In this document: positions 1 through 64,000 of the stretch, one piece after another
Layout of the letters: the number at the start of each line of letters is the position of its first letter
How positions within the stretch are numbered: the first letter of the stretch is position 1
NCBI RefSeq assembly: GCF_037572775.1
Contig: NZ_JBBHKA010000001.1
Coordinates: 3,162,001-3,226,000, forward strand
Source: Ramlibacter sp. PS4R-6
GTDB lineage: Bacteria > Pseudomonadota > Gammaproteobacteria > Burkholderiales > Burkholderiaceae_C
Direction: 5' to 3'
DNA length: 64,000 nucleotides
Notes under the pieces: model-generated
Told to the model about the DNA's origin: nothing
Seen by the model: only the letters and a program-made list of their open reading frames with translations
The model's database searches: none
Translations under genes and position numbers: made by a program

Positions 1-9
1 TGCCTGGCA

Positions 10-1305
10 ATGACGATTCCGCTGCTCATTCTCGCGGGCTCTTTCACGCTCTTCCTGCTGCTGGGCGTGCCCGTGGCTTTCTCCATCGGGCTGTCCGCGC
101 TGACGACGCTGCTCTACGAAGGCCTGCCGCTCGCGGTGGGCTTCCAGCAGATGACGTCGGGCATGAACGTGTTCTCGTTCCTGGCCATCCCCTTCTTCAT
201 CTTCGCCGGCGAGCTGATGCTCTATGGCGGCATCGCCGACCGCATCGTGCGGTTCGCCATGAGCCTGGTCGGCCACGTGCGCGGCGGACTCGGCATGTCG
301 AACGTCGTGGCCTGCACGCTGTTCGGCGGTGTCTCGGGCTCGCCCGTCGCGGACGTCTCCGCCATGGGCGCCGTGATGATCCCCATGATGAAGAAGGAGG
401 GTTACCACGCCGACTACGCGGTCAACGTGACGACGCACGCGGCCCTCGTCGGCGCGCTGATGCCAACCAGCCACAACATGATCATCTACACGTTGGCCGC
501 CGGCGGGAAAGTGTCGATCGCGGCGCTGATCCTCGCGGGCCTGCTGCCGGCGCTGATCCTGACGGTGAGCAACCTCGTCGCGGCCTATCTCGTGGCGGTG
601 AAGCGCGGCTACCCCGCGGGCACGTTCCCGGGCTGGAGCATCGTCGCGGTGTCGTTCGCGGCCGCCCTGCCCGGCCTGCTGGTCGTCGTGCTGATCCTCG
701 TGGGCATCCTGTCCGGCGCTTTCACAGCGACGGAATCGGCGGCCATCGCGGTGCTGTATGCGCTGGGCCTGACGGTGTTCGTCTACCGCACGCTGAAGTG
801 GGAACACTTCCTGAAGGCTGCGTCGAAGGCGGTGAAGACCACCGGTATCATCCTGCTGCTGATCGGCATCTCGTCGACCTTCGGCTACCTGATCTCGCTG
901 TACGGCGTGGCGGAGCTCACGGGCAAGATGCTGTCGACGATCACGAAGGAGCCGTGGCTGATCTTCCTGTTGATCAACGTGATCCTGTTCGTGCTGGGCA
1001 CGTTCCTGGACATGGCCGCGACCATCCTGCTGTGCACGCCGATCTTCCTGCCGATCGCCCAGGCCTACGGCATGAGCTCGGTGCAGTTCGGCATGGTGCT
1101 GCTGATCAACTGCGCGCTGGGCCTGAACACGCCGCCCGTGGGCACGACGCAATTTGTCGGCTGCGCGATCGCGGGCGTGCCGGTGGGATACGTGATGCGC
1201 ACCATCCTGCCGTTCTACGGCGCGCTGATCGCCGCGCTGCTGATCGTCACCTACGTCCCCGCGTTTTCCATGTGGCTGCCGAACCTGGTGCTCGGCACGC
1301 ACTGA
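10..1305 (+). CDS. dctM: TRAP transporter large permease (DctM family)
   Basis: The 431-residue protein is almost entirely hydrophobic with about a dozen predicted membrane segments, the size and composition of the DctM large subunit that forms the sodium-driven channel of tripartite ATP-independent periplasmic transporters in the inner membrane. Family features visible are the N-terminal GVPVAFSIGLSAL segment, the GHVRGGLG loop and the late LGLNTPPVGT motif. The start ATG lies in an ATGA: the TGA at 11-13 would end an upstream frame reading Ala-Trp-Gln-stop, as expected for an overlapping small subunit (DctQ) just outside the window. The receptor (DctP) is not visible, so the substrate is unknown. 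The next gene follows after 10 bases and is probably co-transcribed. Confidence 0.92.
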   Translation: MTIPLLILAGSFTLFLLLGVPVAFSIGLSALTTLLYEGLPLAVGFQQMTSGMNVFSFLAIPFFIFAGELMLYGGIADRIVRFAMSLVGHVRGGLGMSNVVACTLFGGVSGSPVADVSAMGAVMIPMMKKEGYHADYAVNVTTHAALVGALMPTSHNMIIYTLAAGGKVSIAALILAGLLPALILTVSNLVAAYLVAVKRGYPAGTFPGWSIVAVSFAAALPGLLVVVLILVGILSGAFTATESAAIAVLYALGLTVFVYRTLKWEHFLKAASKAVKTTGIILLLIGISSTFGYLISLYGVAELTGKMLSTITKEPWLIFLLINVILFVLGTFLDMAATILLCTPIFLPIAQAYGMSSVQFGMVLLINCALGLNTPPVGTTQFVGCAIAGVPVGYVMRTILPFYGALIAALLIVTYVPAFSMWLPNLVLGTH

Positions 1306-1315
1306 AGGAGCTTCC

Positions 1316-2092
1316 ATGACCGCATTCCAGATTCCAGGCCTCAGCGGCAAGTCGGTGCTCGTCACCGGCGCCAGCACCGGCATCGGCGCCGCCGTCGCCC
1401 GTGCCTTCGGCGCACAGGGCGCCAAAGTCGCCGTGCACTACAACCAGTCCGAGGGGCCGGCCGCCGCGGTGGTCGACGAGATCTGCGGCGCCGGCGGCGA
1501 AGCGATCCGCGTGCGCGCCGACGTGCGCGACAGCGACGCGATCCGGGCGGCCGTGAAGACCACCGCCGACGCCTTCGGCGGCATCGACATCCTCGTGAAC
1601 AACGCCGGCAGCCTCGTCAAGCGCGTGCCCATCGCGGAACTGACCGACGAACTGTTCGACGACGTGCTGCACATCAACGCGCTGTCCATGCTGGCGTTCT
1701 GCCGCGAGGCCGTGCCGCTCATGCGCAAGCGCGGCGGCGGCAACATCGTGAACGTCACGTCGATCGCCGCGCGGCACGGCGGCGGGCCCGGCGCCTACCT
1801 CTATGCCGGTGCGAAGGGGTTCGTCAGCACCGCGACGCGCGGACTGGCGAAGGAACTGGTGGGCGACAAGATTCGCGTGAATGCGGTCGCACCGGGAGTG
1901 ATCGTGACGCCCTTCCACGACCGCTTCTCCACGCCGCAGATGCTGGAGTCGTTCAAGGCGACCATTCCCATGGGCCGGCTGGGGACGGCCGACGAGTGCG
2001 TCGGCGCGTTCCTGTACCTGGCCTCCGACGCGCTGTCCAGCTATGTCACCGGGCAGATCATCGAGGTGAACGGCGGGCAGTACATGCCCTGA
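1316..2092 (+). CDS. SDR-family oxidoreductase
   Basis: A classical short-chain dehydrogenase/reductase of 258 residues. The cofactor motif TGASTGIG is at residues 17-24, NNAG at 95-98, the catalytic Ser near 149 and the YAGAK (Tyr-x-x-x-Lys) pair at 163-167. The C-terminal ITGQ-type segment reads SSYVTGQIIEVNGGQYMP, typical of the FabG/glucose-dehydrogenase-like group that uses NAD(P)H. A purine-rich AAGGAG precedes the ATG. It lies 10 bases after the TRAP permease gene, so it probably oxidises or reduces whatever that transporter imports. The substrate cannot be read from sequence. Confidence 0.9.
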   Translation: MTAFQIPGLSGKSVLVTGASTGIGAAVARAFGAQGAKVAVHYNQSEGPAAAVVDEICGAGGEAIRVRADVRDSDAIRAAVKTTADAFGGIDILVNNAGSLVKRVPIAELTDELFDDVLHINALSMLAFCREAVPLMRKRGGGNIVNVTSIAARHGGGPGAYLYAGAKGFVSTATRGLAKELVGDKIRVNAVAPGVIVTPFHDRFSTPQMLESFKATIPMGRLGTADECVGAFLYLASDALSSYVTGQIIEVNGGQYMP

Positions 2093-2108
2093 CGTATCCT
2101 AGGCGCCG

Positions 2109-3590
2109 ATGAAGCGCCTGGCCCTGCTCCTGGTTTTGCTGTGCGCGTCCGCGCAGGCGCAAGAGACGCTGCGCATCGGCTCCAAGCGCTTCACCGAGTC
2201 CTACATCCTCGCGCACGTGCTGGCGCAAACGGCCGCGCCGGCCCTGCCGTCACCGCCGCAAGTGCGCGAAGGCCTGGGCAACACGGCCATCGTGTACGAG
2301 GCGCTGCGCTCCGGCGCGATCGACATGTACGCCGAGTACTCGGGCACGGTATCGCTGGAAATCCTGAAGAGCGGCAAGCCGCTGTCGCTCGAAGAGATGA
2401 ACCGGCAGCTGGCGCCGCACGGGCTGGCGGCATCGATCCCGCTCGGCTTCAACGACGGCTATGCGCTGGCGCTGCGTGCAGACGATGCGAAGCGCCTGGG
2501 CATCCGCAGCGTCAGCGACCTGGCGAAGCATCCCGAACTCAAGCTGGGCCTGTCCAACGAATTCATCGGCCGCGCGGATGGCTGGCCCGGCCTGGCGAAG
2601 GCTTACGCGCTGCCGCACCAGCCGAAGGGCATCGACCACGGCATCGCCTATGACGCGATCGCGGCGAAGCAGATCGACGTGATGGACATCTACACCACCG
2701 ACGCGAAGATCGGCCACCTGGGGCTGGCGGTGCTGGACGACGTCAAGCGCTACTTCCCCCGCTACGACGCGCTGGTGCTGCACCGCGCCGACGTGCCGAA
2801 GCGGTTCCCGCAGGCGTGGGCCCGCCTCCAGCAATTGCAAGGCCGCATCGACGAGCAGGCCATGATCGCGATGAACGCGAACGCGGAGCTGCAGGCGCAG
2901 AAGTTCGACGCGATCGCGCGCGACTTCCTCGCGGGCGGCGGCACGGCGCCGCAGCGGCAGCAGTCGCTCCTCGAGCGCACGTTCGGCGGCGACTTCATGC
3001 GCCTCACCTGGCAGCACCTCGGGCTGGTCGCCGCTTCCGTCGCCGCCGCCATCGCCATCGGCCTGCCCCTGGGCGTGCTGTCCTTCCCGCACCCGCGTGC
3101 GCGCGCCGCGCTGCTCGCCGCGGCAGGCCTCCTGCAGACCGTTCCATCGATCGCGCTCCTGGCCATCCTCATCAGCCTGCTCGGGATGATCGGCGTCGTG
3201 CCGGCGCTCGTCGCACTGGCGCTGTACGCCCTGCTGCCGGTCATGCGCAACTGCGTGACGGGCCTGGGCGAAGTGCCGCAAGGGCTGCGCGACGCGGCGA
3301 CGGCGCTGGGCATGTCGCCCTCGCAGGGCATGCGGCTGGTGGAGTTGCCGCTGGCGCTGCCGACGATCCTGGCGGGGGTGCGGATCGCGACCAGCATCTC
3401 CATCGGCACGGCGACCATCGCGGCGTTCGTGGGAGCCGGTGGCTACGGCGAGCGCATCGTGACGGGGCTGGCGCTGAGCGACCGGCAGTTGCTGCTCGCA
3501 GGTGCCATCCCCGCGGCGTTGCTCGCCCTCGCCAGCGAAATCGTCTTCGAACTCGTCGAACGCCGGCTGCGCCGCCGTCAGTCGGTGTAG
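2109..3590 (+). CDS. Fused osmoprotectant-type ABC substrate-binding protein and permease
   Basis: The 493-residue protein opens with a signal peptide (MKRLALLLVLLCASAQA) and then a glycine-betaine/choline-type binding domain (starting QETLRIGSKRFTESYIL, to about residue 280), followed by a membrane permease domain from about residue 295. The permease carries the ABC EAA loop around GLRDAATALGMSPSQGMRL and several membrane helices. It thus combines the roles of OpuBC and OpuBB, with the receptor domain first. The partner ATPase (OpuBA/ProV-like) is not adjacent: the next gene is convergent and overlaps the last 13 bases. Ligand may be a quaternary amine, but related fusions bind other solutes. 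Start ATG is 16 bases after the SDR stop. Confidence 0.85.
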   Translation: MKRLALLLVLLCASAQAQETLRIGSKRFTESYILAHVLAQTAAPALPSPPQVREGLGNTAIVYEALRSGAIDMYAEYSGTVSLEILKSGKPLSLEEMNRQLAPHGLAASIPLGFNDGYALALRADDAKRLGIRSVSDLAKHPELKLGLSNEFIGRADGWPGLAKAYALPHQPKGIDHGIAYDAIAAKQIDVMDIYTTDAKIGHLGLAVLDDVKRYFPRYDALVLHRADVPKRFPQAWARLQQLQGRIDEQAMIAMNANAELQAQKFDAIARDFLAGGGTAPQRQQSLLERTFGGDFMRLTWQHLGLVAASVAAAIAIGLPLGVLSFPHPRARAALLAAAGLLQTVPSIALLAILISLLGMIGVVPALVALALYALLPVMRNCVTGLGEVPQGLRDAATALGMSPSQGMRLVELPLALPTILAGVRIATSISIGTATIAAFVGAGGYGERIVTGLALSDRQLLLAGAIPAALLALASEIVFELVERRLRRRQSV

Positions 3591-5350
3591 CGGAACTCCA
3601 CGGGCACTGCGATGGCGCCCAGCGCCTCGCGCCAGCGCGCTTCGATTTTTTCATCGTGCGCGCCTTGCACGTGCACGGTCGCGACGAAGGCGTTGCCCTT
3701 CTCCCCCGCCTCGACGCGGCAAGGAGGCGCGCCCGCGACGCCCGCCAACACTTCCTGCAGCTTCAACTCGATGGCCCTCAGGCGCAGCGCCGGCTTGTAG
3801 ACCTTGCCGATCGCGGTAAGCGGCAAGGCATCCAGCACCACGACGCGCTTGGGCACCGCGGGGCGCTCGTAGACCCGGGGCGCGACGAGCGCGAGCAGGT
3901 CCTCGCCGCGCAGCGCAGCGCCCGGCTTGAGCGTGACGAACGCCGCGGGGAGTTCGCCCGAGTGCGCGTCGGGCTCGCCCACCACGGCGCACATCGCTAC
4001 CTCGGCGCGGGCCAGGAACGCGTCCTCCACCAGCTGCGGGTCGATGTTGTGCGAGCCGCGGATGATCACGTCTTTCGCGCGGCCGGTGACGTGCAGGTAG
4101 CCCTGGCCATCCACATGGCCCAAATCGCCCGAGAGCAGCCAGCCGTCCTCGAACATGCCGGTGTTGCGCGAGGCGTCGGTGTAGCCCGGGCTGACGTTGG
4201 GGCCGCGCAGCACGATCATGCCGTCGCCCCGCACCTTCACCTCGGTGTACGGCAGGCGCAAGCCCGTGGACCCCGGCACGCGCGGCGCCGCGAACGGCTC
4301 GATGGTGACGAGGCCCGACGACTCCGTCATGCCCAGGATGTTGCGCACCGGGATGCCCAGCTGCTGCTCGAAGCGGTTCGCCAGCTCCGTCGGCAGCGGC
4401 GAGCCGCCGGTGTACGCCACGCGGATCGCCGAGGTGTCCGCATCGACGGGCACGTTGCACAGGCCCGCCAGGATGGTCGGCACGCAGGCCAGCGCCGTGA
4501 CGCCTTCGCGTTCGCAGAACTTCCAGTAGTTGCGCATGAAGGCCGCGTTGCGCATGCCCGTCACCGTGGGCAGCACCTGCGTGGCGCCGATCGCCAGCAG
4601 CGCCAGGCCGTAGACGAACGCACCCGCCACGTGGAACAGCGGAAAGCCATTGATTTCGACCGTGCGCTCGTCGAACCCGTAGAAGCCGTGCGCGAACCAG
4701 GACGCATGCGCCTCGTTGCCGTGCGTGTGCTGCACGAGCTTGGGCGCGCCGGTGGTGCCGCCCGTGTGGAACAGCGACGCGATGCGGTCGGGCGCGAGCT
4801 GCGGGTCGAAGGCGAGCGTGTCGGGCTGGTTCGCGAGCTGCCCTTCGAAGGTATCGCCGATGCGCAGCACCGTGCGCTGGCCGATCCCGGGAATGCGCTG
4901 CACGCCGGACCACACGTCCAGTTCGGCACTCGGCCCGAGCGCCACGACCACCTTTGCGCGACTGGCCTCCAGCAGCGCGGCCACGTGGTCCGGCTGCAGC
5001 ATGAAGTTGATGGGGCACGCACGCCCCGCCACCTGCGCGCCCCACAGCGCGTACTGTGTGGATGGGATGTTGGGCGCGAGGATCGCGACCGAGTCGTCCG
5101 GCCCCACGCCGAGGCTGCGGAACAGGTTGGCGGCGCGGTGGATGTTGGCGAGCAGTTCGGCGTAGGTGACGCGTTGAGGCGGCGTGGCGAGTTCGCCGTC
5201 CGGCAGGAACACGAAGGCGTCGCGCGCCGGATGCTGCTTTGCCGCCGCGGCGATCAAACCGTAGGTCGTGCGCGCCGGGATCGCGCGTTCGTACGGCGTC
5301 TGTTCCAGCGCCTCGATGTCGGCGAGGCTGCGCAACGCCGCAAGCGTCAC
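3578..5350 (-). CDS. Acyl-CoA synthetase (AMP-forming, ANL family)
   Basis: A 590-residue adenylate-forming ligase activating a carboxylic acid to its CoA thioester through an acyl-AMP. The AMP-binding loop is HTGGTTGAPK, the A5 motif GMTESSG, and the hinge region is LSGDLGHVDGQGYLHVTGRAKD. The GTG start at 5350-5348 was chosen because it forms a GTGA overlap with the stop of the upstream amidohydrolase and gives MTLAALRSLADIEALE as N-terminus. The frame stays open further upstream, but that is the shadow of the amidohydrolase. The acid substrate is unknown. Its position beside a feruloyl-CoA-synthase-like gene suggests an aromatic or branched acid. The 3' end overlaps the convergent transporter fusion by 13 bases. 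Confidence 0.88.
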   Translation of the reverse strand: MTLAALRSLADIEALEQTPYERAIPARTTYGLIAAAAKQHPARDAFVFLPDGELATPPQRVTYAELLANIHRAANLFRSLGVGPDDSVAILAPNIPSTQYALWGAQVAGRACPINFMLQPDHVAALLEASRAKVVVALGPSAELDVWSGVQRIPGIGQRTVLRIGDTFEGQLANQPDTLAFDPQLAPDRIASLFHTGGTTGAPKLVQHTHGNEAHASWFAHGFYGFDERTVEINGFPLFHVAGAFVYGLALLAIGATQVLPTVTGMRNAAFMRNYWKFCEREGVTALACVPTILAGLCNVPVDADTSAIRVAYTGGSPLPTELANRFEQQLGIPVRNILGMTESSGLVTIEPFAAPRVPGSTGLRLPYTEVKVRGDGMIVLRGPNVSPGYTDASRNTGMFEDGWLLSGDLGHVDGQGYLHVTGRAKDVIIRGSHNIDPQLVEDAFLARAEVAMCAVVGEPDAHSGELPAAFVTLKPGAALRGEDLLALVAPRVYERPAVPKRVVVLDALPLTAIGKVYKPALRLRAIELKLQEVLAGVAGAPPCRVEAGEKGNAFVATVHVQGAHDEKIEARWREALGAIAVPVEFRYTD

Positions 5351-6210
5351 GCCAGCCCCAGCAGCCGGATCGCGTTGCCCTTGAGGATGCCGGGCATCAC
5401 CTCGGGCTTGAAGCCCGCGTCCTCGAAGTCCTTCATCCAGCGCTCCGGCGAGATCAGCGGGAAGTCGCTGCCGAACAGGATGCGGTCCTTGAGCAGCGTG
5501 TTGGCGTACTGCACCAGCTGTTTCGGGAAGTACTTGGGGCTCCAGCCCGACAGGTCGATCCACACGTTGGGCTTGTGCGTGGCCACGGACAGCGCCTCGT
5601 CCTGCCACGGGAAGCTCGGGTGGGCCATGACGATCTGCATGTCGGGGAAGTCGATGGCCACGTCGTCGAGGTGGATCGGGTTGCTGTATTCCAGCCGCAG
5701 GCCGCCGCCGCAGCGCATGCCCGAGCCGATGCCGCTGTGGCCGGTGTGGAAGATCGCCGGCATCTTGTGCGCGTTGATCACCTCGTAGATGGGCCAGGCC
5801 ATCTTGTCGTAGGGGTGGTAGCCCTGCACGGTGGGGTGGAACTTGAAGCCCTTCACCCCCTCCTCCTTGATCATCCGCTCGGCCTCGCGCGCGCCCATCT
5901 TCCCCTTGTGCGGATCGATCGACGCGAAGCAGATCATCATGTCCGCGTTTTCGCGCGCGGCCTGCGCGATCTCCTCGTTGGGGATGCGGCGGCGGCCCAG
6001 CTGCGACTCGCTGTCCACGGTGAACATCACCAGCCCCACCTTGATCTTGCGGTAGTACTCGATGGTCTCCGCGATGGTCGGCCGGCGCGCGTTCTTGAAG
6101 TACTTGTCGGCGGCGCGGTCGTACTCCTCGCCGTAGTTGTCGAAGGGGTTCCAGCAGCTCACCTCGGCGTGCGTGTGCACGTCGATGGCGATCAGGTTGG
6201 CGTGGTCCAT
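5347..6210 (-). CDS. Amidohydrolase-family protein (ACMSD-like TIM barrel)
   Basis: The 287-residue protein has the metal-binding amidohydrolase-2 pattern: HTHAE at residues 12-16, a central FHPTVQGYHPYD, FHTGHSG, and a C-terminal GSDFPLISPERW that supplies the conserved Asp. Relatives include decarboxylases and hydratases of aromatic catabolism (ACMSD, 5-carboxyvanillate decarboxylase, 4-oxalomesaconate hydratase), all cytoplasmic. The ATG is preceded by GGAGA at a normal distance. It is the first gene of a minus-strand pair with the acyl-CoA synthetase (GTGA overlap) and diverges from the crotonase operon. The context fits a step in breakdown of a CoA-activated aromatic acid, but the exact reaction is not shown. 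Confidence 0.85.
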   Translation of the reverse strand: MDHANLIAIDVHTHAEVSCWNPFDNYGEEYDRAADKYFKNARRPTIAETIEYYRKIKVGLVMFTVDSESQLGRRRIPNEEIAQAARENADMMICFASIDPHKGKMGAREAERMIKEEGVKGFKFHPTVQGYHPYDKMAWPIYEVINAHKMPAIFHTGHSGIGSGMRCGGGLRLEYSNPIHLDDVAIDFPDMQIVMAHPSFPWQDEALSVATHKPNVWIDLSGWSPKYFPKQLVQYANTLLKDRILFGSDFPLISPERWMKDFEDAGFKPEVMPGILKGNAIRLLGLA

Positions 6211-6261
6211 CTCGTCTCCTTGCTCGGCCGCGGCTTAAGGGTTACCCCTAGGCGGGCCGAC

Positions 6262-6290
6262 TTGAACTGATTATGATTTATAACAATAAT
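6262..6290 (+). promoter_or_regulatory. Sigma-70-like promoter of the crotonase operon
   Basis: TTGAAC at 6262-6267 and AATAAT at 6285-6290 are separated by 17 bases, close to TTGACA-17-TATAAT. This AT-rich island stands out from its GC-rich surroundings. It would start RNA near 6297, just before the ATG at 6312, which argues against the alternative ATG at 6273 lying inside the promoter. Confidence 0.55.
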
Positions 6291-6291
6291 C
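6269..6291. promoter_or_regulatory. Operator-like inverted repeat over the promoter
   Basis: GATTAT at 6269-6274 is mirrored exactly by ATAATC at 6286-6291, with further partial symmetry around the central TTATAA. It covers the spacer and -10 element of the candidate promoter, the position of a repressor site. The MarR-family regulator encoded at the end of this gene set (10801-11304) is the natural candidate to bind it. That assignment is inference. Confidence 0.5.
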
Positions 6292-6311
6292 GCGCCACCC
6301 GGCAACCACCC

Positions 6312-7085
6312 ATGAACCATCCCGACATCCATTTCGAGCAGCAAGGCGACGTCGCCATCGTGCGCCTTTCGCGCCCCGCCAAGCGCAACGCCATCAGCGA
6401 CGAGCTCATCCTTGCCATCCGCGACGCTTTCGAGTCCATGCCCGAGGGCGTGCGCGCCATCGTGCTCGACGGCGAGGGCGACCACTTCTGCGCCGGCCTC
6501 GACCTGTCGGAGCTGAAGGAGCGCGACGCCGGCGCGGGCCTGATCCATTCGCGCATGTGGCACGCGGCACTGGAGACGGTGCAGTTCGGCCCGGCCCCCG
6601 TGATCGCCGCGCTGCACGGCGCCGTCGTCGGCGGCGGCCTGGAGCTGGCCGCGTCCTGCCACATCCGCGTGGCGGACGAAACGGCCTTCTACGCGCTGCC
6701 CGAAGGCTCGCGCGGCATCTTCGTCGGCGGCGGCGGCGCGGTGCGCATCCCGCGCCTGATCGGCGAGGCGCGCATGGCCGACATGATGTTCACCGGCCGC
6801 GTGTACGACGCGAAGGACGGCGAGCGCATCGGCCTGTCGCAATACGTCGTGCCCAAGGGCGAGGCCTTCGCGAAGGCGATGGAGCTGGCGCAGCGCGTCG
6901 CGAAGAACGCGCCGCTCACCAACTACGCGCTGATGCACGCCCTGCCCCGCATCTCCGAACAGCCGGCCGACCAGGGCTTCCTCACCGAGGCGCTCATGGC
7001 CGCCATCGCCCAGAGCGCGCCCGAAGCCAAGGAGCGCGTGCGCGAATTCCTCGAAGGCCGCGGGCCGAAGGTCAAGAAGGCATGA
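6312..7085 (+). CDS. Enoyl-CoA hydratase/isomerase (crotonase) family protein
   Basis: A 257-residue crotonase with the oxyanion-hole segments GDHFCAGLDLSEL and HGAVVGGGLELAASCHIRVAD, and the following ALPEGSRGIFVGGGG where catalytic glutamates sit in hydratases. Crotonases hydrate, isomerise or cleave enoyl-CoA esters. The directly coupled next gene (ATGA overlap) resembles feruloyl-CoA synthase, so this enzyme may hydrate, or hydrate and cleave, the resulting hydroxycinnamoyl-CoA. It does not closely follow the Pseudomonas feruloyl-CoA hydratase-lyase sequence as I remember it, so ordinary side-chain beta-oxidation is the alternative. The ATG at 6312 is preferred over 6273 because the latter lies within the promoter. 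Confidence 0.85.
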   Translation: MNHPDIHFEQQGDVAIVRLSRPAKRNAISDELILAIRDAFESMPEGVRAIVLDGEGDHFCAGLDLSELKERDAGAGLIHSRMWHAALETVQFGPAPVIAALHGAVVGGGLELAASCHIRVADETAFYALPEGSRGIFVGGGGAVRIPRLIGEARMADMMFTGRVYDAKDGERIGLSQYVVPKGEAFAKAMELAQRVAKNAPLTNYALMHALPRISEQPADQGFLTEALMAAIAQSAPEAKERVREFLEGRGPKVKKA

Positions 7086-8872
7086 GCCTGCCGCGCTATC
7101 GCCCGATGGACTTCGGCATCACGCGGTGCGTGCTGCGCGAGGGCGCGGGCGGCGCGGTGTACGTGCGCGCGGAACAGGAGCTGAAGCCGCACCCGCAGCG
7201 GATCACGGACCGCCTCGTCCACTGGGCAAAGACGGACCCTCATCGCATCTTCATGGCGCGCCGCCGGCGCAATGCCGACGGCACCGCCGGCGACTGGCAG
7301 AAGGTCACCTATGGCGAGGCGCTGGCAAAGGCGCGGCGCATCGGCCAGGCCTTGCTCGACCGCGGCCTCTCGGCCGAGCGCCCCGTGGCCATCCTCAGCG
7401 AGAACAGCCTGGAGCACGCGCTGCTCGCGCTCGGCTGCCTGTACGCCGGCGTGCCTTTCTGCCCTGTCTCGCCCGCGTATTCGACGGTCAGCCAGGACTA
7501 CGACAAGCTGCGCCACGTGGTGAACACGCTGACGCCGGGCCTGGTCTTCGCCACCGATGAAGCGCGTTACGCCAAGGCGGTGCGCGCGGCGGTCCCTTCC
7601 GGCACCGAGGTCGTGTACGGCCAGCCGCCCGAAAACGAACCGACGCCGGCCGTCGACGCCGCGATGGCGGCGACCGGCCCGCAGACGATCACCAAGTTCC
7701 TGTTCACCTCGGGCTCGACCAAGCTGCCCAAGGCGGTGATCAACACGCACGGCATGTGGTGCGCGAACCAGCAGCAGATGCTGCAGTCGATGCCCGTCCT
7801 CGGCGAGGGTGCGCCCGTGCTCGTCGACTGGCTGCCGTGGAACCACACCTTCGGCGGCAACCACAACTTCGGCCTGACTCTCTACCACGGCGGCACGCTC
7901 TACATCGACGACGGCAAGCCCACGCCGGCGGCCATCGCCGAGACGCTGCGCAACCTGCGCGAGATCGCGCCCACCGTCTACTTCAACGTGCCCACGGGCT
8001 TCGAAGCGATCGCGCATGCGATGAAGGCCGACGACGTGCTGCGCCGGAACCTGCTGTCGCGCGTGCGGATGTTCTTCTACGCCGGCGCGGCGCTCGCGCA
8101 GCCGGTGTGGGACCTGCTGCACGAGGTGCAGGAGGCCGAGGTCGGCGAACGCATCGTCATGGGCACCGGACTGGGCATGACGGAGTCGTCGCCCTTCGCC
8201 ATCTTCATCACCAGCCCCGAAGTGAAGTCCGGCTACCTGGGCCTGCCCTCCGCCGGCATGGAGCTCAAGCTGGTCCCCATCGACGGCAAGATGGAGGTGC
8301 GCTACAAGGGCCCGAACATCACGCCGGGCTACTGGCGCGCCCCGCAGGAGACGGCGGAGAACTTCGACGAGGAAGGTTTCTTCAAGACCGGCGACGCCGT
8401 GCTGTGGATCGACCCGCAGGACCCGCACAAGGGCCTGAAGTTCGACGGCCGCATCGCCGAGGATTTCAAGCTGGCCACCGGAACGTTCGTCTCCGTCGGC
8501 CCGCTGCGCGCGAAGATCATCGCCGCAGGCGCGCCCTACGTGCAGGACGCGGTCATCACCGGCTTGAACCGCAACGAAGTCGGCGCGCTGGTGTTCCCGA
8601 CGGCGAAGCTCAAGCAGCTCTCCGACGACGAAGTCCGCGCGCATTTCCAGCAGGTGCTGGACACGCTCGCCGCGTCGGCGACGGGCAGCGCCAACCGTGT
8701 CGCGCGCCTGCACGTCCTCGCCGACCCGCCGTCCATCGACAAGGGCGAGGTCACCGACAAGGGTTCGATCAACCAGCGCGCCGTGCTCAAGCACCGCGAC
8801 GCGCTGGTGCAGGCTTTCCACGACGACCAACTGCCCTTCACGCTGAAACCCACCTCGAGGAGACAACCATGA
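7082..8872 (+). CDS. Feruloyl-CoA synthase-like acyl-CoA ligase
   Basis: A 596-residue adenylate-forming ligase. The N-terminus (MSLPRYRPMDFGITRCVLR) is of the type shared by feruloyl-CoA synthases, followed by the AMP loop FTSGSTKLPKAV, the GLGMTESSPFA motif, and a FDGRIAEDFKLATGTFVSVG hinge region that is distinctive for that subfamily rather than for fatty-acid ligases. The expected reaction is hydroxycinnamate + ATP + CoA giving hydroxycinnamoyl-CoA in the cytoplasm. The ATG start makes an ATGA overlap with the crotonase, and the 3' end makes another with the Bug receptor gene, so the genes are translationally coupled. Substrate preference (ferulate, coumarate, caffeate or another acid) is not determinable here. 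Confidence 0.85.
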   Translation: MSLPRYRPMDFGITRCVLREGAGGAVYVRAEQELKPHPQRITDRLVHWAKTDPHRIFMARRRRNADGTAGDWQKVTYGEALAKARRIGQALLDRGLSAERPVAILSENSLEHALLALGCLYAGVPFCPVSPAYSTVSQDYDKLRHVVNTLTPGLVFATDEARYAKAVRAAVPSGTEVVYGQPPENEPTPAVDAAMAATGPQTITKFLFTSGSTKLPKAVINTHGMWCANQQQMLQSMPVLGEGAPVLVDWLPWNHTFGGNHNFGLTLYHGGTLYIDDGKPTPAAIAETLRNLREIAPTVYFNVPTGFEAIAHAMKADDVLRRNLLSRVRMFFYAGAALAQPVWDLLHEVQEAEVGERIVMGTGLGMTESSPFAIFITSPEVKSGYLGLPSAGMELKLVPIDGKMEVRYKGPNITPGYWRAPQETAENFDEEGFFKTGDAVLWIDPQDPHKGLKFDGRIAEDFKLATGTFVSVGPLRAKIIAAGAPYVQDAVITGLNRNEVGALVFPTAKLKQLSDDEVRAHFQQVLDTLAASATGSANRVARLHVLADPPSIDKGEVTDKGSINQRAVLKHRDALVQAFHDDQLPFTLKPTSRRQP

Positions 8873-9849
8873 GCACACGCCGGGACTTCATCCTGCAATC
8901 GGCCGCATTCACCGGTCTCGCCGCCGCGGGCATCCCCGCCGGCGCACAGACCATGGACCTGGCCAAGATCCTCTGCGGGTTCCCGCCCGGCGGGACCAGC
9001 GACGCGATGTCGCGCCGCATCGCCGACAAATTGCGCGGCAACTACGCGACCAACGTCGTCGTCGAGAACAAGCCGGGCGCGGGCGGGCAGATCGCCGTGA
9101 CCACGCTCAAGGAGAGCCCCGCCGACGGCACCGTGCTGCTGCTCACGCCGTCGTCGATGCTGTCGCTCTACCCGTTCGTCTACAAGTCGCTCCCGTACAA
9201 GCCGCAGGAGGACGTGCAGCCCGTCTCGCTGGCGTGCTACTTCGACCACGCGCTGGGCGTCGGCCCGGGCGTGCCGGAGTCGGTGAAGACCGTCAAGGAC
9301 TTCATCGCGTGGGCCAAGGCCAACCCGGAGAAGGCCAATTACGGCTCGCCCGGCGCGGGCTCGATGCCGCACCTGGTCGGCGCCATGCTGTCGCGCGAAG
9401 TGGGCGTGGAGCTGAAGCACGTGCCCTACCGCGGCTCCGCGCCCGGCATCCAGGACCTGCTGGGGGGCCAGATCTCGGCGATGTCGTCACCGGTGGGCGA
9501 CTACCTGCCGCACGTCAAGGGCGGCAAGCTGCGCGTGCTCGCCGTGTCGGGCCCGCAGCGCAGCAGCTTCCTGCCCGACGTGCCGACGTACGGCCAGCAG
9601 GGCTACGGCATCTCGGTGCGCGAGTGGTACGGCGTGTTCCTGCCGGGCAAGGCCGCGCCGGCCGTCGTGCAGCGCGCGGCCGCCGCCTTGCAGCCCGCGC
9701 TGGCGCAGCAGGACGTCGTGTCCAGCGGCGCCGCGCTGGGCATGGAGGTGCAGTCGTCCACGCCGCAGAAGCTGGGCGACCTGCTGCGCGCGGACGTCAA
9801 CGACTGGGGCAAGTACACCAAGCAGATCGGCTTCACGCCGGAATCGTGA
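8869..9849 (+). CDS. Bug/TctC-family tripartite tricarboxylate receptor, copy 1
   Basis: A 326-residue periplasmic binding protein with a twin-arginine-like export signal (STRRDFILQSAAFTGLAAAG). The mature part has the Bug landmarks FPPGGTSDAMSRRIADKL, VVENKPGAGGQIA, YGSPGAGSMPHL and VPYRGSAPGIQDLLGG. Bug proteins capture carboxylates for TctAB permeases, but many are orphans or act in sensing. No tctA or tctB lies nearby. The ATG overlaps the ligase stop (ATGA) and has GAGGAG upstream. Coupling to the ligase suggests that it binds the acid activated by that enzyme. Confidence 0.92.
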   Translation: MSTRRDFILQSAAFTGLAAAGIPAGAQTMDLAKILCGFPPGGTSDAMSRRIADKLRGNYATNVVVENKPGAGGQIAVTTLKESPADGTVLLLTPSSMLSLYPFVYKSLPYKPQEDVQPVSLACYFDHALGVGPGVPESVKTVKDFIAWAKANPEKANYGSPGAGSMPHLVGAMLSREVGVELKHVPYRGSAPGIQDLLGGQISAMSSPVGDYLPHVKGGKLRVLAVSGPQRSSFLPDVPTYGQQGYGISVREWYGVFLPGKAAPAVVQRAAAALQPALAQQDVVSSGAALGMEVQSSTPQKLGDLLRADVNDWGKYTKQIGFTPES

Positions 9850-9869
9850 TCACAGGAGCTGAAGACAAC

Positions 9870-10859
9870 ATGGCCACTCGCAGAAGTTTCATCCACACCG
9901 CGGCCGCGGCCGCGGCGGGCAGCGCGTTCCCCTGGCTGGCGTTCGCGCAGCCGTTCGAGGTCGTGAAGATCATCAACGGCTTCCCCGCGGGCGGCACCGC
10001 CGACGCGACGAGCCGCCGCATCGCCGAGCGCATGGGCGGCACGGCGTACACGAAGAACGCGGCCGTCGTCGAGAACAAGCCCGGCGCCGGCGGCCGCATC
10101 GCGTGCGAGGTGGTGAAGAACGCGGCGCCCGACGGCACCACGCTGCTGCTCACGCCGTATTCGATGATGTCGATCTACCCGCACATCTACAAGACGCTCA
10201 CGTATGACCCGGTGAAGGACTTCGTGCCGGTGTCGATCGCGGCGCTCATGACGCACGCCCTCTCGGTGGGCCCGATGGTGCCCGCCAGCGTGAAGACGGT
10301 GAAGGACTACCTGGCGTGGGCCAAGGCGAACCCGAAGGACGCGAGCTACGGCTCGCCCGCCGCGGGATCGACGCCGCACTTCCTCGCCGCGCTCCTCGGC
10401 CTGAACACGGGCACCGACCTGAAGCACGTGCCTTACCGCGGCTCCGCACCGGCAGTGGCCGACATGATCGGCGGCACGCTCGCGTCGTGCTCCACGCCCA
10501 CCGGCGACGCGCTGGCCAACCACCGTGCGGGCAAGGTGCGCATCCTGGCGACGTCGAGCGCGCAGCGCACGCCGTTCACGCCCGAAGTGCCCACCTATGC
10601 CGAGCAGGGCTTCCCGGAGCTGACCACCGAGGAGTGGTTCGGCTTCTACGCGCCGGCGAAGACGCCCGCCAACGTGGTCGCCGCGGCCAATGCCGCGATC
10701 GCGCAGGCGCTCAAGGAAAAGACCGTCGTGGATTCGCTGGCGCTGATGGGCCTGGTGGCCCACGGCTCCACGCCCGCCGACATGGAAAAGAGCCAAAGGG
10801 ATGAACTCAACCGCTGGGGCCCGATCGTCAAGAAGATCGGATTCACCGCCGAGTCGTAA
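9870..10859 (+). CDS. Bug/TctC-family tripartite tricarboxylate receptor, copy 2
   Basis: A second Bug receptor of 329 residues directly after copy 1. Its export signal contains TRRSFIHTAAAAAAGSAFPW. The mature part repeats the family landmarks NGFPAGGTADATSRRIAERM, VVENKPGAGGRIA, YGSPAAGSTPHF and VPYRGSAPAVADMIGG. It is clearly a paralogue of copy 1 and probably arose by tandem duplication followed by divergence, giving either a second ligand or a different affinity. An AGGAG element is upstream of the ATG. Its last 59 bases overlap the MarR regulator frame that follows. Confidence 0.92.
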   Translation: MATRRSFIHTAAAAAAGSAFPWLAFAQPFEVVKIINGFPAGGTADATSRRIAERMGGTAYTKNAAVVENKPGAGGRIACEVVKNAAPDGTTLLLTPYSMMSIYPHIYKTLTYDPVKDFVPVSIAALMTHALSVGPMVPASVKTVKDYLAWAKANPKDASYGSPAAGSTPHFLAALLGLNTGTDLKHVPYRGSAPAVADMIGGTLASCSTPTGDALANHRAGKVRILATSSAQRTPFTPEVPTYAEQGFPELTTEEWFGFYAPAKTPANVVAAANAAIAQALKEKTVVDSLALMGLVAHGSTPADMEKSQRDELNRWGPIVKKIGFTAES

Positions 10860-11304
10860 GCCGAACCTGAAAGCCGTCGAGGCCGTCGACACGAGCTACC
10901 TCGAGGGCCTCATCGGCTACAACGCGCGGCGCGCGGCGCTCGCCGTGATCGAGGTGTTCCTCGAGCGCATGTCGGTGTACGACCTGCGCCCGGTGGACTT
11001 CTCGGTGCTGTCGCTCGTCACGCACAACCCCGGCATCACGTCGCGGCAGCTGTGCACCACGCTGGGCATCCTGCCGCCGAACCTGGTGGGCATGGTGAAC
11101 GCGCTGGAAAAGCGCGACCTCGTGGAGCGCCACCCGCACCCGAGCGACGGCCGCGCGATGGGCCTGCACCTGACCGCGGCCGGCCAGAAGCTGATGCGCA
11201 GCGCCGAGAAGACCGCCGCGCAACTCGAAGCCGATGCTGCCGGGAAGCTGACGCCGGCGGAAGTGAAAACCCTGATCCGCCTGCTGAAGAAGGTCTACCT
11301 GTGA
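10801..11304 (+). CDS. MarR-family transcriptional regulator
   Basis: A 167-residue winged-helix protein. The DNA-binding region is ITSRQLCTTLGILPPNLVGM (recognition helix), followed by the wing with the MarR-typical HPHPSDGRAMGLHLTAAG. MarR proteins are usually dimeric repressors released by phenolic or CoA-thioester ligands, and regulators of hydroxycinnamate genes often belong to this family. This makes it a good candidate regulator of 6312-10859 through the dyad at 6269-6291. The ATG lies 59 bases inside the second Bug gene. No better start exists before the conserved part, so translational coupling is likely. The first 20 residues are Ser/Arg-rich and may be poorly conserved. Confidence 0.85.
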   Translation: MNSTAGARSSRRSDSPPSRKPNLKAVEAVDTSYLEGLIGYNARRAALAVIEVFLERMSVYDLRPVDFSVLSLVTHNPGITSRQLCTTLGILPPNLVGMVNALEKRDLVERHPHPSDGRAMGLHLTAAGQKLMRSAEKTAAQLEADAAGKLTPAEVKTLIRLLKKVYL

Positions 11305-11340
11305 ACTGCTTGCCACAAATGGCGCATCGCCGGGCGTTCC

Positions 11341-11349
11341 TGCTATTGT
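11341..11349 (+). promoter_or_regulatory. Possible extended -10 promoter for the HxlR/FAH pair
   Basis: TGCTATTGT matches an extended -10 (TG, one base, TATTGT) in the 116-base gap between the MarR and HxlR genes. I see no convincing -35 at the usual spacing. The downstream gene has a strong GGAGGAG ribosome-binding site at about 11403-11409. Confidence 0.3.
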
Positions 11350-11420
11350 TTGTGTAGCGGCTGGCGCGTAGACTCGCCCTCCCGCTGCACGAAAAGAAGC
11401 GACGGAGGAGAACGCCCCGC

Positions 11421-11741
11421 ATGAGCCCGAAGGAGAACGCGGCCATCACCCAGCTGCTCGGCCTGCTCGAGGCCCGCTATGCCATCCGGGTGCTCTGGGC
11501 GCTGCGCGACGGCCATGCGCAGACTTTCCGGCTGCTCCAGGACAGCGTCGGCGGCATCACGCCGAACACGCTGAACACCCGCATCAAGGAATTGCGCGAG
11601 GCCGGGCTCATGTCCCACGGCAACGACGGCTACGTCGTCACGCCGCAGGGGGCCGAGCTGCTCAAGCGCCTTGCCGAGCTGCCCGGCTTCGCCACCAAGT
11701 GGTCCGCCGCGCAAGCCAAGAAGAAAGCCGCCAACCCATGA
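11421..11741 (+). CDS. HxlR-family helix-turn-helix regulator
   Basis: A 106-residue single-domain winged-helix protein with the HxlR layout: an N-terminal helix ending in YAIRVLWALRDG, then TFRLLQDSVGGITPNTLNTR as the recognition helix, IKELREAGLM and a wing with YVVTPQGAELLK. HxlR proteins act as dimeric regulators that respond to small molecules or redox state. It starts after a strong GGAGGAG site and ends in an ATGA overlap with the fumarylacetoacetase-family gene, so it probably regulates that enzyme and possibly itself. It lacks the usual N-terminal Cys of redox-sensing members. Confidence 0.85.
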   Translation: MSPKENAAITQLLGLLEARYAIRVLWALRDGHAQTFRLLQDSVGGITPNTLNTRIKELREAGLMSHGNDGYVVTPQGAELLKRLAELPGFATKWSAAQAKKKAANP

Positions 11742-12904
11742 TCGACCACCTGTCCATCGCCGGCGCGCTGCCGGCCGATGCCGATGCCGCGCTGCTCGTC
11801 GGCCGCGTGCACTGCGAGGGCGTCGGGCCCATCCTCGTGCGGGTGACGCGCGAGGACGTGCACGATATCTCGCACCTGGCCGCCACCTGCAGCGAACTGC
11901 TGGAACTGCCCGACTTGCCCCTGCTGCTGCGCGGACACCGCGGGCCGCGCCTGGGCGCCACGTCGGAGATCCTCGCCAACAGCGCGCACGACGGCCAGAA
12001 CCCTTCGCTGCCGTGGTTCCTCGCGCCTTGCGACCTGCAAGCCATCAAGGCAGCGGGCGTGACCTTCGTCGCGTCGATGCTGGAGCGCGTGATCGAGGAG
12101 CAGGCGCGCGGCGACGCGTCGAGGGCCGAAGCCGTGCGCAAGGCCGTCGTCGGCGTGATCGGCGAGAACCTCGCCGCCGTGAAGCCGGGTTCGCCCGATG
12201 CGGCGCGGCTGAAGGAGGTGCTGATCGCGCAAGGCGTGTGGTCGCAGTACCTGGAGGTCGGCATCGGCCCCGACGCCGAGATCTTCACCAAGTCGCAGCC
12301 CATGAGCGCCATGGGCACGGGCAGCGAGATCGGCATCCACCCCAAGAGCGAGTGGAACAACCCCGAGCCCGAGATCGTGCTGGCGGTCAACAGCCACGGC
12401 GAGACCGTCGGCGCGACGCTCGGCAACGACGTCAACCTGCGCGACTTCGAGGGCCGCAGCGCCCTGCTGCTGGGCAAGGCCAAGGACAACAACGCGAGCT
12501 GCGCGATCGGCCCCTTCATCCGCATCTTCGACGAGAAGTTCACCATCGACGACGTGCGCCGCTGCGACCTCGCGATGACCGTGAAGGGCCGTGACGGCTT
12601 CGTGATGCAGGGCGCGAGCTCGCTGTCGAAGATCAGCCGCGACCCGCTGGACCTCGTCGCGCAGGCGATCGGCCCCAACCACCAGTACCCCGACGGCTTC
12701 GTGCTGTTCCTGGGCACGATGTTCGCGCCGGTGCAGGACCGCCACGGCCCGGGCCAGGGCTTCACGCACGACGTCGGCGACGTCGTGAGCATCTCCACGC
12801 CCCAGCTGGGCACGCTGGTGAACCGCGTGAACACCAGCGACCGCATCCCGCAGTGGACCTACGGCGTGCGGCAGCTGATGAAGGACCTGGCGCGGCGCAG
12901 CTGA
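11738..12904 (+). CDS. Fumarylacetoacetate hydrolase-family protein
   Basis: A 388-residue protein with the FAH fold in its C-terminal two thirds. Metal-binding and core segments seen are VGIGPDAEIFTKSQPMSAMG, SEWNNPEPEIVLAVNSHG and LGNDVNLRDFEGRSALLLGK. Members hydrolyse C-C bonds of diketo acids or dehydrate or decarboxylate keto-deoxy sugar acids with Mg2+. The extra N-terminal region of about 100 residues and overall size resemble the sugar-acid-related branch more than fumarylacetoacetase itself, but this is uncertain. ATG 11738 forms ATGA with the HxlR stop. The 11699 in-frame ATG lies deep in the regulator gene and was not used. Confidence 0.82.
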   Translation: MIDHLSIAGALPADADAALLVGRVHCEGVGPILVRVTREDVHDISHLAATCSELLELPDLPLLLRGHRGPRLGATSEILANSAHDGQNPSLPWFLAPCDLQAIKAAGVTFVASMLERVIEEQARGDASRAEAVRKAVVGVIGENLAAVKPGSPDAARLKEVLIAQGVWSQYLEVGIGPDAEIFTKSQPMSAMGTGSEIGIHPKSEWNNPEPEIVLAVNSHGETVGATLGNDVNLRDFEGRSALLLGKAKDNNASCAIGPFIRIFDEKFTIDDVRRCDLAMTVKGRDGFVMQGASSLSKISRDPLDLVAQAIGPNHQYPDGFVLFLGTMFAPVQDRHGPGQGFTHDVGDVVSISTPQLGTLVNRVNTSDRIPQWTYGVRQLMKDLARRS

Positions 12905-12911
12905 CTGTCAC

Positions 12912-12927
12912 CCCGGCGCAGGCCGGG
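12912..12927. repeat. REP-like palindrome, copy A
   Basis: CCCGGC-gcag-GCCGGG forms a 6-bp stem with 4-base loop, flanked by GTCA and TGAC that extend the symmetry imperfectly. The same core, in inverted orientation, recurs at 57890-57905 with 18 identical bases. It lies between the convergent FAH and RidA genes, where it could serve as a two-way terminator. Confidence 0.55.
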
Positions 12928-12939
12928 ATGACCGCAGTG

Positions 12940-13323
12940 TCAGCTGCGCTTCTTCGCCGTCACCTCGATCTCGATCTTCATCTTGGGATCGATCAGGCGC
13001 GCCTCGATCATCATCGCGGCCGGGCGCACGTCGCCGAGGTACTTGCGCGTGACCGGCCAGCAGGCCTCGAAGTCCTCGCCGCGCGGCAACACGTAGGTGA
13101 CGCGCACGGCGTCGGCCAGCGACGCGCCGGCCTGCTCCAGCGCCCACGCGATGTTCTTGAAGCATTGCTCGGCCTGCTCGGCGACGCTGTCCGAGATCGT
13201 CATGGTGCTGTAGTCGTAGCCGGTAGTGCCCGAGACGAACACCCAGTCGCCGTCGGCGACGGCGCGGGAATAGCCGATCGTGGCTTCGAAGGGGGAGCCG
13301 GAACTGATCAGTCGGCGGGTCAT
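12940..13323 (-). CDS. RidA-family protein (YjgF/YER057c/UK114)
   Basis: A 127-residue trimer-forming protein. Recognisable are VFVSGTTGYDYSTMTI and the C-terminal MMIEARLIDPKMKIEIEV, whose Arg corresponds to the arginine that holds the imine substrate in deaminating members. RidA proteins hydrolyse reactive enamine/imine intermediates such as those from PLP enzymes. This copy belongs to a subgroup with an inserted SDSVAEQAEQCF segment, so its substrate may differ from that of canonical RidA. It is transcribed towards the FAH gene and away from grpE. An AGGAG precedes the ATG. Confidence 0.85.
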   Translation of the reverse strand: MTRRLISSGSPFEATIGYSRAVADGDWVFVSGTTGYDYSTMTISDSVAEQAEQCFKNIAWALEQAGASLADAVRVTYVLPRGEDFEACWPVTRKYLGDVRPAAMMIEARLIDPKMKIEIEVTAKKRS

Positions 13324-13412
13324 GGATTCAACTCCTCATCAGGGACCCGCACTCTACAATCCCGCCCTCCGCGCCGCCCGGAAAATTTCCCAAGGATGGG
13401 CTTTCCCGCACC

Positions 13413-13438
13413 CTTGAAAAGGGTTTGCGGGGCCCCAA
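13413..13438 (+). promoter_or_regulatory. Sigma-32-type heat-shock promoter of grpE
   Basis: CTTGAAA at 13413-13419 and CCCCAA at 13433-13438 with a 13-base spacer match the RpoH consensus (CTTGAAA, 13-15 bases, CCCCAT). It ends about 42 bases before the grpE ATG. This is direct sequence evidence for heat-shock control. Confidence 0.8.
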
Positions 13439-13479
13439 GCTGCGCGGGAGCCCTCATTTCCAGCTAATAAATCGAAGCA

Positions 13480-14070
13480 ATGAACGAACCCGACCGGATC
13501 GAGCCGACCCTGGATGCCGAAGCGCCGGCTGGGGCCGCCACGGCCCCCGCCCCGGCCGCCGAAAGTGCAGCCGGCGGCCCGCAGGCCGCCAACGAAGCCG
13601 ACGCCCTGTCCAACGCCCAGGCGCAGGTGGCCGAACTCCAGGCCCAGAACAAGGACCTCGCCGAGAAGTACCTGCGCGCGCAGGCCGACATGCAGAACAC
13701 CCGCCGCCGCGCCGACGAGGAGATGTCCAAGGCGCGCAAGTTCGCGGTGGAAAGCTTCGCCGAGGCGATGCTGCCCGTGGTGGACAGCCTCGAGGCCGGC
13801 CTGGCCCACGAAGGCGGCACGCCGGAGCAGATCCGCGAAGGCGCCGAGATCACCCTGCGCCAGCTGAAGGGCGCCCTGGAGCGCAACAAGGTCGTGGTGA
13901 TCGACCCGCAGCCGGGCACCAAGTTCGACCCGCACCAGCACCAGGCGATCTCGGTGGTCCCAGGAACTTCACAGGAACCCAACACCGTCGTCGGCGTGCT
14001 GCAGAAGGGCTACCTGATCGCCGACCGCGTGCTGCGCCCCGCCCTCGTGACGGTGGCGGCGCCGAAATAG
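13480..14070 (+). CDS. grpE: Nucleotide exchange factor GrpE
   Basis: A 196-residue cytoplasmic cochaperone that releases ADP from DnaK. The N-terminal 45 residues are Ala/Pro-rich and probably disordered. A long coiled coil follows ([20 protein letters not shown], then [19 protein letters not shown]), and the C-terminal beta domain contains [12 protein letters not shown] and [20 protein letters not shown], the conserved GrpE signature. The gene is directly upstream of dnaK and is preceded by a clear sigma-32 promoter, so it belongs to the heat-shock regulon. No hrcA gene is adjacent. Confidence 0.97.
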
Positions 14071-14099
14071 CTAGCCCGAACCGATAGTGCGAACGGGCG

Positions 14100-14126
14100 C
14101 TTGAAATCGACACAGCTTATCCACAA
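14100..14126 (+). promoter_or_regulatory. Second sigma-32-type promoter, before dnaK
   Basis: CTTGAAA at 14100-14106 followed after 14 bases by CCACAA at 14121-14126 resembles the RpoH consensus; the -35 is perfect and the -10 weaker. It would let dnaK be expressed independently of grpE. The dnaK ribosome-binding site AGGAG lies at about 14171. Confidence 0.6.
14117..14125 (+). promoter_or_regulatory. DnaA-box sequence in the dnaK promoter
   Basis: TTATCCACA, the highest-affinity DnaA box sequence known from E. coli, occurs at 14117-14125 and overlaps the -10 of the candidate heat-shock promoter. A second exact copy in the opposite orientation is at 49779-49787. Neither sits in a box cluster, so an origin is unlikely. 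Function is inference. Confidence 0.35.
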
Positions 14127-14183
14127 GTAACGAACAATCGGATGTGATGGCCCTGAAGGGCCGGCAAAGACAGGAGAAAAGAC

Positions 14184-16124
<1,941 letters not shown>

Positions 16125-16150
16125 GAGAGCGTCTCACCTCCTGAGCGACC

Positions 16151-16169
16151 CGCCGCGTCCATCGCGGCG
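16151..16169 (+). terminator. Stem-loop between dnaK and dnaJ
   Basis: CGCCGCG and CGCGGCG pair across a 5-base loop (tccat) in the 71-base gap. There is no T-run, only TTGTCGCTTGT after the stem. It may be a weak attenuator or an RNA processing/stability element that lowers dnaJ expression relative to dnaK. Confidence 0.4.
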
Positions 16170-16195
16170 TTGTCGCTTGTGAACCACCCCGAACG

Positions 16196-17338
16196 ATGGC
16201 CACCAAAAGAGACTACTACGAGGTTCTCGGCGTCCCGAAGAACGCTTCGGACGACGAGATCAAGAAGGCTTATCGCAAGCTCGCGATGAAGTTCCACCCC
16301 GACCGCAACGAGGGTGACAAGAACGCCGAAGGCAAGTTCAAGGAGGCGAAGGAAGCCTACGAAATGCTGTCCAACGCCGAGAAGCGTTCGGCGTACGACC
16401 AGTTCGGCCACGCGGGCGTGGACCCCAACATGCGCGGCGGCTTCGGCGGGCCCGGCCAGGAAGGCTTCGGCGGCTTCGCGGAAGCGTTCGGCGACATCTT
16501 CGGCGACATCTTCGGCCAGGGCCGGCCCGGCCAGCGCGGCGGCCGGCAGGTGTACCGCGGCGCGGACCTTTCCTATGCGATGGAGATCACGCTGGAGGAA
16601 GCGGCCGCCGGCAAGGAGGCGCAGATCCGCATTCCTTCGTGGGAATCGTGCGAAACCTGCCACGGTTCCGGCGCCAAGCCCGGCACGCAGGCCAAGCAAT
16701 GCACCACCTGCCAAGGCGCGGGCGTGGTGCAGATGCGCCAGGGCTTCTTCAGCGTGCAGCAGACGTGCCCGCATTGCCGCGGCACGGGCAAGATCATCCC
16801 GGAGCCCTGCCCCACCTGCCATGGCCAGGGCCGCGTGAAGAAGCAGAAGACGCTGGAGGTGAAGATCCCCGCCGGCATCGACGACGGCATGCGCATCCGC
16901 AGCGCCGGCAACGGCGAGCCGGGCACCAACGGCGGGCCGCCGGGCGACCTGTACATCGAGATCCGCCTGAAGAAGCACGACATCTTCCAGCGGGACGGCG
17001 ACGACCTGCACTGCGTGGTGCCAATTTCGGTCGCGCGCGCGGCTCTAGGCGGCGAGATCGACGTGCCGACGCTCGCCGGGAAGGCCGCGATCGACATCCC
17101 TGAAGGCACCCAGGCCGGCAAGCAGTTCCGGCTGCGCGGCAAGGGCATCAAGGGGGTGCGTTCCAGCTACCCCGGCGACCTGTATTGCCACGTCGCGGTG
17201 GAAACGCCCGTGCGCCTGACCGAGCACCAGCGCAAGCTGCTCAAGGAGCTGGACGAATCCCTGAAGAAGGGCGGCGCCAAGCATTCGCCGACCGAGGAAT
17301 CCTGGGCGGATCGCCTGAAGAACTTCTTCAGCGCCTGA
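16196..17338 (+). CDS. dnaJ: Molecular chaperone DnaJ (Hsp40)
   Basis: A 380-residue class A J-protein. The J domain contains the HPD tripeptide at residues 34-36. A Gly/Phe-rich linker follows ([20 protein letters not shown]). Four zinc-binding repeats are intact: [24 protein letters not shown] and CPTCHGQG. C-terminal substrate-binding domains complete the protein. It stimulates DnaK ATP hydrolysis and delivers unfolded clients. It is the third gene of grpE-dnaK-dnaJ and lies 71 bases after dnaK, separated by a stem-loop. Confidence 0.98.
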
Positions 17339-17348
17339 CGCTTCACAG

Positions 17349-17364
17349 CGCCTGAAAGCAGGCG
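17349..17364 (+). terminator. Stem-loop after dnaJ
   Basis: CGCCTG-aaag-CAGGCG forms a 6-bp stem with a 4-base loop, 10 bases after the dnaJ stop. No T-run follows, so termination would be weak or Rho-aided. Confidence 0.4.
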
Positions 17365-17400
17365 TAGGATGGGTTGGCCTAGCTCACCAGCGAGGCCGAC

Positions 17401-17898
17401 ATGGCCGAACGACGACCGCCCGCGTTCCGCAACCTGCTCGCCTACCAGGTCTCGAGCACGGCGGACGCCTTGCGCCGCAGCGCCGCGATGCGCATGCGCC
17501 GCGAACACGACGTGAGCCTCGCGCAGGTTCGCACCCTCGCCCTCATCGACCACCTGCAGCCCGTGCGCCTGCGCGACGTCGCCGCCGATGCCGGCGCCGA
17601 CAAGGCGCAGATCAGCCGCGTCGTCTCCAGCCTCGTGAGCCGCGGCTACGTCACGCGGCGCGCGCTCGTCGGCGATGCGCGTTCCGCGCACCTGGAGCTC
17701 ACGCAAGCCGGCCGCGACAAGGTGGCCGGGCTCTTCCGCACGCTGCAGGACCGCGACCGCCTGCTGAAGGCGGGTTTCCAGCCGGCGGAGATCGAGCAAC
17801 TGCTGTCGCTGCTGGCGCGCGTGCGCAAGGTGGCGGACCAGCTGTCGCTCGACGAGGAGCGCCTGGCCAACGGAAACAGCAGCGCCAAGGCGGCCTAG
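17401..17898 (+). CDS. MarR-family transcriptional regulator
   Basis: A 165-residue winged-helix regulator: the N-terminal helix region NLLAYQVSSTADALRRSAAM, then VRLRDVAADAGADKAQISRVV as helix-turn-helix and the wing GYVTRRALVGDARSAHLELTQAG. It differs from the MarR protein at 10801 and has no obvious structural gene beside it: the upstream gene is dnaJ and the downstream gene is convergent, overlapping its last 4 bases. Its targets may therefore lie elsewhere. Confidence 0.85.
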   Translation: MAERRPPAFRNLLAYQVSSTADALRRSAAMRMRREHDVSLAQVRTLALIDHLQPVRLRDVAADAGADKAQISRVVSSLVSRGYVTRRALVGDARSAHLELTQAGRDKVAGLFRTLQDRDRLLKAGFQPAEIEQLLSLLARVRKVADQLSLDEERLANGNSSAKAA

Positions 17899-18980
17899 AA
17901 CAACTGCGCCTGCCCGGCCGGCGACGGGCGCCGGAATTGCTTCGTGTCCAGCGCGATGCGCTCGCGGTTGAAGCCGATGCGGCGCACGGCTTTCTCGAAG
18001 CGCTGCGCGATCAGCTCGGCCCAGGGGCCGCTGCCCTTCATGCGCGTGGCGAAATCGGCGTCGTAGTCCTTGCCGCCGCGCATGTCGTGGATGCGCGCCA
18101 TGATGCGCGCCGCGCGCTGCGGGTAGTGCAGCTCCAGCCACTGCTTGAACAGGGGGCTGACTTCCCAGGGCAGCCGGATCACGTGGTAGAAGGCGCTGCG
18201 CGCGCCCGCCTCCCACGCAGCTTCGAGCACCTGCTCCATGTCGTCGGTGAGGAAAGGGATCTGCGGCGCGAGGCTCACCGCCGTGGGCACGCCGTGCTCC
18301 GCCATCGTCTTCAGGATGCGCAGCCGTCGGTGCGGGGCGGCCGCCCGCGGCTCCAGCCTGCGCGTCACTTCCGCATCGAGCGTGGTGATGGTGACGCTGA
18401 CCGACGCGAGCCCCTTCGCCGCCATCGGCGCGATGAGGTCCAGGTCACGCTCGACGCCGCTCGACTTCGTCACCAGGCCGAAGGGGTGGTTCGTCTCGTG
18501 CATCAGCTCGATCACCGACCGCGTGAGGCGCAGCTCGCGCTCGATGGGCTGGTAGCAGTCGGTGGCCGTGCCGATCGCGATCAGCTTCGGTTCGTAGCTG
18601 CGGCGCGAGAGCTCGGCGCGCAGCAGCGGCGCGATGTTGCGCTTGGCGATGATCTTCGTCTCGAAGTCCAGGCCGGGCGAGAGGTTCAGGTAACTGTGGG
18701 TGGGGCGCGCGTAGCAATAGATGCAGCCGTGCTCGCAGCCGCGGTACGGGTTGATCGAGCGGTCGAAGTAGACGTCGGGCGAGTCGTTGTGCGTGATGAT
18801 GCTGCGCGCGTCTTCCCACGTGACTTCGGTTTGCGGCACCTCGCGCTCCTCGACACCCAGCTGCAGCGTCGACCAGCCGTCGTCGAAATCGCCACGCGCG
18901 TCGCGCTCGAAACGGTGCGGGTGACGCGTGGCCGTGCCGCGCCCCTTGATCGCGCTGACCGGCACCCGTGCTTCTTCCAT
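17895..18980 (-). CDS. PA0069-family radical SAM protein
   Basis: A 361-residue radical S-adenosylmethionine enzyme. The 4Fe-4S cysteines are in CEHGCIYC at residues 82-89 (Cys-x3-Cys-x2-Cys). Other segments typical of the SplB-related/PA0069 group are NDSPDVYFDRSINPYRG and IGTATDCYQPIERELRLTR. SplB-type enzymes repair spore photoproduct lesions, but the activity of this group is not known to me. A LexA box just upstream suggests a DNA-damage role. The ATG at 18980 has a poor ribosome-binding site and is only 8 bases from the LexA box. A GTG at 18965 preceded by GGAAGAAG is a possible alternative start. Confidence 0.88.
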   Translation of the reverse strand: MEEARVPVSAIKGRGTATRHPHRFERDARGDFDDGWSTLQLGVEEREVPQTEVTWEDARSIITHNDSPDVYFDRSINPYRGCEHGCIYCYARPTHSYLNLSPGLDFETKIIAKRNIAPLLRAELSRRSYEPKLIAIGTATDCYQPIERELRLTRSVIELMHETNHPFGLVTKSSGVERDLDLIAPMAAKGLASVSVTITTLDAEVTRRLEPRAAAPHRRLRILKTMAEHGVPTAVSLAPQIPFLTDDMEQVLEAAWEAGARSAFYHVIRLPWEVSPLFKQWLELHYPQRAARIMARIHDMRGGKDYDADFATRMKGSGPWAELIAQRFEKAVRRIGFNRERIALDTKQFRRPSPAGQAQLF

Positions 18981-18988
18981 GGCTGATA

Positions 18989-19004
18989 CTGTACGTCCAT
19001 ACAG
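18989..19004 (-). promoter_or_regulatory. LexA (SOS) box before the radical SAM gene
   Basis: CTGT-acgtccat-ACAG is an exact CTGT-N8-ACAG match, extended by flanking TA before and TC after. It lies 9 to 24 bases upstream of the ATG at 18980, where LexA would block the promoter. The homologous gene PA0069 of Pseudomonas aeruginosa is, from memory, a reported member of the LexA regulon, which supports the reading. Confidence 0.75.
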
Positions 19005-19081
19005 TCATGGGCGCAAGCTAGGCAATTTGCTTAATGGCGGTCTGCGTTTTCCCTAGCGGCGCGCAAGGGCCGGATGGTCTG

Positions 19082-20266
19082 ATGGCGTCCATGAAGCCGC
19101 ACATCCTCGTCGTCGACGACACGCCCGACAACCTCTTCCTCATGCAGTCGCTGCTGGAAGACAAGTACGACGTGCGCACGGCCGCGAGCGGGCCCGAGGC
19201 CCTGGAGCTCGTGCGAACGAATGCGCCCGACCTCATCCTGCTCGACATCATGATGCCCGGCATGGACGGCCACGAGGTGCTGCGCCGCCTGCGCCTGAAC
19301 GCGAAGACCGCGGCCATCCCCGTGATCTTCCTGACCTCGCTCAACAGCGTGGAGGAGGAGCAGACGGGGTTCGACCTGGGCGCGGCCGACTACATCGCCA
19401 AGCCGATCAGCCCGCCCATCGTGCTCGCGCGCGTGCATGCGCACCTGGAGCGCAGCGGCAACGCGCGCCGGCTGCAGGCGCTGTCGGACAAGCTCTCGCG
19501 CTACCTCGCGCCGCAAGTGGTGCAGTCGCTGTTCGACGGCTCGCGCGACGCCGAGATCCGCACGCAGCGCAAGAAGCTCACCGTCTTCTTCTCCGACATC
19601 AAGGACTTCACCGCGTCCACCGCCAAGTGGCAGCCCGAGGAGATCCGCTTCCTCCTGAACAGCTATTTCTCCGAGATGTCGCGCATCGCCTACGACCACG
19701 GCGGCACCATCGACAAGTTCATCGGCGACGCGATGATGGTCTTCTTCGGCGACCCGGAGACGCGCGGCGTCAAGGAAGACGCCCTGGCCTGCGTGCGCAT
19801 GGCGCTCGCGATGCAGCGGCGCATGGCCGAACTGCAGGTGCTGTGGCGCGAGCTCGGCTCGGACAAGAGCTTCGAAGTGCGCATGGGCATCAACACGGGC
19901 TACTGCGACGTGGGCAACTTCGGCAGCGACCTGCGCATGGACTACACCATCATCGGCGCCGAGGTGAACCTGGCCGCGCGCCTGCAGCAGGCCGCCGACC
20001 CGGGCGGCATCCTGATGTCGCGCGAGACGCAGTCGCTGGTGCGCGACGAGATCCTGTCCGTCGAGCAGCAGCCGCTCATCGCCAAGGGCTTCCCCGAACC
20101 GGTCAAGGCCTACCTGGTGGAAGCGGACGCGATGGCCAGCTCGCGCAAGGTGTTCCAGTGGGAGCGGCTGGGCATGCGCGTGCTGGTCGACCTGGACCGC
20201 CTGCCCGAAGCCGAACGCGCCGCCGCCGCGCGCGAGCTGCGCCAGATGGCGGATCAGCTGCACTGA
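19082..20266 (+). CDS. Response-regulator receiver fused to class III adenylate/guanylate cyclase
   Basis: A 394-residue cytoplasmic protein. Residues 5-125 form a receiver with acidic pair Asp12-Asp13, phospho-acceptor Asp55 (ILLDIMMPGMDG) and Lys in YIAKPIS. A short helical linker leads to a class III nucleotide cyclase domain with metal-binding FFSDIKDFTAST and IGDAMMVFFGDP, and the transition-state Asn/Arg in MDYTIIGAEVNLAARL. It should make cAMP or cGMP under phosphorylation control. No histidine kinase is adjacent. The ATG at 19082 is preferred over 19034 because the receiver begins directly after it; 19091 is also possible. It diverges from the radical SAM gene. Confidence 0.87.
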   Translation: MASMKPHILVVDDTPDNLFLMQSLLEDKYDVRTAASGPEALELVRTNAPDLILLDIMMPGMDGHEVLRRLRLNAKTAAIPVIFLTSLNSVEEEQTGFDLGAADYIAKPISPPIVLARVHAHLERSGNARRLQALSDKLSRYLAPQVVQSLFDGSRDAEIRTQRKKLTVFFSDIKDFTASTAKWQPEEIRFLLNSYFSEMSRIAYDHGGTIDKFIGDAMMVFFGDPETRGVKEDALACVRMALAMQRRMAELQVLWRELGSDKSFEVRMGINTGYCDVGNFGSDLRMDYTIIGAEVNLAARLQQAADPGGILMSRETQSLVRDEILSVEQQPLIAKGFPEPVKAYLVEADAMASSRKVFQWERLGMRVLVDLDRLPEAERAAAARELRQMADQLH

Positions 20267-20302
20267 CCGCCCGGGCTTCGCCTTTGGCGCACACTACGCG
20301 CC

Positions 20303-21664
20303 ATGGACACACTGCTGCTGTCGCGACTCCAGTTCGCGGCGAACATCAGCTTTCACATCCTCTTCCCGACCATCAACATCGCCCTGTGCTGGTTCCTGCT
20401 GTACTTCCGGCTGCGGCGCAGCGGCGCGAAGGACGAACGCGAGTCGCGCGAGTGGGAAGAGGCCTATTACCTCTGGACCAAGATCTTCGCGCTGACGTTC
20501 GGCCTGGGCGTCGTCACCGGCATCACCATGAGCTTCCAGTTCGGCACGAACTGGCCGGGGTTCATGCAGAAGGCCGGCAACATCGCGGGGCCGCTGCTCG
20601 GGTATGAGGTCCTGACGGCCTTCTTCCTCGAGGCCACGTTCCTGGGGATCATGCTGTTCGGGCGCAACCGCGTGTCCGAGCGCATGCACCTCTTTGCGAC
20701 GCTGATGGTCGCCGCGGGCACGACGCTGTCGGCGTTCTGGATCCTGAGCCTGAACTCGTGGATGCAGACGCCCACCGGCTACGAGATCATCGACGGGCAG
20801 TTCCACGCGACGAGCTGGCTGGAGGTGATCTTCAACCCCTCGTTCCCCTACCGGCTCGTGCACAAGCTGCTCGCTTCGACGCTGACCGCCTCCTTCCTCA
20901 TCGCGGGGCTGTCGGCGTACCAGCTGCTGCGCGGCACCGCCAACGGCGGCACGCGCCGTGCAATGCGCGCCGGGGTCATGGCCGCGGCGATCGCCATCCC
21001 GCTGCAGATCGTCGCCGGCGACATGCACGGCCTGAACACGCTGCAGCACCAGCCCGCCAAGATCGCGGCCATCGAAGGCATCTGGCACACGGAGAAGAGC
21101 GCGCCGCTCACCCTCTTCGGCTGGCCGAACGAGAAGGAGAAGCGAACGGATTTCGCGATCCAGGTGCCCAAGCTCGCCAGCCTGATCCTCGCGCACGACA
21201 TGGACGCCGAGCTCAAGGGGCTCGACCAGTTCCCCAACGCGCACCCGCCCGTCGCGCCGGTGTTCTGGAGCTTCCGCGTGATGGTCGGCGTGGGCGTGCT
21301 GATGCTGCTGGTGTCGTGGTGGTGCGCGTGGCGGCTGTGGCGCGGCGATCTCTCGAAGCTGCAGTTGCGCGTGCTGGCCGGCATGACCTTCGCGGGCTGG
21401 GTGTCGACGCTGGCGGGCTGGTACGTCACCGAAGTCGGGCGCCAGCCCTTCCTGGTGTACGGCCTGCTGCGCACGGCGGACCTGGTCGGCGACCACGCCG
21501 CGGGCACCGTGCTCGCGACGCTCCTCGCGTACCTGGCGCTCTATGCCTTCCTGCTCGTGTCGTACGTGCTGGTGCTGATGCACATGGCCAAGCACCCCGC
21601 GCAGCCCACGCCGCAAACGCCCCAAAGCCCCAAGGCCGCCGAACCCGTCGGCGGGCCCGCCTGA
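20303..21664 (+). CDS. cydA: Cytochrome bd-type (CIO) quinol oxidase subunit I
   Basis: A 453-residue multi-helix inner-membrane protein. N-terminal RLQFAANISFHILFPT carries the conserved haem-ligand His18; FFLEATFLGIMLFG contains the conserved acidic residue of the proton path; GRQPF late in the protein is the quinol-side GRQP motif. The periplasmic Q-loop is short, as in cyanide-insensitive (CIO) oxidases rather than the long E. coli CydA. It oxidises quinol and reduces oxygen to water with subunit II encoded 11 bases downstream. No CydX-like small subunit or cydCD genes are visible here. Confidence 0.94.
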   Translation: MDTLLLSRLQFAANISFHILFPTINIALCWFLLYFRLRRSGAKDERESREWEEAYYLWTKIFALTFGLGVVTGITMSFQFGTNWPGFMQKAGNIAGPLLGYEVLTAFFLEATFLGIMLFGRNRVSERMHLFATLMVAAGTTLSAFWILSLNSWMQTPTGYEIIDGQFHATSWLEVIFNPSFPYRLVHKLLASTLTASFLIAGLSAYQLLRGTANGGTRRAMRAGVMAAAIAIPLQIVAGDMHGLNTLQHQPAKIAAIEGIWHTEKSAPLTLFGWPNEKEKRTDFAIQVPKLASLILAHDMDAELKGLDQFPNAHPPVAPVFWSFRVMVGVGVLMLLVSWWCAWRLWRGDLSKLQLRVLAGMTFAGWVSTLAGWYVTEVGRQPFLVYGLLRTADLVGDHAAGTVLATLLAYLALYAFLLVSYVLVLMHMAKHPAQPTPQTPQSPKAAEPVGGPA

Positions 21665-21675
21665 AGGAGCGCGCG

Positions 21676-22680
21676 ATGTTCAACCTGACCTTTGCCGAAC
21701 TGCTGCCGCTCATCTTCATGGGCGTGATGGGCCTCGCGCTCCTCGCATACGTCGTGCTCGACGGCTACGACCTGGGCGTCGGCATCCTGCTGCCCTTCGC
21801 CACCGATGCGCAGAAGGACGTGATGGTGTCCAGCATCGGCCCCTTCTGGGACGCGAACGAGACCTGGCTGGTGCTCGGCATCGGCGTGCTGCTCATCGCC
21901 TTCCCGGTGGCGCACGGCATCGTGCTGTCGGCGCTGTACCTGCCGGTGGCCGTGATGCTCGTCGGCATCATCCTGCGCGGCGTCTCGTTCGACTTCCGCG
22001 TGAAGGCGCGCGACACCCACAAGGCGCTGTGGAACCGCCTGTTCGCGCTCGGCTCGCTGCTGGCCGCGACTGCGCAGGGCTGGATGCTGGGCAGCTACCT
22101 CACGGGCTTCGACCACGGCCTGTGGTCGTCGCTGTTCGCGTTGGGGATCGCCGCGACGCTGCCGACCGCGTACGCCACGCTGGGCGCCGGCTGGCTGATC
22201 ATGAAGACCGAGGGCGAGCTGCAGAAGCGCGCGGTGCATTGGGCCCGCAAGGTGCTCTGGCCCACGGGCGCCGCGCTGGTGGCGATTTCGCTCGCGTCGC
22301 CGATGGTGAGCCACACCGTGTTCGAGCGCTGGTTCGCGATGCCGCAGTTCATCGCGCTGCTGCCGATCCCCGTGGCTTGCGCCGTCGCCTTCTTCGCCGC
22401 ATGGCATGTCGTCTCGAAGCCGCGCCTCGTCGATGCCGGCTATGGCTGGATCGTGTTCGCCGCCACCGTGCTGATCTTCGTGCTGGCGTTCCTGGGGCTG
22501 GCGTACAGCCTCTACCCCTACATCGTGATCGACCGGCTCACTGCCTGGGAGGCCGCCGCCGCGCCGAAGTCGCTGCTGTTCATCTTCGTCGGCGTGGCGA
22601 TCACGCTGCCGGCGATCGTCATCTACACGGTCTTCATGTACCGCGTGTTCTGGGGCAAGGCCCGCGCACTGACGTACTGA
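21676..22680 (+). CDS. cydB: Cytochrome bd-type (CIO) quinol oxidase subunit II
   Basis: A 334-residue hydrophobic protein with the CydB N-terminal signature YVVLDGYDLGVGILLPF and GPFWDANETWLVLGIGVLLIAFP. It is the structural partner of CydA. A strong AAGGAG site precedes the ATG, which was chosen by this site and by the family N-terminus; the open frame extends further upstream only as the shadow of cydA. The stop codon is immediately followed by the stop of the convergent nitronate monooxygenase gene, so the two transcripts meet without a gap. Confidence 0.94.
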   Translation: MFNLTFAELLPLIFMGVMGLALLAYVVLDGYDLGVGILLPFATDAQKDVMVSSIGPFWDANETWLVLGIGVLLIAFPVAHGIVLSALYLPVAVMLVGIILRGVSFDFRVKARDTHKALWNRLFALGSLLAATAQGWMLGSYLTGFDHGLWSSLFALGIAATLPTAYATLGAGWLIMKTEGELQKRAVHWARKVLWPTGAALVAISLASPMVSHTVFERWFAMPQFIALLPIPVACAVAFFAAWHVVSKPRLVDAGYGWIVFAATVLIFVLAFLGLAYSLYPYIVIDRLTAWEAAAAPKSLLFIFVGVAITLPAIVIYTVFMYRVFWGKARALTY

Positions 22681-23664
22681 TCAGGCGGCTTCGGCGTCGC
22701 GCACGAGCGAGAGGCGCTCGCGCGCTGCGTCGTACTCGCGCTTCAGGCGCGCGATGTAGTCGGCGGCGGTGCCGACTTCCTTGACGGCGCCGATGCCCTG
22801 GCCGCAGCCCCAGATTTCCTTCCAGGCCTTGGGCTTGCTGCCTTCGCCGCCGCCGAAGTTCATCTTCGTGGGGTCGCTCTCGGGCAGGTTGTCCGGGTCG
22901 AGCCCCGCCGCCTTGACCGAAGGCTTCAGGTAGTTGCCATGCACGCCCGTGAAGAGGCTGGAGTACACGATGTCGTCGGAGTTGCTGTCGACGATGCACT
23001 GCTTGTAGGCATCGCTGGCGCGCGCTTCCTGCGTCGCGATGAACGCCGAGCCGATGTAGGCGAAGTCCGCGCCCATCGCCTGCGCGGCCAGCACGGCGCC
23101 GCCGGTGGCGATCGCGCCCGACAGCGCGATGGGGCCGTCGAACCACTCGCGGATCTCCTGCACCAGCGCGAACGGGCTCTTGATGCCCGCGTGGCCGCCG
23201 GCGCCGGCCGCCACGGCGATCAGGCCGTCGGCGCCCTTCTCGATCGCCTTGCGCGCGAAGGTGTTGTTGATGATGTCGTGCAGCACGACGCCGCCGTAGG
23301 AATGGATCGCCTCGTTGACGTCGGTGCGGGCGCCCAGCGACGTGATGATCACCGGCACCTTGTACTTCACGACCATCTCCATGTCGTGCTCGAGCCGGTC
23401 ATTGCTCTTGTGCACGATCTGGTTGATGGCGAAGGGCGCGGCGGGCGCGTCCGGGTTCGCGCGGTTGTACGCGGCGAGCGTCTCGGTGATCTCGTGCAGC
23501 CACTCGTCCAGCTGCGCCGCAGGGCGGGCGTTGAGCGCCGGCATCGAGCCGACGATGCCCGCCTTGCACTGCTCGATCACGAGCTTGGGGTTGCTGACGA
23601 TGAACAGGGGCGAACCGATCACCGGGAGGGCGAGGTTCTGCAGGACGCGCGGGATCTTGGACAT
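22681..23664 (-). CDS. Nitronate monooxygenase (2-nitropropane dioxygenase family)
   Basis: A 327-residue FMN-dependent TIM-barrel enzyme. The N-terminus reads LALPVIGSPLFIVSNPKLV; the FMN/catalytic region is VAAGAGGHAG with the family His; PIALSGAIATGGAVLAAQAMGA and YIGSAFIATQEA bind the phosphate. The family oxidises alkyl nitronates to carbonyl compounds and nitrite and often detoxifies propionate-3-nitronate; some relatives are enoyl reductases. ATG 23664 begins MSKIPRVLQ; the in-frame start 30 bases upstream is less conserved in form. It follows the acyl-CoA dehydrogenase by 46 bases on the same strand, so it is probably in the etf/acd operon. Confidence 0.9.
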   Translation of the reverse strand: MSKIPRVLQNLALPVIGSPLFIVSNPKLVIEQCKAGIVGSMPALNARPAAQLDEWLHEITETLAAYNRANPDAPAAPFAINQIVHKSNDRLEHDMEMVVKYKVPVIITSLGARTDVNEAIHSYGGVVLHDIINNTFARKAIEKGADGLIAVAAGAGGHAGIKSPFALVQEIREWFDGPIALSGAIATGGAVLAAQAMGADFAYIGSAFIATQEARASDAYKQCIVDSNSDDIVYSSLFTGVHGNYLKPSVKAAGLDPDNLPESDPTKMNFGGGEGSKPKAWKEIWGCGQGIGAVKEVGTAADYIARLKREYDAARERLSLVRDAEAA

Positions 23665-23710
23665 GCTCGAATTCTTGAATGGGCGGCACCGCACGGGTGT
23701 CGCCCGGGTG

Positions 23711-25501
23711 TCAGAACGCGTCGACCGGCAGCGCCGTCACGCTTTCGGCGCCATCGACGATGGCGTCGCGCGCGGCGGGCGCCTTCGACAGGATGTGGTC
23801 GGCGTAGAAACGCGCCGTGATCACCTTGGCCTGCATGAAGGCCTTGTCCTCGCCCTTGGCGGCCAGGTCCTCGGCCGCCAGCAGCGAACGCGCCAGCTGC
23901 CAGCCGGCCACGAGGTTGCCCGCGAGCAGCAGGTAAGGCACGGAGCCCGCGAACGCCGCGTTGGGCGACGACTTCGTGTTGGACGCGATGAAGTCGACCA
24001 CGTCGCTGAAGGCCTTGCGCGCGGCGGACAGGCGCTTGAGCACGGCCTTGGCGGCCGGCGAGTTGCGCTTGGCCAGCTCGCCTTCGGTCTTCTCAACCTG
24101 GGCCGCGATGGCGCGTGCGGTGGCGCCGCCGTCGCGCGCCGTCTTGCGGCCCACGAGGTCGTTGGCCTGGATCGCTGTCGTGCCTTCGTAGATCGGCAGG
24201 ATCCGCGAATCGCGGTAGTGCTGCGCCGCGCCGGTCTCCTCGATGAAGCCCATGCCGCCGTGCACCTGCACGCCGAGCGAGGTGACCTCCACGCTCATCT
24301 CGGTGCTGTAGCCCTTGACCAGCGGCACCATGAATTCGTAGAAGGCCTGGTTCTGCTTGCGCACGTCCGCATCGGGGTGGTGGTGCGCGGCGTCATAGGC
24401 GGCGGCGGCCACGGTGGCCATCGCGCGGCAGCCTTCGGTGAGCGAGCGCATCGTCATCAGCATGCGGCGCACGTCGGGGTGGTGCACGATGGGTGCGCTC
24501 TTGTTGATCGAGCCGTCCACCGGTCGCGACTGGATGCGCTCCTTCGCGAAAGCGGCAGCCTGCTGGTACGCACGCTCGGCCACGGCGATGCCCTGCATGC
24601 CCACGGCGTATCGGGCGGCGTTCATCATGATGAACATGTACTCGAGGCCGCGGTTCTCCTCGCCGACGAGGTAGCCGACCGCGCCACCATGGTCGCCGAA
24701 CTGGAGAACGGCGGTGGGGGAAGCCTTGATCCCCAGCTTGTGCTCGATCGACACGCAGTGCACGTCGTTGCGCGCGCCGAGCGAGCCGTCCTTGCCGACC
24801 ATGAACTTGGGCACGACGAACAGGCTGATGCCCTTCACGCCCTCCGGCGCGCCCTGCACGCGGGCCAGCACCAGGTGGACGATGTTCTTCGCCATGTCGT
24901 GCTCGCCGTACGTGATGAAGATCTTCGTGCCGAAGACCTTGTACGTGCCGTCGGGCTGCGGCTCGGCGCGCGTGCGCACGAGCGACAGGTCGGAGCCGGC
25001 TTGCGGCTCCGTCAGGTTCATCGTGCCGGTCCACTCGCCGGAGATGAGCTTCTCCAGGTAGGTGGCCTTCAGCTCGTCGGACCCCGCGGTGAGCAGCGCC
25101 TCGATGGCGCCGTCGGTGAGCAGCGGGCACAGCGAGAAACTGAGGTTGGCGGAATTGAGCATCTCGCCGCACGACGCACCGATGGTCTTGGGCAGGCCCT
25201 GCCCGCCGAAGTCCTGCGGGTGCTGGATGCCCTGCCATCCGCCTTCCATGAACTGCTTGTAGGCATCCTTGAAGCCCGGCGTCGTCGTGACCACGCCGTC
25301 CTTCCACGACGACGGGTTCTTGTCGCCCGCGACGTTCAGAGGCGCGACCACGCCCTCGTTGAACTTCGCGCACTCCTCGAGCACGGCGGCCGCCGTGTCG
25401 AAACCTGCTTCCTCGAATCCCGGCAGCTTCGCGACCTCGTCGATGTTGGCGAGGTGCCGGATGTTGAACAGCATGTCCTTGACGGGGGCCTTGTAGCTCA
25501 T
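23711..25501 (-). CDS. Acyl-CoA dehydrogenase with C-terminal extension
   Basis: A 596-residue flavoenzyme longer than typical 380-residue acyl-CoA dehydrogenases, as in the family with an extra C-terminal helical domain (which includes FadE-like and DmdC 3-methylmercaptopropionyl-CoA dehydrogenases). Seen are MNLTEPQAGSDLSLVRTRA (FAD/substrate segment), YGEHDMAKNIVHLVLARV, VHGGMGFIEETGAAQHYRD and ILPIYEGTTAIQANDL with the Glu in the catalytic region. It introduces an alpha-beta double bond and passes electrons to ETF, encoded immediately upstream. A rho-independent terminator separates it from etfA, so its expression may be partly independent. AAGGA precedes the ATG. Confidence 0.92.
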   Translation of the reverse strand: MSYKAPVKDMLFNIRHLANIDEVAKLPGFEEAGFDTAAAVLEECAKFNEGVVAPLNVAGDKNPSSWKDGVVTTTPGFKDAYKQFMEGGWQGIQHPQDFGGQGLPKTIGASCGEMLNSANLSFSLCPLLTDGAIEALLTAGSDELKATYLEKLISGEWTGTMNLTEPQAGSDLSLVRTRAEPQPDGTYKVFGTKIFITYGEHDMAKNIVHLVLARVQGAPEGVKGISLFVVPKFMVGKDGSLGARNDVHCVSIEHKLGIKASPTAVLQFGDHGGAVGYLVGEENRGLEYMFIMMNAARYAVGMQGIAVAERAYQQAAAFAKERIQSRPVDGSINKSAPIVHHPDVRRMLMTMRSLTEGCRAMATVAAAAYDAAHHHPDADVRKQNQAFYEFMVPLVKGYSTEMSVEVTSLGVQVHGGMGFIEETGAAQHYRDSRILPIYEGTTAIQANDLVGRKTARDGGATARAIAAQVEKTEGELAKRNSPAAKAVLKRLSAARKAFSDVVDFIASNTKSSPNAAFAGSVPYLLLAGNLVAGWQLARSLLAAEDLAAKGEDKAFMQAKVITARFYADHILSKAPAARDAIVDGAESVTALPVDAF

Positions 25502-25525
25502 GCGAATGTCCTTCGGACCAAGGAG

Positions 25526-25556
25526 AAAACGAGGCGCGCGGTTCCCCGCGCCTCGT
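25526..25556 (-). terminator. Rho-independent terminator after etfA
   Basis: On the minus strand, ACGAGGCGCG and CGCGCCTCGT pair across an 8-base loop, 10 bp in all, followed by TTTTC. It begins 8 bases after the etfA stop. The acyl-CoA dehydrogenase gene starts 25 bases further on, so this should uncouple or attenuate it. Confidence 0.85.
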
Positions 25557-25564
25557 CCTTCAAG

Positions 25565-26497
25565 TTAAAGAGCTTTCACCAGCTCCGGGACGGCGGTGAA
25601 CAGGTCGGCTTCGAGGCCGTAGTCCGCCACGCTGAAGATCGGCGCTTCCGGGTCCTTGTTGATCGCGACGATCACCTTGGAGTCCTTCATGCCGGCCAGG
25701 TGCTGGATCGCGCCGGAGATGCCGGCGGCGATGTACAGCTGCGGCGCGACGATCTTGCCGGTCTGGCCCACCTGCAGGTCGTTGGGCGCGTAGCCCGCAT
25801 CGACTGCAGCGCGGCTGGCACCGATGGCGGCGCCCAGCTTGTCGGCCAGCGGCGTCATCACTTCCTGGAACTTCTCGCTGGAACCCAGCGCGCGGCCACC
25901 CGACACGATGATCTTCGCGGCGGTGAGCTCGGGGCGGTCGTTCTTGGCGATCTCGTTGCCTTCGAACTTGCTCTTGCCCGAATCGGCGACGGCGGTGAGC
26001 GTCTCGACGGCGGCGGAGCCACCGGTGGCCGCCGCGGCGTCGAAGCCGGTCGTGCGCACGGTGATCACCTTCTTCTCGTCGAGGCTCTGCACCACGGCGA
26101 TGGCGTTGCCGGCGTAGATCGGGCGCTCGAACGTATCCGCCGCGTCGACCTTGGTGATGTCGCTGATCTGGCCGACGTCCAGCTTGGCCGCCACGCGCGG
26201 CGCGATGTTCTTGCCGCTGGCCGTGGCGGGGAACAGGATGTGGGTGTAGTTGCCCGCGATCGCGAGCACTTGCGCGGCCATGTTTTCGGCGAGGCCGTGC
26301 GCGAAGTACTCCGCGTCGGCGTGCAACACCTTGGCGACGCCGGCGATGGCCGCGGCCTTCTTCGCGGCTTCACCGGCGTTGTGGCCGGCGATGAGCACGT
26401 GCACGTCGCCGCCGCATTGGCCGGCAGCGGTCACGGTGTTGAGGGTGGCGCCCTTGATGGACGCGTTGTCGTGTTCGGCAATGACGAGGACGCTCAT
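25565..26497 (-). CDS. etfA: Electron transfer flavoprotein subunit alpha
   Basis: A 310-residue ETF alpha subunit. The N-terminus is [20 protein letters not shown], and the C-terminal FAD domain is complete with [44 protein letters not shown] and [20 protein letters not shown]. With the beta subunit it collects electrons from acyl-CoA and related dehydrogenases and delivers them to ETF-quinone oxidoreductase. It starts one base after the etfB stop and is followed by a strong terminator. Confidence 0.96.
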
Positions 26498-26498
26498 C

Positions 26499-27248
26499 TC
26501 AGATCACCTTCGCTTCGTTCTTCAGTTTGTCCACCAGCGTCGCGACGTCCGGCACCTTGATCCCGGCGCCGCGCTTGGGCGGCTCCATGACCTTGAGGGT
26601 CTTCAGGTGCGGCTTGATCTCCACGCCCAGGTCGGCGGGCTTGAAGGTGTCCAGTTGCTTCTTCTTGGCCTTCATGATGTTGGGCAGCGTCACGTAGCGC
26701 GGCTCGTTCAGGCGCAGGTCGGTGGTGATGACTGCGGGCAGCGTGACCGACACGGTCTCGAGGCCGCCGTCCACTTCACGCGTGACCTTGGCCTTGCCGT
26801 CGGCGATCTCCACCTTCGAGGCGAAGGTGGCTTGCGGCAGATCCGCCAGCGCGGCGAGCATCTGGCCGGTCTGGTTGCAGTCGTCGTCGATGGCCTGCTT
26901 GCCGAGGATGACGAGCTGCGCGCCTTCCTTGTCGAGCACGGCCTTGAGCAACTTGGCGACGGCCAGCGGCTGCAGCTCGTCGTTCGTCTCCACGAGGATG
27001 GCGCGGTCGGCGCCGATGGCCATCGCGGTGCGCAGCGTTTCCTGGCACTGCGCGACGCCGCAGGAGACGGCGATGACTTCCGTCACGACACCTTTCTCCT
27101 TCAGGCGCACGGCCTCCTCGACGGCGATCTCGTCGAAGGGGTTCATGCTCATCTTCACGTTGGCGATGTCGACGCCCGTGCCGTCCGACTTGACGCGGAC
27201 CTTCACGTTGAAATCGACCACCCGTTTGACGGGGACGAGGACCTTCAT
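26499..27248 (-). CDS. etfB: Electron transfer flavoprotein subunit beta
   Basis: A 249-residue ETF beta subunit beginning [19 protein letters not shown], with [20 protein letters not shown]-like sequence (read here as [20 protein letters not shown]) and [20 protein letters not shown], the AMP-binding signature. ATG 27248 follows AAGGAGA; a longer in-frame reading upstream crosses the operator and lacks family similarity. First gene of etfB-etfA, with the acyl-CoA dehydrogenase and nitronate monooxygenase behind. A perfect palindrome lies 33-46 bases upstream and probably controls the operon. Confidence 0.96.
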
Positions 27249-27280
27249 GCTGCGGTCTCCTTGAGAGTTTTCGGAATTGA

Positions 27281-27294
27281 CGTTTACGTAAACG
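27281..27294. promoter_or_regulatory. Perfect palindromic operator upstream of etfB
   Basis: CGTTTACGTAAACG is a perfect 14-base palindrome preceded by TTGA. It resembles, from memory, sites proposed for the MerR-family regulator LiuR, which controls branched-chain amino acid and acyl-CoA catabolism in proteobacteria. No such regulator is encoded in the window. Confidence 0.6.
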
Positions 27295-27392
27295 GAATAG
27301 CTGGATTCTAGGGCGCGCGCCGTCGCGGGCATTGTCGTTCCGCCGTCAATCGAGGCGGCCGCGGATCAAAAAAGCACGCTCGTTCGATTTTG

Positions 27393-27398
27393 ATTATA
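27393..27398 (-). promoter_or_regulatory. Possible -10 element for etfB
   Basis: The minus strand reads TATAAT exactly in an AT-rich patch, but no good -35 is seen 16-18 bases upstream. It would give a leader of about 140 bases passing over the palindrome at 27281. The 297-base gap between etfB and the TRAP receptor gene otherwise holds no gene that I can support. Confidence 0.3.
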
Positions 27399-27545
27399 GG
27401 CAGGGTTCGTGGCCGGATTAGGCGCGTGCGTCCACAAGCCGACAGTTTCCCGACTCGACGGTCGGTGAATTCGGGTAAGTCTGGACCGGTGCGCGCGAAT
27501 GCGCCCCGTACATTGGTGGCCATCCCACAAATCCGGAGTTCCCCA

Positions 27546-28559
27546 ATGAAAAAACACCTGTTCGCCGCCGCGGCGCTGGCCGCCTTCGCCTCCTTTCCCG
27601 CCGCGGCGCAGACGACGCTCACGCTTTCGAGCTGGGTGCCGCCGGGCCACGCGCTGACGCTGGCGCAAAGCGAGTGGTGCGAGGAGGTCTCCAAGAAGAC
27701 CAGCGGCAAGATCAAGTGCAACCTGCTGCCGCGCCCGGTCGCCGCGCCGCCCGGCACCTACGACGCGGTGAAGAACGGCCTGGCCGACGTGTCCTTCACC
27801 GTGCACGGCTACACGCCGAACCGCTTCGTGCTGCCGAAGGTCACCGAGTTCCCCTTCATGGGCGACAGCGCCGAGACCGTCTCGGTCGCGTTCAACCGCA
27901 TCGCCCAGAAGTACCCGCAGTTCACGCAGGAGCACAAGGACGTCAAGGTGCTCGCGTACTTCACGCACGGCCCCGGCATCGTGTTCAACACCAAGCGGCC
28001 GGTGACGAAGGTCGACGACCTGCAGGGCATGAAGTGGCGCGTCGGCGGCGGCATCGTGAACGACATCGCCAAGGTCGTGGGCATGAACGTCACGCTCAAG
28101 CCCGCGAGCGAGTCCTACGAGCTGCTCTCCGGCGGCGTGATGGACGGGACGCTGTTCCCGGCCGAATCGATCGAGTCGTTCAAGATCGACAAGATCATCA
28201 AGTACGCCACCACCTTCCCGGGCGGCCTGTACAACACCAGCTTCGTCATCATGATGAACCCGGCCAAGTACGACAAGCTCACGCCCGAGGAGAAGAAGGC
28301 CGTGGACGAGACGTCGGGCGAGGCCCTGGCGCGCCTGATCGGCCGCCACTGGGACAAGGCCGACCGCCGCGCCTACGCGCTCATGCAGGCCAACAACATC
28401 CAGATCACCAAGGCCGACGCGAAGTTCGTCGCCGACATGAAGTCCAAGACCTCGATGCTCGAGAAGGAATGGGCGCAGGCGGCGGAAGCCAAGGGCCTGA
28501 AGGACCCCGCCAAGGTGCTCGCCGAGCTGCGCGCGGAAATCGCGAAGCTCTCCAAGTAA
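27546..28559 (+). CDS. dctP: TRAP transporter substrate-binding protein (DctP family)
   Basis: A 337-residue periplasmic receptor with a cleavable signal peptide (MKKHLFAAAALAAFASFPAAAQ). The mature protein has FNTKRPVTKVDDLQGMKWRV, which contains the Arg that typically binds the substrate carboxylate, and the segment SYELLSGGVMDGTLFPAES. The ligand is probably an organic acid; the exact compound is unknown. ATG 27546 was chosen because it starts the signal peptide and follows CGGAG. It is the first gene of a complete TRAP operon, and a strong terminator/attenuator directly follows. Confidence 0.94.
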   Translation: MKKHLFAAAALAAFASFPAAAQTTLTLSSWVPPGHALTLAQSEWCEEVSKKTSGKIKCNLLPRPVAAPPGTYDAVKNGLADVSFTVHGYTPNRFVLPKVTEFPFMGDSAETVSVAFNRIAQKYPQFTQEHKDVKVLAYFTHGPGIVFNTKRPVTKVDDLQGMKWRVGGGIVNDIAKVVGMNVTLKPASESYELLSGGVMDGTLFPAESIESFKIDKIIKYATTFPGGLYNTSFVIMMNPAKYDKLTPEEKKAVDETSGEALARLIGRHWDKADRRAYALMQANNIQITKADAKFVADMKSKTSMLEKEWAQAAEAKGLKDPAKVLAELRAEIAKLSK

Positions 28560-28588
28560 AAGCGTCCCAGCTCATCCGTCTCTGGTAC

Positions 28589-28616
28589 AAAGGCGGCACC
28601 CGCGTGCCGCCTTTTT
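28589..28616 (+). terminator. Strong hairpin terminator/attenuator between dctP and dctQ
   Basis: AAAGGCGGCAC and GTGCCGCCTTT pair over 11 bp across a CCGC loop, with TT continuing the T-run to 28616. It lies between receptor and membrane genes of one transporter, so partial readthrough would give far more receptor than permease. Confidence 0.88.
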
Positions 28617-28628
28617 CTCGCCCTGCCC

Positions 28629-29120
28629 ATGCCCCTCAAGAAGATCCTCGAGTTCGCCAGCGGGCTGCTCTGCGGCACAGCGCTCTTCGGCATCATGTCC
28701 CTGACGTTCTTCGACGTCCTGGGCCGCAAGCTGGTGAACAACTCGATTCCCGGCTCGCTGGAGATCACCGAGCTGCTGATGGTGGTCGTCATCTTCGCCG
28801 CGCTGCCGCTCGTCTCCGAGCGCGGTGAGCACGTCGAGTTCGATTCGCTCGACCCCTACCTGCCCGAATGGCTGCGGCGCGCGCAGGACGTGCTGGTTCA
28901 CCTCGTCTCTGCGGCGCTCCTCATCGGCCTCGGCTGGCTGATGTGGCAGACGGGGAGGCAGTTCGGCGTGAACGGCGAGACGACGGCGCAGCTGTCCATC
29001 CCCAAGGCACCCTTCATCTACGGCATGGGCGTGCTGTGCGTCGTGACCGGCGTCATCCACCTGTTCCTGATGGCGCAGCCCCGCGTCGAGAAGGCCGAAG
29101 GCGAAGGGGTCGCGCTGTGA
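28629..29120 (+). CDS. dctQ: TRAP transporter small permease (DctQ family)
   Basis: A 163-residue membrane protein with four predicted helices. The segment LTFFDVLGRKLVNNSIPGSLEITELLM contains the typical DctQ pattern around the first two helices (quoted in parts: FFDVLGRKL, IPGSLEITELLM). It associates with the large permease, helping it engage the DctP receptor. The start lies 12 bases after the terminator, with no strong ribosome-binding site in that T-rich stretch. The stop overlaps the next start in GTGA. Confidence 0.9.
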   Translation: MPLKKILEFASGLLCGTALFGIMSLTFFDVLGRKLVNNSIPGSLEITELLMVVVIFAALPLVSERGEHVEFDSLDPYLPEWLRRAQDVLVHLVSAALLIGLGWLMWQTGRQFGVNGETTAQLSIPKAPFIYGMGVLCVVTGVIHLFLMAQPRVEKAEGEGVAL

Positions 29121-30409
29121 TCGAGGCACTGGTCGGCTTTGCCGTCATCTTCCTGCTGGCGCTCATGCGCCTGCCGCTCGCCTTCGCGATGGGCGTGGTC
29201 GGCTTCGTGGGCATCGGGGTCACGCGCGGCTGGCAGCCGGCGCTGGCCAGCACGGCGCAGGTCGTCTACGAAACCGGCTTCGCGTACACGCTGTCGGTCA
29301 TCCCGCTGTTCATCCTGATGGGCAACTTCGTCGCGCGGGCCGGCCTCGCGCACGAGCTGTTCCAGGCCGCCTACGCCTTCATCGGCCACGTGCGCGGCGG
29401 CCTCGCGCACGCCACCGTCGCCGCGTGCGCGGGCTTCGGCGCGATCTGCGGCTCGTCGATCGCCACGGCCGCCACCATGAGCAAGGTCGCCTACCCGTCG
29501 ATGAAGAAGCTGGGCTACAGCGACTCGCTGTCCACCGGCGTCATGGCGGCCGGCGGCACGCTGGGCATCATGATCCCGCCCTCGACGATCATGGTCATCT
29601 ACGGGATCGTCACGCAGACGAACATCGGCAAGCTGTTCGCGGCCGGCATCATCCCGGGCCTCCTCAACGCTGCCCTGCTCATGGCGGGCATCGTGGTCGT
29701 GACCTCGCGCGACCCGGAACACGCCCCCGCCGGCGAGCGCACGTCGTGGCCCGACCGCTGGCGCGCGCTGCGCGGCATCTGGGGCGTGCTGGTGCTCGTC
29801 ATCGTGGTGCTGGGCGGCATCTACGGCGGCTTCTTCACGGCCACCGAGGGCGCGGGCTTCGGCGCCTTCGGCGCGTTCCTCTTCGCGCTCTTCCGCGGCC
29901 AGCTCACGCTGCGCGTGCTGTTCGAAGTGCTCGTCGAGTCGGCGCGCACCACGGCGATGCTCTTCACGCTGCTGATCGCGGCGACCATCTTCGCGAACTT
30001 CGTGAACTTCACGACGATGCCGAACGACCTGAAGGACTGGATCACCGGCACCGGCATGTCGCCGACGATGGTCGTCGTGTCGATGATGGCGATCTACGTG
30101 GTGCTGGGCACGGTGATGGAGGAGCTCACGATGGTGCTGCTCACCATCCCGCTGTTCTTCCCGATCGTGACCGGCCTGGGCTTCGACCCCGTGTGGTTCG
30201 GCGTGCTGATCGTGATGATCGTGCAGATCGGGCTGATCTCGCCGCCCGTGGGCATGAACCTCTTCGTGCTCAACGCCCTGCTGCCGCACGTGGGGCTGGG
30301 CCAGATCTTCCGCGGCTGCTGGCCCTTCGTCCTGGTGATGGTCGTGGTGCTCGGGCTGCTGATCGCGTTCCCGCAGCTCAGCCTGTGGCTGCCGTCCCTG
30401 ATGAATTAG
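29117..30409 (+). CDS. dctM: TRAP transporter large permease (DctM family)
   Basis: A 430-residue protein with about twelve membrane helices, the transport channel of the TRAP system. Family features: LALMRLPLAFAMGVVGF, GHVRGGLAHATVAACAGFGA, GGTLGIMIPPSTIMVIYGI and QIGLISPPVGMNLFVLNAL. The GTG start at 29117 is selected because it forms GTGA with dctQ. The last 32 bases overlap the convergent mechanosensitive-channel gene. It is a distant paralogue of the permease at 10-1305. Confidence 0.94.
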   Translation: MIEALVGFAVIFLLALMRLPLAFAMGVVGFVGIGVTRGWQPALASTAQVVYETGFAYTLSVIPLFILMGNFVARAGLAHELFQAAYAFIGHVRGGLAHATVAACAGFGAICGSSIATAATMSKVAYPSMKKLGYSDSLSTGVMAAGGTLGIMIPPSTIMVIYGIVTQTNIGKLFAAGIIPGLLNAALLMAGIVVVTSRDPEHAPAGERTSWPDRWRALRGIWGVLVLVIVVLGGIYGGFFTATEGAGFGAFGAFLFALFRGQLTLRVLFEVLVESARTTAMLFTLLIAATIFANFVNFTTMPNDLKDWITGTGMSPTMVVVSMMAIYVVLGTVMEELTMVLLTIPLFFPIVTGLGFDPVWFGVLIVMIVQIGLISPPVGMNLFVLNALLPHVGLGQIFRGCWPFVLVMVVVLGLLIAFPQLSLWLPSLMN

Positions 30410-31646
30410 CCTCGAGCACGCGCACGACGCGCTGCGGGTACGGGATGTCGATGCCCGCATCGCGCAGCGCGGCCAGCACGCGCAGGTTCACGTCGGACTT
30501 CACGTTGGTCTGGCCGTTCGCCGGGTCGTCGATCCAGAAGACCAGCTGGAACTCCAGCCCGTCGGCGCCGAACTTCACGAAGTGCGCGGCGGGCGCGGGG
30601 TCCTTCAGCACGCGCGCCGTGCCCAGCGCGGCATCGATCAGGAGCTGCTGGACCTGCGCGGGGTCGCTGTCATAGCCGACGGCCACTTCCGTGGACAGCA
30701 GGATCCTCGGGTCGGCCAGCGACAGGTTCTCCACGCGCTCGGTGATCACCTTCTCGTTGGGCACGATCGCTTCGCGCCCGCTGGCCGAGCGGATCAAGGT
30801 GTAGCGCGTCTTGATGTCGGTCACCACGCCTTCGAAGTTGTCGACCCTCACGGTGTCGCCGATGCGCAGGGACCGCTCGAACAGGATCACGAAGCCGCTG
30901 ATGTAGTTGGACGCGAGCTTCTGCAGGCCGAAGCCCAGGCCCACGCCCACCGCGCCGCCCAGCACGGACAGCGCCGTGAGGTCCACGCCCACCGACGACA
31001 GCGCGATGAGCAGGCCGACGAGCACCAGCACGGCACGGATCGCGTTGGCCGCCACCTTGCGCAGCGACAGGTCGTGCACCGTTTGCGTGAGCAGCTTGTG
31101 CTCCAGCGCCGCCGAGATCCACAGCGTGACCACCATGACCGCGCCGGCGGAGAGCACGCCTTGCACCACGGCCAGCAGGCTGATGCGCGACTTGCCGAAG
31201 GCGACGTGGATCTCCTCCATCTGGTCCATCACCGCCGGCAGCATCCCGACGATCCACAGCACCGCCGCGATCCAGGCGAGCCAGGAGAAGACGCGCTCCA
31301 TCAGCCGCGCGAATCCCGAGTTCGGGAACACCACCGTCAGCACGCGCGCGATGAAGCGGATGCCCGCCAGCGAGACGAGGATGGGCAGCGCGATGCGGAG
31401 GACGCCCGCCGGCTGGCGCTGCGCGAAATACAGGAAGGCCACGTAGGTGAACGCGAGCGCCACCAGCGGGAACAGCACGCCGTCGACGATGCCGCGCCCG
31501 AACCAGACGGAGTGCGCCGTCTTGGCATGGCGGCCGATCGCCCAGCACAGCGCATAGGCCGCGAGCAGGCAGCCCAGCAGCGCCGCGGCCTCCCACGGCA
31601 CACCCGGATGGCCCAGGTCCTGGACCAGTTTCTCGAAGTCCGTCAT
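30378..31646 (-). CDS. MscS-family mechanosensitive ion channel
   Basis: A 422-residue inner-membrane protein with five or six helices before the pore. The pore helix and following beta domain are clear: GGAVGVGLGFGLQKLASNYI, GFVILFERSLRIGDTVRV and ASGREAIVPNEKVITERV. These channels open when membrane tension rises and release solutes on hypo-osmotic shock. It follows the deacetylase gene by 11 bases on the same strand and is probably co-transcribed. Its 3' end overlaps the convergent TRAP permease gene by 32 bases. Confidence 0.93.
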   Translation of the reverse strand: MTDFEKLVQDLGHPGVPWEAAALLGCLLAAYALCWAIGRHAKTAHSVWFGRGIVDGVLFPLVALAFTYVAFLYFAQRQPAGVLRIALPILVSLAGIRFIARVLTVVFPNSGFARLMERVFSWLAWIAAVLWIVGMLPAVMDQMEEIHVAFGKSRISLLAVVQGVLSAGAVMVVTLWISAALEHKLLTQTVHDLSLRKVAANAIRAVLVLVGLLIALSSVGVDLTALSVLGGAVGVGLGFGLQKLASNYISGFVILFERSLRIGDTVRVDNFEGVVTDIKTRYTLIRSASGREAIVPNEKVITERVENLSLADPRILLSTEVAVGYDSDPAQVQQLLIDAALGTARVLKDPAPAAHFVKFGADGLEFQLVFWIDDPANGQTNVKSDVNLRVLAALRDAGIDIPYPQRVVRVLEANSSGTAATG

Positions 31647-31657
31647 TCGTCAGTGCG

Positions 31658-32611
31658 TCACAGGTCGGCCAGCGCGCGCACGTGCGCCTCGACGCTGCGC
31701 CCCAGCGCGTCCAGGTTGTAGCCGCCTTCCAGCGAAGACACGATGCGCCCCTGCGCGTGCTTCGCGGCGACTTCCTTGATGCGCTCCGTCATCCAGCTGT
31801 AGTCGGCCTCCACCAGCCCGAGCTGGCCCAGGTCGTCCTCGCGGTGGGCGTCGAAGCCCGCGCTGATGAAGACCATCTGGGGCCTGAACGCCTCCAGCGC
31901 CGGCAGCCACTTCTGCTGGACGATGTCGCGGATGGCCGCGCCCTTCGTGTAGGCGGGCACCGGCACGTTGAGCATGTTGTCCGCATGCGGCCCCGCGCCC
32001 GAGTAGGGGTAGAAGGGGTGCTGGAAGATGCCCACCATCAGCACCCGGTCGTCGCCGGAGAAGATGTCCTCCGTGCCGTTGCCGTGGTGCACGTCGAAGT
32101 CGACGATGGCCACGCGCTGCAGGCCATGGCGGCGCAAGGCGTAGGCCGCGCCGACGGCGATGCTGTTGAACACGCAAAAGCCCATGGCCCGGTCGCGGCA
32201 GGCGTGGTGGCCGGGCGGGCGCACGGCGCAGAACGCGTTCTGCACCTCGCCGGCCATGACGGCGTCGACCGACGCCACCACCGCGCCCGCGGCGCGCAGC
32301 ACCGCGTTCCAGGTGTGCGGGTTCATGGCCGTGTCGGGGTCGATGACGGCGTAGGGGCGGCCGCCCGCCATGATCTCGTCGGCCAGCTCCTCGGCCAGGC
32401 CGCGGATCGAGGCCACGTGCATCTCGGTATGGGCGAGCGCGACGTCGTCGGGGGACGCAAGGGGCGCGTCGCGCCGGTCGAGGGCGTCCATCACGCCGGT
32501 GACGAGGAGCCGGTCCTCGATCGCGTCGAGGCGCTCGGGACATTCGGGGTGGCCGGCGCCCATCTCGTGCCGGCGGCAGTCGGCGTGGGTGAAATAGCCC
32601 GTCTTGTTCAC
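31658..32611 (-). CDS. Histone deacetylase-family (class II-like) zinc hydrolase
   Basis: A 317-residue arginase/deacetylase-fold enzyme. Zinc ligands are in VDFDVHHGNGT and SAGFDAHRED, and the catalytic His pair is in VRPPGHHA. Bacterial relatives deacetylate polyamines, acetoin-related compounds or protein lysines; which applies is not known. A GTG start at 32611 begins VNKTGYFTHADCRRHEMGAG, matching the family start. The frame is open upstream only across the antisense of the moxR gene. It diverges from moxR with 37 bases between start codons and precedes an MscS gene. Confidence 0.9.
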   Translation of the reverse strand: MNKTGYFTHADCRRHEMGAGHPECPERLDAIEDRLLVTGVMDALDRRDAPLASPDDVALAHTEMHVASIRGLAEELADEIMAGGRPYAVIDPDTAMNPHTWNAVLRAAGAVVASVDAVMAGEVQNAFCAVRPPGHHACRDRAMGFCVFNSIAVGAAYALRRHGLQRVAIVDFDVHHGNGTEDIFSGDDRVLMVGIFQHPFYPYSGAGPHADNMLNVPVPAYTKGAAIRDIVQQKWLPALEAFRPQMVFISAGFDAHREDDLGQLGLVEADYSWMTERIKEVAAKHAQGRIVSSLEGGYNLDALGRSVEAHVRALADL

Positions 32612-32648
32612 GTGTCTCGCTCCAGCGCGGCCGTTCTGCGGTAACGTC

Positions 32649-33578
32649 ATGCCTTCCATGGAAGCACAACAAAAACTCAAGTCGCTGCTGGACCAGCTTA
32701 ACACGGTGGTCGTCGGAAAACCCGCGCAGGTGCGCGACTGCGTGGCCTGCCTGCTGGCCGGCGGGCACCTGCTGATCGAGGACGTCCCCGGCGTCGGCAA
32801 GACCACGCTGGCGCATGCGCTGGCCCGCGCGTTCGGCCTGCAGTTCTCGCGCGTGCAGTTCACGGCCGACCTGATGCCCAGCGACCTGTCCGGCGTGTCG
32901 ATCTACGAGCGCGGCAAGGAGGCTTTCGTATTCCATCCGGGCCCGGTCTTCGCGCAGGTCCTGCTGGCCGACGAGATCAACCGCGCCAGCCCCAAGACGC
33001 AAAGCGCGCTGCTCGAAGCCATGGAGGAGCGCCAGGTGACGGTGGAAGGCGAGACGCGCGCCCTGCCCTCGCCCTTCTTCGTGATCGCCACGCAGAACCC
33101 GCACGACCAGCTGGGCACCTTCGCGCTGCCCGAGTCGCAGCTGGACCGCTTCCTGATGCGCATCTCGCTGGGCTACCCGGACCGCGCGGCGGAGCGCGAG
33201 CTGCTGGGCGGGGCCGACCGGCGCGGCATGGTCGAATCGATGCGCAACCTGCTCACGCCCGTGGACCTGCAGCTGCTGCAGCAGAAGGTGATGCAGGTGC
33301 ACGCCGCCGAGCCGCTGCTCAATTACGTGCAGGACCTGATCGCCGCCACGCGGTCGGGCCGCTGGTTCCTGCAGGGCCTGTCGCCGCGCGCGGGCATCGC
33401 CGTCGTGCGCGCCGGCAAGGCGCAGGCGATGCTCAACGGCCGCGACTACATCGCGCCCGACGACGTGCAGTCCATCCTGCCGCAGACCATCGCGCACCGC
33501 CTCATGCCCGTCGGCGACGCCGGCCGCGGCCCGATCGAGCAGGTGCGCGCGATGCTGGAGGCCGTGCCCTTGCCATGA
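32649..33578 (+). CDS. MoxR-family AAA+ ATPase
   Basis: A 309-residue AAA+ protein: Walker A DVPGVGKTTL with Lys51, Walker B and following VLLADEINRASPKTQSALLE, sensor 1 FFVIATQNP, and the RMISLGYP-type arginine region (LDRFLMRISLGYPD). MoxR ATPases act as chaperones in assembly or activation of complexes and typically pair with a DUF58 protein, encoded here in an ATGA overlap. ATG 32649 or 32658 are both possible starts; the upstream 32604 codon lies inside the divergent deacetylase gene. First gene of a five-gene operon. Confidence 0.92.
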   Translation: MPSMEAQQKLKSLLDQLNTVVVGKPAQVRDCVACLLAGGHLLIEDVPGVGKTTLAHALARAFGLQFSRVQFTADLMPSDLSGVSIYERGKEAFVFHPGPVFAQVLLADEINRASPKTQSALLEAMEERQVTVEGETRALPSPFFVIATQNPHDQLGTFALPESQLDRFLMRISLGYPDRAAERELLGGADRRGMVESMRNLLTPVDLQLLQQKVMQVHAAEPLLNYVQDLIAATRSGRWFLQGLSPRAGIAVVRAGKAQAMLNGRDYIAPDDVQSILPQTIAHRLMPVGDAGRGPIEQVRAMLEAVPLP

Positions 33579-34555
33579 TCCCCGCGCTCGTGCTGAACCC
33601 GTTCGCGTACGCGCGGCGCCAGTTCCGCGAGTGGTGGCAGGCGCGGCTGCCGTTGTCGGACACGCTGACGCTCACGCAGCGCAACGTCTACATCCTGCCC
33701 ACGCGGCCCGGCTTCATGATGGTCGCGACGCTGCTGATCCTCGTGATCGCGTCGATCAACTACCAGTTGAACCTGGGCTACCTGCTGACGTTCCTGCTGG
33801 CCGGTTGCGGCGTGGTCGGCATGCATGTGTGCCACGCGACGCTGCGCGCCCTGACGATGAACCTGATGCAGCCCGACCCACAGTTCGCCGGCGCCAGCGC
33901 CGCGCTGCGCATCGTGCTCACGAACAACCGCGGCTCGGTGCGCCACGGCATCGGTATGGCGGTGCTCGACTCGCAGGTGGAAGACAAGTGGGTGTGGACG
34001 GACGTGCCCGCGCTCGGCAGCAGCGTGGTGCAGGTGGCGTTCAAGCCCGAGCGGCGCGGCCTGCACCGCGTGCCGCCGCTCACGGCCGAAACGCGCTTCC
34101 CGCTCGGCACCTTCCGCGTGTGGACCGTCTGGCGGCCGGCCGCGCAGGTGCTGGTGTACCCGCAGCCCGAGGCCTACCCGCCGCCCCTCCCACCCGGTGA
34201 GCCGCGCGCCGGCGGCGCCGCGCGCGCTCGCTCGCAGGTGACGGGCGAGTTCGACGGCGTGCGCGAGTACCGGCGCGGCGACCCGCTCAAGCTGGTCGTG
34301 TGGAAGAAGGCCGCCAAGACCGGCGAGCTCGTGAGCCGCGACGCGCAACAGGCGCAGCGCTACGAGCTGTGGCTCGATTTCAAGCAGGCCGGCCACAGCG
34401 ACACCGAGCTGCGCCTGTCGCGCCTGGCGGCGTGGGTGCTGCAGGCCGACCGCCTGGGCATGGACTATGGCCTGCGCCTGCCCGGCATCCAGATCGCGCC
34501 GGGCGCCGGCGAGGCGCACAAGCGGCAGTGCCTGGAGGCGCTGGCGACATGCTGA
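33575..34555 (+). CDS. DUF58-domain membrane protein
   Basis: A 326-residue protein with two N-terminal membrane helices (around GFMMVATLLILVIASI and YLLTFLLAGCGVVGMHVC) and a C-terminal cytoplasmic region containing the diagnostic DUF58 stretch GEFDGVREYRRGDPLKLVVW. DUF58 proteins accompany MoxR ATPases and transglutaminases, but their biochemical role is unknown. Starts in an ATGA with moxR and ends with a 7-base overlap with the transglutaminase gene, implying fixed stoichiometry. Confidence 0.88.
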   Translation: MIPALVLNPFAYARRQFREWWQARLPLSDTLTLTQRNVYILPTRPGFMMVATLLILVIASINYQLNLGYLLTFLLAGCGVVGMHVCHATLRALTMNLMQPDPQFAGASAALRIVLTNNRGSVRHGIGMAVLDSQVEDKWVWTDVPALGSSVVQVAFKPERRGLHRVPPLTAETRFPLGTFRVWTVWRPAAQVLVYPQPEAYPPPLPPGEPRAGGAARARSQVTGEFDGVREYRRGDPLKLVVWKKAAKTGELVSRDAQQAQRYELWLDFKQAGHSDTELRLSRLAAWVLQADRLGMDYGLRLPGIQIAPGAGEAHKRQCLEALATC

Positions 34556-36546
34556 ACCGGTTCGACTCGCTGCCGCGCGAAACCCGGGACACCTTGTTCC
34601 TGCTGGCCGTGATCGCTTGGATCGTGGTGCCGCAGGTCCCGCACATCCCCGTGTGGTGCACCATGCTCGGCGCGGGCGTGCTCCTGTGGCGCGGCTGGCT
34701 GGCCGTCGCCTCGAAGCCGCTGCCGGGCAAGGGCTGGCTGCTGGCGCTGCTGGCCGTCGCGGTGGCGGCCACCTTCGCCACGCACCGCACGGTGCTCGGG
34801 CGCGACGCGGGCGTGACGATGATCGTCGTGCTGCTGGCGCTGAAGACGCTGGAGCTGCGCGCCAAGCGCGACATCTTCGTGGTGTTCTTCCTGGGCTTCT
34901 TTACGATGCTCACCAACTTCTTCTTCTCGCAGTCGCTGGCCACGGCGGGGGCGATGCTTCTGGCGCTGCTCGGCCTGCTGACGGCGCTGGTCAACGCGCA
35001 CATGCCCGTGGGCAAGCCGCCGCTGTCCGAGGCGGCGCGCACGGCCGGCTGGATGACCCTGCTCGGCGCACCGGTGATGGCCGTGCTGTTCGTGCTGTTC
35101 CCGCGCTTCGCGCCGCTGTGGGGCACGCCCGGCGATGCGATGGCGGGCCGCAGCGGCCTTTCGTCCACCATGCAGGTGGGCAACATCGCGTCGCTGGCGC
35201 TGGACGAGAGCATCGCCATGCGCGTGAAGTTCGAGGGCAGCCTGCCGGCGCAGCAGGACATGTACTTCCGCGGTCCGGTGCTGTCCACCTTCGACGGCCG
35301 CGAGTGGCGCCCGCTGCAGCAGCGCTTCGCCACGCTGGCCTTCACCGGCATCTCGCAGCTGCAGGTGCTGGGGCCGCCGGTGCACTACGAGGTCACCCTG
35401 GAGCCCACCAACCGGCCCTGGCTGATGGTGCTCGACGCCGCACAGCAGGCGCCCCAGTCGCCGGGGATGGACACGGTCATGACCAGCGAGCTGGTGTGGC
35501 TCGCCAATCGCGCCGTCACCGACCTGCTTCGCTACAAGGCCGAGAGCCACACGCAGTTCCGCCACGGGCCGCGCACGATCGCGGCGCTGGCGCCCGAATA
35601 CCTGGCGCTGCCCCCCGACTTCAACCCGCGCACGCAGCAGCTGGCGTCCCAGATGCGCGCCGAGGGCGCGGTCGTCCGCGGCGGCACGCCCGCCTTCGTG
35701 CAGGCCGCGCTCGACCGGCTGCGCGGCGGCGGCTACCGCTACACGCTCGACCCCGGCGTCTACGGCGCGGACACCGCCGACGAGTTCTGGTTCGACCGCA
35801 AGGAGGGCTTCTGCGAGCACATCGCCTCGGCGTTCGTGGTCCTGATGCGCTCGGCCGGCATCCCGGCGCGCGTGGTCACCGGCTACCAGGGCGGCGAGCT
35901 CAATCGCGTGGACGGCTATTGGGTCGTGCGCCAGAGCGACGCGCACGCCTGGACGGAGGTCTGGTTCGCGGGCCAGGGCTGGGTGCGCGTGGACCCGACG
36001 TCGGCCGTCGCGCCCGGCCGCATCGGCTCGCTGCAGCGCCTGGCGCCGCCGCAAGGCGCCCTGGCCGCCGCCTTCGGCAGCGTCACGCCGGGGCTGGCCC
36101 TGAACCTGCGCGCCGCCTGGGAGGCGATCAACAACGCCTGGAACCAGCGCATCCTGAACTACACGCAAAGCCGCCAGCTCAATCTGCTGAAGGACATCGG
36201 CTTCCTGGCCCCCAGCTGGGAGGACCTGGCCTTCGTGCTGATCGCGATCGTCGTGCTGGTCGCCATCGGCGGGGCCGCGTGGACGGTCTGGGACCGGCGC
36301 GAGCACGACCCGTGGCTGCGCCTCCTGCACCGCGTGCGCCGCCGCCTCGCCTCGAACGGGATGAATCTCACACCTGCGGCGCCCCCGCGCCGGATTGCGA
36401 TGCTCGTCACAGCGCAATTCGGCCAAGCCGGTGCACAGTTGGCGGACTGGCTGTTGAAACTGGAGCAACAGCGGTACGCGCCGTCGGCCAGCGCCGACCT
36501 GCGCGCGTTACGCAGAGAACTGAGGACCATCGCCTGGCCCGCCTGA
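34549..36546 (+). CDS. Membrane transglutaminase-like protein (TgpA family)
   Basis: A 665-residue protein with about six N-terminal helices, a large extracytoplasmic domain, one further helix (near LAFVLIAIVVLVAIGGA) and a cytoplasmic DUF4129-like tail. The catalytic triad of the transglutaminase/papain fold is intact: Cys422 in EGFCEH, His466 in DAHAWTE and Asp482 in VDPTSAVAP. The Pseudomonas relative TgpA is essential there, and its physiological substrate is unclear. ATG 34549 overlaps the DUF58 gene by 7 bases. The stop overlaps the mltB start by one base. Confidence 0.92.
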   Translation: MLNRFDSLPRETRDTLFLLAVIAWIVVPQVPHIPVWCTMLGAGVLLWRGWLAVASKPLPGKGWLLALLAVAVAATFATHRTVLGRDAGVTMIVVLLALKTLELRAKRDIFVVFFLGFFTMLTNFFFSQSLATAGAMLLALLGLLTALVNAHMPVGKPPLSEAARTAGWMTLLGAPVMAVLFVLFPRFAPLWGTPGDAMAGRSGLSSTMQVGNIASLALDESIAMRVKFEGSLPAQQDMYFRGPVLSTFDGREWRPLQQRFATLAFTGISQLQVLGPPVHYEVTLEPTNRPWLMVLDAAQQAPQSPGMDTVMTSELVWLANRAVTDLLRYKAESHTQFRHGPRTIAALAPEYLALPPDFNPRTQQLASQMRAEGAVVRGGTPAFVQAALDRLRGGGYRYTLDPGVYGADTADEFWFDRKEGFCEHIASAFVVLMRSAGIPARVVTGYQGGELNRVDGYWVVRQSDAHAWTEVWFAGQGWVRVDPTSAVAPGRIGSLQRLAPPQGALAAAFGSVTPGLALNLRAAWEAINNAWNQRILNYTQSRQLNLLKDIGFLAPSWEDLAFVLIAIVVLVAIGGAAWTVWDRREHDPWLRLLHRVRRRLASNGMNLTPAAPPRRIAMLVTAQFGQAGAQLADWLLKLEQQRYAPSASADLRALRRELRTIAWPA

Positions 36547-37649
36547 TGCGAGCTGCCACCCGGACATTTTTCGCGATGCTCGCCATTGCCTTGAGCGCGT
36601 CTGCGCTGTTCGCCGCCTCGCCCGCCACCGCGCAGGCCGCGCGCAAGGCCGCCGTGCCCGAGCGTTCGCCCTACCGCGGCGTGCCCTATGCCACGCGCGT
36701 GGACGCGATGCAGTGGGCCGACGAGATGGCGCAGCGCCGCGGCCTCGATGCGCGCTGGGTGCGCGGCGCCGTCGCGCGCGCGCAGCTGCTGCCCACGGTG
36801 GTGCGCCTGATGCAGCCCGCCCCGGCCGGCACGCCCAAGAACTGGGCCGTGTACCGCTCGCGCTTCATCGACCCCGTGCGCATCGCCGCCGGCGTGAAGT
36901 TCTGGAAACAGAACGAGGCGACGCTCGCGCGCGCGGAGCAGGAGTACGGCGTGCCGGCCGAAATGGTCGTCGGCATCGTCGGCGTGGAAACCATCTACGG
37001 CCAGCAAATGGGCAACTTCCGCGTGCTGGACGCGCTGGCCACGCTGGCCTTCGACTTCCCCGCGAGCCACCCGCGCGCCGCCGACCGCAGCGCGTACTTC
37101 CGCGGCGAGCTCGAGGCCTTCCTGGCCGCCGAGAGCGAGAAGAAGGCCGACCCGACCCAGCCCCTGGGCAGCTACGCCGGCGCCATGGGCATGCCGCAGT
37201 TCATGCCGAGCAGCTGGGCGAAGTGGGCGGTGGACTTCGATGGTGACAAGCGCATCGACCTGCGCGCCAGCCCCGCCGACGTGATCGGCTCGGTGGCCAA
37301 CTATTTCAAGAGCTACGGCTGGCAGCCCGGCGTGCCCACGCACTTTCCCGTGAGCTTCGACCCGATGCGGCTGGACCTGGAGGCATTGCTGGCGCCGGAC
37401 ATCCTGCCCACCTTCAGCGCGGAGCGTTTCGGCGACCTGGGCGCCGTGCTCGACACCCCGGGGCGCGAGCACGCGGGCAAGCTGGCGCTGATCGAGTTGC
37501 AAAACGGCGACAACCCGCCCCGGTACGTAGCCGGGACGGAGAACTTCTACGTCATCACGCGGTACAACTGGTCCAGTTACTACGCCATGGCGGTGATCGA
37601 ACTGGGCAACGAAGTCAAGGCCGCCATCGCGGCGGAGCGCGGATCATGA
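36546..37649 (+). CDS. mltB: Lytic murein transglycosylase B
   Basis: A 367-residue periplasmic peptidoglycan lyase. The signal peptide is FFAMLAIALSASALFAASPATAQA, without a lipobox Cys, so it is soluble or loosely attached. The catalytic Glu148 is in GIVGVETIYGQQMGNFRVL, followed by family segments SYAGAMGMPQFMPSSWAKWA and DFDGDKRIDL. It cleaves the MurNAc-GlcNAc bond, producing 1,6-anhydro ends. Start and stop overlap its neighbours, so it is translated together with the MoxR/DUF58/TgpA set, linking that set to the cell wall. Confidence 0.93.
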   Translation: MRAATRTFFAMLAIALSASALFAASPATAQAARKAAVPERSPYRGVPYATRVDAMQWADEMAQRRGLDARWVRGAVARAQLLPTVVRLMQPAPAGTPKNWAVYRSRFIDPVRIAAGVKFWKQNEATLARAEQEYGVPAEMVVGIVGVETIYGQQMGNFRVLDALATLAFDFPASHPRAADRSAYFRGELEAFLAAESEKKADPTQPLGSYAGAMGMPQFMPSSWAKWAVDFDGDKRIDLRASPADVIGSVANYFKSYGWQPGVPTHFPVSFDPMRLDLEALLAPDILPTFSAERFGDLGAVLDTPGREHAGKLALIELQNGDNPPRYVAGTENFYVITRYNWSSYYAMAVIELGNEVKAAIAAERGS

Positions 37650-38266
37650 TCGACTGCGCATCCTGGTCGAAGGCCTGGCGCGCGCTCGGCGCTCGCGAGG
37701 GCGGCGAGTCGCTGCACAGGAAACTCGTGCAGTGCTGGAGCGAAGACCACCGCCACTACCACACGCTGCAGCACCTGCGCGAATGCTTCGAGCTGCTCAC
37801 GGGCATCGAGCTCACGCCCGAAGAGTCGGCGCAGGTCGCCATCGCGCTGTGGTTCCACGACGCCTACTACGACCCGCGCCGCGACGACAACGAGCGCCGC
37901 AGCGCCGACTGGGCGCGGCGCGAGGCGATCGCCGCCGGCGTGCCTCAGGCCACCGCGCAGCGCGTGCACGACATGATCATGGCCACCGTGGACCACCAGC
38001 CGCAGGCCGACAAGGCGATGCAGGCGCTGGTCGACATCGACCTGTCCATCCTCGGCGCCGAGCTCGCGCGCTTCGACGAATCCGACGAGCAGGTCCGCCG
38101 CGAGTACGGCCACGTGCCCGAGGCCGAGTGGCGCGTGGGCCGCAGGCGCGTGCTGCAGAACTTCCTCGATCGCGAGCGCCTGTACGGCTCGGACGACTTC
38201 CATTCGCGCTTCGAGGAGCGCGCGCGGGAGAACCTGAAGCGTTCGCTGGCGCGCCTGGGTAGCTGA
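37646..38266 (+). CDS. HD-domain predicted metal-dependent phosphohydrolase
   Basis: A 206-residue all-helical protein. The metal-binding residues are in HRHYHTLQHLRE, LWFHDAYYDPRRDDNERRSA (His-Asp pair) and ATVDHQ with an acidic DIDLSILG later. The family is annotated as predicted HD phosphohydrolases, with nucleotide-like substrates assumed. The ATGA overlap with mltB makes it the fifth gene of the operon. A hairpin follows its stop. I cannot assign a reaction. Confidence 0.85.
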   Translation: MIDCASWSKAWRALGAREGGESLHRKLVQCWSEDHRHYHTLQHLRECFELLTGIELTPEESAQVAIALWFHDAYYDPRRDDNERRSADWARREAIAAGVPQATAQRVHDMIMATVDHQPQADKAMQALVDIDLSILGAELARFDESDEQVRREYGHVPEAEWRVGRRRVLQNFLDRERLYGSDDFHSRFEERARENLKRSLARLGS

Positions 38267-38272
38267 GCGTTT

Positions 38273-38292
38273 CGGTCCTACGACGCGGACCG
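38273..38292 (+). terminator. Hairpin after the five-gene operon
   Basis: CGGTCC and GGACCG pair across an 8-base loop, 6 bases after the HD gene stop, followed by the moderately T-rich TCGTTGTCTGTCTT. Probably the operon terminator. A further imperfect hairpin (GCCC...GTGA atct TCAC...GGGC) lies at about 38319-38340, before the lipoprotein gene. Confidence 0.5.
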
Positions 38293-38359
38293 TCGTTGTC
38301 TGTCTTACGGACCGGCTTGCCCGCGTGAATCTTCACGGGCTCACACCCAGGAGTGGCCC

Positions 38360-39811
38360 ATGAATAAGTACAACTGGCTCACCTGCGCATTCGTGGTCGT
38401 TGCGGCGCTCGCGATGGCGTCATGCGGCGGCGGCGGTGGCGGCACGTCCTCCACGCCCCCACCCACCACGACGGCGGGCACGGGCACCGACACTCCTACG
38501 GGCGGAGGCACGGGCGGGCCGACGACGAGCGGCACGGGCTCGACGGGCGGGACGAATACGCCTGCGCCGACGCCTTCCCCGTCCATGGCGGTCAACACCG
38601 AGTTCGAGGTGTCACCCGTCACCATCGACAAGGCCGATTCGCACGTGGCCCGCACCCCGGACGGCGGTTTCGTCGTGGTGTGGGCGGCGAGCTCCCGCTT
38701 CACGGGCGCGAATTCGCCGGAGCAAGGCATCTTCGCGCGCAGCTACGCGGCCGACGGCACGGCGCTCGGCCCGGAGTTCCGCGTTTCCGACGGTCCGCTC
38801 ACGGGCTGGTCCTTCTACAACCCCCACGTCACGACGCTCGCCGACGGCAGCATCGTCGCTGCCTGGGGAGCGACCGACGGCAACGGCTATTTCGCGCAGA
38901 TGCGGCGTTTCACCGCGAACGGGCAGAAAGGCTACGGGGAGTCGCGGCCCTCGGTGCGTGCGACGAACATCGTGCGGCTGGGCGACGGCGGCTATGTGCG
39001 GTTCGAGATTGCTCTCGCGCCGACGTTCGGCGTGACGAGCCAGGAGGCCATCGGCCAGCGCTACAGCGCGGCGAATGCGATGGTCGGCGAACCCTTCACC
39101 GTCCTGCCGGCCGGTATCCGCCTGCAGCGATTCTTCGTCGCGCCGACGCCCGACGGCGGCTTCGCCGTGAGCTGGGCCGCGTACACGTCGACCGAGAGCG
39201 CGCCGCTGGAATGGTACGTGCGGCGTTATGCGGCCGATGCCGCACCGCTCGGCGCGCCGACCCTCGCGGCGACCTTGACGGGCGTGTCGGGCCAGCGTCC
39301 CGTCGCCGCCGACTTCACGGTGCTCGCGCAAGGCAATTTCGCGTTCGGGGCCTTGGTGGACGACTTCAGGAATTGCACCGGCGGTATCACCGCGAGCGTG
39401 ATGGTCGCCAGCCCCACCGGCGCGCCGCTGGGACCTTTCGTCGCCATTGACGGCGAGGCGGACGTCGCGAAGAAGGCCTGCCCGACCCCGAGCGGCTACC
39501 CCGTGTTCAACCCCAACCATCGGGCGCTCGCCCTCGCGCCGCTCGACGACGGCAACTTCCTGGCCTCCTGGGTAACCGAAACGCGCCTGCCCGGCGCGGT
39601 GATGGTCCGCCGCTTCAGCCCGTCGGCGCAAGCGCTCGGCGGTGTGGTCGTCGCGACGGCGCCGCGCGCGTTCTCCAACGACTACCTGGCCGCCGCGGGT
39701 ACGGGGAACAACGGCGCGGTCGTTACCTGGTCGCACGTGGGCGACCGGCCCGACTCACCCGAGACGAGCTTGCGAGCGCATCTCTGGTCACCTTCGACGC
39801 AACTAGAGTGA
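38360..39811 (+). CDS. Predicted lipoprotein with beta-propeller-like repeats
   Basis: A 483-residue protein I do not recognise by name. A signal peptide ends in AMASC, a plausible lipobox, followed by Gly6 and a Thr/Gly/Pro linker of about 55 residues. The rest carries spaced Gly-Phe-x-Val-x-Trp units: GGFVVVW (about residue 100), GSIVAAW (165), GGFAVSW (267), GNFLASW (396) and GAVVTW (451), with partners such as IFARSYAADGTALGPEFRVS. This recurring pattern is common in secreted propeller or adhesin-like proteins. It is probably an outer-membrane lipoprotein exposed to the periplasm or surface. It has its own leader and overlaps the convergent TPR gene by 9 bases. Confidence 0.75.
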   Translation: MNKYNWLTCAFVVVAALAMASCGGGGGGTSSTPPPTTTAGTGTDTPTGGGTGGPTTSGTGSTGGTNTPAPTPSPSMAVNTEFEVSPVTIDKADSHVARTPDGGFVVVWAASSRFTGANSPEQGIFARSYAADGTALGPEFRVSDGPLTGWSFYNPHVTTLADGSIVAAWGATDGNGYFAQMRRFTANGQKGYGESRPSVRATNIVRLGDGGYVRFEIALAPTFGVTSQEAIGQRYSAANAMVGEPFTVLPAGIRLQRFFVAPTPDGGFAVSWAAYTSTESAPLEWYVRRYAADAAPLGAPTLAATLTGVSGQRPVAADFTVLAQGNFAFGALVDDFRNCTGGITASVMVASPTGAPLGPFVAIDGEADVAKKACPTPSGYPVFNPNHRALALAPLDDGNFLASWVTETRLPGAVMVRRFSPSAQALGGVVVATAPRAFSNDYLAAAGTGNNGAVVTWSHVGDRPDSPETSLRAHLWSPSTQLE

Positions 39812-41464
39812 GCTGATCGCAAGGCGTTGCTGCAGCGCCTGCACGACGCGCTCCACCTGTTTCGCGCGCGCCTCGCCAAAGCCGCGGCGGAACAGGCGCA
39901 GCGTCGGGTACCACGGGCAGTCCTCGCGCTCCAGCAGCCAGCGCCAGTCGGCGTTGGGCGCGAGCAGAACCCAGCACTCCTTGCCGATGGCGCCCGCGAG
40001 GTGCGCGATGGAGGTGTCCACCGTGATCACCAGGTCCAGGTTCTCGATCATCGCCGCGCTGTCGGTGAAGTCGTTCCACTCGCCCGTGAGGTCGACGAGC
40101 TGCTCCCCGCCCGGCGCGATGTCGGTGAACACGCCGCACTCGCCCTTCTGCAGGCTGAAGCACTGCAGTTCCGGCATGTCCAGCAGCGGACGGAAATGCG
40201 ACAGCCGCACGGCGCGGTTGTTGTTGTTCACCTGGCGCAGCGAGCCGGACCATGCCAGGCCCACGCGCAGCCGCCCTTCGGCAGGCGGCAGGCGCTGCCC
40301 CCATTCCTGCACGTTGTCCTGCGGCGCGCGCAGGTAGGGAATGCCGGCGGGGATGGACTCCAGCCGCGTGCCGTAGTGCATCGGCAGGTCCAGCAGCGCG
40401 ACGTGGTGGTCGGCCTCCAGCACCTTGCCGCCCTTGAGGCATTCCACGCCGGGGAAGCTGTGCTCCACCAGCGGCACCAGCTCCTGCTGGATCACGCCGT
40501 ACACGGTGGCGCCGTCGGCCTGCAGCTCGCGCACGTAGCGGATGAACTGGATCACGTCGCCGAGGCCCTGCTCCGCATACACCGCGATGCGCTTGCCGCG
40601 GGCCGGCTGCGCGGTGCGGCCCTGCCACTCCAGCTGCGGGTTGTAGAACGGCGGACGCACCATGCGCTCGGTGTCGCGCCAGCGGCGCGCGTACATGGGC
40701 CAGCCTTCTTCGAGCCGGCCCCCGAGCAGCAGCGTGAACGCGAGGTCGATCTCGGCGAGCGAGAACTCGGGCTGGAGTTCGAGCGCGCGGCGCAAGTACT
40801 TCTCCGCCTCTTCGAGCTGGTTCAGGTTCAGGTACGCGGTGCCCAGGATGCGCACCGCGTAAGGGTTGTCCGGTGCGAGCTCGATCGCCTTCTGCGCGTG
40901 CGCCAGCGCCCCCTGGAAATCCTCGATGCGCCACAACACGCCCGAGAGATCCACCTGCGCCTCCATGAAATCGGGCTTGAGGGCGAGCGCCTTGCGGTAC
41001 AGGCGCACCGACTTTTCCACCGCACCGGTGTGTTCCAGGCAGAAGCCGTAGTTGAGGAGCACGCTCGGCTCCTCCACTTTCAGGTCGTGCAGGTGCTCGT
41101 AGGCTTTCAACGCCGGCGGGTAGTGCTTGCGGCGCAGGTACAGCTGGCCCTGCATCTGCAGCAGCGTGATGTCGTCGGGGTTCGCGCTGACGGCGGCGAC
41201 GAGCGCCGGCTCGACCTCCGCTTCGCGCTGCTGCGCACCCAGCATGCGCACCAGCTCCAGCCACAGCTCCGCACGGCGCGGCGCGACGCGGCACGCATCG
41301 CTCATCCAGGCCGTGGCCGCCCAGCCGTCGCCCGTGCCCGCGAACGCCTGCGCCAGGCCCACACGCGGATCGGGCGACAGCGGCATCGTGCGCAGCACCG
41401 CGGCGAACACGTGCACGGCTTCGTGGAAGCGCCCGCCCTTGAGGAGCGCGACGCCCTGCTCCAT
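39803..41464 (-). CDS. TPR protein with C-terminal glycosyltransferase-9-like domain
   Basis: A 553-residue cytoplasmic protein. Residues about 1-260 are tetratricopeptide repeats (for example EKSVRLYRKALALKPDFMEA, ALAHAQKAIELAPDNPYAVR, EEAEKYLRRALELQPEFSLA). The remainder resembles heptosyltransferase/GT9-type folds: RIAVYAEQGLGDVIQFIRYV, GLAWSGS and DLVITVDTSIAHLAGAIGK. Such proteins are thought to glycosylate proteins or envelope polymers. Start is uncertain: ATG 41464 lacks a clear ribosome-binding site, and a TTG at 41485 would form TTGA with the alpha-E stop. It follows the alpha-E gene by 17 bases in the same direction. Confidence 0.82.
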   Translation of the reverse strand: MEQGVALLKGGRFHEAVHVFAAVLRTMPLSPDPRVGLAQAFAGTGDGWAATAWMSDACRVAPRRAELWLELVRMLGAQQREAEVEPALVAAVSANPDDITLLQMQGQLYLRRKHYPPALKAYEHLHDLKVEEPSVLLNYGFCLEHTGAVEKSVRLYRKALALKPDFMEAQVDLSGVLWRIEDFQGALAHAQKAIELAPDNPYAVRILGTAYLNLNQLEEAEKYLRRALELQPEFSLAEIDLAFTLLLGGRLEEGWPMYARRWRDTERMVRPPFYNPQLEWQGRTAQPARGKRIAVYAEQGLGDVIQFIRYVRELQADGATVYGVIQQELVPLVEHSFPGVECLKGGKVLEADHHVALLDLPMHYGTRLESIPAGIPYLRAPQDNVQEWGQRLPPAEGRLRVGLAWSGSLRQVNNNNRAVRLSHFRPLLDMPELQCFSLQKGECGVFTDIAPGGEQLVDLTGEWNDFTDSAAMIENLDLVITVDTSIAHLAGAIGKECWVLLAPNADWRWLLEREDCPWYPTLRLFRRGFGEARAKQVERVVQALQQRLAISSL

Positions 41465-41481
41465 CGGGTTGGGGGGCGAGC

Positions 41482-42435
41482 TCAAGTCGGGATCAGGAAG
41501 TCGCGGCTGATGCGCCCGCCCAGCTCGTTCACGCGGTCGAGGAACTGCGTGAGGTAGGCGTGCAGGCCGGTGGCGAGGATCTCGTCGATGCTGCCGTACT
41601 GCAGCTCCGCCTGCAATTTGCCGGCGCGGCGCTGCGTCTCGGCCGACTGGTCGTTGGCCACGGCGGCGAGGTTGTGCACGACCTCGTTCAGGCTCGCGTG
41701 CAGCGAACGCGGCATGTCGGGGCGCAGGATCAAGAGGTCGGCCACGCGCTCGGGCTTGATCACGTCGCGGTACACCTTGCGGTAGATCTCGAAGCCGGAC
41801 ACCGAGCGCAGGATCGCGCTCCAGTGGTAGAAGTCGTACTCCTGGTCCTTCTCGCTGGCGGCGCCGAAGAAGTCGCTCTGCACGGCATGGAACTTCACGT
41901 CGACAAGGCGCGCGGTGTTGTCCGAGCGCTCCAGGAAGGTGCCCAGGCGCATGAAGTGCAGCGCCTCGTCCATCAGCATCGTGCCGACGGTGACGCCACG
42001 CGACAGGTGCGAGCGGAACTTCACCCATTCGAAGAACTGGCCCGGGTCCGTCTCGAACTCGCCGGCGCGGATCATGCGGTTGGCTTCGAGCCAGGTCTGG
42101 TTGATGGTTTCCCAGGCTTCGGTGGTGAGCGAGCCGCGAACGGCCCGCGCGTTCTCGCGCGCCGCCTTCAGGCAGGACATGATGGACGAGGGATTGCTCT
42201 CGTCCTTGACCATGAACTGCATGACGCTGTGCGGGATGACGTCGCCGTGCTTGGCGCTGTAGGCCGGCATCAGCTCGCTGATCGACAGCATGCCTTGCCA
42301 GCCGACCTGCGCGACGGCGGCCGATTGCGGCAGCAGCGACGTCTGGTAATTGACGTCGAGCATGCGGGCGGTGTTCTCGGCCCGCTCCGTGTAGCGGGCC
42401 ATCCAGAACAGGTGATCGGCTGTGCGCGAGAGCAT
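41482..42435 (-). CDS. Alpha-E domain protein (DUF403)
   Basis: A 317-residue, almost all-helical protein of the alpha-E family. The N-terminus MLSRTADHLFWMARYTERAE is the family signature; later segments include SVMQFMVKDESNPSSIMSCL and LGTFLERSDNTARLVDVKF. It has no known enzymatic motif and is thought to act with the circularly permuted ATP-grasp protein encoded one base upstream. Its fused counterpart forms the C-terminal part of the protein at 58688-61333, sharing LFWxxRYTERxENTAR. Translational coupling with the ATP-grasp gene implies a complex. Confidence 0.9.
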   Translation of the reverse strand: MLSRTADHLFWMARYTERAENTARMLDVNYQTSLLPQSAAVAQVGWQGMLSISELMPAYSAKHGDVIPHSVMQFMVKDESNPSSIMSCLKAARENARAVRGSLTTEAWETINQTWLEANRMIRAGEFETDPGQFFEWVKFRSHLSRGVTVGTMLMDEALHFMRLGTFLERSDNTARLVDVKFHAVQSDFFGAASEKDQEYDFYHWSAILRSVSGFEIYRKVYRDVIKPERVADLLILRPDMPRSLHASLNEVVHNLAAVANDQSAETQRRAGKLQAELQYGSIDEILATGLHAYLTQFLDRVNELGGRISRDFLIPT

Positions 42436-42436
42436 G

Positions 42437-43933
42437 TCAGGCCTCCAGCACCCAGGTGTCCTTCGTGCCCCCGCCCTGCGACGAGTTCACGACCAGCGAG
42501 CCTTCCTTCAGCGCCACGCGCGTGAGGCCGCCGGGCACCATCTGCACCTCCTTGCCCGAGAGCACGAAGGGCCGCAGGTCGATGTGGCGCGGGGCGATGC
42601 CGGCGTCCACGAACGTCGGGCAGGTGGACAGCGACAGCGTGGGCTGCGCGATGTAGCCCGAGGGGTTGGCGAGCATCGCCTTGCGGAAGTCCTCGATCTC
42701 CTGCTTCGTCGCGGCCGGCCCGACCAGCATGCCGTAGCCGCCCGCGCCGTGCACTTCCTTGACCACGAGGTTCGGCAGGTCGGCCAGGACGTACTTGAGG
42801 TCCTCGTCGTCGTGGCACTGGTACGTGGGCACGTTCTTGAGGATCGGTTTCTCGCCCAGGTAGAACTCGATCATCTTGGGCACGTAGGGGTAGATCGACT
42901 TGTCGTCGGCCACGCCCGTGCCCACCGCATTGCAGATCGTCACGTTGCCGGAGCTGTAGGCCTCGAGCAGCCCGGCGCAACCGAGCGTCGACGTCGGGCG
43001 GAACACGGAGGGGTCGAGGAAGTCGTCGTCGACGCGCCGGTAGATCACGTCGACCCGCTTCGGGCCGCGCGTGGTGCGCATGTAGACGTAGCGGTCCTTC
43101 ACGAAGAGGTCCTGCCCCTCGACCAGTTCCACGCCCATCTGCTGCGCGAGGAAGGCGTGCTCGAAGTAGGCGCTGTTGTACATGCCGGGCGTGAGCACCA
43201 CGACCGTCGGGTCCGGCGCGCCCGGCTGCGCGCAGGAGCGCAGCGTCTCGAGCAGCAGGTCGGGGTAGTGCATGACCGGCGCGACCTTGTGCGACGAGAA
43301 CAGGTGCGGGAACAGCCGCATCATCATCTTGCGGTCTTCCAGCATGTAGCTCACGCCGCTGGGCACGCGCAGGTTGTCCTCCAGCACGTAGTACTCGCCC
43401 TCGCCCTTGGCGTTGGGCGCGCGCACGATGTCGATGCCGGCAATGTGCGAATACACCCGGTGCGGCGTGTAGACGCCCATCATCTCCTTGCGGAACTGCG
43501 CGTTGTTCAGCACGCGGTCGGCCGGGATGACGCCGGCGCGCAGGATCTCCTGCTCGTGGTAGACGTCGTGCAGGAAGCGATTGAGGGCCGTCACGCGCTG
43601 CACCAGGCCGCGCTCCATCTCGGCCCATTCGTGGGCGGGGATGATGCGGGGGATCAGGTCGAAGGGGATGAGGCGCTCGGTGCCCGCGCCTTCCTCGTCC
43701 TTGGCGCCGTACACGGCGAAGGTGATGCCGACGCGGCGGAAGATCATCTCCGCCTCTTCGCGGCGGGCATCCATCGATTGCTGCGGCTGGCGGGCCAGCC
43801 ATTGGGCGTACTCGCCGTAGTGGCCGCGCACGCCTTGCATCTGCACCTGCGATTGCCCGCCCTGCGACTGCGCCTGGAACCGGAAGGCCCCGTCGGCGGG
43901 CAACTGCGCGAACATCTCGTCGAATTTCTGCAT
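42437..43933 (-). CDS. Circularly permuted type 2 ATP-grasp protein (DUF404/DUF407)
   Basis: A 498-residue protein of the circularly permuted ATP-grasp class predicted to be an amide- or peptide-bond-forming ligase. Seen are VYGAKDEEGAGTERLIPFDL, VPSGVSYMLEDRKMMM, LTPGMYNSAYFEHAFLAQQM, YRRVDDDFLDP, TICNAVGTGVADDKSIYPYV and the nucleotide-lysine segment LVVKEVHGAGGYGMLVGP, with a closing PGGLTRVALKEGSLVVNSSQ. The ATG at 43933 (MQKFDEMF) follows CCGGAG; the open frame upstream is probably untranslated. It lies 52 bases after comEC on the same strand and is followed by alpha-E and TPR-glycosyltransferase genes. Substrates are unknown. Confidence 0.9.
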   Translation of the reverse strand: MQKFDEMFAQLPADGAFRFQAQSQGGQSQVQMQGVRGHYGEYAQWLARQPQQSMDARREEAEMIFRRVGITFAVYGAKDEEGAGTERLIPFDLIPRIIPAHEWAEMERGLVQRVTALNRFLHDVYHEQEILRAGVIPADRVLNNAQFRKEMMGVYTPHRVYSHIAGIDIVRAPNAKGEGEYYVLEDNLRVPSGVSYMLEDRKMMMRLFPHLFSSHKVAPVMHYPDLLLETLRSCAQPGAPDPTVVVLTPGMYNSAYFEHAFLAQQMGVELVEGQDLFVKDRYVYMRTTRGPKRVDVIYRRVDDDFLDPSVFRPTSTLGCAGLLEAYSSGNVTICNAVGTGVADDKSIYPYVPKMIEFYLGEKPILKNVPTYQCHDDEDLKYVLADLPNLVVKEVHGAGGYGMLVGPAATKQEIEDFRKAMLANPSGYIAQPTLSLSTCPTFVDAGIAPRHIDLRPFVLSGKEVQMVPGGLTRVALKEGSLVVNSSQGGGTKDTWVLEA

Positions 43934-43985
43934 GGGCGGCTCCGGGTGACAGGATAGCAACTTCCGGGCCGTGCAAGGAGCACTC

Positions 43986-46325
43986 TCAGGGAACACGATG
44001 ATGCCAATAGCGGGCGGCGGCCTCGCGCTGGCATGCGACGCGATCCGGCTCGCCCGATGCCCACCGCGCCGCTCCGCAATGCGCCGAGTCGACGACGGCG
44101 ATGCCGCGCTCGCGGTAGCGCTCCACCACCGGCGCCGCGGGGTGCCCGAAGCGGTTGCGGTAGCCGGCCTGCACGAGCGCGAAGCGGGGCTTCACGGCGT
44201 CGAGGAAATCGGCGGTGGACGACGTCTTGCTCCCGTGGTGGGGCACCAACAGCACGTCGGCCTGCAGGGGCGCGGCGGCTGCGACCAGTCGCGCCTCCTG
44301 CGGGGCCTCCAGGTCGCCGGCCAGCAGCGCCGTGCGGCGGCCGTTGCCCACGCGCAGCACGCAGCTGATGGCATTGGGCTTGGCCGCGGCCGCGTAGTCC
44401 GCGGGCAGCGGGTGCAGCACGTCGAAAGCGACGCCGTCCCATTCCCAGCGCATGCCCGCCACGCAGCGCGCGCCGGGCCGCAAGGCTTGCAGTTCGTGGC
44501 CTTCCTCCAGCGAGCTCAGGAGCGATGCGCCCGGCTGCATGGCCAGCACCGCCTGCGCGCCGCCCGTGTGGTCGCTGTCGCGGTGGCTGAGCACCACCGT
44601 GTCCACCCGCTCGTCGAAGGCGCGCAACAGGGGCACGACCACGCGATGGCCCGCATCGCTTTCGGGCCCGTAGCGTGGGCCCGCGTCGTAGACCAGCGTG
44701 TGCGTGGCCGTGCGGACCACCAGCGCATTGCCCTGCCCCACGTCCGCCGCGACCAGCTCGAACTCGCCCGCCGGCGGCCGCGGCGCCTGCCACAGCACGA
44801 TGGGCAGCAGCAGCGGCACGCCCAGCACCTTCACGCCCCAGGGCAGCCGCATCGCCAGCAGCAAGCCACCGGCGACACCCAGCACGCCCGCCCACAACGG
44901 CGCGGCAGGCCACGACACCGTCGCGAGCTGCCAGGACGCGAGCCATTCGAGCAGCGACTGCAGCACCTGCATCGCACCCGCGGCCGCATCCCACAGGACG
45001 TTCCATGCCACTCCGGCGAGCGCCAGCGGCGTTATGACCAGCGTCACCCACGGGATGGCGATCGCATTCGCGGCCAGCCCCACCACCGACACCTGCCCGA
45101 ACAGCAGCAGCGTCAGCGGCGTGAGCGCGAGGGTCACCACCCATTGCTCGTGCAGCGACGCGCGCACGGCGTGCACGATGCCTTTGCCTTTCGCACCACC
45201 AGGATCGGTGGCGAAGAGCACACCCACCGCGACGAAACTGAGCCAGAAGCCCGCCTGCAGCATGGCCCACGGGTCGATGGCGACGACCACGGCGCACGCG
45301 AGGAGCCAGACATGCGGCCAGGGCCAGCGCCGGCCCGACAGCCGCAGCAAGGCGACAGTCGCCAGCATCCACACCGTGCGCTGCGCCGGCACGCCCCAGC
45401 CCGAGAACACGGCATAGGCCGCGGCCAGCACCACGCCGCCGGCCAGCGCCGCGTGCTGCGCCGGCCACGCCAGGCACAGCCGCGCGCTGCGCCGCCAGAG
45501 CGCGCCCACCAGCAGCGACGCGGCCCAGCCGAACATCGTGATGTGCAGGCCCGAGATGCTCATGAGGTGCGCGACGCCGGTGGCGCGGAAGACGTCCCAG
45601 TCAGCGCGCTCGATCGCGTTCTGGTCGCCGGTGACGAGCGCGGCGATCACGCCGGCCGTCTTGCGATCCTCGATGCGGCGCAGGATCGCGTCGCGCACGG
45701 ATTGGCGCGCGCGCTCGACGGGATGCAGCCACGACTGCCCCAGGCGCTGCGGCACCGGATCGCCCTTGCCCGTGCGGACGTAGCCCGTGGCCTGCACGCC
45801 CTGCTCCCACAGCCACAGCTCGTAGTCGAAGCCGTGCGGGTTGAGGTTGCCGTGCGGCGCCTTCAGGCGCACCGTGAAGCGCCAGCGCTCGCCCGCCTGC
45901 AGCTCCGGCACCGCGCGCGTGAATTCGAGCGTGCCCGCGTCTTCCGCCGCCAGCGGCCCGTACCAGCCCAGCTGCAGCAGGCGCGGCAGGCGTGCGTCGG
46001 AGCCCTCCACTTCGAAGCGGAAGCGCACGCCGCCTTCGTCGCGCTGCGGCATGGCGGCCACGACGCCGGTGACGGCGATGTCGCGTCCTTCGAGCGAAGG
46101 AGGCAGCGCCTGCGACTGGAAGGAAGCCGCGCGCAGGCCGGTGAGCGCGACAGCAAGGAAGACCGCACCCAGGAAGACTCCCGGACGGCGACGCGTGAGC
46201 ACGAGCGCCACTCCCACGGCCGCGCAGGCCGCATAGGCCCACGCCGCCCACAGCTGCGCCTGCTGCAGCTGCAACGCCGTGCCTGCCACGATGCCGAGCA
46301 GGGCCGGCGCCAGTCCTCTCCCCAT
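43986..46325 (-). CDS. comEC: DNA internalization protein ComEC/Rec2
   Basis: A 779-residue inner-membrane protein. It has an N-terminal hydrophobic pair and DUF4131-type domain, a central competence domain with many helices (MSISGLHITMFGWAASLLVG is the classic start, DWDVFRATGVAHL precedes it), and a C-terminal metallo-beta-lactamase-like domain (VAADVGQGNALVVRTATH, VVLSHRDSDHTGGAQAVLAM, VLLVPHHGSKTSS). It forms the channel for single-stranded DNA in natural transformation, and the C-terminal domain may degrade the other strand. It appears full length, suggesting potential competence. It diverges from the transglutaminase/DUF2126 gene. Confidence 0.94.
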   Translation of the reverse strand: MGRGLAPALLGIVAGTALQLQQAQLWAAWAYAACAAVGVALVLTRRRPGVFLGAVFLAVALTGLRAASFQSQALPPSLEGRDIAVTGVVAAMPQRDEGGVRFRFEVEGSDARLPRLLQLGWYGPLAAEDAGTLEFTRAVPELQAGERWRFTVRLKAPHGNLNPHGFDYELWLWEQGVQATGYVRTGKGDPVPQRLGQSWLHPVERARQSVRDAILRRIEDRKTAGVIAALVTGDQNAIERADWDVFRATGVAHLMSISGLHITMFGWAASLLVGALWRRSARLCLAWPAQHAALAGGVVLAAAYAVFSGWGVPAQRTVWMLATVALLRLSGRRWPWPHVWLLACAVVVAIDPWAMLQAGFWLSFVAVGVLFATDPGGAKGKGIVHAVRASLHEQWVVTLALTPLTLLLFGQVSVVGLAANAIAIPWVTLVITPLALAGVAWNVLWDAAAGAMQVLQSLLEWLASWQLATVSWPAAPLWAGVLGVAGGLLLAMRLPWGVKVLGVPLLLPIVLWQAPRPPAGEFELVAADVGQGNALVVRTATHTLVYDAGPRYGPESDAGHRVVVPLLRAFDERVDTVVLSHRDSDHTGGAQAVLAMQPGASLLSSLEEGHELQALRPGARCVAGMRWEWDGVAFDVLHPLPADYAAAAKPNAISCVLRVGNGRRTALLAGDLEAPQEARLVAAAAPLQADVLLVPHHGSKTSSTADFLDAVKPRFALVQAGYRNRFGHPAAPVVERYRERGIAVVDSAHCGAARWASGEPDRVACQREAAARYWHHRVP

Positions 46326-46353
46326 GCACGATCAACGGCCGGGATCGACATCG

Positions 46354-46370
46354 CGCCGACATCGTCGGCG
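46354..46370. promoter_or_regulatory. Operator-like dyad in the comEC/transglutaminase divergent gap
   Basis: CGCCGAC-atc-GTCGGCG has perfect 7-base arms with a 3-base centre, in the 71-base gap between the two divergent start codons. A TAGGAT resembling a -10 for the rightward gene is at about 46386-46391. It could coordinate both directions, though GC-rich dyads also arise by chance. Confidence 0.4.
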
Positions 46371-46396
46371 GGCCCCACTCTTGCTAGGATGGATCC

Positions 46397-49300
46397 ATGT
46401 CCATCCATGCCGCGCTGAACCACGTCAGCCACTACCAGTACGACCGCCCCGTGCAGCTCGGCCCGCAGGTGGTGCGTTTGCGGCCCGCGCCGCACACGCG
46501 CAGCAAGATCGTCTCGTATTCGCTCAAGGTCGAACCGGCGCAGCACTTCATCAACTGGCAGCAGGACCCGTTCGCCAACTACCAGGCGCGGCTGGTGTTC
46601 CCGGAGAAGACGACGCAGTTCACCGTGACGGTGGACCTGGTCGTCGAGATGGCGGTCTACAACCCCTTCGACTTCTTCCTGGAGCCCAGCGCCGAGAAAT
46701 TCCCCTTCCAGTACGACGCGGCACTGAAGGAGGAGCTCGGGCCCTACCTGGCGCCCGAGCCGGCCTCGGCGCTGGTGGAAGCGTACCTGCGCAAGATCGA
46801 CCGCAAGCCGCTGCCGACGATCGACTTCCTGGTGACGCTGAACCAGATGCTCCAGCGCGACATCCGCTACCTCATTCGCATGGAGCCCGGCGTGCAGACG
46901 CCGGAGGAGACGCTGCGCAACGCCAGCGGGTCGTGCCGCGACTCGGGCTGGCTCCTGGTGCAGCTGCTGCGGCACCTGGGCCTGGCGGCGCGCTTCGTCT
47001 CCGGCTACCTGATCCAGCTCGCACCCGACGTGAAGGCGCTCGATGGGCCGAGCGGCACTTCCGTCGACTTCACCGACCTGCACGCGTGGTGCGAGGTGTA
47101 CCTGCCCGGCGCCGGCTGGATCGGCCTCGATCCCACGTCGGGCCTGCTCGCAGGCGAAGGGCACGTGCCGCTCGCCTGCACGCCGCAGCCTTCGGGCGCG
47201 GCGCCGATCGAAGGCCTGGTGGACGAAGCAGAGGTGGAGTTCCGCCACGAGATGAAGGTCACGCGCATCTGGGAATCGCCGCGCGTGACCAAGCCCTACA
47301 CCGAGGAGCAATGGGACGACGTGCTGGCGCTGGGCGATGAAGTCGATAGCGCATTGCAGGCCGGCGACGTGCGCCTGACCATGGGCGGCGAGCCCACCTT
47401 CGTGTGCGTGGACAACCGCGACGCCGCCGAATGGAACACCGACGCGCTCGGGCCCACCAAGCGCAGCTTCGCGACGCAGCTGGTGCACAAGCTGCGCAAG
47501 GAATATGGCGAGGGCGGCTTCCTGCATTTCGGGCAGGGCAAGTGGTACCCGGGCGAACAGCTGCCGCGCTGGGCGCTGTCGATCTACTGGCGCGCCGACG
47601 GCCAGCCGTGCTGGCGCGACCCGTCGCTCTTCGCCGACGAGCGCGAGCCCGCCCACTACACCACGGCGGATGCGGAGCGCTTCATCCGCAAGCTCACGGC
47701 CAACCTGGGCCTGGGCGACGACTACGTGCGTGCCGGCTACGAGGACGTCTTCTATTACATGTGGCGCGAAAGGCGCCTGCCGGTCAACGTCGATCCCTTC
47801 GAATCGAAACTCGACGACGAGCTGGAGCGCGCGCGCCTGCGCCGCGTGTTCGAGCAGAAGCTCGAAGCCGTCGTCGGCTACGTGCTGCCGCTGCGCGCCG
47901 ACGAGGCGGGCCCGCCGCTCGCCGGCACGCGCTGGGTGAGCGGCCCCTGGTTCCTGCGCGACGACCGCCTCTTCCTCGTGCCGGGCGACTCGCCGATGGG
48001 GTACCGCCTGCCGCTCGATTCGTTGCCCTGGTCGAAGGCGGGCGAACGGCAGCAGGTGATCGAGGTGGACCCGATGGCGCCGCGCGATGCACTGCCGACG
48101 CAGGTCGCTTTCCAGCCGCGCGATGGCCGCAAGACGACGCCGGCGGCAACCGCCCCCAAACGCGGCGAATCGGCGGGCGACCTCACGCGCACCGCCTTGT
48201 GCGTGGAAGTGCGCGACCCGCAGCGCGCCAACGGCCCCAAGGCCGAACGCGAAGCCGGCGGCAAGGGGAACGCGCTCTATGTCTTCATGCCGCCGCTCGA
48301 GCGCGTGGAGGACTACCTGGAACTGCTCTCCGCGATCGAGCACACGGCGAGCGAGCTGGGCGTGAAGGTCGTGCTCGAAGGCTACCCGCCGCCCCGCGAC
48401 CCGCGCCTGAAGCTGCTGCAGGTCACGCCCGACCCCGGCGTGATCGAGGTCAACATCCATCCCGCGCACGACTGGAAGGAGCTGGTGCAGCACACCGAGT
48501 TCCTGTACCAGGCCGCGTTCGAGACGCGCCTGACCGCCGAGAAGTTCATGACCGACGGCCGCCACACCGGCACGGGCGGCGGCAACCACTTCGTCATGGG
48601 CGGCGCCACCCCCGCCGATTCACCCTTCCTGCGCAAGCCCGAGGTGCTGGCCAGCCTGCTCCTCTTCTGGCACAACCACCCGTCGCTGTCGTACCTGTTC
48701 TCCGGCCTGTTCATCGGGCCCACCAGCCAGGCGCCGCGCGTGGACGAGGCGCGCAACGACCAGCTGTACGAACTGGAGATCGCGCTGGAGCAAATCGCGC
48801 GCAACCGCCAGCAATACGGCGAGGCGATGCCGCCCTGGGTGGTGGACCGCACGCTGCGCAACATCCTCATCGACGTCACCGGCAACACGCACCGCAGCGA
48901 GTTCTGCATCGACAAGATGTACTCGCCCGACGGCTCGACCGGCCGCCTGGGCTTGCTGGAGTTGCGCGCCTTCGAGATGCCGCCGCACGCGCGCATGAGC
49001 ATCGTGCAGCAGCTCCTGATCCGCGCGCTCGTCGCCCGCTTCTGGCGCGAACCCTACCGCGCCAGCGTCACGCGCTGGGGCACGCAGCTGCACGACCGCT
49101 TCCTGCTGCCCACCTTCGTGTGGATGGATTTCCACGACGTGATCGCCGAGATGAACCAGGCCGGCTATGCCTTCGACGCCGCGTGGTTCGCGCCGCATTT
49201 CGAGTTCCGCTTCCCGCTGGTGGGCGAGGTCCAGACCACCGGCATGGAGCTGCACCTGCGCAACGCGCTGGAGCCGTGGCACGTGATGGGCGAGGAAGGC

Positions 49301-49765
49301 GCACCCGGCGGCACCGTGCGCTACGTCGATTCGTCGCTGGAGCGCATCGAGGCGCGCGTGACCGGCCTGAACGAGAGCCGCTACGCCGTCACCGTGAACG
49401 GCCGGCCGCTGCCGCTGCAGCCCACGGGCACCGCCGGCGAATTCGTCGCCGGCGTGCGCTACAAGGCGTGGGCGCCGCCGAGCGCGCTGCACCCGACGAT
49501 CCCCGCGCACGCGCCGCTGGTGTTCGACATCGTGGATACGTGGATGAACCGCTCGCTCGGCGGCTGCCAATACCACGTCGCGCACCCCGGCGGCCGCAAC
49601 TACGCCACGTTCCCCGTCAATTCGTACGAGGCCGAGAGCCGCCGGCTCGCGCGCTTCTTCCGCATGGGGCACACGCCCGGCGCGCTGCGCACGCCGCCTA
49701 GCACGTTCGACGTGGCGGCCAGCCGAGAATTTCCTTTCACGCTCGACCTGCGCCGCGCCGATTGA
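46397..49765 (+). CDS. Large transglutaminase-like protein with DUF2126 domain
   Basis: A 1122-residue protein without a signal peptide. Residues about 1-290 are a transglutaminase-family domain with N-terminal strand HVSHYQYDRPVQLGPQVVRL and intact triad: Cys180 in GSCRDSGW, His229 in DLHAWCEVY and Asp245 in LDPTSGLLAG. Residues about 300-1120 form the DUF2126 region (WYPGEQLPRWALSIYWRADG, GTGGGNHFVMGGATPADSPF, NHPSLSYLFSGLFIGPTSQA), whose fold and function I cannot assign. Such proteins co-occur with circularly permuted ATP-grasp and alpha-E proteins, which lie just across comEC. It is probably a peptidase or amidase acting on the ligase product. Full length for the family. Confidence 0.9.
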   Translation: MSIHAALNHVSHYQYDRPVQLGPQVVRLRPAPHTRSKIVSYSLKVEPAQHFINWQQDPFANYQARLVFPEKTTQFTVTVDLVVEMAVYNPFDFFLEPSAEKFPFQYDAALKEELGPYLAPEPASALVEAYLRKIDRKPLPTIDFLVTLNQMLQRDIRYLIRMEPGVQTPEETLRNASGSCRDSGWLLVQLLRHLGLAARFVSGYLIQLAPDVKALDGPSGTSVDFTDLHAWCEVYLPGAGWIGLDPTSGLLAGEGHVPLACTPQPSGAAPIEGLVDEAEVEFRHEMKVTRIWESPRVTKPYTEEQWDDVLALGDEVDSALQAGDVRLTMGGEPTFVCVDNRDAAEWNTDALGPTKRSFATQLVHKLRKEYGEGGFLHFGQGKWYPGEQLPRWALSIYWRADGQPCWRDPSLFADEREPAHYTTADAERFIRKLTANLGLGDDYVRAGYEDVFYYMWRERRLPVNVDPFESKLDDELERARLRRVFEQKLEAVVGYVLPLRADEAGPPLAGTRWVSGPWFLRDDRLFLVPGDSPMGYRLPLDSLPWSKAGERQQVIEVDPMAPRDALPTQVAFQPRDGRKTTPAATAPKRGESAGDLTRTALCVEVRDPQRANGPKAEREAGGKGNALYVFMPPLERVEDYLELLSAIEHTASELGVKVVLEGYPPPRDPRLKLLQVTPDPGVIEVNIHPAHDWKELVQHTEFLYQAAFETRLTAEKFMTDGRHTGTGGGNHFVMGGATPADSPFLRKPEVLASLLLFWHNHPSLSYLFSGLFIGPTSQAPRVDEARNDQLYELEIALEQIARNRQQYGEAMPPWVVDRTLRNILIDVTGNTHRSEFCIDKMYSPDGSTGRLGLLELRAFEMPPHARMSIVQQLLIRALVARFWREPYRASVTRWGTQLHDRFLLPTFVWMDFHDVIAEMNQAGYAFDAAWFAPHFEFRFPLVGEVQTTGMELHLRNALEPWHVMGEEGAPGGTVRYVDSSLERIEARVTGLNESRYAVTVNGRPLPLQPTGTAGEFVAGVRYKAWAPPSALHPTIPAHAPLVFDIVDTWMNRSLGGCQYHVAHPGGRNYATFPVNSYEAESRRLARFFRMGHTPGALRTPPSTFDVAASREFPFTLDLRRAD

Positions 49766-49778
49766 TATCCACCGCGCC

Positions 49779-49787
49779 TGTGGATAA
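49779..49787 (-). promoter_or_regulatory. Second exact DnaA-box sequence
   Basis: TGTGGATAA is the reverse complement of TTATCCACA. It stands alone in the 151-base gap between two convergent genes. An isolated DnaA site or chance; no box cluster or AT-rich unwinding region surrounds it. Confidence 0.3.
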
Positions 49788-49793
49788 ACCTGT

Positions 49794-49813
49794 TGGCAGC
49801 GTGCGCGCTGCCA
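49794..49813. terminator. Hairpin in the convergent gap
   Basis: TGGCAGCG-tgcg-CGCTGCCA forms an 8-bp stem with 4-base loop, 28 bases past the stop of the transglutaminase/DUF2126 gene. There is no T-run on either side; it may end transcripts from both directions with Rho. The rest of the gap to 49916 shows nothing that I can name. Confidence 0.45.
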
Positions 49814-49916
49814 GCGCGATGTGAGCATTCATGCGGGTTTGGCTGCGATGCCCACCAAACGGGCACGAGGAAGACTCTCCTGCATCGGAGGCTTGACAAG
49901 ACGCACCGACGTGTTG

Positions 49917-51326
49917 TCAAACGCCGCCGCGCACCATCGGGAGGCGCACGACGACGTCCAGCCCCTCGACGCGTTCGCCCGCCATGCGGTTCTTCAGCGC
50001 GATGGTGCCGCCCAGCGTCGTCACGATCTCGTGGCTGATCGTCAGGCCCAGCCCCGAGCCGCCGCGCGGCCCGCCCGGCGAGAACGGCTGGAACAGGCGC
50101 GATTGCATCTCCGCCGACAGGCCCGGCCCTGAATCCGCGACCGTGAGCACGGCCGCGTCGGCGTCGGCTGCCACGCGCACCTTCAGCTGCCCGTACGAGG
50201 GCACGTGGCGGATCGCGTTGTGCAGGATGTTGCGCGACAGCTCGCGCAGCATCCACGGATTGGCCAGCACGCGCGTGGGCTCGGTCTCGATCTCGAAATC
50301 GATGTCCTTGTCGGCCACCAGCGGGGCCAGGTCCAGGGCCACCGTGCGCACCTCCTCGGTGAAGTCGCACACCTCGGCGGCGGGCTGGTGGCGCAGCTGC
50401 TCGATCTTCGCCAGCGACAGCATCTGGTTGGCGAGCACCGTCGCACGGTCCACCGTCTCGTTCACCTCGCGCAGCGCCTGCGTGGGCTCGACGTCGCCGC
50501 GCAGGGCCGACTGCACCTGCGTCTTGAGCACGGCCAGCGGCGTGCGCAGCTGGTGCGCGCTGTCGCGCACGAAGCGCTTCTGGTTGTCCAATAGGTGCTG
50601 CAGCCGGGCCATGACGTGGTTGGTCGCATCCACCAGCGGCACCAGCTCCTTCGGCGCATCGCCCACCGGCAGCGGCGTCAGGTCGTTCTCGGCGCGCGCG
50701 TCCAGCTCCGCGCTCAGCCGGCGCACCGGCCGCGTGGTCACCTGCACGACGATCACCACGACCAGCGCCACCACGCCGATCAACAGCGCCTGGCGCGACA
50801 GCGTGTGCAGCAGCAGCTCGCGCGCCAGCGTCTCGCGCAGCTCGAGCGTTTCGGCCACCTGCACCACGGCCATGCCGCGGCCCGTGGCGCTGGACACGGG
50901 CTGCATCAGCACCGCCGCGCGCACGGCCTTGCCGTCAAAGATGTCGTCGTAGAAGTGCACGAGCGCCGCATACCGTGTGTGCTCGGGCAGCTTGCCGCGC
51001 CAGAACGGCAGGCCCGCGTAGCCCGAGACCATCTCGCCGTCGGGCCCCGACACGCGGTACACCATGCGGCTGCGCGAGTCGACCTCGAACGCCTCGAGCG
51101 CGGAGTACGGCACCGTCGCGCGCAGGCGCGCCTGCGCGTCGTAGCCGTCCACGTCCAGCTGCTCGCCGATCACCTTGGCGCTGGCCAGCAGCGTGCGGTC
51201 GTACGCGGTGTTCGCGGCAGCCAGTGCGGTGCTGTAGACGCTGATCCCGTCCAGCGCGATCAGCGTGAGCGCCGGCACCATGATGCCCACCAGCAGGCGC
51301 GCGCGCAGCGACGAGATGCGGCTCAT
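49917..51326 (-). CDS. tctE: Sensor histidine kinase, TctE-like
   Basis: A 469-residue membrane kinase: two transmembrane helices (LLVGIMVPALTLIALDGISV, LIGVVALVVVIVVQV) enclosing a periplasmic sensor of about 140 residues, then a HAMP-like linker (TTRPVRRLSAEL), the phospho-acceptor His258 in SAHQLRTPLAVLKTQ, and an ATPase domain with N-box NILHNAIRHVP, G1 DSGPGLS and G2 GGSGLGLTI. It is encoded with its response regulator (ATGA overlap) and diverges from tctCBA, so it probably senses tricarboxylate or a TctC-ligand complex and controls that transporter. Confidence 0.9.
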   Translation of the reverse strand: MSRISSLRARLLVGIMVPALTLIALDGISVYSTALAAANTAYDRTLLASAKVIGEQLDVDGYDAQARLRATVPYSALEAFEVDSRSRMVYRVSGPDGEMVSGYAGLPFWRGKLPEHTRYAALVHFYDDIFDGKAVRAAVLMQPVSSATGRGMAVVQVAETLELRETLARELLLHTLSRQALLIGVVALVVVIVVQVTTRPVRRLSAELDARAENDLTPLPVGDAPKELVPLVDATNHVMARLQHLLDNQKRFVRDSAHQLRTPLAVLKTQVQSALRGDVEPTQALREVNETVDRATVLANQMLSLAKIEQLRHQPAAEVCDFTEEVRTVALDLAPLVADKDIDFEIETEPTRVLANPWMLRELSRNILHNAIRHVPSYGQLKVRVAADADAAVLTVADSGPGLSAEMQSRLFQPFSPGGPRGGSGLGLTISHEIVTTLGGTIALKNRMAGERVEGLDVVVRLPMVRGGV

Positions 51327-52009
51327 TCCGCCTTGAGCAGGTACCCGAGCCCGCGCAGTGTGACGAGCGCCACGCCGGTGTGCGCGAGCTTCTTGCGCAG
51401 TCGGTACACCACCACCTCCACCGCTTCGTACTGCACGTCGAACTCGCCGGGGAACACCGCCTCGAAGAGCTTTTCCTTGGCAAGCGCCTGCCCCGGGCGC
51501 GCCGCCAGCGCGCGCAACAGGGCCGACTCGCGCGGCGTGAGCTCCAGCACCTCGTCGCCCGAGTAGAAGACCCCGTGGTGCGCATCCAGCCGCAGCCGCC
51601 CGAGCTGGAACGTGCCCGCGGGCGCCGAGGGCGGCGTGGGCGTGCCCGCCGGAGCGCGCCGGGCCAGGGCGCGCACGCGGGCCTCGAGCTCGTCCAGGTC
51701 GAAGGGCTTGGGCAGGTAGTCGTCGGCGCCGGCGTTCAGGCCCAGGATGCGGTCGCCCACCGTGCCGCGCGCCGTCAGCACCAGCACCGGCGTGCGCAGG
51801 CCTTCGGAACGCGCCTTCTCCAGCACGTCCAGCCCGTCCATGCCGGGAAGGCTGAGGTCCAGCAGAACCACCTCCGGCGGGTTGGCGCGCCACAGGCCCA
51901 GCGCCTGCGCGCCGTCGGCGCAGGCCACGATGCGCATGCCCCGGCGCGACAGCGCGCGCTCCAGGGTGGCGCGCATGGAGGCGTCGTCTTCGACCAGCAG
52001 GACGTTCAT
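51323..52009 (-). CDS. tctD: Response regulator, TctD-like (OmpR family)
   Basis: A 228-residue regulator with receiver (acidic Asp8-Asp9, phospho-acceptor Asp51 in LLDLSLPGMDG, Lys in YLPKPFD) and an OmpR-type winged-helix domain (LELTPRESALLRALAARPGQ, VEVVVYRLRKKLAHTGVALV, TLRGLGYLL). ATG 52009 begins MNVLLVEDD. The in-frame region further upstream runs through the tctC promoter and is not coding. It probably activates tctCBA across the divergent gap of 112 bases, in which TTGACA occurs at 52055-52060 without a good -10, a common state for activated promoters. Confidence 0.92.
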   Translation of the reverse strand: MNVLLVEDDASMRATLERALSRRGMRIVACADGAQALGLWRANPPEVVLLDLSLPGMDGLDVLEKARSEGLRTPVLVLTARGTVGDRILGLNAGADDYLPKPFDLDELEARVRALARRAPAGTPTPPSAPAGTFQLGRLRLDAHHGVFYSGDEVLELTPRESALLRALAARPGQALAKEKLFEAVFPGEFDVQYEAVEVVVYRLRKKLAHTGVALVTLRGLGYLLKAE

Positions 52010-52121
52010 CTTCGGGGCACTGTAGTGGTTTTTACGAACGCGCCGGACAGGTGGTTGACAGGCGCAGAATGCAAGCTTCGCGGTTCCGTCCTTCCACGAC
52101 CTTTCCTGCAGGAGACAACAA

Positions 52122-53075
52122 ATGAAACGCAGCGAATTCCTCCGCACCCTGGCCGCCATCGGCGCCGCCGCCGCCCTGCCCCGCATGGCGCTGGCGGGCC
52201 AGAACATCAAGATGATGATCCCGGCCAACCCGGGCGGCGGCTGGGACACGACGGGCCGCGCGCTCGGCAAGGCCATGCTGGACGGCAAGCTGGCCGACAG
52301 CGTCACCTACGACAACAAGGGCGGAGCCGCCGGCGCGCTGGGCCTGGCGCAGTTCGTCAACGGCTCCAAGGGCGACCCGAATGCGCTGATGGTGATGGGC
52401 GCCGTGATGGTCGGCGGCATCATCACCGGCAAGCCGCCGGTGAACCTGTCGCAAGCCACGCCGATCGCGCGCCTGACCAGCGAATACAACGTGTTCGTGG
52501 TGCCGGCCAACTCGCCCTTCAAGACGATGGCCGACGTGGTCGCGCAGCTGAAGAAGGACCCGGGCAGCGTCAAGTGGGGCGGCGGCTCGCGCGGCTCCAC
52601 CGAGCACATCGCCGCGGCGATGATCGCGCAGCGCGTGGGCGCCGACCCGTCCAAGATCAACTACGTCGCCTTCCGCGGCGGCGGGGAAGCCACCGCGGCC
52701 ATCCTGGGCGGCAACGTCACCGTGGGCGGTAGCGGCTACTCGGAGTTCGCCGAGTACATCAAGGCCGGCAAGATGCGGCCCATCGCCGTCACCTCGAACA
52801 AGCGCCTGAACGACGTGCCCACGCTGAAGGAACAGGGCATCGACGTCGAGATCGGCAACTGGCGCGGCGTGTACGCGGCGCCCGGCATTACGCCCGCGCA
52901 GCGCAAGGCGCTGACGGACCTGGTGCTCGCCACCGTCAAGACGGCGTCGTGGAAGGAAGCGATGGAGAAGAACGACTGGACGCCGGCGGTTCTCGCGGGC
53001 CCCGAGTTCGACAAGTTCGTCGACGACGAATTCGCGGCCCTGCGCGCCACGATGGTCAAGGCCGGGATGGTCTGA
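52122..53075 (+). CDS. tctC: Tripartite tricarboxylate transporter receptor TctC
   Basis: A 317-residue periplasmic receptor with signal peptide MKRSEFLRTLAAIGAAAALP. The mature part has the TctC-type MMIPANPGGGWDTTGRALGK, YDNKGGAAGALGLAQFVNG, GGGSRGSTEHIAAAMI and NVTVGGSGYSEFAEYIKAGK. It captures tricarboxylates (citrate or similar) and delivers them to TctAB. Ribosome-binding site AGGAG precedes the ATG. A close paralogue lies at 56837-57796 on the other strand. Confidence 0.94.
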   Translation: MKRSEFLRTLAAIGAAAALPRMALAGQNIKMMIPANPGGGWDTTGRALGKAMLDGKLADSVTYDNKGGAAGALGLAQFVNGSKGDPNALMVMGAVMVGGIITGKPPVNLSQATPIARLTSEYNVFVVPANSPFKTMADVVAQLKKDPGSVKWGGGSRGSTEHIAAAMIAQRVGADPSKINYVAFRGGGEATAAILGGNVTVGGSGYSEFAEYIKAGKMRPIAVTSNKRLNDVPTLKEQGIDVEIGNWRGVYAAPGITPAQRKALTDLVLATVKTASWKEAMEKNDWTPAVLAGPEFDKFVDDEFAALRATMVKAGMV

Positions 53076-53076
53076 C

Positions 53077-53571
53077 GTGGGGGGCGCGACGAGCAAGCCC
53101 CAGGTGGCCGTCGCCGGCGTGATCATCGCGATCGCGCTGGGGCTGGCCTTCGGCGCGCTGACGATCCCCGGCGAGGCCGGCTACGGCGGCGTCGGTCCCA
53201 ACTTCCTGCCCTGGCTGGTGTCCGCCGGGCTGCTCGTGTGCGGCGGGCTCATCCTGCGCGAGGCACTCACAGGCGGGTACCGCGAACTGGAGGAGCCCGA
53301 CCACCCGGCCCAGTTCTGGCCCGGCGCGGTGCTGATCTCCGCCGGCCTGCTCGCCAACGCGGCGCTCATCACCACCATCGGCTTCATCCTGAGCTGCATG
53401 CTGTGCTACGTGCTCGCGGTGCAAGGGCTGCGGCGCGCCGAAGGCCAGCGGGCCAACACCTACGTCGTGGACGCCATCAGCGGCTTCGCGATCTCCGCGC
53501 CCGTCTACTGGGCCTTCACGAAGTTCCTGGCGATCAACCTGCCGGGCCTGACGTCGACCGGGTGGCTGTGA
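53077..53571 (+). CDS. tctB: Tripartite tricarboxylate transporter small permease TctB
   Basis: A 164-residue membrane protein with four helices (for example VAVAGVIIAIALGLAFGALT and LISAGLLANAALITTIGF) and the Gly/Pro-rich VGPNFLPWLVSAGLL of TctB. It starts with GTG two bases after the tctC stop, without a separate ribosome-binding site, so translation is coupled. Its exact role in TctABC transport is unknown. Confidence 0.9.
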   Translation: MGGATSKPQVAVAGVIIAIALGLAFGALTIPGEAGYGGVGPNFLPWLVSAGLLVCGGLILREALTGGYRELEEPDHPAQFWPGAVLISAGLLANAALITTIGFILSCMLCYVLAVQGLRRAEGQRANTYVVDAISGFAISAPVYWAFTKFLAINLPGLTSTGWL

Positions 53572-53572
53572 C

Positions 53573-55087
53573 ATGGACATCTTCAACCAGCTCCTGACCG
53601 GCTTCTCGCACGCGCTGTCGGTCGCCAACCTGCTGTGGGCCTTCTTCGGCTGCGTGCTGGGCACGGCCGTCGGCGTGCTGCCCGGCATCGGCCCCGCGGT
53701 CGCGGTGGCGATGCTGCTGCCGATCACCGCCAAGGTCGACGTCACGGCGTCGATGATCTTCTTCTCGGGCATCTACTACGGCGCGATGTACGGCGGCTCG
53801 ACCACGTCCATCCTGCTGAACACGCCCGGCGAAACCGCCAGCATGGTCACGGCCATGGAAGGCAACAAGATGGCGCGCAGCGGCCGCGCCGGCGCGGCGC
53901 TCGCCACCGCGGCCATCGGCTCGTTCTTCGCGGGCACGATCGCCACCGTCTTCGTCACCCTGTTCGCGCCGGCCGTCGCCGAATTCGCGGTCAAGCTCGG
54001 CCCGCCCGAATACTTCATGCTGATGGTGCTGGCGTTCACCACCGTGAGCGCGGTGCTGGGCAAGAGCACGGTGCGCGGCATGGCGGCCCTCTTCCTCGGG
54101 CTCGCGCTGGGCCTGATCGGCCTGGACCAGATCTCGGGCCAGGCGCGCTACACGGGCGGCATCCCCGAACTGCTCGACGGCGTCGAGATCGTGCTGGTCG
54201 CGGTGGGCCTCTTCGCGGTTGCCGAAGTGCTGTACCACGCGATGTACGAAGCACAAAAGGCCGAGACGCAGAACCCGATGAGCAAGGTCTACATGACCGC
54301 GCGCGACTGGCGCCGCTCGGTCCCCGCGTGGCTGCGCGGCACCGCGATCGGCGCGCCCTTCGGCTGCATCCCCGCCGGCGGCACGGAGATCCCCACGTTC
54401 CTGTCGTACGCGGTGGAGAAGAAGCTCGCCAAGGGCGAGGACAAGGCGGAGTTCGGCGGCAAGGGCGCGATCGAAGGCGTGGCCGGCCCGGAAGCCGCGA
54501 ACAACGCCACCGTGACCGCCGCCCTGATCCCGCTGCTCACGCTGGGCATCCCCACGTCCAACACGACGGCGGTGCTGCTGGGGGCCTTCCAGAACTACGG
54601 CATCCAGCCCGGCCCGCAGCTGTTCACCACTTCGGCGGCGCTGGTGTGGACGCTCATCGCGTCGCTGTACATCGGCAACGTCATGCTCCTGATCCTGAAC
54701 CTGCCGCTGGTGAAGCTGTGGGTGCAGCTGCTGAAGATTCCCAAGCCGCAGCTGTTCGCGGGCATCCTGATCTTCGCGACCGTCGGCGCGTACGGCATGC
54801 GCCAGAGCGCCTTCGACCTGGTGCTGCTGTGGGGCATCGGCGTGGCGGGCGTGGTGATGCGCCGCTTCGACTTCCCGACCGCCCCGGTGGTCGTCGGCAT
54901 GATCCTGGGCCCCCTGGCCGAGGCGCAGCTGCGCAACGCCATTTCCATCGGCGAAGGCCACTGGACGGTGTTCCTGCAGCGGCCCATGTCGCTGGCCCTG
55001 ATCGTGATCGTCATCGCCGTACTGTTGCTTCCGCGCATCCTCAGGCGCCGAAATAAGGGGGCGGAGGCCCCCGTGACAGCGGCCTGA
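53573..55087 (+). CDS. tctA: Tripartite tricarboxylate transporter large permease TctA
   Basis: A 504-residue protein with about twelve membrane helices. The conserved glycine-rich segments are present: [38 protein letters not shown], the second repeat [20 protein letters not shown], and [18 protein letters not shown]. It is the transport channel, driven by ion gradients. It starts one base after tctB. Its stop precedes the leader hairpins of the porin gene by about 20 bases; the porin may be read through from this operon. Confidence 0.95.
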
Positions 55088-55117
55088 CAGCTGAACCGTG
55101 GATGCTGTCTCCTGTCA
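55085..55117 (+). promoter_or_regulatory. Alternative stem competing with the porin RBS hairpin
   Basis: TGACAG at 55085-55090 can pair with CTGTCA at 55112-55117, or GACAGC at 55086-55091 with GCTGTC at 55104-55109. Either pairing uses bases of the left arm of the 55107-55134 hairpin and would free the ribosome-binding site. The overlap with the tctA stop is compatible with readthrough RNA only. Confidence 0.4.
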
Positions 55118-55134
55118 CCCAAACGACAGGAGAC
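55107..55134 (+). promoter_or_regulatory. Hairpin enclosing the porin ribosome-binding site
   Basis: GTCTCCTGTC (55107-55116) pairs perfectly with GACAGGAGAC (55125-55134) across an 8-base loop. The Shine-Dalgarno AGGAG (55128-55132) lies entirely in the right arm, 6 bases before the TTG start. The structure should block translation unless opened. There is no T-run after it, so it does not look like a terminator. Confidence 0.65.
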
Positions 55135-55138
55135 CCCC

Positions 55139-56200
55139 TTGAAGAAACTTGCCCCCATCGCTGCCGCCGCCTTCCTGGCGTGCGGCTTCGCCCAAGCCCA
55201 GACCTCGTCGGTCCAGATCTTCGGCCTGCTGGACCTGAACGTCGGCCACTACACCGGCGGCGGCGTGTCGCAGACCGTGCTCGGCACCGACGGCTACCAG
55301 TCCAGCCGCCTCGGCTTCCGCGGCCAGGAAGACCTCGGCGGCGGCCTGCAGGCCTCGTTCTGGCTCGAGTCCGGCATCAACCCCGATTCGGGCACCGGCG
55401 GCACCACCAACACCAACAACCAGTCGACCGGCGGCGCCGGCGGCGGCGGCATCGTGTTCGGCCGCCGTTCCACGGTGAGCCTGTCGGGTGCCTTCGGCGA
55501 GCTGCGCCTGGGCCGCGACTACACGCCGGGCTTCTGGAACCTGTCCAACTTCCACCCCTTCGGCACGAACGGCGTCGGCTCGGCCGGCATCCTGTTCTAC
55601 CCGGTGCAGGGCGGCGCCCGCATCACCAACGTGCGTGCCTCCAACTCGATCGGCTACTTCCTGCCCAAGATGTCGAGCGGCATCTACGGCCAGGCCATGT
55701 ACGCGATCGCCGAGAACCTGTCGACCTCGGCCACGCGCCAGGACGGCCGCCTCGTCGGCATCCGCCTCGGCTACGCCGGCGGCCCGATCGACGCCGCCTT
55801 CGGCTACAGCAAGACCACGCTGACGCCGGTGGGCGACTTCACGCAGATCAACCTGGGCGGCACGTACGACTTCGGCATGGCCAAGGTCTTCGCGCTGTGG
55901 GGCCAGAACAAGGTGGGCGCCACCAAGACCAAGCCCTGGAACATCGGCGTGCACGTGCCGGTGGGCGCGGGCGTGATCCGCGCCGCCTACGGCCGCGTGA
56001 AGACCACGGGCGTCGCCAACGACGCCGGCCAGTTCACGGTGGGCTACCTGCACAACCTGTCGAAGCGCACCGCGCTGTACACCAACTTCTCGGCGATCGA
56101 CAACAAGGGCACGGGCACGAACTACAACGTCGGTGCGCCCGTCACGGTGCCCGGCGGCAATTCGCGCGGCTACGAGGCCGGCATCCGCCACAGCTTCTAA
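55139..56200 (+). CDS. Outer-membrane porin (Gram-negative trimeric type)
   Basis: A 353-residue porin of the betaproteobacterial Omp32/OmpC-like family: a signal peptide (KKLAPIAAAAFLACGFAQA), a mature start QTSSVQIFGLLDLNVGHY, the DGYQSSRLGFRGQEDLGGGL strand pair, RSTVSLSGAFGELRLGRDYT and a C-terminal YEAGIRHSF ending in Phe, as needed for assembly. It forms a diffusion channel and, behind tctCBA, may admit tricarboxylates. The start is TTG with AGGAG inside a stable hairpin, an unusual combination suggesting translational control. A strong terminator follows. Confidence 0.94.
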   Translation: MKKLAPIAAAAFLACGFAQAQTSSVQIFGLLDLNVGHYTGGGVSQTVLGTDGYQSSRLGFRGQEDLGGGLQASFWLESGINPDSGTGGTTNTNNQSTGGAGGGGIVFGRRSTVSLSGAFGELRLGRDYTPGFWNLSNFHPFGTNGVGSAGILFYPVQGGARITNVRASNSIGYFLPKMSSGIYGQAMYAIAENLSTSATRQDGRLVGIRLGYAGGPIDAAFGYSKTTLTPVGDFTQINLGGTYDFGMAKVFALWGQNKVGATKTKPWNIGVHVPVGAGVIRAAYGRVKTTGVANDAGQFTVGYLHNLSKRTALYTNFSAIDNKGTGTNYNVGAPVTVPGGNSRGYEAGIRHSF

Positions 56201-56225
56201 GAAGAAAAGCAGGACTCCAAGGTCG

Positions 56226-56254
56226 GCGCCCCGCGGAAGCGGGGCGCTTTTTTT
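56226..56254 (+). terminator. Rho-independent terminator after the porin gene
   Basis: GCGCCCCGC and GCGGGGCGC pair over 9 bp across a GGAA loop, followed by seven T residues (56248-56254). The T-run touches the TAA stop of the convergent minus-strand gene. Confidence 0.93.
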
Positions 56255-56831
56255 ATGGGGCCATCGCTCCGGCCGAAGCAGGTTCGCTCGCGCCGGCGCC
56301 GACGCGCTGCGGGTTCGATGTGACGCTGCCGACGAAGTACAGCGCCGCCAGGACCTGCGCCAGGTCGGCGTCGGGCAGCCCGGCGCGCTCGCGCAACTCG
56401 TCGAACGTGCAGGGCCGCAGCGCCAGTTCGCGCATGACCACGAGGTGCCGGTCGTCCACCAGCTTGCCGTCGACGCGCGGTGGCCGCCGGAAGTAGATGG
56501 GCGCGCGCCGATAGCGCCGCGGCAGCACGTCGTGCCGCGTGCGCAGCACGTACTGCCACATCAGCTGCGCGAGCCCTACACGCGCGAAGTTATCGGGCAC
56601 GCGCTTGTCCTCGCGGTGGATGCGCGTGCACATCGCCGAATCGAAGTCCGCCGCGCCGGCACGCGGCAGCACGGCGACTTCTTCGGGCATGTCCAACACG
56701 GCAATCAGCCGGCCTCCGGCACGCAGCTCGAACGCGCCGGAACGCAGCATGTCCTGCTGCTCGACCACCAGCGCAGCGACACGCAGTTGCGCCGTCACCG
56801 ACGCAAGCTGGCGTTCGATGTGCTCGAGCAC
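56253..56831 (-). CDS. Hypothetical protein, possible C-terminal winged helix
   Basis: A 192-residue protein I do not recognise. The N-terminal half is helical then beta-rich (EHIERQLASVTAQLRVAALV, AFELRAGGRLIAVLDMPEEV); the middle is rich in Arg and aromatic residues (YVLRTRHDVLPRRYRRAPIY); the C-terminal LALRPCTFDELRERAGLPDA with the following helix resembles a winged-helix domain. No signal peptide or membrane segment. The start is unclear: GTG 56831 lacks a ribosome-binding site, and a CTG at 56840 would overlap the preceding stop (CTGA). It directly follows the orphan Bug gene and is probably coupled to it. Confidence 0.65.
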   Translation of the reverse strand: MLEHIERQLASVTAQLRVAALVVEQQDMLRSGAFELRAGGRLIAVLDMPEEVAVLPRAGAADFDSAMCTRIHREDKRVPDNFARVGLAQLMWQYVLRTRHDVLPRRYRRAPIYFRRPPRVDGKLVDDRHLVVMRELALRPCTFDELRERAGLPDADLAQVLAALYFVGSVTSNPQRVGAGASEPASAGAMAP

Positions 56832-56836
56832 GGCCG

Positions 56837-57796
56837 TCAGAGCATGCCGGACAGGTACATGATCGCCCGCAGGCTCGAGAACTCGTACTCCACGAAGTCC
56901 TCGAAGTCCTTGCCGGTGGACAGCGACGGCGTCCAGCCGTTCTTGGCGAGCGCTTCCTGCCACGCCTTCGTGCGCGTGGCCTTCACGACGCTGTCGGCCA
57001 GTTCGGCGCGCTGTTCTCCCGAGATGCCCGGCGCGCCGTAGACGCCGCGCCAGTTGCCGATCACCACGTCCCAGCCCTGCTCCTTGAGCGTGGGCACGGC
57101 GAGGCCAGGCAGGCGTTTTTGCGACGTCACGCCGATCGCGCGCATCTTGCCGGCGGCGATGTGCTCGGCGAATTCGCTGTAGCCGCTGCCGCCCACGGTG
57201 ACGTTGCCGCCGAGGATGGCGGAGACCGCTTCGCCGCCGCCGCGGAAGGCGACGTAATTGACCTTCTTGGGATCGACGCCGACGTTGCGCGCGAGCATGC
57301 ACGCTGCGATGTGCTCGGTGGCGCCGCGCGAGCCGCCACCCCAGCGCACGCTGGCGGGCTCGCGCTTGAGCTGCTCCACCACGTCCTTCATCGAACGCAG
57401 CGGCGAAGCGGCCGGCACGACGAACACGTTGTACTCGCTGGTCAGGCGCGCGACGGGCGTGCACGACTGCAACTGCACCGGCGGCTTGGCGGTGATGAGG
57501 CCGCCAACCATCACCGCGCCCATCATCATCAGCGCCTGCGGGTCGCCCTTGGCGCCCTGCGCGAACTGCGCCAGGCCCAGCACGCCGGCGGCGCCGCCCT
57601 TGTTCTCGTACTGCACGGCATCGGCCGCGCCCGCTTCGACGAGCGCACGCCCCAGCGCGCGGCCGGTCGTGTCCCAGCCGCCGCCGGGGTTGGCGGGGAT
57701 CATCATCTTGAGCGTGCTCGCGGCACGGGCGGAAAAAGGCAGCCCGCCCGCCAGGGCGAGGGCTGCCATTCCATGGAGGAACTGTTGTCGGCGCAT
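56837..57796 (-). CDS. Orphan Bug/TctC-family receptor, paralogue of TctC
   Basis: A 319-residue periplasmic receptor: signal peptide RRQQFLHGMAALALAGGLPF, mature MMIPANPGGGWDTTGRALGR, GGGSRGATEHIAACML and NVTVGGSGYSEFAEHIAAGK. Many stretches are identical to TctC at 52122-53075, so the two are close paralogues. It has no permease genes of its own and points towards the porin. It could feed TctAB with a second ligand or act with a sensor. GAGGAGACAAG precedes the ATG. Two cysteines in the mature part (in SCTPVARL and AACMLARN) are absent from TctC. Confidence 0.92.
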   Translation of the reverse strand: MRRQQFLHGMAALALAGGLPFSARAASTLKMMIPANPGGGWDTTGRALGRALVEAGAADAVQYENKGGAAGVLGLAQFAQGAKGDPQALMMMGAVMVGGLITAKPPVQLQSCTPVARLTSEYNVFVVPAASPLRSMKDVVEQLKREPASVRWGGGSRGATEHIAACMLARNVGVDPKKVNYVAFRGGGEAVSAILGGNVTVGGSGYSEFAEHIAAGKMRAIGVTSQKRLPGLAVPTLKEQGWDVVIGNWRGVYGAPGISGEQRAELADSVVKATRTKAWQEALAKNGWTPSLSTGKDFEDFVEYEFSSLRAIMYLSGML

Positions 57797-57831
57797 GCTT
57801 GTCTCCTCGACGTTGCATGCGCATCGTTGGC

Positions 57832-57852
57832 CAGCGGCCTGTCAGGCCGCTG
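57832..57852. terminator. Strong inverted repeat between orphan Bug gene and small lipoprotein
   Basis: CAGCGGCCTG and CAGGCCGCTG are perfect 10-base arms about a single T; as RNA the stem would be 7-8 bp with a TGTCA-type loop. It lies 60-80 bases downstream of the minus-strand lipoprotein stop and 36 bases upstream of the Bug start. No T-run. Confidence 0.5.
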
Positions 57853-57889
57853 TCAACCGCATCGGGATTACCCGAAGGACGAACTGGAT

Positions 57890-57905
57890 CCCGGCCTGCG
57901 CCGGG
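57890..57905. repeat. REP-like palindrome, copy B
   Basis: CCCGGC-ctgc-GCCGGG, the inverted-orientation copy of the element at 12912-12927; the shared block ATCCCGGCCTGCGCCGGG is identical over 18 bases. It lies just after the minus-strand lipoprotein gene, again at a transcript end. Confidence 0.55.
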
Positions 57906-57911
57906 ACATGC

Positions 57912-58238
57912 TTACTTCGTGGTGCCGGTGGCGCCCATCTGCTTCTGGGCCTGCTCGGCTTCCTTTTCCTTCGCCGTCTTCACGTCGACGGTGGGGACCT
58001 CGATGGTCTTCTTCTGCGTCTCGACCTTCGGCACGGTGATGGTCGCGTCCTTGGTGCCGACCTTCACGTCGGGCGTGGTCACGTCGTACTTCGGCAGCGT
58101 GACGTCACCGGACTGCTTCTTCTCGACTTCGTACTTCGGCACCGTGACGTTGCCTTCCTGCGTCTTCTTGACGTCGCAGGCCGCGAGGCCCAGCGCAGTG
58201 GCAACGGCCAGGGCGGTGGCGAGGGTGGTCTTGAACAT
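57912..58238 (-). CDS. Small predicted lipoprotein with VPKY-type repeats
   Basis: A 108-residue protein. The signal peptide MFKTTLATALAVATALGLAAC ends in the lipobox LAAC, so it should be lipidated. The mature part is built from imperfect units: GNVTVPKYEVEKKQ, GDVTLPKYDVTTPD, ATITVPKVETQKKT and IEVPTVDVKTAKE, rich in Lys, Val, Thr and Pro, then a Glu/Gln/Lys helix-like tail. I do not recognise the family. AGGGAG precedes the ATG. Likely periplasm-facing; charged repeats could contact peptidoglycan or the envelope surface, which is speculation. Confidence 0.8.
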   Translation of the reverse strand: MFKTTLATALAVATALGLAACDVKKTQEGNVTVPKYEVEKKQSGDVTLPKYDVTTPDVKVGTKDATITVPKVETQKKTIEVPTVDVKTAKEKEAEQAQKQMGATGTTK

Positions 58239-58330
58239 GGTCACTCCCTTCGAAAAATGGTTTCGATGAAGCCATTCTTCCGGGGGCGGCGAAGCCCGGC
58301 TGTAGGAGTTGGCCGCCGCCCCTTGTGAGC

Positions 58331-58534
58331 TCAGCGCTCCGGGGCCTGGTCGTCCTCGTGCCCGGGGCCCCACGTGCGCGCGCCGTGCTGGCGCTTGTGG
58401 CGCAAGGCGTGCTCTGCCTTCATCCGCTCGAGGGCGCTGGCGGAGCCGGCGCCGCCGCGCTGCATGTCGTCCTGTGTGTCGCTGTCCTGCTTCGGGTCCG
58501 GCGCGGCCGGATCCCTGCGATGGTTCGCACTCAT
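58331..58534 (-). CDS. Small hypothetical hydrophilic protein
   Basis: A 67-residue protein, strongly hydrophilic and rich in Arg, Asp, His and Gln (MSANHRRDPAAPDPKQDSDT... ending EDDQAPER), with no signal peptide or membrane segment and probably largely disordered, apart from a short helix (ASALERMKAEHALRHKRQ). ATG 58534 is preferred, with AGGAAA upstream; ATG 58564 (MKKRQGNTPR) would add 10 residues. Unassigned, and could be a false gene. Confidence 0.45.
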   Translation of the reverse strand: MSANHRRDPAAPDPKQDSDTQDDMQRGGAGSASALERMKAEHALRHKRQHGARTWGPGHEDDQAPER

Positions 58535-58687
58535 CCTGGGTGTATTTCCTTGACGCTTCTTCATTGACGTCGCCCATGGCTGGGCGCGCGGCGCGAATCT
58601 ATCAAATACGACCGCAGGCCTGCAACGCGAAGTTTCGAGGGCGCCGCCTCGTCGCACTTCGACACCATCCATACGCCCTTGTGTTGG

Positions 58688-61333
58688 ATGCACGCGACCG
58701 AAGCACAGCCGTTTCGCTGGGCCTCAGTCATTCGCGCCGACAATACGGCTGAGGTGGACAACAAGCACGACCCCGTCGATTCCCTCTTCGGCGACACCGC
58801 CGACGCGCCGGCCGCCCTCGCCGCGGCAATGGCGCCGCCTGCCGCATCCGCGCATTACGACGAGCTGCGCGGCGGCTCGCGCGAAGCGCTGGGCCAGCAT
58901 TGGGAACGTTTCTTCGAGCACCTCGGCCCCGCGGGCTTCGCGGACCTGAACCGCCGCACGCTCAACCTCGAGCGGCAGGTGCGCGACAACGGCATCACCT
59001 ACAACGTCTACGCCGACGCGCACGGGCCGCAGCGCCCGTGGTCGCTGGACCTCTTCCCGCTGGTGGTCACGCCGCAGGCGTGGCAGCAGCTCGAGGCCGG
59101 CGTGCTGCAACGCGTGAAGCTGCTGGACCGCGTCCTGGCCGACGTGTACGGGCCGCAGGACCTGCTGGCGCGCAACCTCCTGCCGCCCGCGCTGGTGCAA
59201 GGCCATCCCGGCTACCTGCGCGCGATGCACGGCGTCACACCGCCCGGCGGCACGCGCCTGCACATCGCGGCCTTCGACCTGGCCCGCGACGAGCAAGGCG
59301 CGTGGTGGGTCGTGTCGCAGCGGACGCAGGCGCCCTCGGGCCTGGGCTACCTGCTGGAGAATCGGCTGATCATCTCGCGCCTGTTCCCGGAGGCCTTCCG
59401 CGACCTGAAGGTGCAGCGGCTGGCGGGGACGTACCGCGCGCTGGCCGACGCGCTGCGCGCCATGTGCCCGCGCGATCCCGACGGGCGCGACACGCGCATC
59501 GTGCTGCTCACGCCGGGCCCGTACAACGAGACGTACTTCGAGCACGCCTACCTCGCGCGGTACCTGGGCCTGACGCTGGTGGAGGGTAGCGACCTCACCG
59601 TGCGCGGCGACCGCCTCTTCCTCAAGACGCTGCAGGGCCTGGAGCCCGTGCACGGCATCCTCAAGCGCGTGGACGACGAGTTCCTCGACCCGTTGGAGCT
59701 GCGATCCGATTCGCACCTGGGCGTGCCGGGCCTGCTGCAGGCGGTGCGCGCGGGCAACGTGCTCGTCGCGAATGCGCCGGGCTCGGCCTTCCTCGAATCG
59801 ACCGGCATCCTCGGTTTCCTGCCGGCGCTGTCGCGCCACCTGCTGGGCGAAGAGCTGCAGCTGCCGTCGCTGCCCACGTGGTGGTGCGGCGAGCGCGCGG
59901 CGCTGGAGGCGGCGTTGCCGCAGATCCCGCAAGGCGTGATCAAGCCCACCTACATCGGCCCCGGCGCCGCGGCGGTGCTGGGCCGCACGCTCACGCGCCG
60001 CGCCGCCGACGAATGGGCCGGCCGCATCGTGCGCGAGCCCGACGAGTACACGCTGCAGGGCTACATGCCGCTCGCGCAGATGCCGACGTGGAAGCACGGC
60101 ATGGAGGGCGACCGCATCCTGCCGCGCTCGTACATGCTGCGCGTGTTCGCCATCGCCGACGGCCCGCAATCGTGGCGCGTGCTGCCGGGCGGCCTCACGC
60201 GCATCGCCAGCGCCAACCTGGAGATCGCCTCGATGCAGCGCGGCGGCTCCAGCGCCGACACCTGGGTGATGACCGAGGGCGAGGTCGACGCGACGACGCT
60301 GCTGCACCACGAGCAGCCGGCCGGCGACATCGCGCACCACGGCCGGTCCGTCACGAGCCGCGCGGCCGAGAACCTGTTCTGGCTGGGGCGCTACACCGAG
60401 CGCACCGAAAACACCGCGCGCTTGGCGCGCCTGGCCCTGGAGGTGTTGAACGGCGAGGACCAGTCCTCGCCGCCGCTGCTGGCGTGGCTGACCGAGGTGG
60501 GCCGCGCCAACGGCCTGGTCGTGGCCGCCGTGCCGCCGGCCCTTCAATCGCGGCGAGTGTTCGAGCGTTCCATCGTCGCGGGCCTGGCCGACACACGCAC
60601 CGCCACCAGCGTCGGCTACAACCTGCGCGCGCTGCGCAGCGCGGCATCGGCCGTGCGCGAACGCCTGTCGGTGGAGCAGTGGAACGTGATCGTGCGCGCC
60701 GAGCAGGAGTTCTTCCGCGGCTGCGCGATGGCCACCGAGGACGGCGAGTTCTCGTCGGTCGAGGCGATCCGCGTGCTGGAGGCGCTGCTCGGCGCCACCG
60801 CCGCGATGACGGGCGCGCAGACCGACCGCATGACACGCGACGACGGCTGGCGGCTGCTGTCCACCGGGCGGCACCTGGAGCGCCTGGGCTTCCTGGCGTC
60901 GGCGCTCGGCTGGTCCTTCGACAAGGGCTCCGTGTTCGAGGAAGGCGGCTTCGAAGCGATCGTGGCGCTCTTCGACAGCACCATCACCTTCCACTCGCAA
61001 TACCAGCAGCGCCACGACATCCCGGCGCTCGCCGACCTGCTTGTGATCGACCGCGACAACCCGCGCTCGCTGGGCTGGGTCGCGCAAACGTTGCGCGGAC
61101 GGCTGGCGAAGCTCGCAGGATCGCCGGCGGGAGAGAAGCCCGAGATCGCGCAGACCGTGCCGGACCCGCAGGCCTGGTCGCTGGCCGCCTTGTGCGAGCG
61201 GGATGCCGACGGCCGCTACGCGAAACTCGAGCAACTGCTGCAGGACTGCACCGATGCCGCGTTCCGCCTCTCCGACGAGCTGGGCGGCCGCTACTTCACA
61301 CACTCCGACACGCGCCAGAGCGTCGGCGCCTGA
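58688..61333 (+). CDS. Fused circularly permuted ATP-grasp and alpha-E protein
   Basis: An 881-residue fusion. Residues about 50-545 match the permuted ATP-grasp protein at 42437-43933 (LTPGPYNETYFEHAYLARYL, KRVDDEFLDPLELRSDSHLG, PGGLTRIASANLEIASMQRG); residues about 555-870 match the alpha-E protein (AAENLFWLGRYTERTENTAR near residue 560). The nucleotide-lysine segment reads GVIKPTYIGPGAAAVLG instead of VVKEVHGAGGYGMLVGP, and NVLVANAPGSAFLESTGILG replaces NAVGTGVADDKSIYPYV, so the two active sites differ. Predicted amide- or peptide-bond ligase with helical partner. Start is uncertain: ATG 58688, TTG 58679 or GTG 58754, none with a good ribosome-binding site. A transglutaminase gene follows after 6 bases. 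Confidence 0.88.
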   Translation: MHATEAQPFRWASVIRADNTAEVDNKHDPVDSLFGDTADAPAALAAAMAPPAASAHYDELRGGSREALGQHWERFFEHLGPAGFADLNRRTLNLERQVRDNGITYNVYADAHGPQRPWSLDLFPLVVTPQAWQQLEAGVLQRVKLLDRVLADVYGPQDLLARNLLPPALVQGHPGYLRAMHGVTPPGGTRLHIAAFDLARDEQGAWWVVSQRTQAPSGLGYLLENRLIISRLFPEAFRDLKVQRLAGTYRALADALRAMCPRDPDGRDTRIVLLTPGPYNETYFEHAYLARYLGLTLVEGSDLTVRGDRLFLKTLQGLEPVHGILKRVDDEFLDPLELRSDSHLGVPGLLQAVRAGNVLVANAPGSAFLESTGILGFLPALSRHLLGEELQLPSLPTWWCGERAALEAALPQIPQGVIKPTYIGPGAAAVLGRTLTRRAADEWAGRIVREPDEYTLQGYMPLAQMPTWKHGMEGDRILPRSYMLRVFAIADGPQSWRVLPGGLTRIASANLEIASMQRGGSSADTWVMTEGEVDATTLLHHEQPAGDIAHHGRSVTSRAAENLFWLGRYTERTENTARLARLALEVLNGEDQSSPPLLAWLTEVGRANGLVVAAVPPALQSRRVFERSIVAGLADTRTATSVGYNLRALRSAASAVRERLSVEQWNVIVRAEQEFFRGCAMATEDGEFSSVEAIRVLEALLGATAAMTGAQTDRMTRDDGWRLLSTGRHLERLGFLASALGWSFDKGSVFEEGGFEAIVALFDSTITFHSQYQQRHDIPALADLLVIDRDNPRSLGWVAQTLRGRLAKLAGSPAGEKPEIAQTVPDPQAWSLAALCERDADGRYAKLEQLLQDCTDAAFRLSDELGGRYFTHSDTRQSVGA

Positions 61334-61339
61334 GAAGCC

Positions 61340-62227
61340 ATGCTGCTCAACGTCGTCCACGAAACCCGCTACGAGTACGCGCCGGCCGTGCGCACGGCGC
61401 AGCACCTGGCGCACCTGAAGCCCGCGCACGGCGCGCGCCAGCAGCTGGTGTCGCACGAGCTCGAGATCGACCCGCAGCCCGTGCAGCGCAGCGAAGCGAC
61501 GGACGTGTGGGGCAACGCGCGCACCTTCTTCAGCCTGCAGGCCCAGCACGAGGAGCTGAAGGTGACGGCGCGCAGCGTCGTTTCCACATCCCCGGCGCCC
61601 GCGGTGCTCAGCGAGATGCCGTGGGAGGAGGCGCGCGAGCGCATGCGCTACCACCGCGGCGCCGCCTACGACCCGGCGGCGGAGTTCCTGTTCGCCTCGC
61701 CGTACGTGCCGCGCCACGCGGACTTCATCGAGTACGCCCTGCCCTGCTTCCCGGCGGGCCGCCCGCTGGTCGACGCGGCACGCGACCTGATGGCGCGCAT
61801 CCACGCCGACTTCGAGTACGAGACCGAGGCCACCGACGTCGGCACGCCCGCGCTCGAGTCGCTGCAGCTGCGCAAGGGCGTGTGCCAGGACTTCGCGCAC
61901 ATCATGCTGGCCTGCCTGCGCAGCCTGGGCCTGCCGGCGCGCTACGTCAGCGGCTACCTGTTGACCGAGCCCGCGCCGGGCCGGGAGCGGCTCGTGGGCA
62001 GCGATGCGTCGCATGCGTGGGTGTCGGTCTACGTGCCTGGCGACGGCAGCACCGGCGACTGGCTCGACCTCGACCCCACCAACCGCCGCGTGCCGGGCGA
62101 GGACTACGTCGTCCTCGCCACCGGCCGCGACTACTCCGACGTCTCGCCCATCCGTGGCGTGATCGATGGCGGCGCCAATCACCTCCTGCACGTAGCGGTC
62201 ACCGTCACTCCTACAATCGCGGCCTGA
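61340..62227 (+). CDS. Transglutaminase-like cysteine protease family protein
   Basis: A 295-residue soluble protein with an N-terminal beta domain (LNVVHETRYEYAPAVRTAQH, MLAHLKPAHG-type strand) and a C-terminal papain-like transglutaminase core. The triad is intact: Cys182 in KGVCQDFAH, His225 in DASHAWVSVY and Asp245 in LDLDPTN. Relatives are predicted peptidases linked to permuted ATP-grasp and alpha-E proteins. It is 6 bases downstream of that fusion and probably forms one operon with it. No signal peptide, so it acts in the cytoplasm. Confidence 0.9.
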   Translation: MLLNVVHETRYEYAPAVRTAQHLAHLKPAHGARQQLVSHELEIDPQPVQRSEATDVWGNARTFFSLQAQHEELKVTARSVVSTSPAPAVLSEMPWEEARERMRYHRGAAYDPAAEFLFASPYVPRHADFIEYALPCFPAGRPLVDAARDLMARIHADFEYETEATDVGTPALESLQLRKGVCQDFAHIMLACLRSLGLPARYVSGYLLTEPAPGRERLVGSDASHAWVSVYVPGDGSTGDWLDLDPTNRRVPGEDYVVLATGRDYSDVSPIRGVIDGGANHLLHVAVTVTPTIAA

Positions 62228-62236
62228 TTCAATCAG
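62224..62236. promoter_or_regulatory. Short perfect dyad before the second RidA gene
   Basis: CTGATT-c-AATCAG overlaps the transglutaminase stop codon and the start of the AGGAGA ribosome-binding site of the RidA-like gene. It may be an operator or a small RNA hairpin affecting translation, or chance. Confidence 0.3.
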
Positions 62237-62247
62237 GAGAGTCCGTG

Positions 62248-62703
62248 ATGAGCGTCTACGACAAGATCAAGCAGCTCGGCATCACCCTGCCGCCCGTCGC
62301 CACCCCTGCCGCGGCCTACGTGCCCTTCGTGCAGACCGGCAACCTCGTGTTCATCTCCGGCCACATCGCCAAGAAGGACGGCAAGGCCTGGGTCGGCCAG
62401 CTGGGCAAGACCATGCAGACCGAGGAAGCCAAGCAGGCCGCGCGCGCGATCGCCGTCGACCTGATGGGCACGCTGCAGGCCGCAGTGGGCGGCGACCTGA
62501 ACAAGGTCAAGCGGATCGTCAAGGTGATGAGCCTGGTGAACTCCTCGCCGGATTTCACCGAGCAGCACCTGGTGACGAACGGCGCGAGCGAATTGCTCGG
62601 TGAAGTGTTCGGCGACAAGGGCAAGCATGCGCGCAGCGCTTTCGGTGTCGCGCAGATCCCGATGGGGGCTTGCGTCGAGATTGAGTTGATCGCGGAAGTC
62701 TGA
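62248..62703 (+). CDS. RidA-family protein, second type
   Basis: A 151-residue member of the longer YjgF-like subgroup: MSVYDKIKQLGITLPPVATP, NLVFISGHIAKKDGKAWVGQ and the C-terminal RSAFGVAQIPMGACVEIEL. In this subgroup the Arg at the canonical imine site is replaced (IPMGACVEIEL, no Arg), so classical deaminase activity is doubtful. It may bind small metabolites. AGGAGA precedes the ATG; GTG 62245 is a possible alternative. It lies 20 bases behind the transglutaminase gene and may belong to the ATP-grasp operon. Confidence 0.85.
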   Translation: MSVYDKIKQLGITLPPVATPAAAYVPFVQTGNLVFISGHIAKKDGKAWVGQLGKTMQTEEAKQAARAIAVDLMGTLQAAVGGDLNKVKRIVKVMSLVNSSPDFTEQHLVTNGASELLGEVFGDKGKHARSAFGVAQIPMGACVEIELIAEV

Positions 62704-62788
62704 CCCGGGCATCCGTTGGCAGGGGGCCGGGCTGGCGGCCGGCAAGGACTTTTCTCCTGCCTCCCCAGTCGGCAGACCGGAAACCCGC

Positions 62789-64000
62789 TCACCAACTGTC
62801 GCGCAACTCTCTCTTCAGGACCTTGCCGATCTCACTGCGAGGTAGCTCTTTCAAGTAACGAACGCCCGACAGGCGCTGCGTCTTCCCGACCTGCTCGTTC
62901 ACCCACGACCGGAGTTCGTCTTCGGGTAACGAGCCGCGCACGACCACGAACGCCACCGGCGTCTCGCCCCACTCCTTCGACGGCACGCCGACCACCGCCG
63001 CGTCCGCGACCTTCGGGTGCGTGCGCAGGATCGCCTCGATGTCGCTCGGGTAGACGTTGAAGCCGCCCGAGATGACCATGTCCTTGCGGCGGTCCATCAG
63101 CGTGAGGAAGCCGTCCTCGTCGAAGCGGCCGACGTCGCCGGTGCGGATGAAGCGGCGGCCCTCGGCGTCGTACCACTCGGCTTCGCGCGTCTTCTCCGGC
63201 TGGTTGTTGTAGGCGGTCATCATGGCCGCCGAACGGCCGACGACTTCGCCGACGGCATTCGGCGGGAGCTCGTTGCCGTCTTCGTCGATCACGCGGATGT
63301 CGTGGCCTTCGGCGGGCTTGCCCACGGTGTGCAACTTGTCGGGGTAGTTGTGCGCCTCGAGGATGCACGTGCCACCGCCTTCGGTCATGCCGTAGAACTC
63401 GATGAGGCCGCCGGGCCAGCGCTTGAGGATGTCCTGCTTCAGGTCGGCATGGAAAGGTGCGCTGGTGCAGAACTTGGCCTGGAAGGACCCCAGGTCGTAC
63501 CGGTCGAAATCGGGCAGCGCCATGATGCGCTGGTACTGCACCGGCACCAGCATCGTGTGCGTCGCCCTCACCTCCTGCGCCAGCGCCAGGTACGAGGCCG
63601 CATCGAACTTCGGCTTGCCGAAGACCAGGCAGCCGCCTTGCGCGACCGTCGGGAAGGCGCACACGAGCGTGGTGTTCGAGCACAGCGACGTCGCCAGCAC
63701 CGTGACGCTGTCGGGTGAATAGCCGTAGCCCTGCGCGCGCGCGACGTGCATCCAGCGCATGCCGTGCGGCTGCACGATGCCCTTGGGCGTGCCGGTGGTG
63801 CCCGACGAATAGATGATGTTGAAGGGCCAGTCGGGCTGCGCCCGCACAGCCTTCGGCTTCGCGCCGTGCGGCAGCAGCCATTGCTCCAGCGACGGATCGC
63901 CGGACGCGTCCATGAAGATGCGCCGCGCTGCGCTCGGGAAAGGCGGCACCGCGGCGTCGACGAAGAAATGCCGCGCCGCACAGTCGGCCACCATGGTTGC
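62789..64000 (-). CDS. AMP-dependent acyl-CoA synthetase, 5' part outside the window
   Basis: The C-terminal 403 residues of an adenylate-forming ligase; the frame runs open to the window edge, so the N-terminal part is missing. Motifs: YSSGTTGTPKGIVQPHG (AMP loop), EFYGMTEGGG, FIRTGDVGRFDEDGFLTLMD, RRKDMVISGGFNVYPSDIEA and the terminal catalytic Lys in RSEIGKVLKRELRDSW. It activates an unidentified carboxylic acid to its CoA ester. It is convergent with the RidA-like gene, with 85 bases between stops containing only a weak GCCGG/CCGGC hairpin. Confidence 0.9.
   Translation of the reverse strand, partial: ATMVADCAARHFFVDAAVPPFPSAARRIFMDASGDPSLEQWLLPHGAKPKAVRAQPDWPFNIIYSSGTTGTPKGIVQPHGMRWMHVARAQGYGYSPDSVTVLATSLCSNTTLVCAFPTVAQGGCLVFGKPKFDAASYLALAQEVRATHTMLVPVQYQRIMALPDFDRYDLGSFQAKFCTSAPFHADLKQDILKRWPGGLIEFYGMTEGGGTCILEAHNYPDKLHTVGKPAEGHDIRVIDEDGNELPPNAVGEVVGRSAAMMTAYNNQPEKTREAEWYDAEGRRFIRTGDVGRFDEDGFLTLMDRRKDMVISGGFNVYPSDIEAILRTHPKVADAAVVGVPSKEWGETPVAFVVVRGSLPEDELRSWVNEQVGKTQRLSGVRYLKELPRSEIGKVLKRELRDSW

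What the first reader, a model, noticed from the sequence alone, without database searches (positions are those of the whole stretch)
41482..62227. Two paralogous ATP-grasp/alpha-E/transglutaminase sets within about 20 kb, one split and one fused
Seen: separate permuted ATP-grasp (42437-43933) and alpha-E (41482-42435) genes with a giant transglutaminase/DUF2126 gene (46397-49765), and a second set in which ATP-grasp and alpha-E are one polypeptide (58688-61333) followed by a small transglutaminase (61340-62227). Both alpha-E parts share LFWxxRYTERxENTAR, and both transglutaminases keep Cys-His-Asp. Known: this association has been predicted to form an amide/peptide synthesis and cleavage system (amidoligase surveys of ATP-grasp proteins), but I know of no proven product. 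Inference: two parallel pathways making related but distinct small peptides or protein tags.
Basis: partly seen in the sequence, partly recalled or inferred. Interest (0 to 1): 0.75.

Follow-up and report, generated by a model that had tools for sequence, protein, structure and literature searches.

The report
Live and dead peptide-ligase gene sets
Two related bacterial gene sets thought to make and cut small peptide-like molecules sit side by side, but the second set's ligase has lost key metal- and ATP-binding residues in the relatives examined, so it is probably a helper protein rather than a second working enzyme.

Summary
Two readings change.

(1) The giant transglutaminase-DUF2126 gene belongs with the fused set: it lies upstream of the fused gene on the same strand in 92 of 110 loci, under 500 bp away in 79. 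Here 8.9 kb of other genes part them.

(2) The two ATP-grasps are not parallel enzymes. The metal-ligand pair E-x-N is kept in 91 of 91 split and 0 of 109 fused sequences, and in 0 of 40 further fused sequences from the phylum. The DLR aspartate and most of the glycine loop go too, yet the fold stays. The two types part at one deep branch, so the duplication is old.

Fused genes were found only in genomes with another alpha-E copy: 27 of 27 in an order sample. Split operons carry sigma-54-like promoters in 32 of 40 loci, matching published NtrC control in a relative.

Best reading: a nitrogen-starvation amidoligase/peptidase system with one active ATP-grasp and one pseudo-ligase partner. Activity, partner and product are untested.

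The parts
41482..42435 (-). Split-set alpha-E protein (P0001, 317 aa)
   Evidence: PF04168 E 9e-101; ER motifs kept
42437..43933 (-). Split-set circularly permuted ATP-grasp, predicted active; open frame reaches GTG 43996 (P0002)
   Evidence: PF14403 E 6e-165; solved relative 3n6x, 722 bits; metal and glycine-loop motifs intact
43956..43971 (-). Sigma-54-like -24/-12 site CGGCCCGGAAGTTGCT, 22 bp before ATG 43933, short of consensus
   Evidence: sites of at least 13.5 on the same score in 32 of 40 thinned loci
43986..46325 (-). ComEC-like competence gene between the two divergent operons (neighbour, not part of the system)
   Evidence: PF03772, DUF4131, Lactamase_B
46370..46385 (+). Weak sigma-54-like site GGGCCCCACTCTTGCT, 11 bp before the DUF2126 start
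   Evidence: unusually close to the ATG
46397..49765 (+). Transglutaminase-DUF2126 protein (P0003, 1122 aa); belongs with the fused set
   Evidence: PF08379, PF01841, PF09899; synteny; 308 columns at least 98% invariant in 86 sequences
49917..58577 (.). Other genes that separate DUF2126 from the fused gene in this genome: sensor kinase, response regulator, TctC-TctB-TctA, a second TctC
   Evidence: Pfam; gap 8,917 bp against under 500 bp in 79 of 92 loci
58688..61333 (+). Fused pseudo-ATP-grasp::alpha-E protein (P0004; frame from TTG 58679)
   Evidence: PF14403, PF04174, PF04168; AlphaFold2 pLDDT 82, pTM 0.78; best fold match 3n6x
59315..59323 (+). Place of the lost metal-ligand motif: S213-Q214-R215 where the split type has E185-D186-N187
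   Evidence: on predicted strand 209-215
61340..62227 (+). Small transglutaminase-like protein (P0005, 295 aa)
   Evidence: PF08379, PF01841; Cys and His in 104 of 104, Asp in 103 of 104 fused-linked relatives

Best explanation
This is one compound locus of a predicted bacterial amide-ligation/cleavage system, in a genome close to Ramlibacter and Caenimonas (Comamonadaceae). The split ATP-grasp (with alpha-E) is the ATP-dependent ligase. The DUF2126 protein is a second candidate amidoligase carrying a transglutaminase-type peptidase. The fused ATP-grasp::alpha-E protein is a pseudo-ligase: it keeps the fold and many other conserved residues but has lost the E-x-N metal site, most of the glycine loop and the DLR acid, so canonical ATP-grasp chemistry is unlikely. 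It most likely works as a non-catalytic partner in the DUF2126/transglutaminase unit, holding or presenting the peptide substrate or switching the ligase. The system is induced by nitrogen starvation through sigma-54/NtrC in relatives. Shown by computation: gene content, loss of residues, old divergence, co-occurrence, synteny, promoter-like sites in relatives. Inferred: the lack of activity, the partner role, the product, and nitrogen control in this very genome.
For: E185 and N187: 91 of 91 split, 0 of 109 fused (one fused has Asp at the Glu place); DLR aspartate 91 of 91 against 0 of 109 (8 short and 4 duplicate rows dropped). Forty more fused sequences, chosen by me from the 125 compiled, 29 family codes: Asn 0 of 40, Glu 2 of 40, both 0 of 40; the split copies seen in the same stretches keep E-x-N in 5 of 5 with that part present. 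HMMER alignment to 3n6x gives the same register. Of 117 columns invariant in the split type, 45 are kept in at least 90% of fused and 35 in under 10%, the lost set including E185, N187, R189, Y400-G401-M402, H450, D452, S484-S485-Q486. dN/dS (NG86) of the fused domains is 0.22-0.53 in three comparisons. Fused is one side of one branch, support 100, Tsukamurella on both sides. Order sample of 150: alpha-E 81, fused 27, DUF2126 50; fused with split 27 of 27, with DUF2126 26 of 27. DUF2126 upstream of fused in 92 of 110 loci. Sigma-54-like sites before split ATP-grasp 32 of 40 against 4 of 40 on the other strand. In Burkholderia cenocepacia a cluster with these domain names is NtrC/sigma-54 dependent (PMC5491218, passages). 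A Yersinia Anbu-operon ATP-grasp releases phosphate from ATP (PMC6376114, passages).
Against: No biochemistry for the fused protein, here or in the passages I saw. DUF2126 is outside the fetched 9 kb in 7 of 40 fused loci and not seen in the Tsukamurella, Sinorhizobium and Sphingomonas fused regions, so a DUF2126 partner next door is not universal. The DUF2126 model is poor (pLDDT 66) and Foldseek matched its transglutaminase part only at E up to 0.001, so 'amidoligase' rests on Pfam's name and recalled literature. The nucleotide-site lysine is kept in 87 of 109 fused copies and single loop glycines in 8 to 32 of 109, so some ligand binding is possible. Window promoter sites are below consensus, the whole-window count of two-mismatch sites is below chance (19 against 31.8), and no NtrC-like site lies within 400 bp of the starts. 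NtrC-like sites with one mismatch allowed are not above shuffles for DUF2126 (14 of 43; shuffle mean 10.7, maximum 17). The fused gene has no sigma-54 enrichment of its own (3 of 39 against 2) and was not found by its expected tags in the NtrC paper.
Confidence: 0.6

Rival explanations
1. The pseudo-ligase partners the active split ATP-grasp (as a regulatory or substrate-binding subunit of a mixed assembly) rather than DUF2126.
For: Fused genes were found only in genomes with a second alpha-E copy: 27 of 27 in the order sample, 125 of 125 hand-compiled in the phylum sample. Fused loci without DUF2126 in the fetched 9 kb exist (7 of 40).
Against: Synteny ties the fused gene to DUF2126 (92 of 110 loci), and 26 of 27 fused genomes in the order sample also have DUF2126.
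Confidence: 0.25
2. The fused ATP-grasp has changed chemistry: a different nucleotide pose, metal or reaction, as some pseudokinases do.
For: The new residues are themselves conserved: Arg 105 of 109 and Gln 99 of 109 in the RTQxPSG motif. A homologous fold, nematode GS-like effectors, lost glutathione synthesis yet still binds ADP and Mg (PMC5919673, passages).
Against: The loop and acids expected to hold phosphates and metal are lost together, and the loop varies in length and sequence; in the nematode case the ATP pocket stayed conserved, unlike here.
Confidence: 0.15
3. Two parallel, active ligase pathways making related products.
For: Both sets have ATP-grasp folds, and DUF2126 may give the second set its own ligase.
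Against: Loss of the metal-ligand pair in the 109 and 40 fused copies examined; nested rather than independent presence.
Confidence: 0.08
4. The fused gene is a decaying or dispensable relic.
For: It evolves faster than the split type: median identity to the window 58% against 76% for ATP-grasp and 48% against 72% for alpha-E over 48 loci.
Against: Open frames kept, dN/dS below 1 and the main alpha-E ER residues intact; 45 columns stay conserved with the split type.
Confidence: 0.03

Closest known systems
Anbu / alpha-E / ATP-grasp / transglutaminase operon (predicted system of Iyer et al. 2009, known to me through citing papers)
   Same: Same protein families: circularly permuted ATP-grasp, alpha-E, transglutaminase-like protein, DUF2126 (that DUF2126 belongs to the published system is recalled)
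   Different: Here Anbu is unlinked (151 kb away); a second, fused ATP-grasp with lost active-site residues is present; the split set has no transglutaminase of its own in this window
3n6x, putative glutathionylspermidine synthase of Methylobacillus flagellatus
   Same: Close relative of the split ATP-grasp (722 bits) and best fold match of the fused one
   Different: 3n6x has the E-x-N motif; the fused protein does not
Eukaryotic glutathione synthetase (3kal and others)
   Same: Related ATP-grasp fold; in the yeast enzyme Asp130, Glu146, Glu386 and Glu442 serve the Mg ions (PMC2845819, passages)
   Different: The fused protein keeps the aspartate of the GID strand (105 of 109) but not the glutamate of the next strand (0 of 109); matching these to Asp130 and Glu146 is my inference
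NtrC/sigma-54 cluster I35_5080-83 of Burkholderia cenocepacia H111
   Same: DUF404/407, DUF403, transglutaminase and large transglutaminase genes, listed at -8.2, -9.4, -9.4 and -6.0 in the ntrC mutant
   Different: Equated by domain names and order, not by sequence; the fused gene is not named in those passages; in the window the genes form two divergent operons

Membership tests
Circularly permuted ATP-grasp fold (PF14403/PF04174) | Profile match over the whole domain and matching fold | tested here: met
   Both copies match full length; fused model matches 3n6x with E 1.4e-30
Catalytic ATP-grasp ligase, split copy | E-x-N metal ligands, glycine-rich loop, DLR acid | tested here: met
   Present in the window; E-x-N and DLR acid 91 of 91, loop glycines 90 or 91 of 91
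Catalytic ATP-grasp ligase, fused copy | E-x-N metal ligands, glycine-rich loop, DLR acid | tested here: not met
   S-Q-R in the window; pair absent in 109 of 109 and 40 of 40; loop glycines kept in 15, 32 and 8 of 109; DLR acid 0 of 109
Alpha-E (PF04168) | Conserved ER motifs | tested here: met
   R13, E17, R18, E168, R169 kept in 98 of 98 split; in fused 107, 105, 107, 104 and 107 of 107. Other split-type residues (N94, R97, R175) are mostly changed in fused
Transglutaminase-like peptidase (PF01841) | Cys-His-Asp triad | tested here: met
   P0003 and P0005; in fused-linked relatives Cys 104 of 104, His 104 of 104, Asp 103 of 104
DUF2126 as glutamine-synthetase-like amidoligase | Glutamine-synthetase-type fold | tested here: inconclusive
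   Pfam name; model pLDDT 66, Foldseek found only the transglutaminase part at E up to 0.001
Anbu operon | Anbu gene in the same operon | tested here: not met
   Genome searches place a clear Anbu homologue at G000:C1:3375408-3376130, outside the window
Sigma-54/NtrC regulon | -24/-12 promoter and NtrC sites | tested here: inconclusive
   Window: two sub-consensus -24/-12 sites, no NtrC-like site within 400 bp. Relatives: -24/-12 before split ATP-grasp 32 of 40 against 4; exact NtrC-like sites 9 of 40 against a shuffle mean of 0.5
Ligase activity of any protein here | ATP-dependent amide formation | not testable with these tools
   Needs purified protein

The most novel reading that the evidence does not exclude
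A widespread, old family of bacterial ATP-grasp pseudoenzymes, fused to alpha-E and seen in Pseudomonadota and one Actinomycetota isolate, that has turned a ligase into an ATP-independent substrate receptor or switch for a separate amidoligase/peptidase during nitrogen starvation.
Probability: 0.45. Interest if true: 0.68.

Novelty: new variant of a known kind. Interest (0 to 1): 0.5.

Why it matters
The product of this widespread predicted system is, as far as I saw, still unknown. Treating both ATP-grasps as ligases would send assays after a product that one of them probably cannot make. Naming the likely active ligase, the pseudo-ligase, the operon groupings and the likely inducing condition (nitrogen starvation) makes the system testable with a small set of deletions and purified proteins. 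If the pseudo-ligase reading is right, it is a clear natural family of ATP-grasp pseudoenzymes, of which my searches of the held library found no report. The key survey, Iyer et al. 2009, was not held, so it may have said so already.

Tried and rejected
Recent local duplication: rejected, the split and fused ATP-grasps part at one deep branch with both types in Tsukamurella (quick tree, and the Tsukamurella fused row is a long branch).

Giant DUF2126 gene as part of the split set: rejected for this lineage by synteny. In genomes where I saw no fused gene, DUF2126 does follow the split set (L030, L033-L037, L041), so the pairing depends on lineage.

Misalignment as the cause of the lost motif: rejected; the register is ungapped, anchored by PSG, and HMMER against 3n6x gives the same pairing.

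Glutamine-synthetase fold of DUF2126: not confirmed. A second structural look with VIA-align was not available. A profile of the split type found only 3n6x among solved structures.

Promoter scans: the unthinned scan gave 50 of 70 against 9 of 70 for split ATP-grasp and 49 of 92 against 14 of 92 for DUF2126. The first thinned scan ended at residue 22 of P0002, upstream of the start codon of some relatives, and gave 17 of 40 against 4; ending at residue 56 gave 32 of 40 against 4. DUF2126 thinned: 17 of 43 against 5 or 7. I changed the region end after seeing the first thinned result.

In one search the Cys column was set one residue off; one search has the correct count. In split-linked small transglutaminases Cys is kept in 28 of 33, and in 2 of 5 that lie alone.

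Papers: searches showed no report of this pseudoenzyme (open-licence library only). Searches added nothing new.
Full report
What is there. Pfam confirms the five genes at the stated places. On the minus strand lie alpha-E (41482-42435) and a circularly permuted ATP-grasp (42437-43933, frame open to 43996). On the plus strand lie a transglutaminase-DUF2126 protein (46397-49765), a fused ATP-grasp::alpha-E protein (58688-61333) and a small transglutaminase (61340-62227). Between them are ComEC, a sensor kinase with response regulator, TctC-TctB-TctA and another TctC; downstream is an AMP-binding enzyme. At E up to 0.001 the genome holds two alpha-E matches, two Bact_transglu_N matches, and an unlinked Anbu homologue that matches solved Anbu structures. 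The fused protein's closest named relatives are from Caenimonas soli and Ramlibacter.

Which gene goes with which. I fetched 40 stretches from the same order, 80 named loci and 8 plasmid regions, and mapped six domains with tblastn. The usual unit is transglutaminase-DUF2126, then fused ATP-grasp::alpha-E, then small transglutaminase: DUF2126 lies upstream on the same strand in 92 of 110 loci with a fused gene, less than 500 bp away in 79 (a lower bound, since a few DUF2126 matches are in two pieces). Many Comamonadaceae loci have the window's layout: alpha-E(-), ATP-grasp(-), a gap that would fit ComEC, DUF2126(+), fused(+), transglutaminase(+), with a short DUF2126-to-fused gap. In the window 8.9 kb parts these two genes. 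So the window shows one compound locus, later broken, and the giant gene belongs to the fused set. The transglutaminase next to split alpha-E in many other loci is a different type, about 24-34% identical to P0005, and is missing here. Where I saw no fused gene, DUF2126 can follow the split set (L030, L033-L037, L041).

The fused ATP-grasp has lost its active site. In the split type the strand motif VLEDNLRxPSG is taken to hold metal ligands. In yeast glutathione synthetase, which Foldseek relates to this fold, Asp130, Glu146, Glu386 and Glu442 serve the Mg ions (PMC2845819, passages); equating the motif's Glu with Glu146 is my inference from spacing. In 200 non-redundant ATP-grasp domains (91 split, 109 fused; 8 short and 4 duplicate rows dropped) Glu and Asn are kept in 91 of 91 split and in 0 of 109 fused. 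Asn became Arg in 105 of 109 and the Arg two places on became Gln in 99 of 109. The DLR aspartate is 91 of 91 against 0 of 109. Three loop glycines are kept in 91, 90 and 91 of 91 split and in 15, 32 and 8 of 109 fused; the lysine before the loop is kept in 87 of 109 fused. A profile of the fused type aligned by HMMER to 3n6x gives the same register. Beyond the order, I fetched 40 fused loci, chosen from 125 compiled, covering 29 family codes of the phylum: Asn 0 of 40, Glu 2 of 40 (L181, L194), both 0 of 40; five split copies in the same stretches that cover the motif all keep it. Some of the 40 may be close to named loci already counted. A Tsukamurella copy (Actinomycetota) is also of the lost type, and the same strain carries an intact split copy. 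Of 117 columns invariant in the split type, 45 are kept in at least 90% of the fused type and 35 in fewer than 10%. The AlphaFold2 model of the fused protein is good (pLDDT 82, pTM 0.78), its best solved match is 3n6x, then glutathione synthetases, and the lost motif sits on predicted strand 209-215.

It is not a relic. dN/dS by a simple method is 0.22, 0.53 and 0.40 for the fused ATP-grasp and 0.26, 0.45 and 0.50 for fused alpha-E in three comparisons; the split ATP-grasp gives 0.16, 0.31 and 0.27. The main ER residues of alpha-E are kept, though N94, R97 and R175 are mostly changed. The fused protein evolves faster than the split copy: median identity to the window 58% against 76% (ATP-grasp) and 48% against 72% (alpha-E) over 48 loci.

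Age and co-occurrence. In a tree of 92 rows (47 split, 45 fused) the fused copies are one side of one branch with support 100, and Tsukamurella falls on both sides (quick method, its fused row is a long branch). In 150 genomes of the order, 81 have alpha-E, 27 have the fused form, 50 have DUF2126; all 27 fused genomes have a split copy, 26 have DUF2126, and all 50 DUF2126 genomes have alpha-E. I classed copies by score and open frame; one of the 27 (G144, a genome rated 84% complete) has a short frame and was classed by score, and it is the one without DUF2126; one of the 50 (G136) has only a 47-bit piece with stops. In 396 phylum genomes I compiled by hand 125 with a long fused-type frame from a list that was cut; all 125 have at least two alpha-E matches, and the 40 fetched were all fused. 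The sets are nested, not independent. The hypergeometric values ignore relatedness.

Regulation. Upstream of the split ATP-grasp, a sigma-54-like site scores at least 13.5 in 32 of 40 thinned loci, against 4 of 40 on the opposite strand; before the fused gene 3 of 39 against 2, before the small transglutaminase 1 of 40 against 2. Before DUF2126 it is 17 of 43 against 7. Among loci where DUF2126 follows the split genes on the same strand, L030, L033-L037, L041, L076, L080, L085 and L089 have none; L008, with a 1.4 kb gap, is not among those without. Exact NtrC-like sites occur before 9 of 40 split ATP-grasps (shuffle mean 0.5, maximum of 50 shuffles 4), 6 of 43 DUF2126 genes (0.6, maximum 3), 1 of 39 fused genes and 1 of 40 small transglutaminases; with one mismatch allowed only the split ATP-grasp exceeds the shuffles (19 of 40; mean 10.8, maximum 16), not DUF2126 (14 of 43; 10.7, maximum 17). 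In the window the sites are CGGCCCGGAAGTTGCT before the split ATP-grasp and GGGCCCCACTCTTGCT before DUF2126, both short of consensus, the second only 11 bp from the ATG; the whole-window number of two-mismatch sites is below chance (19 against 31.8), and the only one-mismatch NtrC-like sites in the 500 bp before the three starts are 401 and 474 bp before DUF2126. Published data agree for relatives: four genes with these domain names are listed at -6.0 to -9.4 in a Burkholderia cenocepacia ntrC mutant (PMC5491218, passages), and PP_2688 (circularly permuted ATP-grasp) and PP_2685 (proteasome-like) are up on nitrate against ammonium in Pseudomonas putida, log2 3.99 and 4.44 (PMC8050072, passages).

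Mechanism. Most likely the split ATP-grasp is the ATP-dependent ligase; a relative from the Yersinia Anbu operon releases phosphate from ATP (PMC6376114, passages). DUF2126 is a second candidate ligase with a transglutaminase-type domain at its N-terminus; its 86 sequences have 308 columns at least 98% invariant, but its amidoligase fold could not be confirmed. The fused protein is best read as a pseudo-ligase partner. Which ligase it serves, and what is made, is inference. Mycobacterium is recalled, from no call, to have both types as well.

Novelty. The system is known as a prediction (Iyer et al. 2009, not held; described in citing passages). My searches showed no report that the alpha-E-fused ATP-grasp is a pseudoenzyme, but the library is open-licence only. 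I call it a new variant of a known kind. On rechecking I lowered confidence in the best reading from 0.62 to 0.60, because the one-mismatch NtrC result for DUF2126 is not above chance.

Noticed in passing
window 34300-36546 (+), with 32604-33578 (+): A TgpA-type transglutaminase (TgpA_N plus Transglut_core) downstream of a MoxR-type AAA ATPase, about 5 kb from the split set: a third transglutaminase near the locus.
   Followed up: partly
window 39803-42028 (-): A mechanical ORF with TPR repeats lies just downstream of split alpha-E on the same strand; the ORF as listed overlaps the alpha-E gene, so its true start is unsure.
   Followed up: no
window 43986-46325 (-) and L155 5811-7424: ComEC lies next to the split set here and also near the split set of Tsukamurella (ComEA, ComEC, DNA polymerase III delta, rpsT); could be chance.
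   Followed up: no
L154 and L155 (NZ_LR134463.1, NZ_LR134460.1): These Tsukamurella records are labelled plasmids but carry aspS, alaS, nadD and rpsT, so they may be pieces of the chromosome.
   Followed up: no
L164 1417-2130 (-), G000:C1:2863737: A second proteasome-like protein in the genome, which by recall resembles the betaproteobacterial proteasome homologue BPH, besides the unlinked Anbu.
   Followed up: partly
L005 (G028): One genome has four alpha-E matches; two split sets and the fused set lie within 20 kb.
   Followed up: no
L073: A record titled Akkermansia muciniphila MAG carries a locus like those of Comamonadaceae records L074 and L075, probably a mislabelled or mixed bin.
   Followed up: no
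window 52122-57796: A TctCBA transporter operon plus an orphan TctC, next to a sensor kinase/response regulator pair, in the stretch that separates DUF2126 from the fused gene.
   Followed up: no
split-linked small transglutaminases, several loci: Five of 33 have lost the catalytic Cys (Ser in 4, Gly in 1), so pseudo-transglutaminases may exist in the split set.
   Followed up: no
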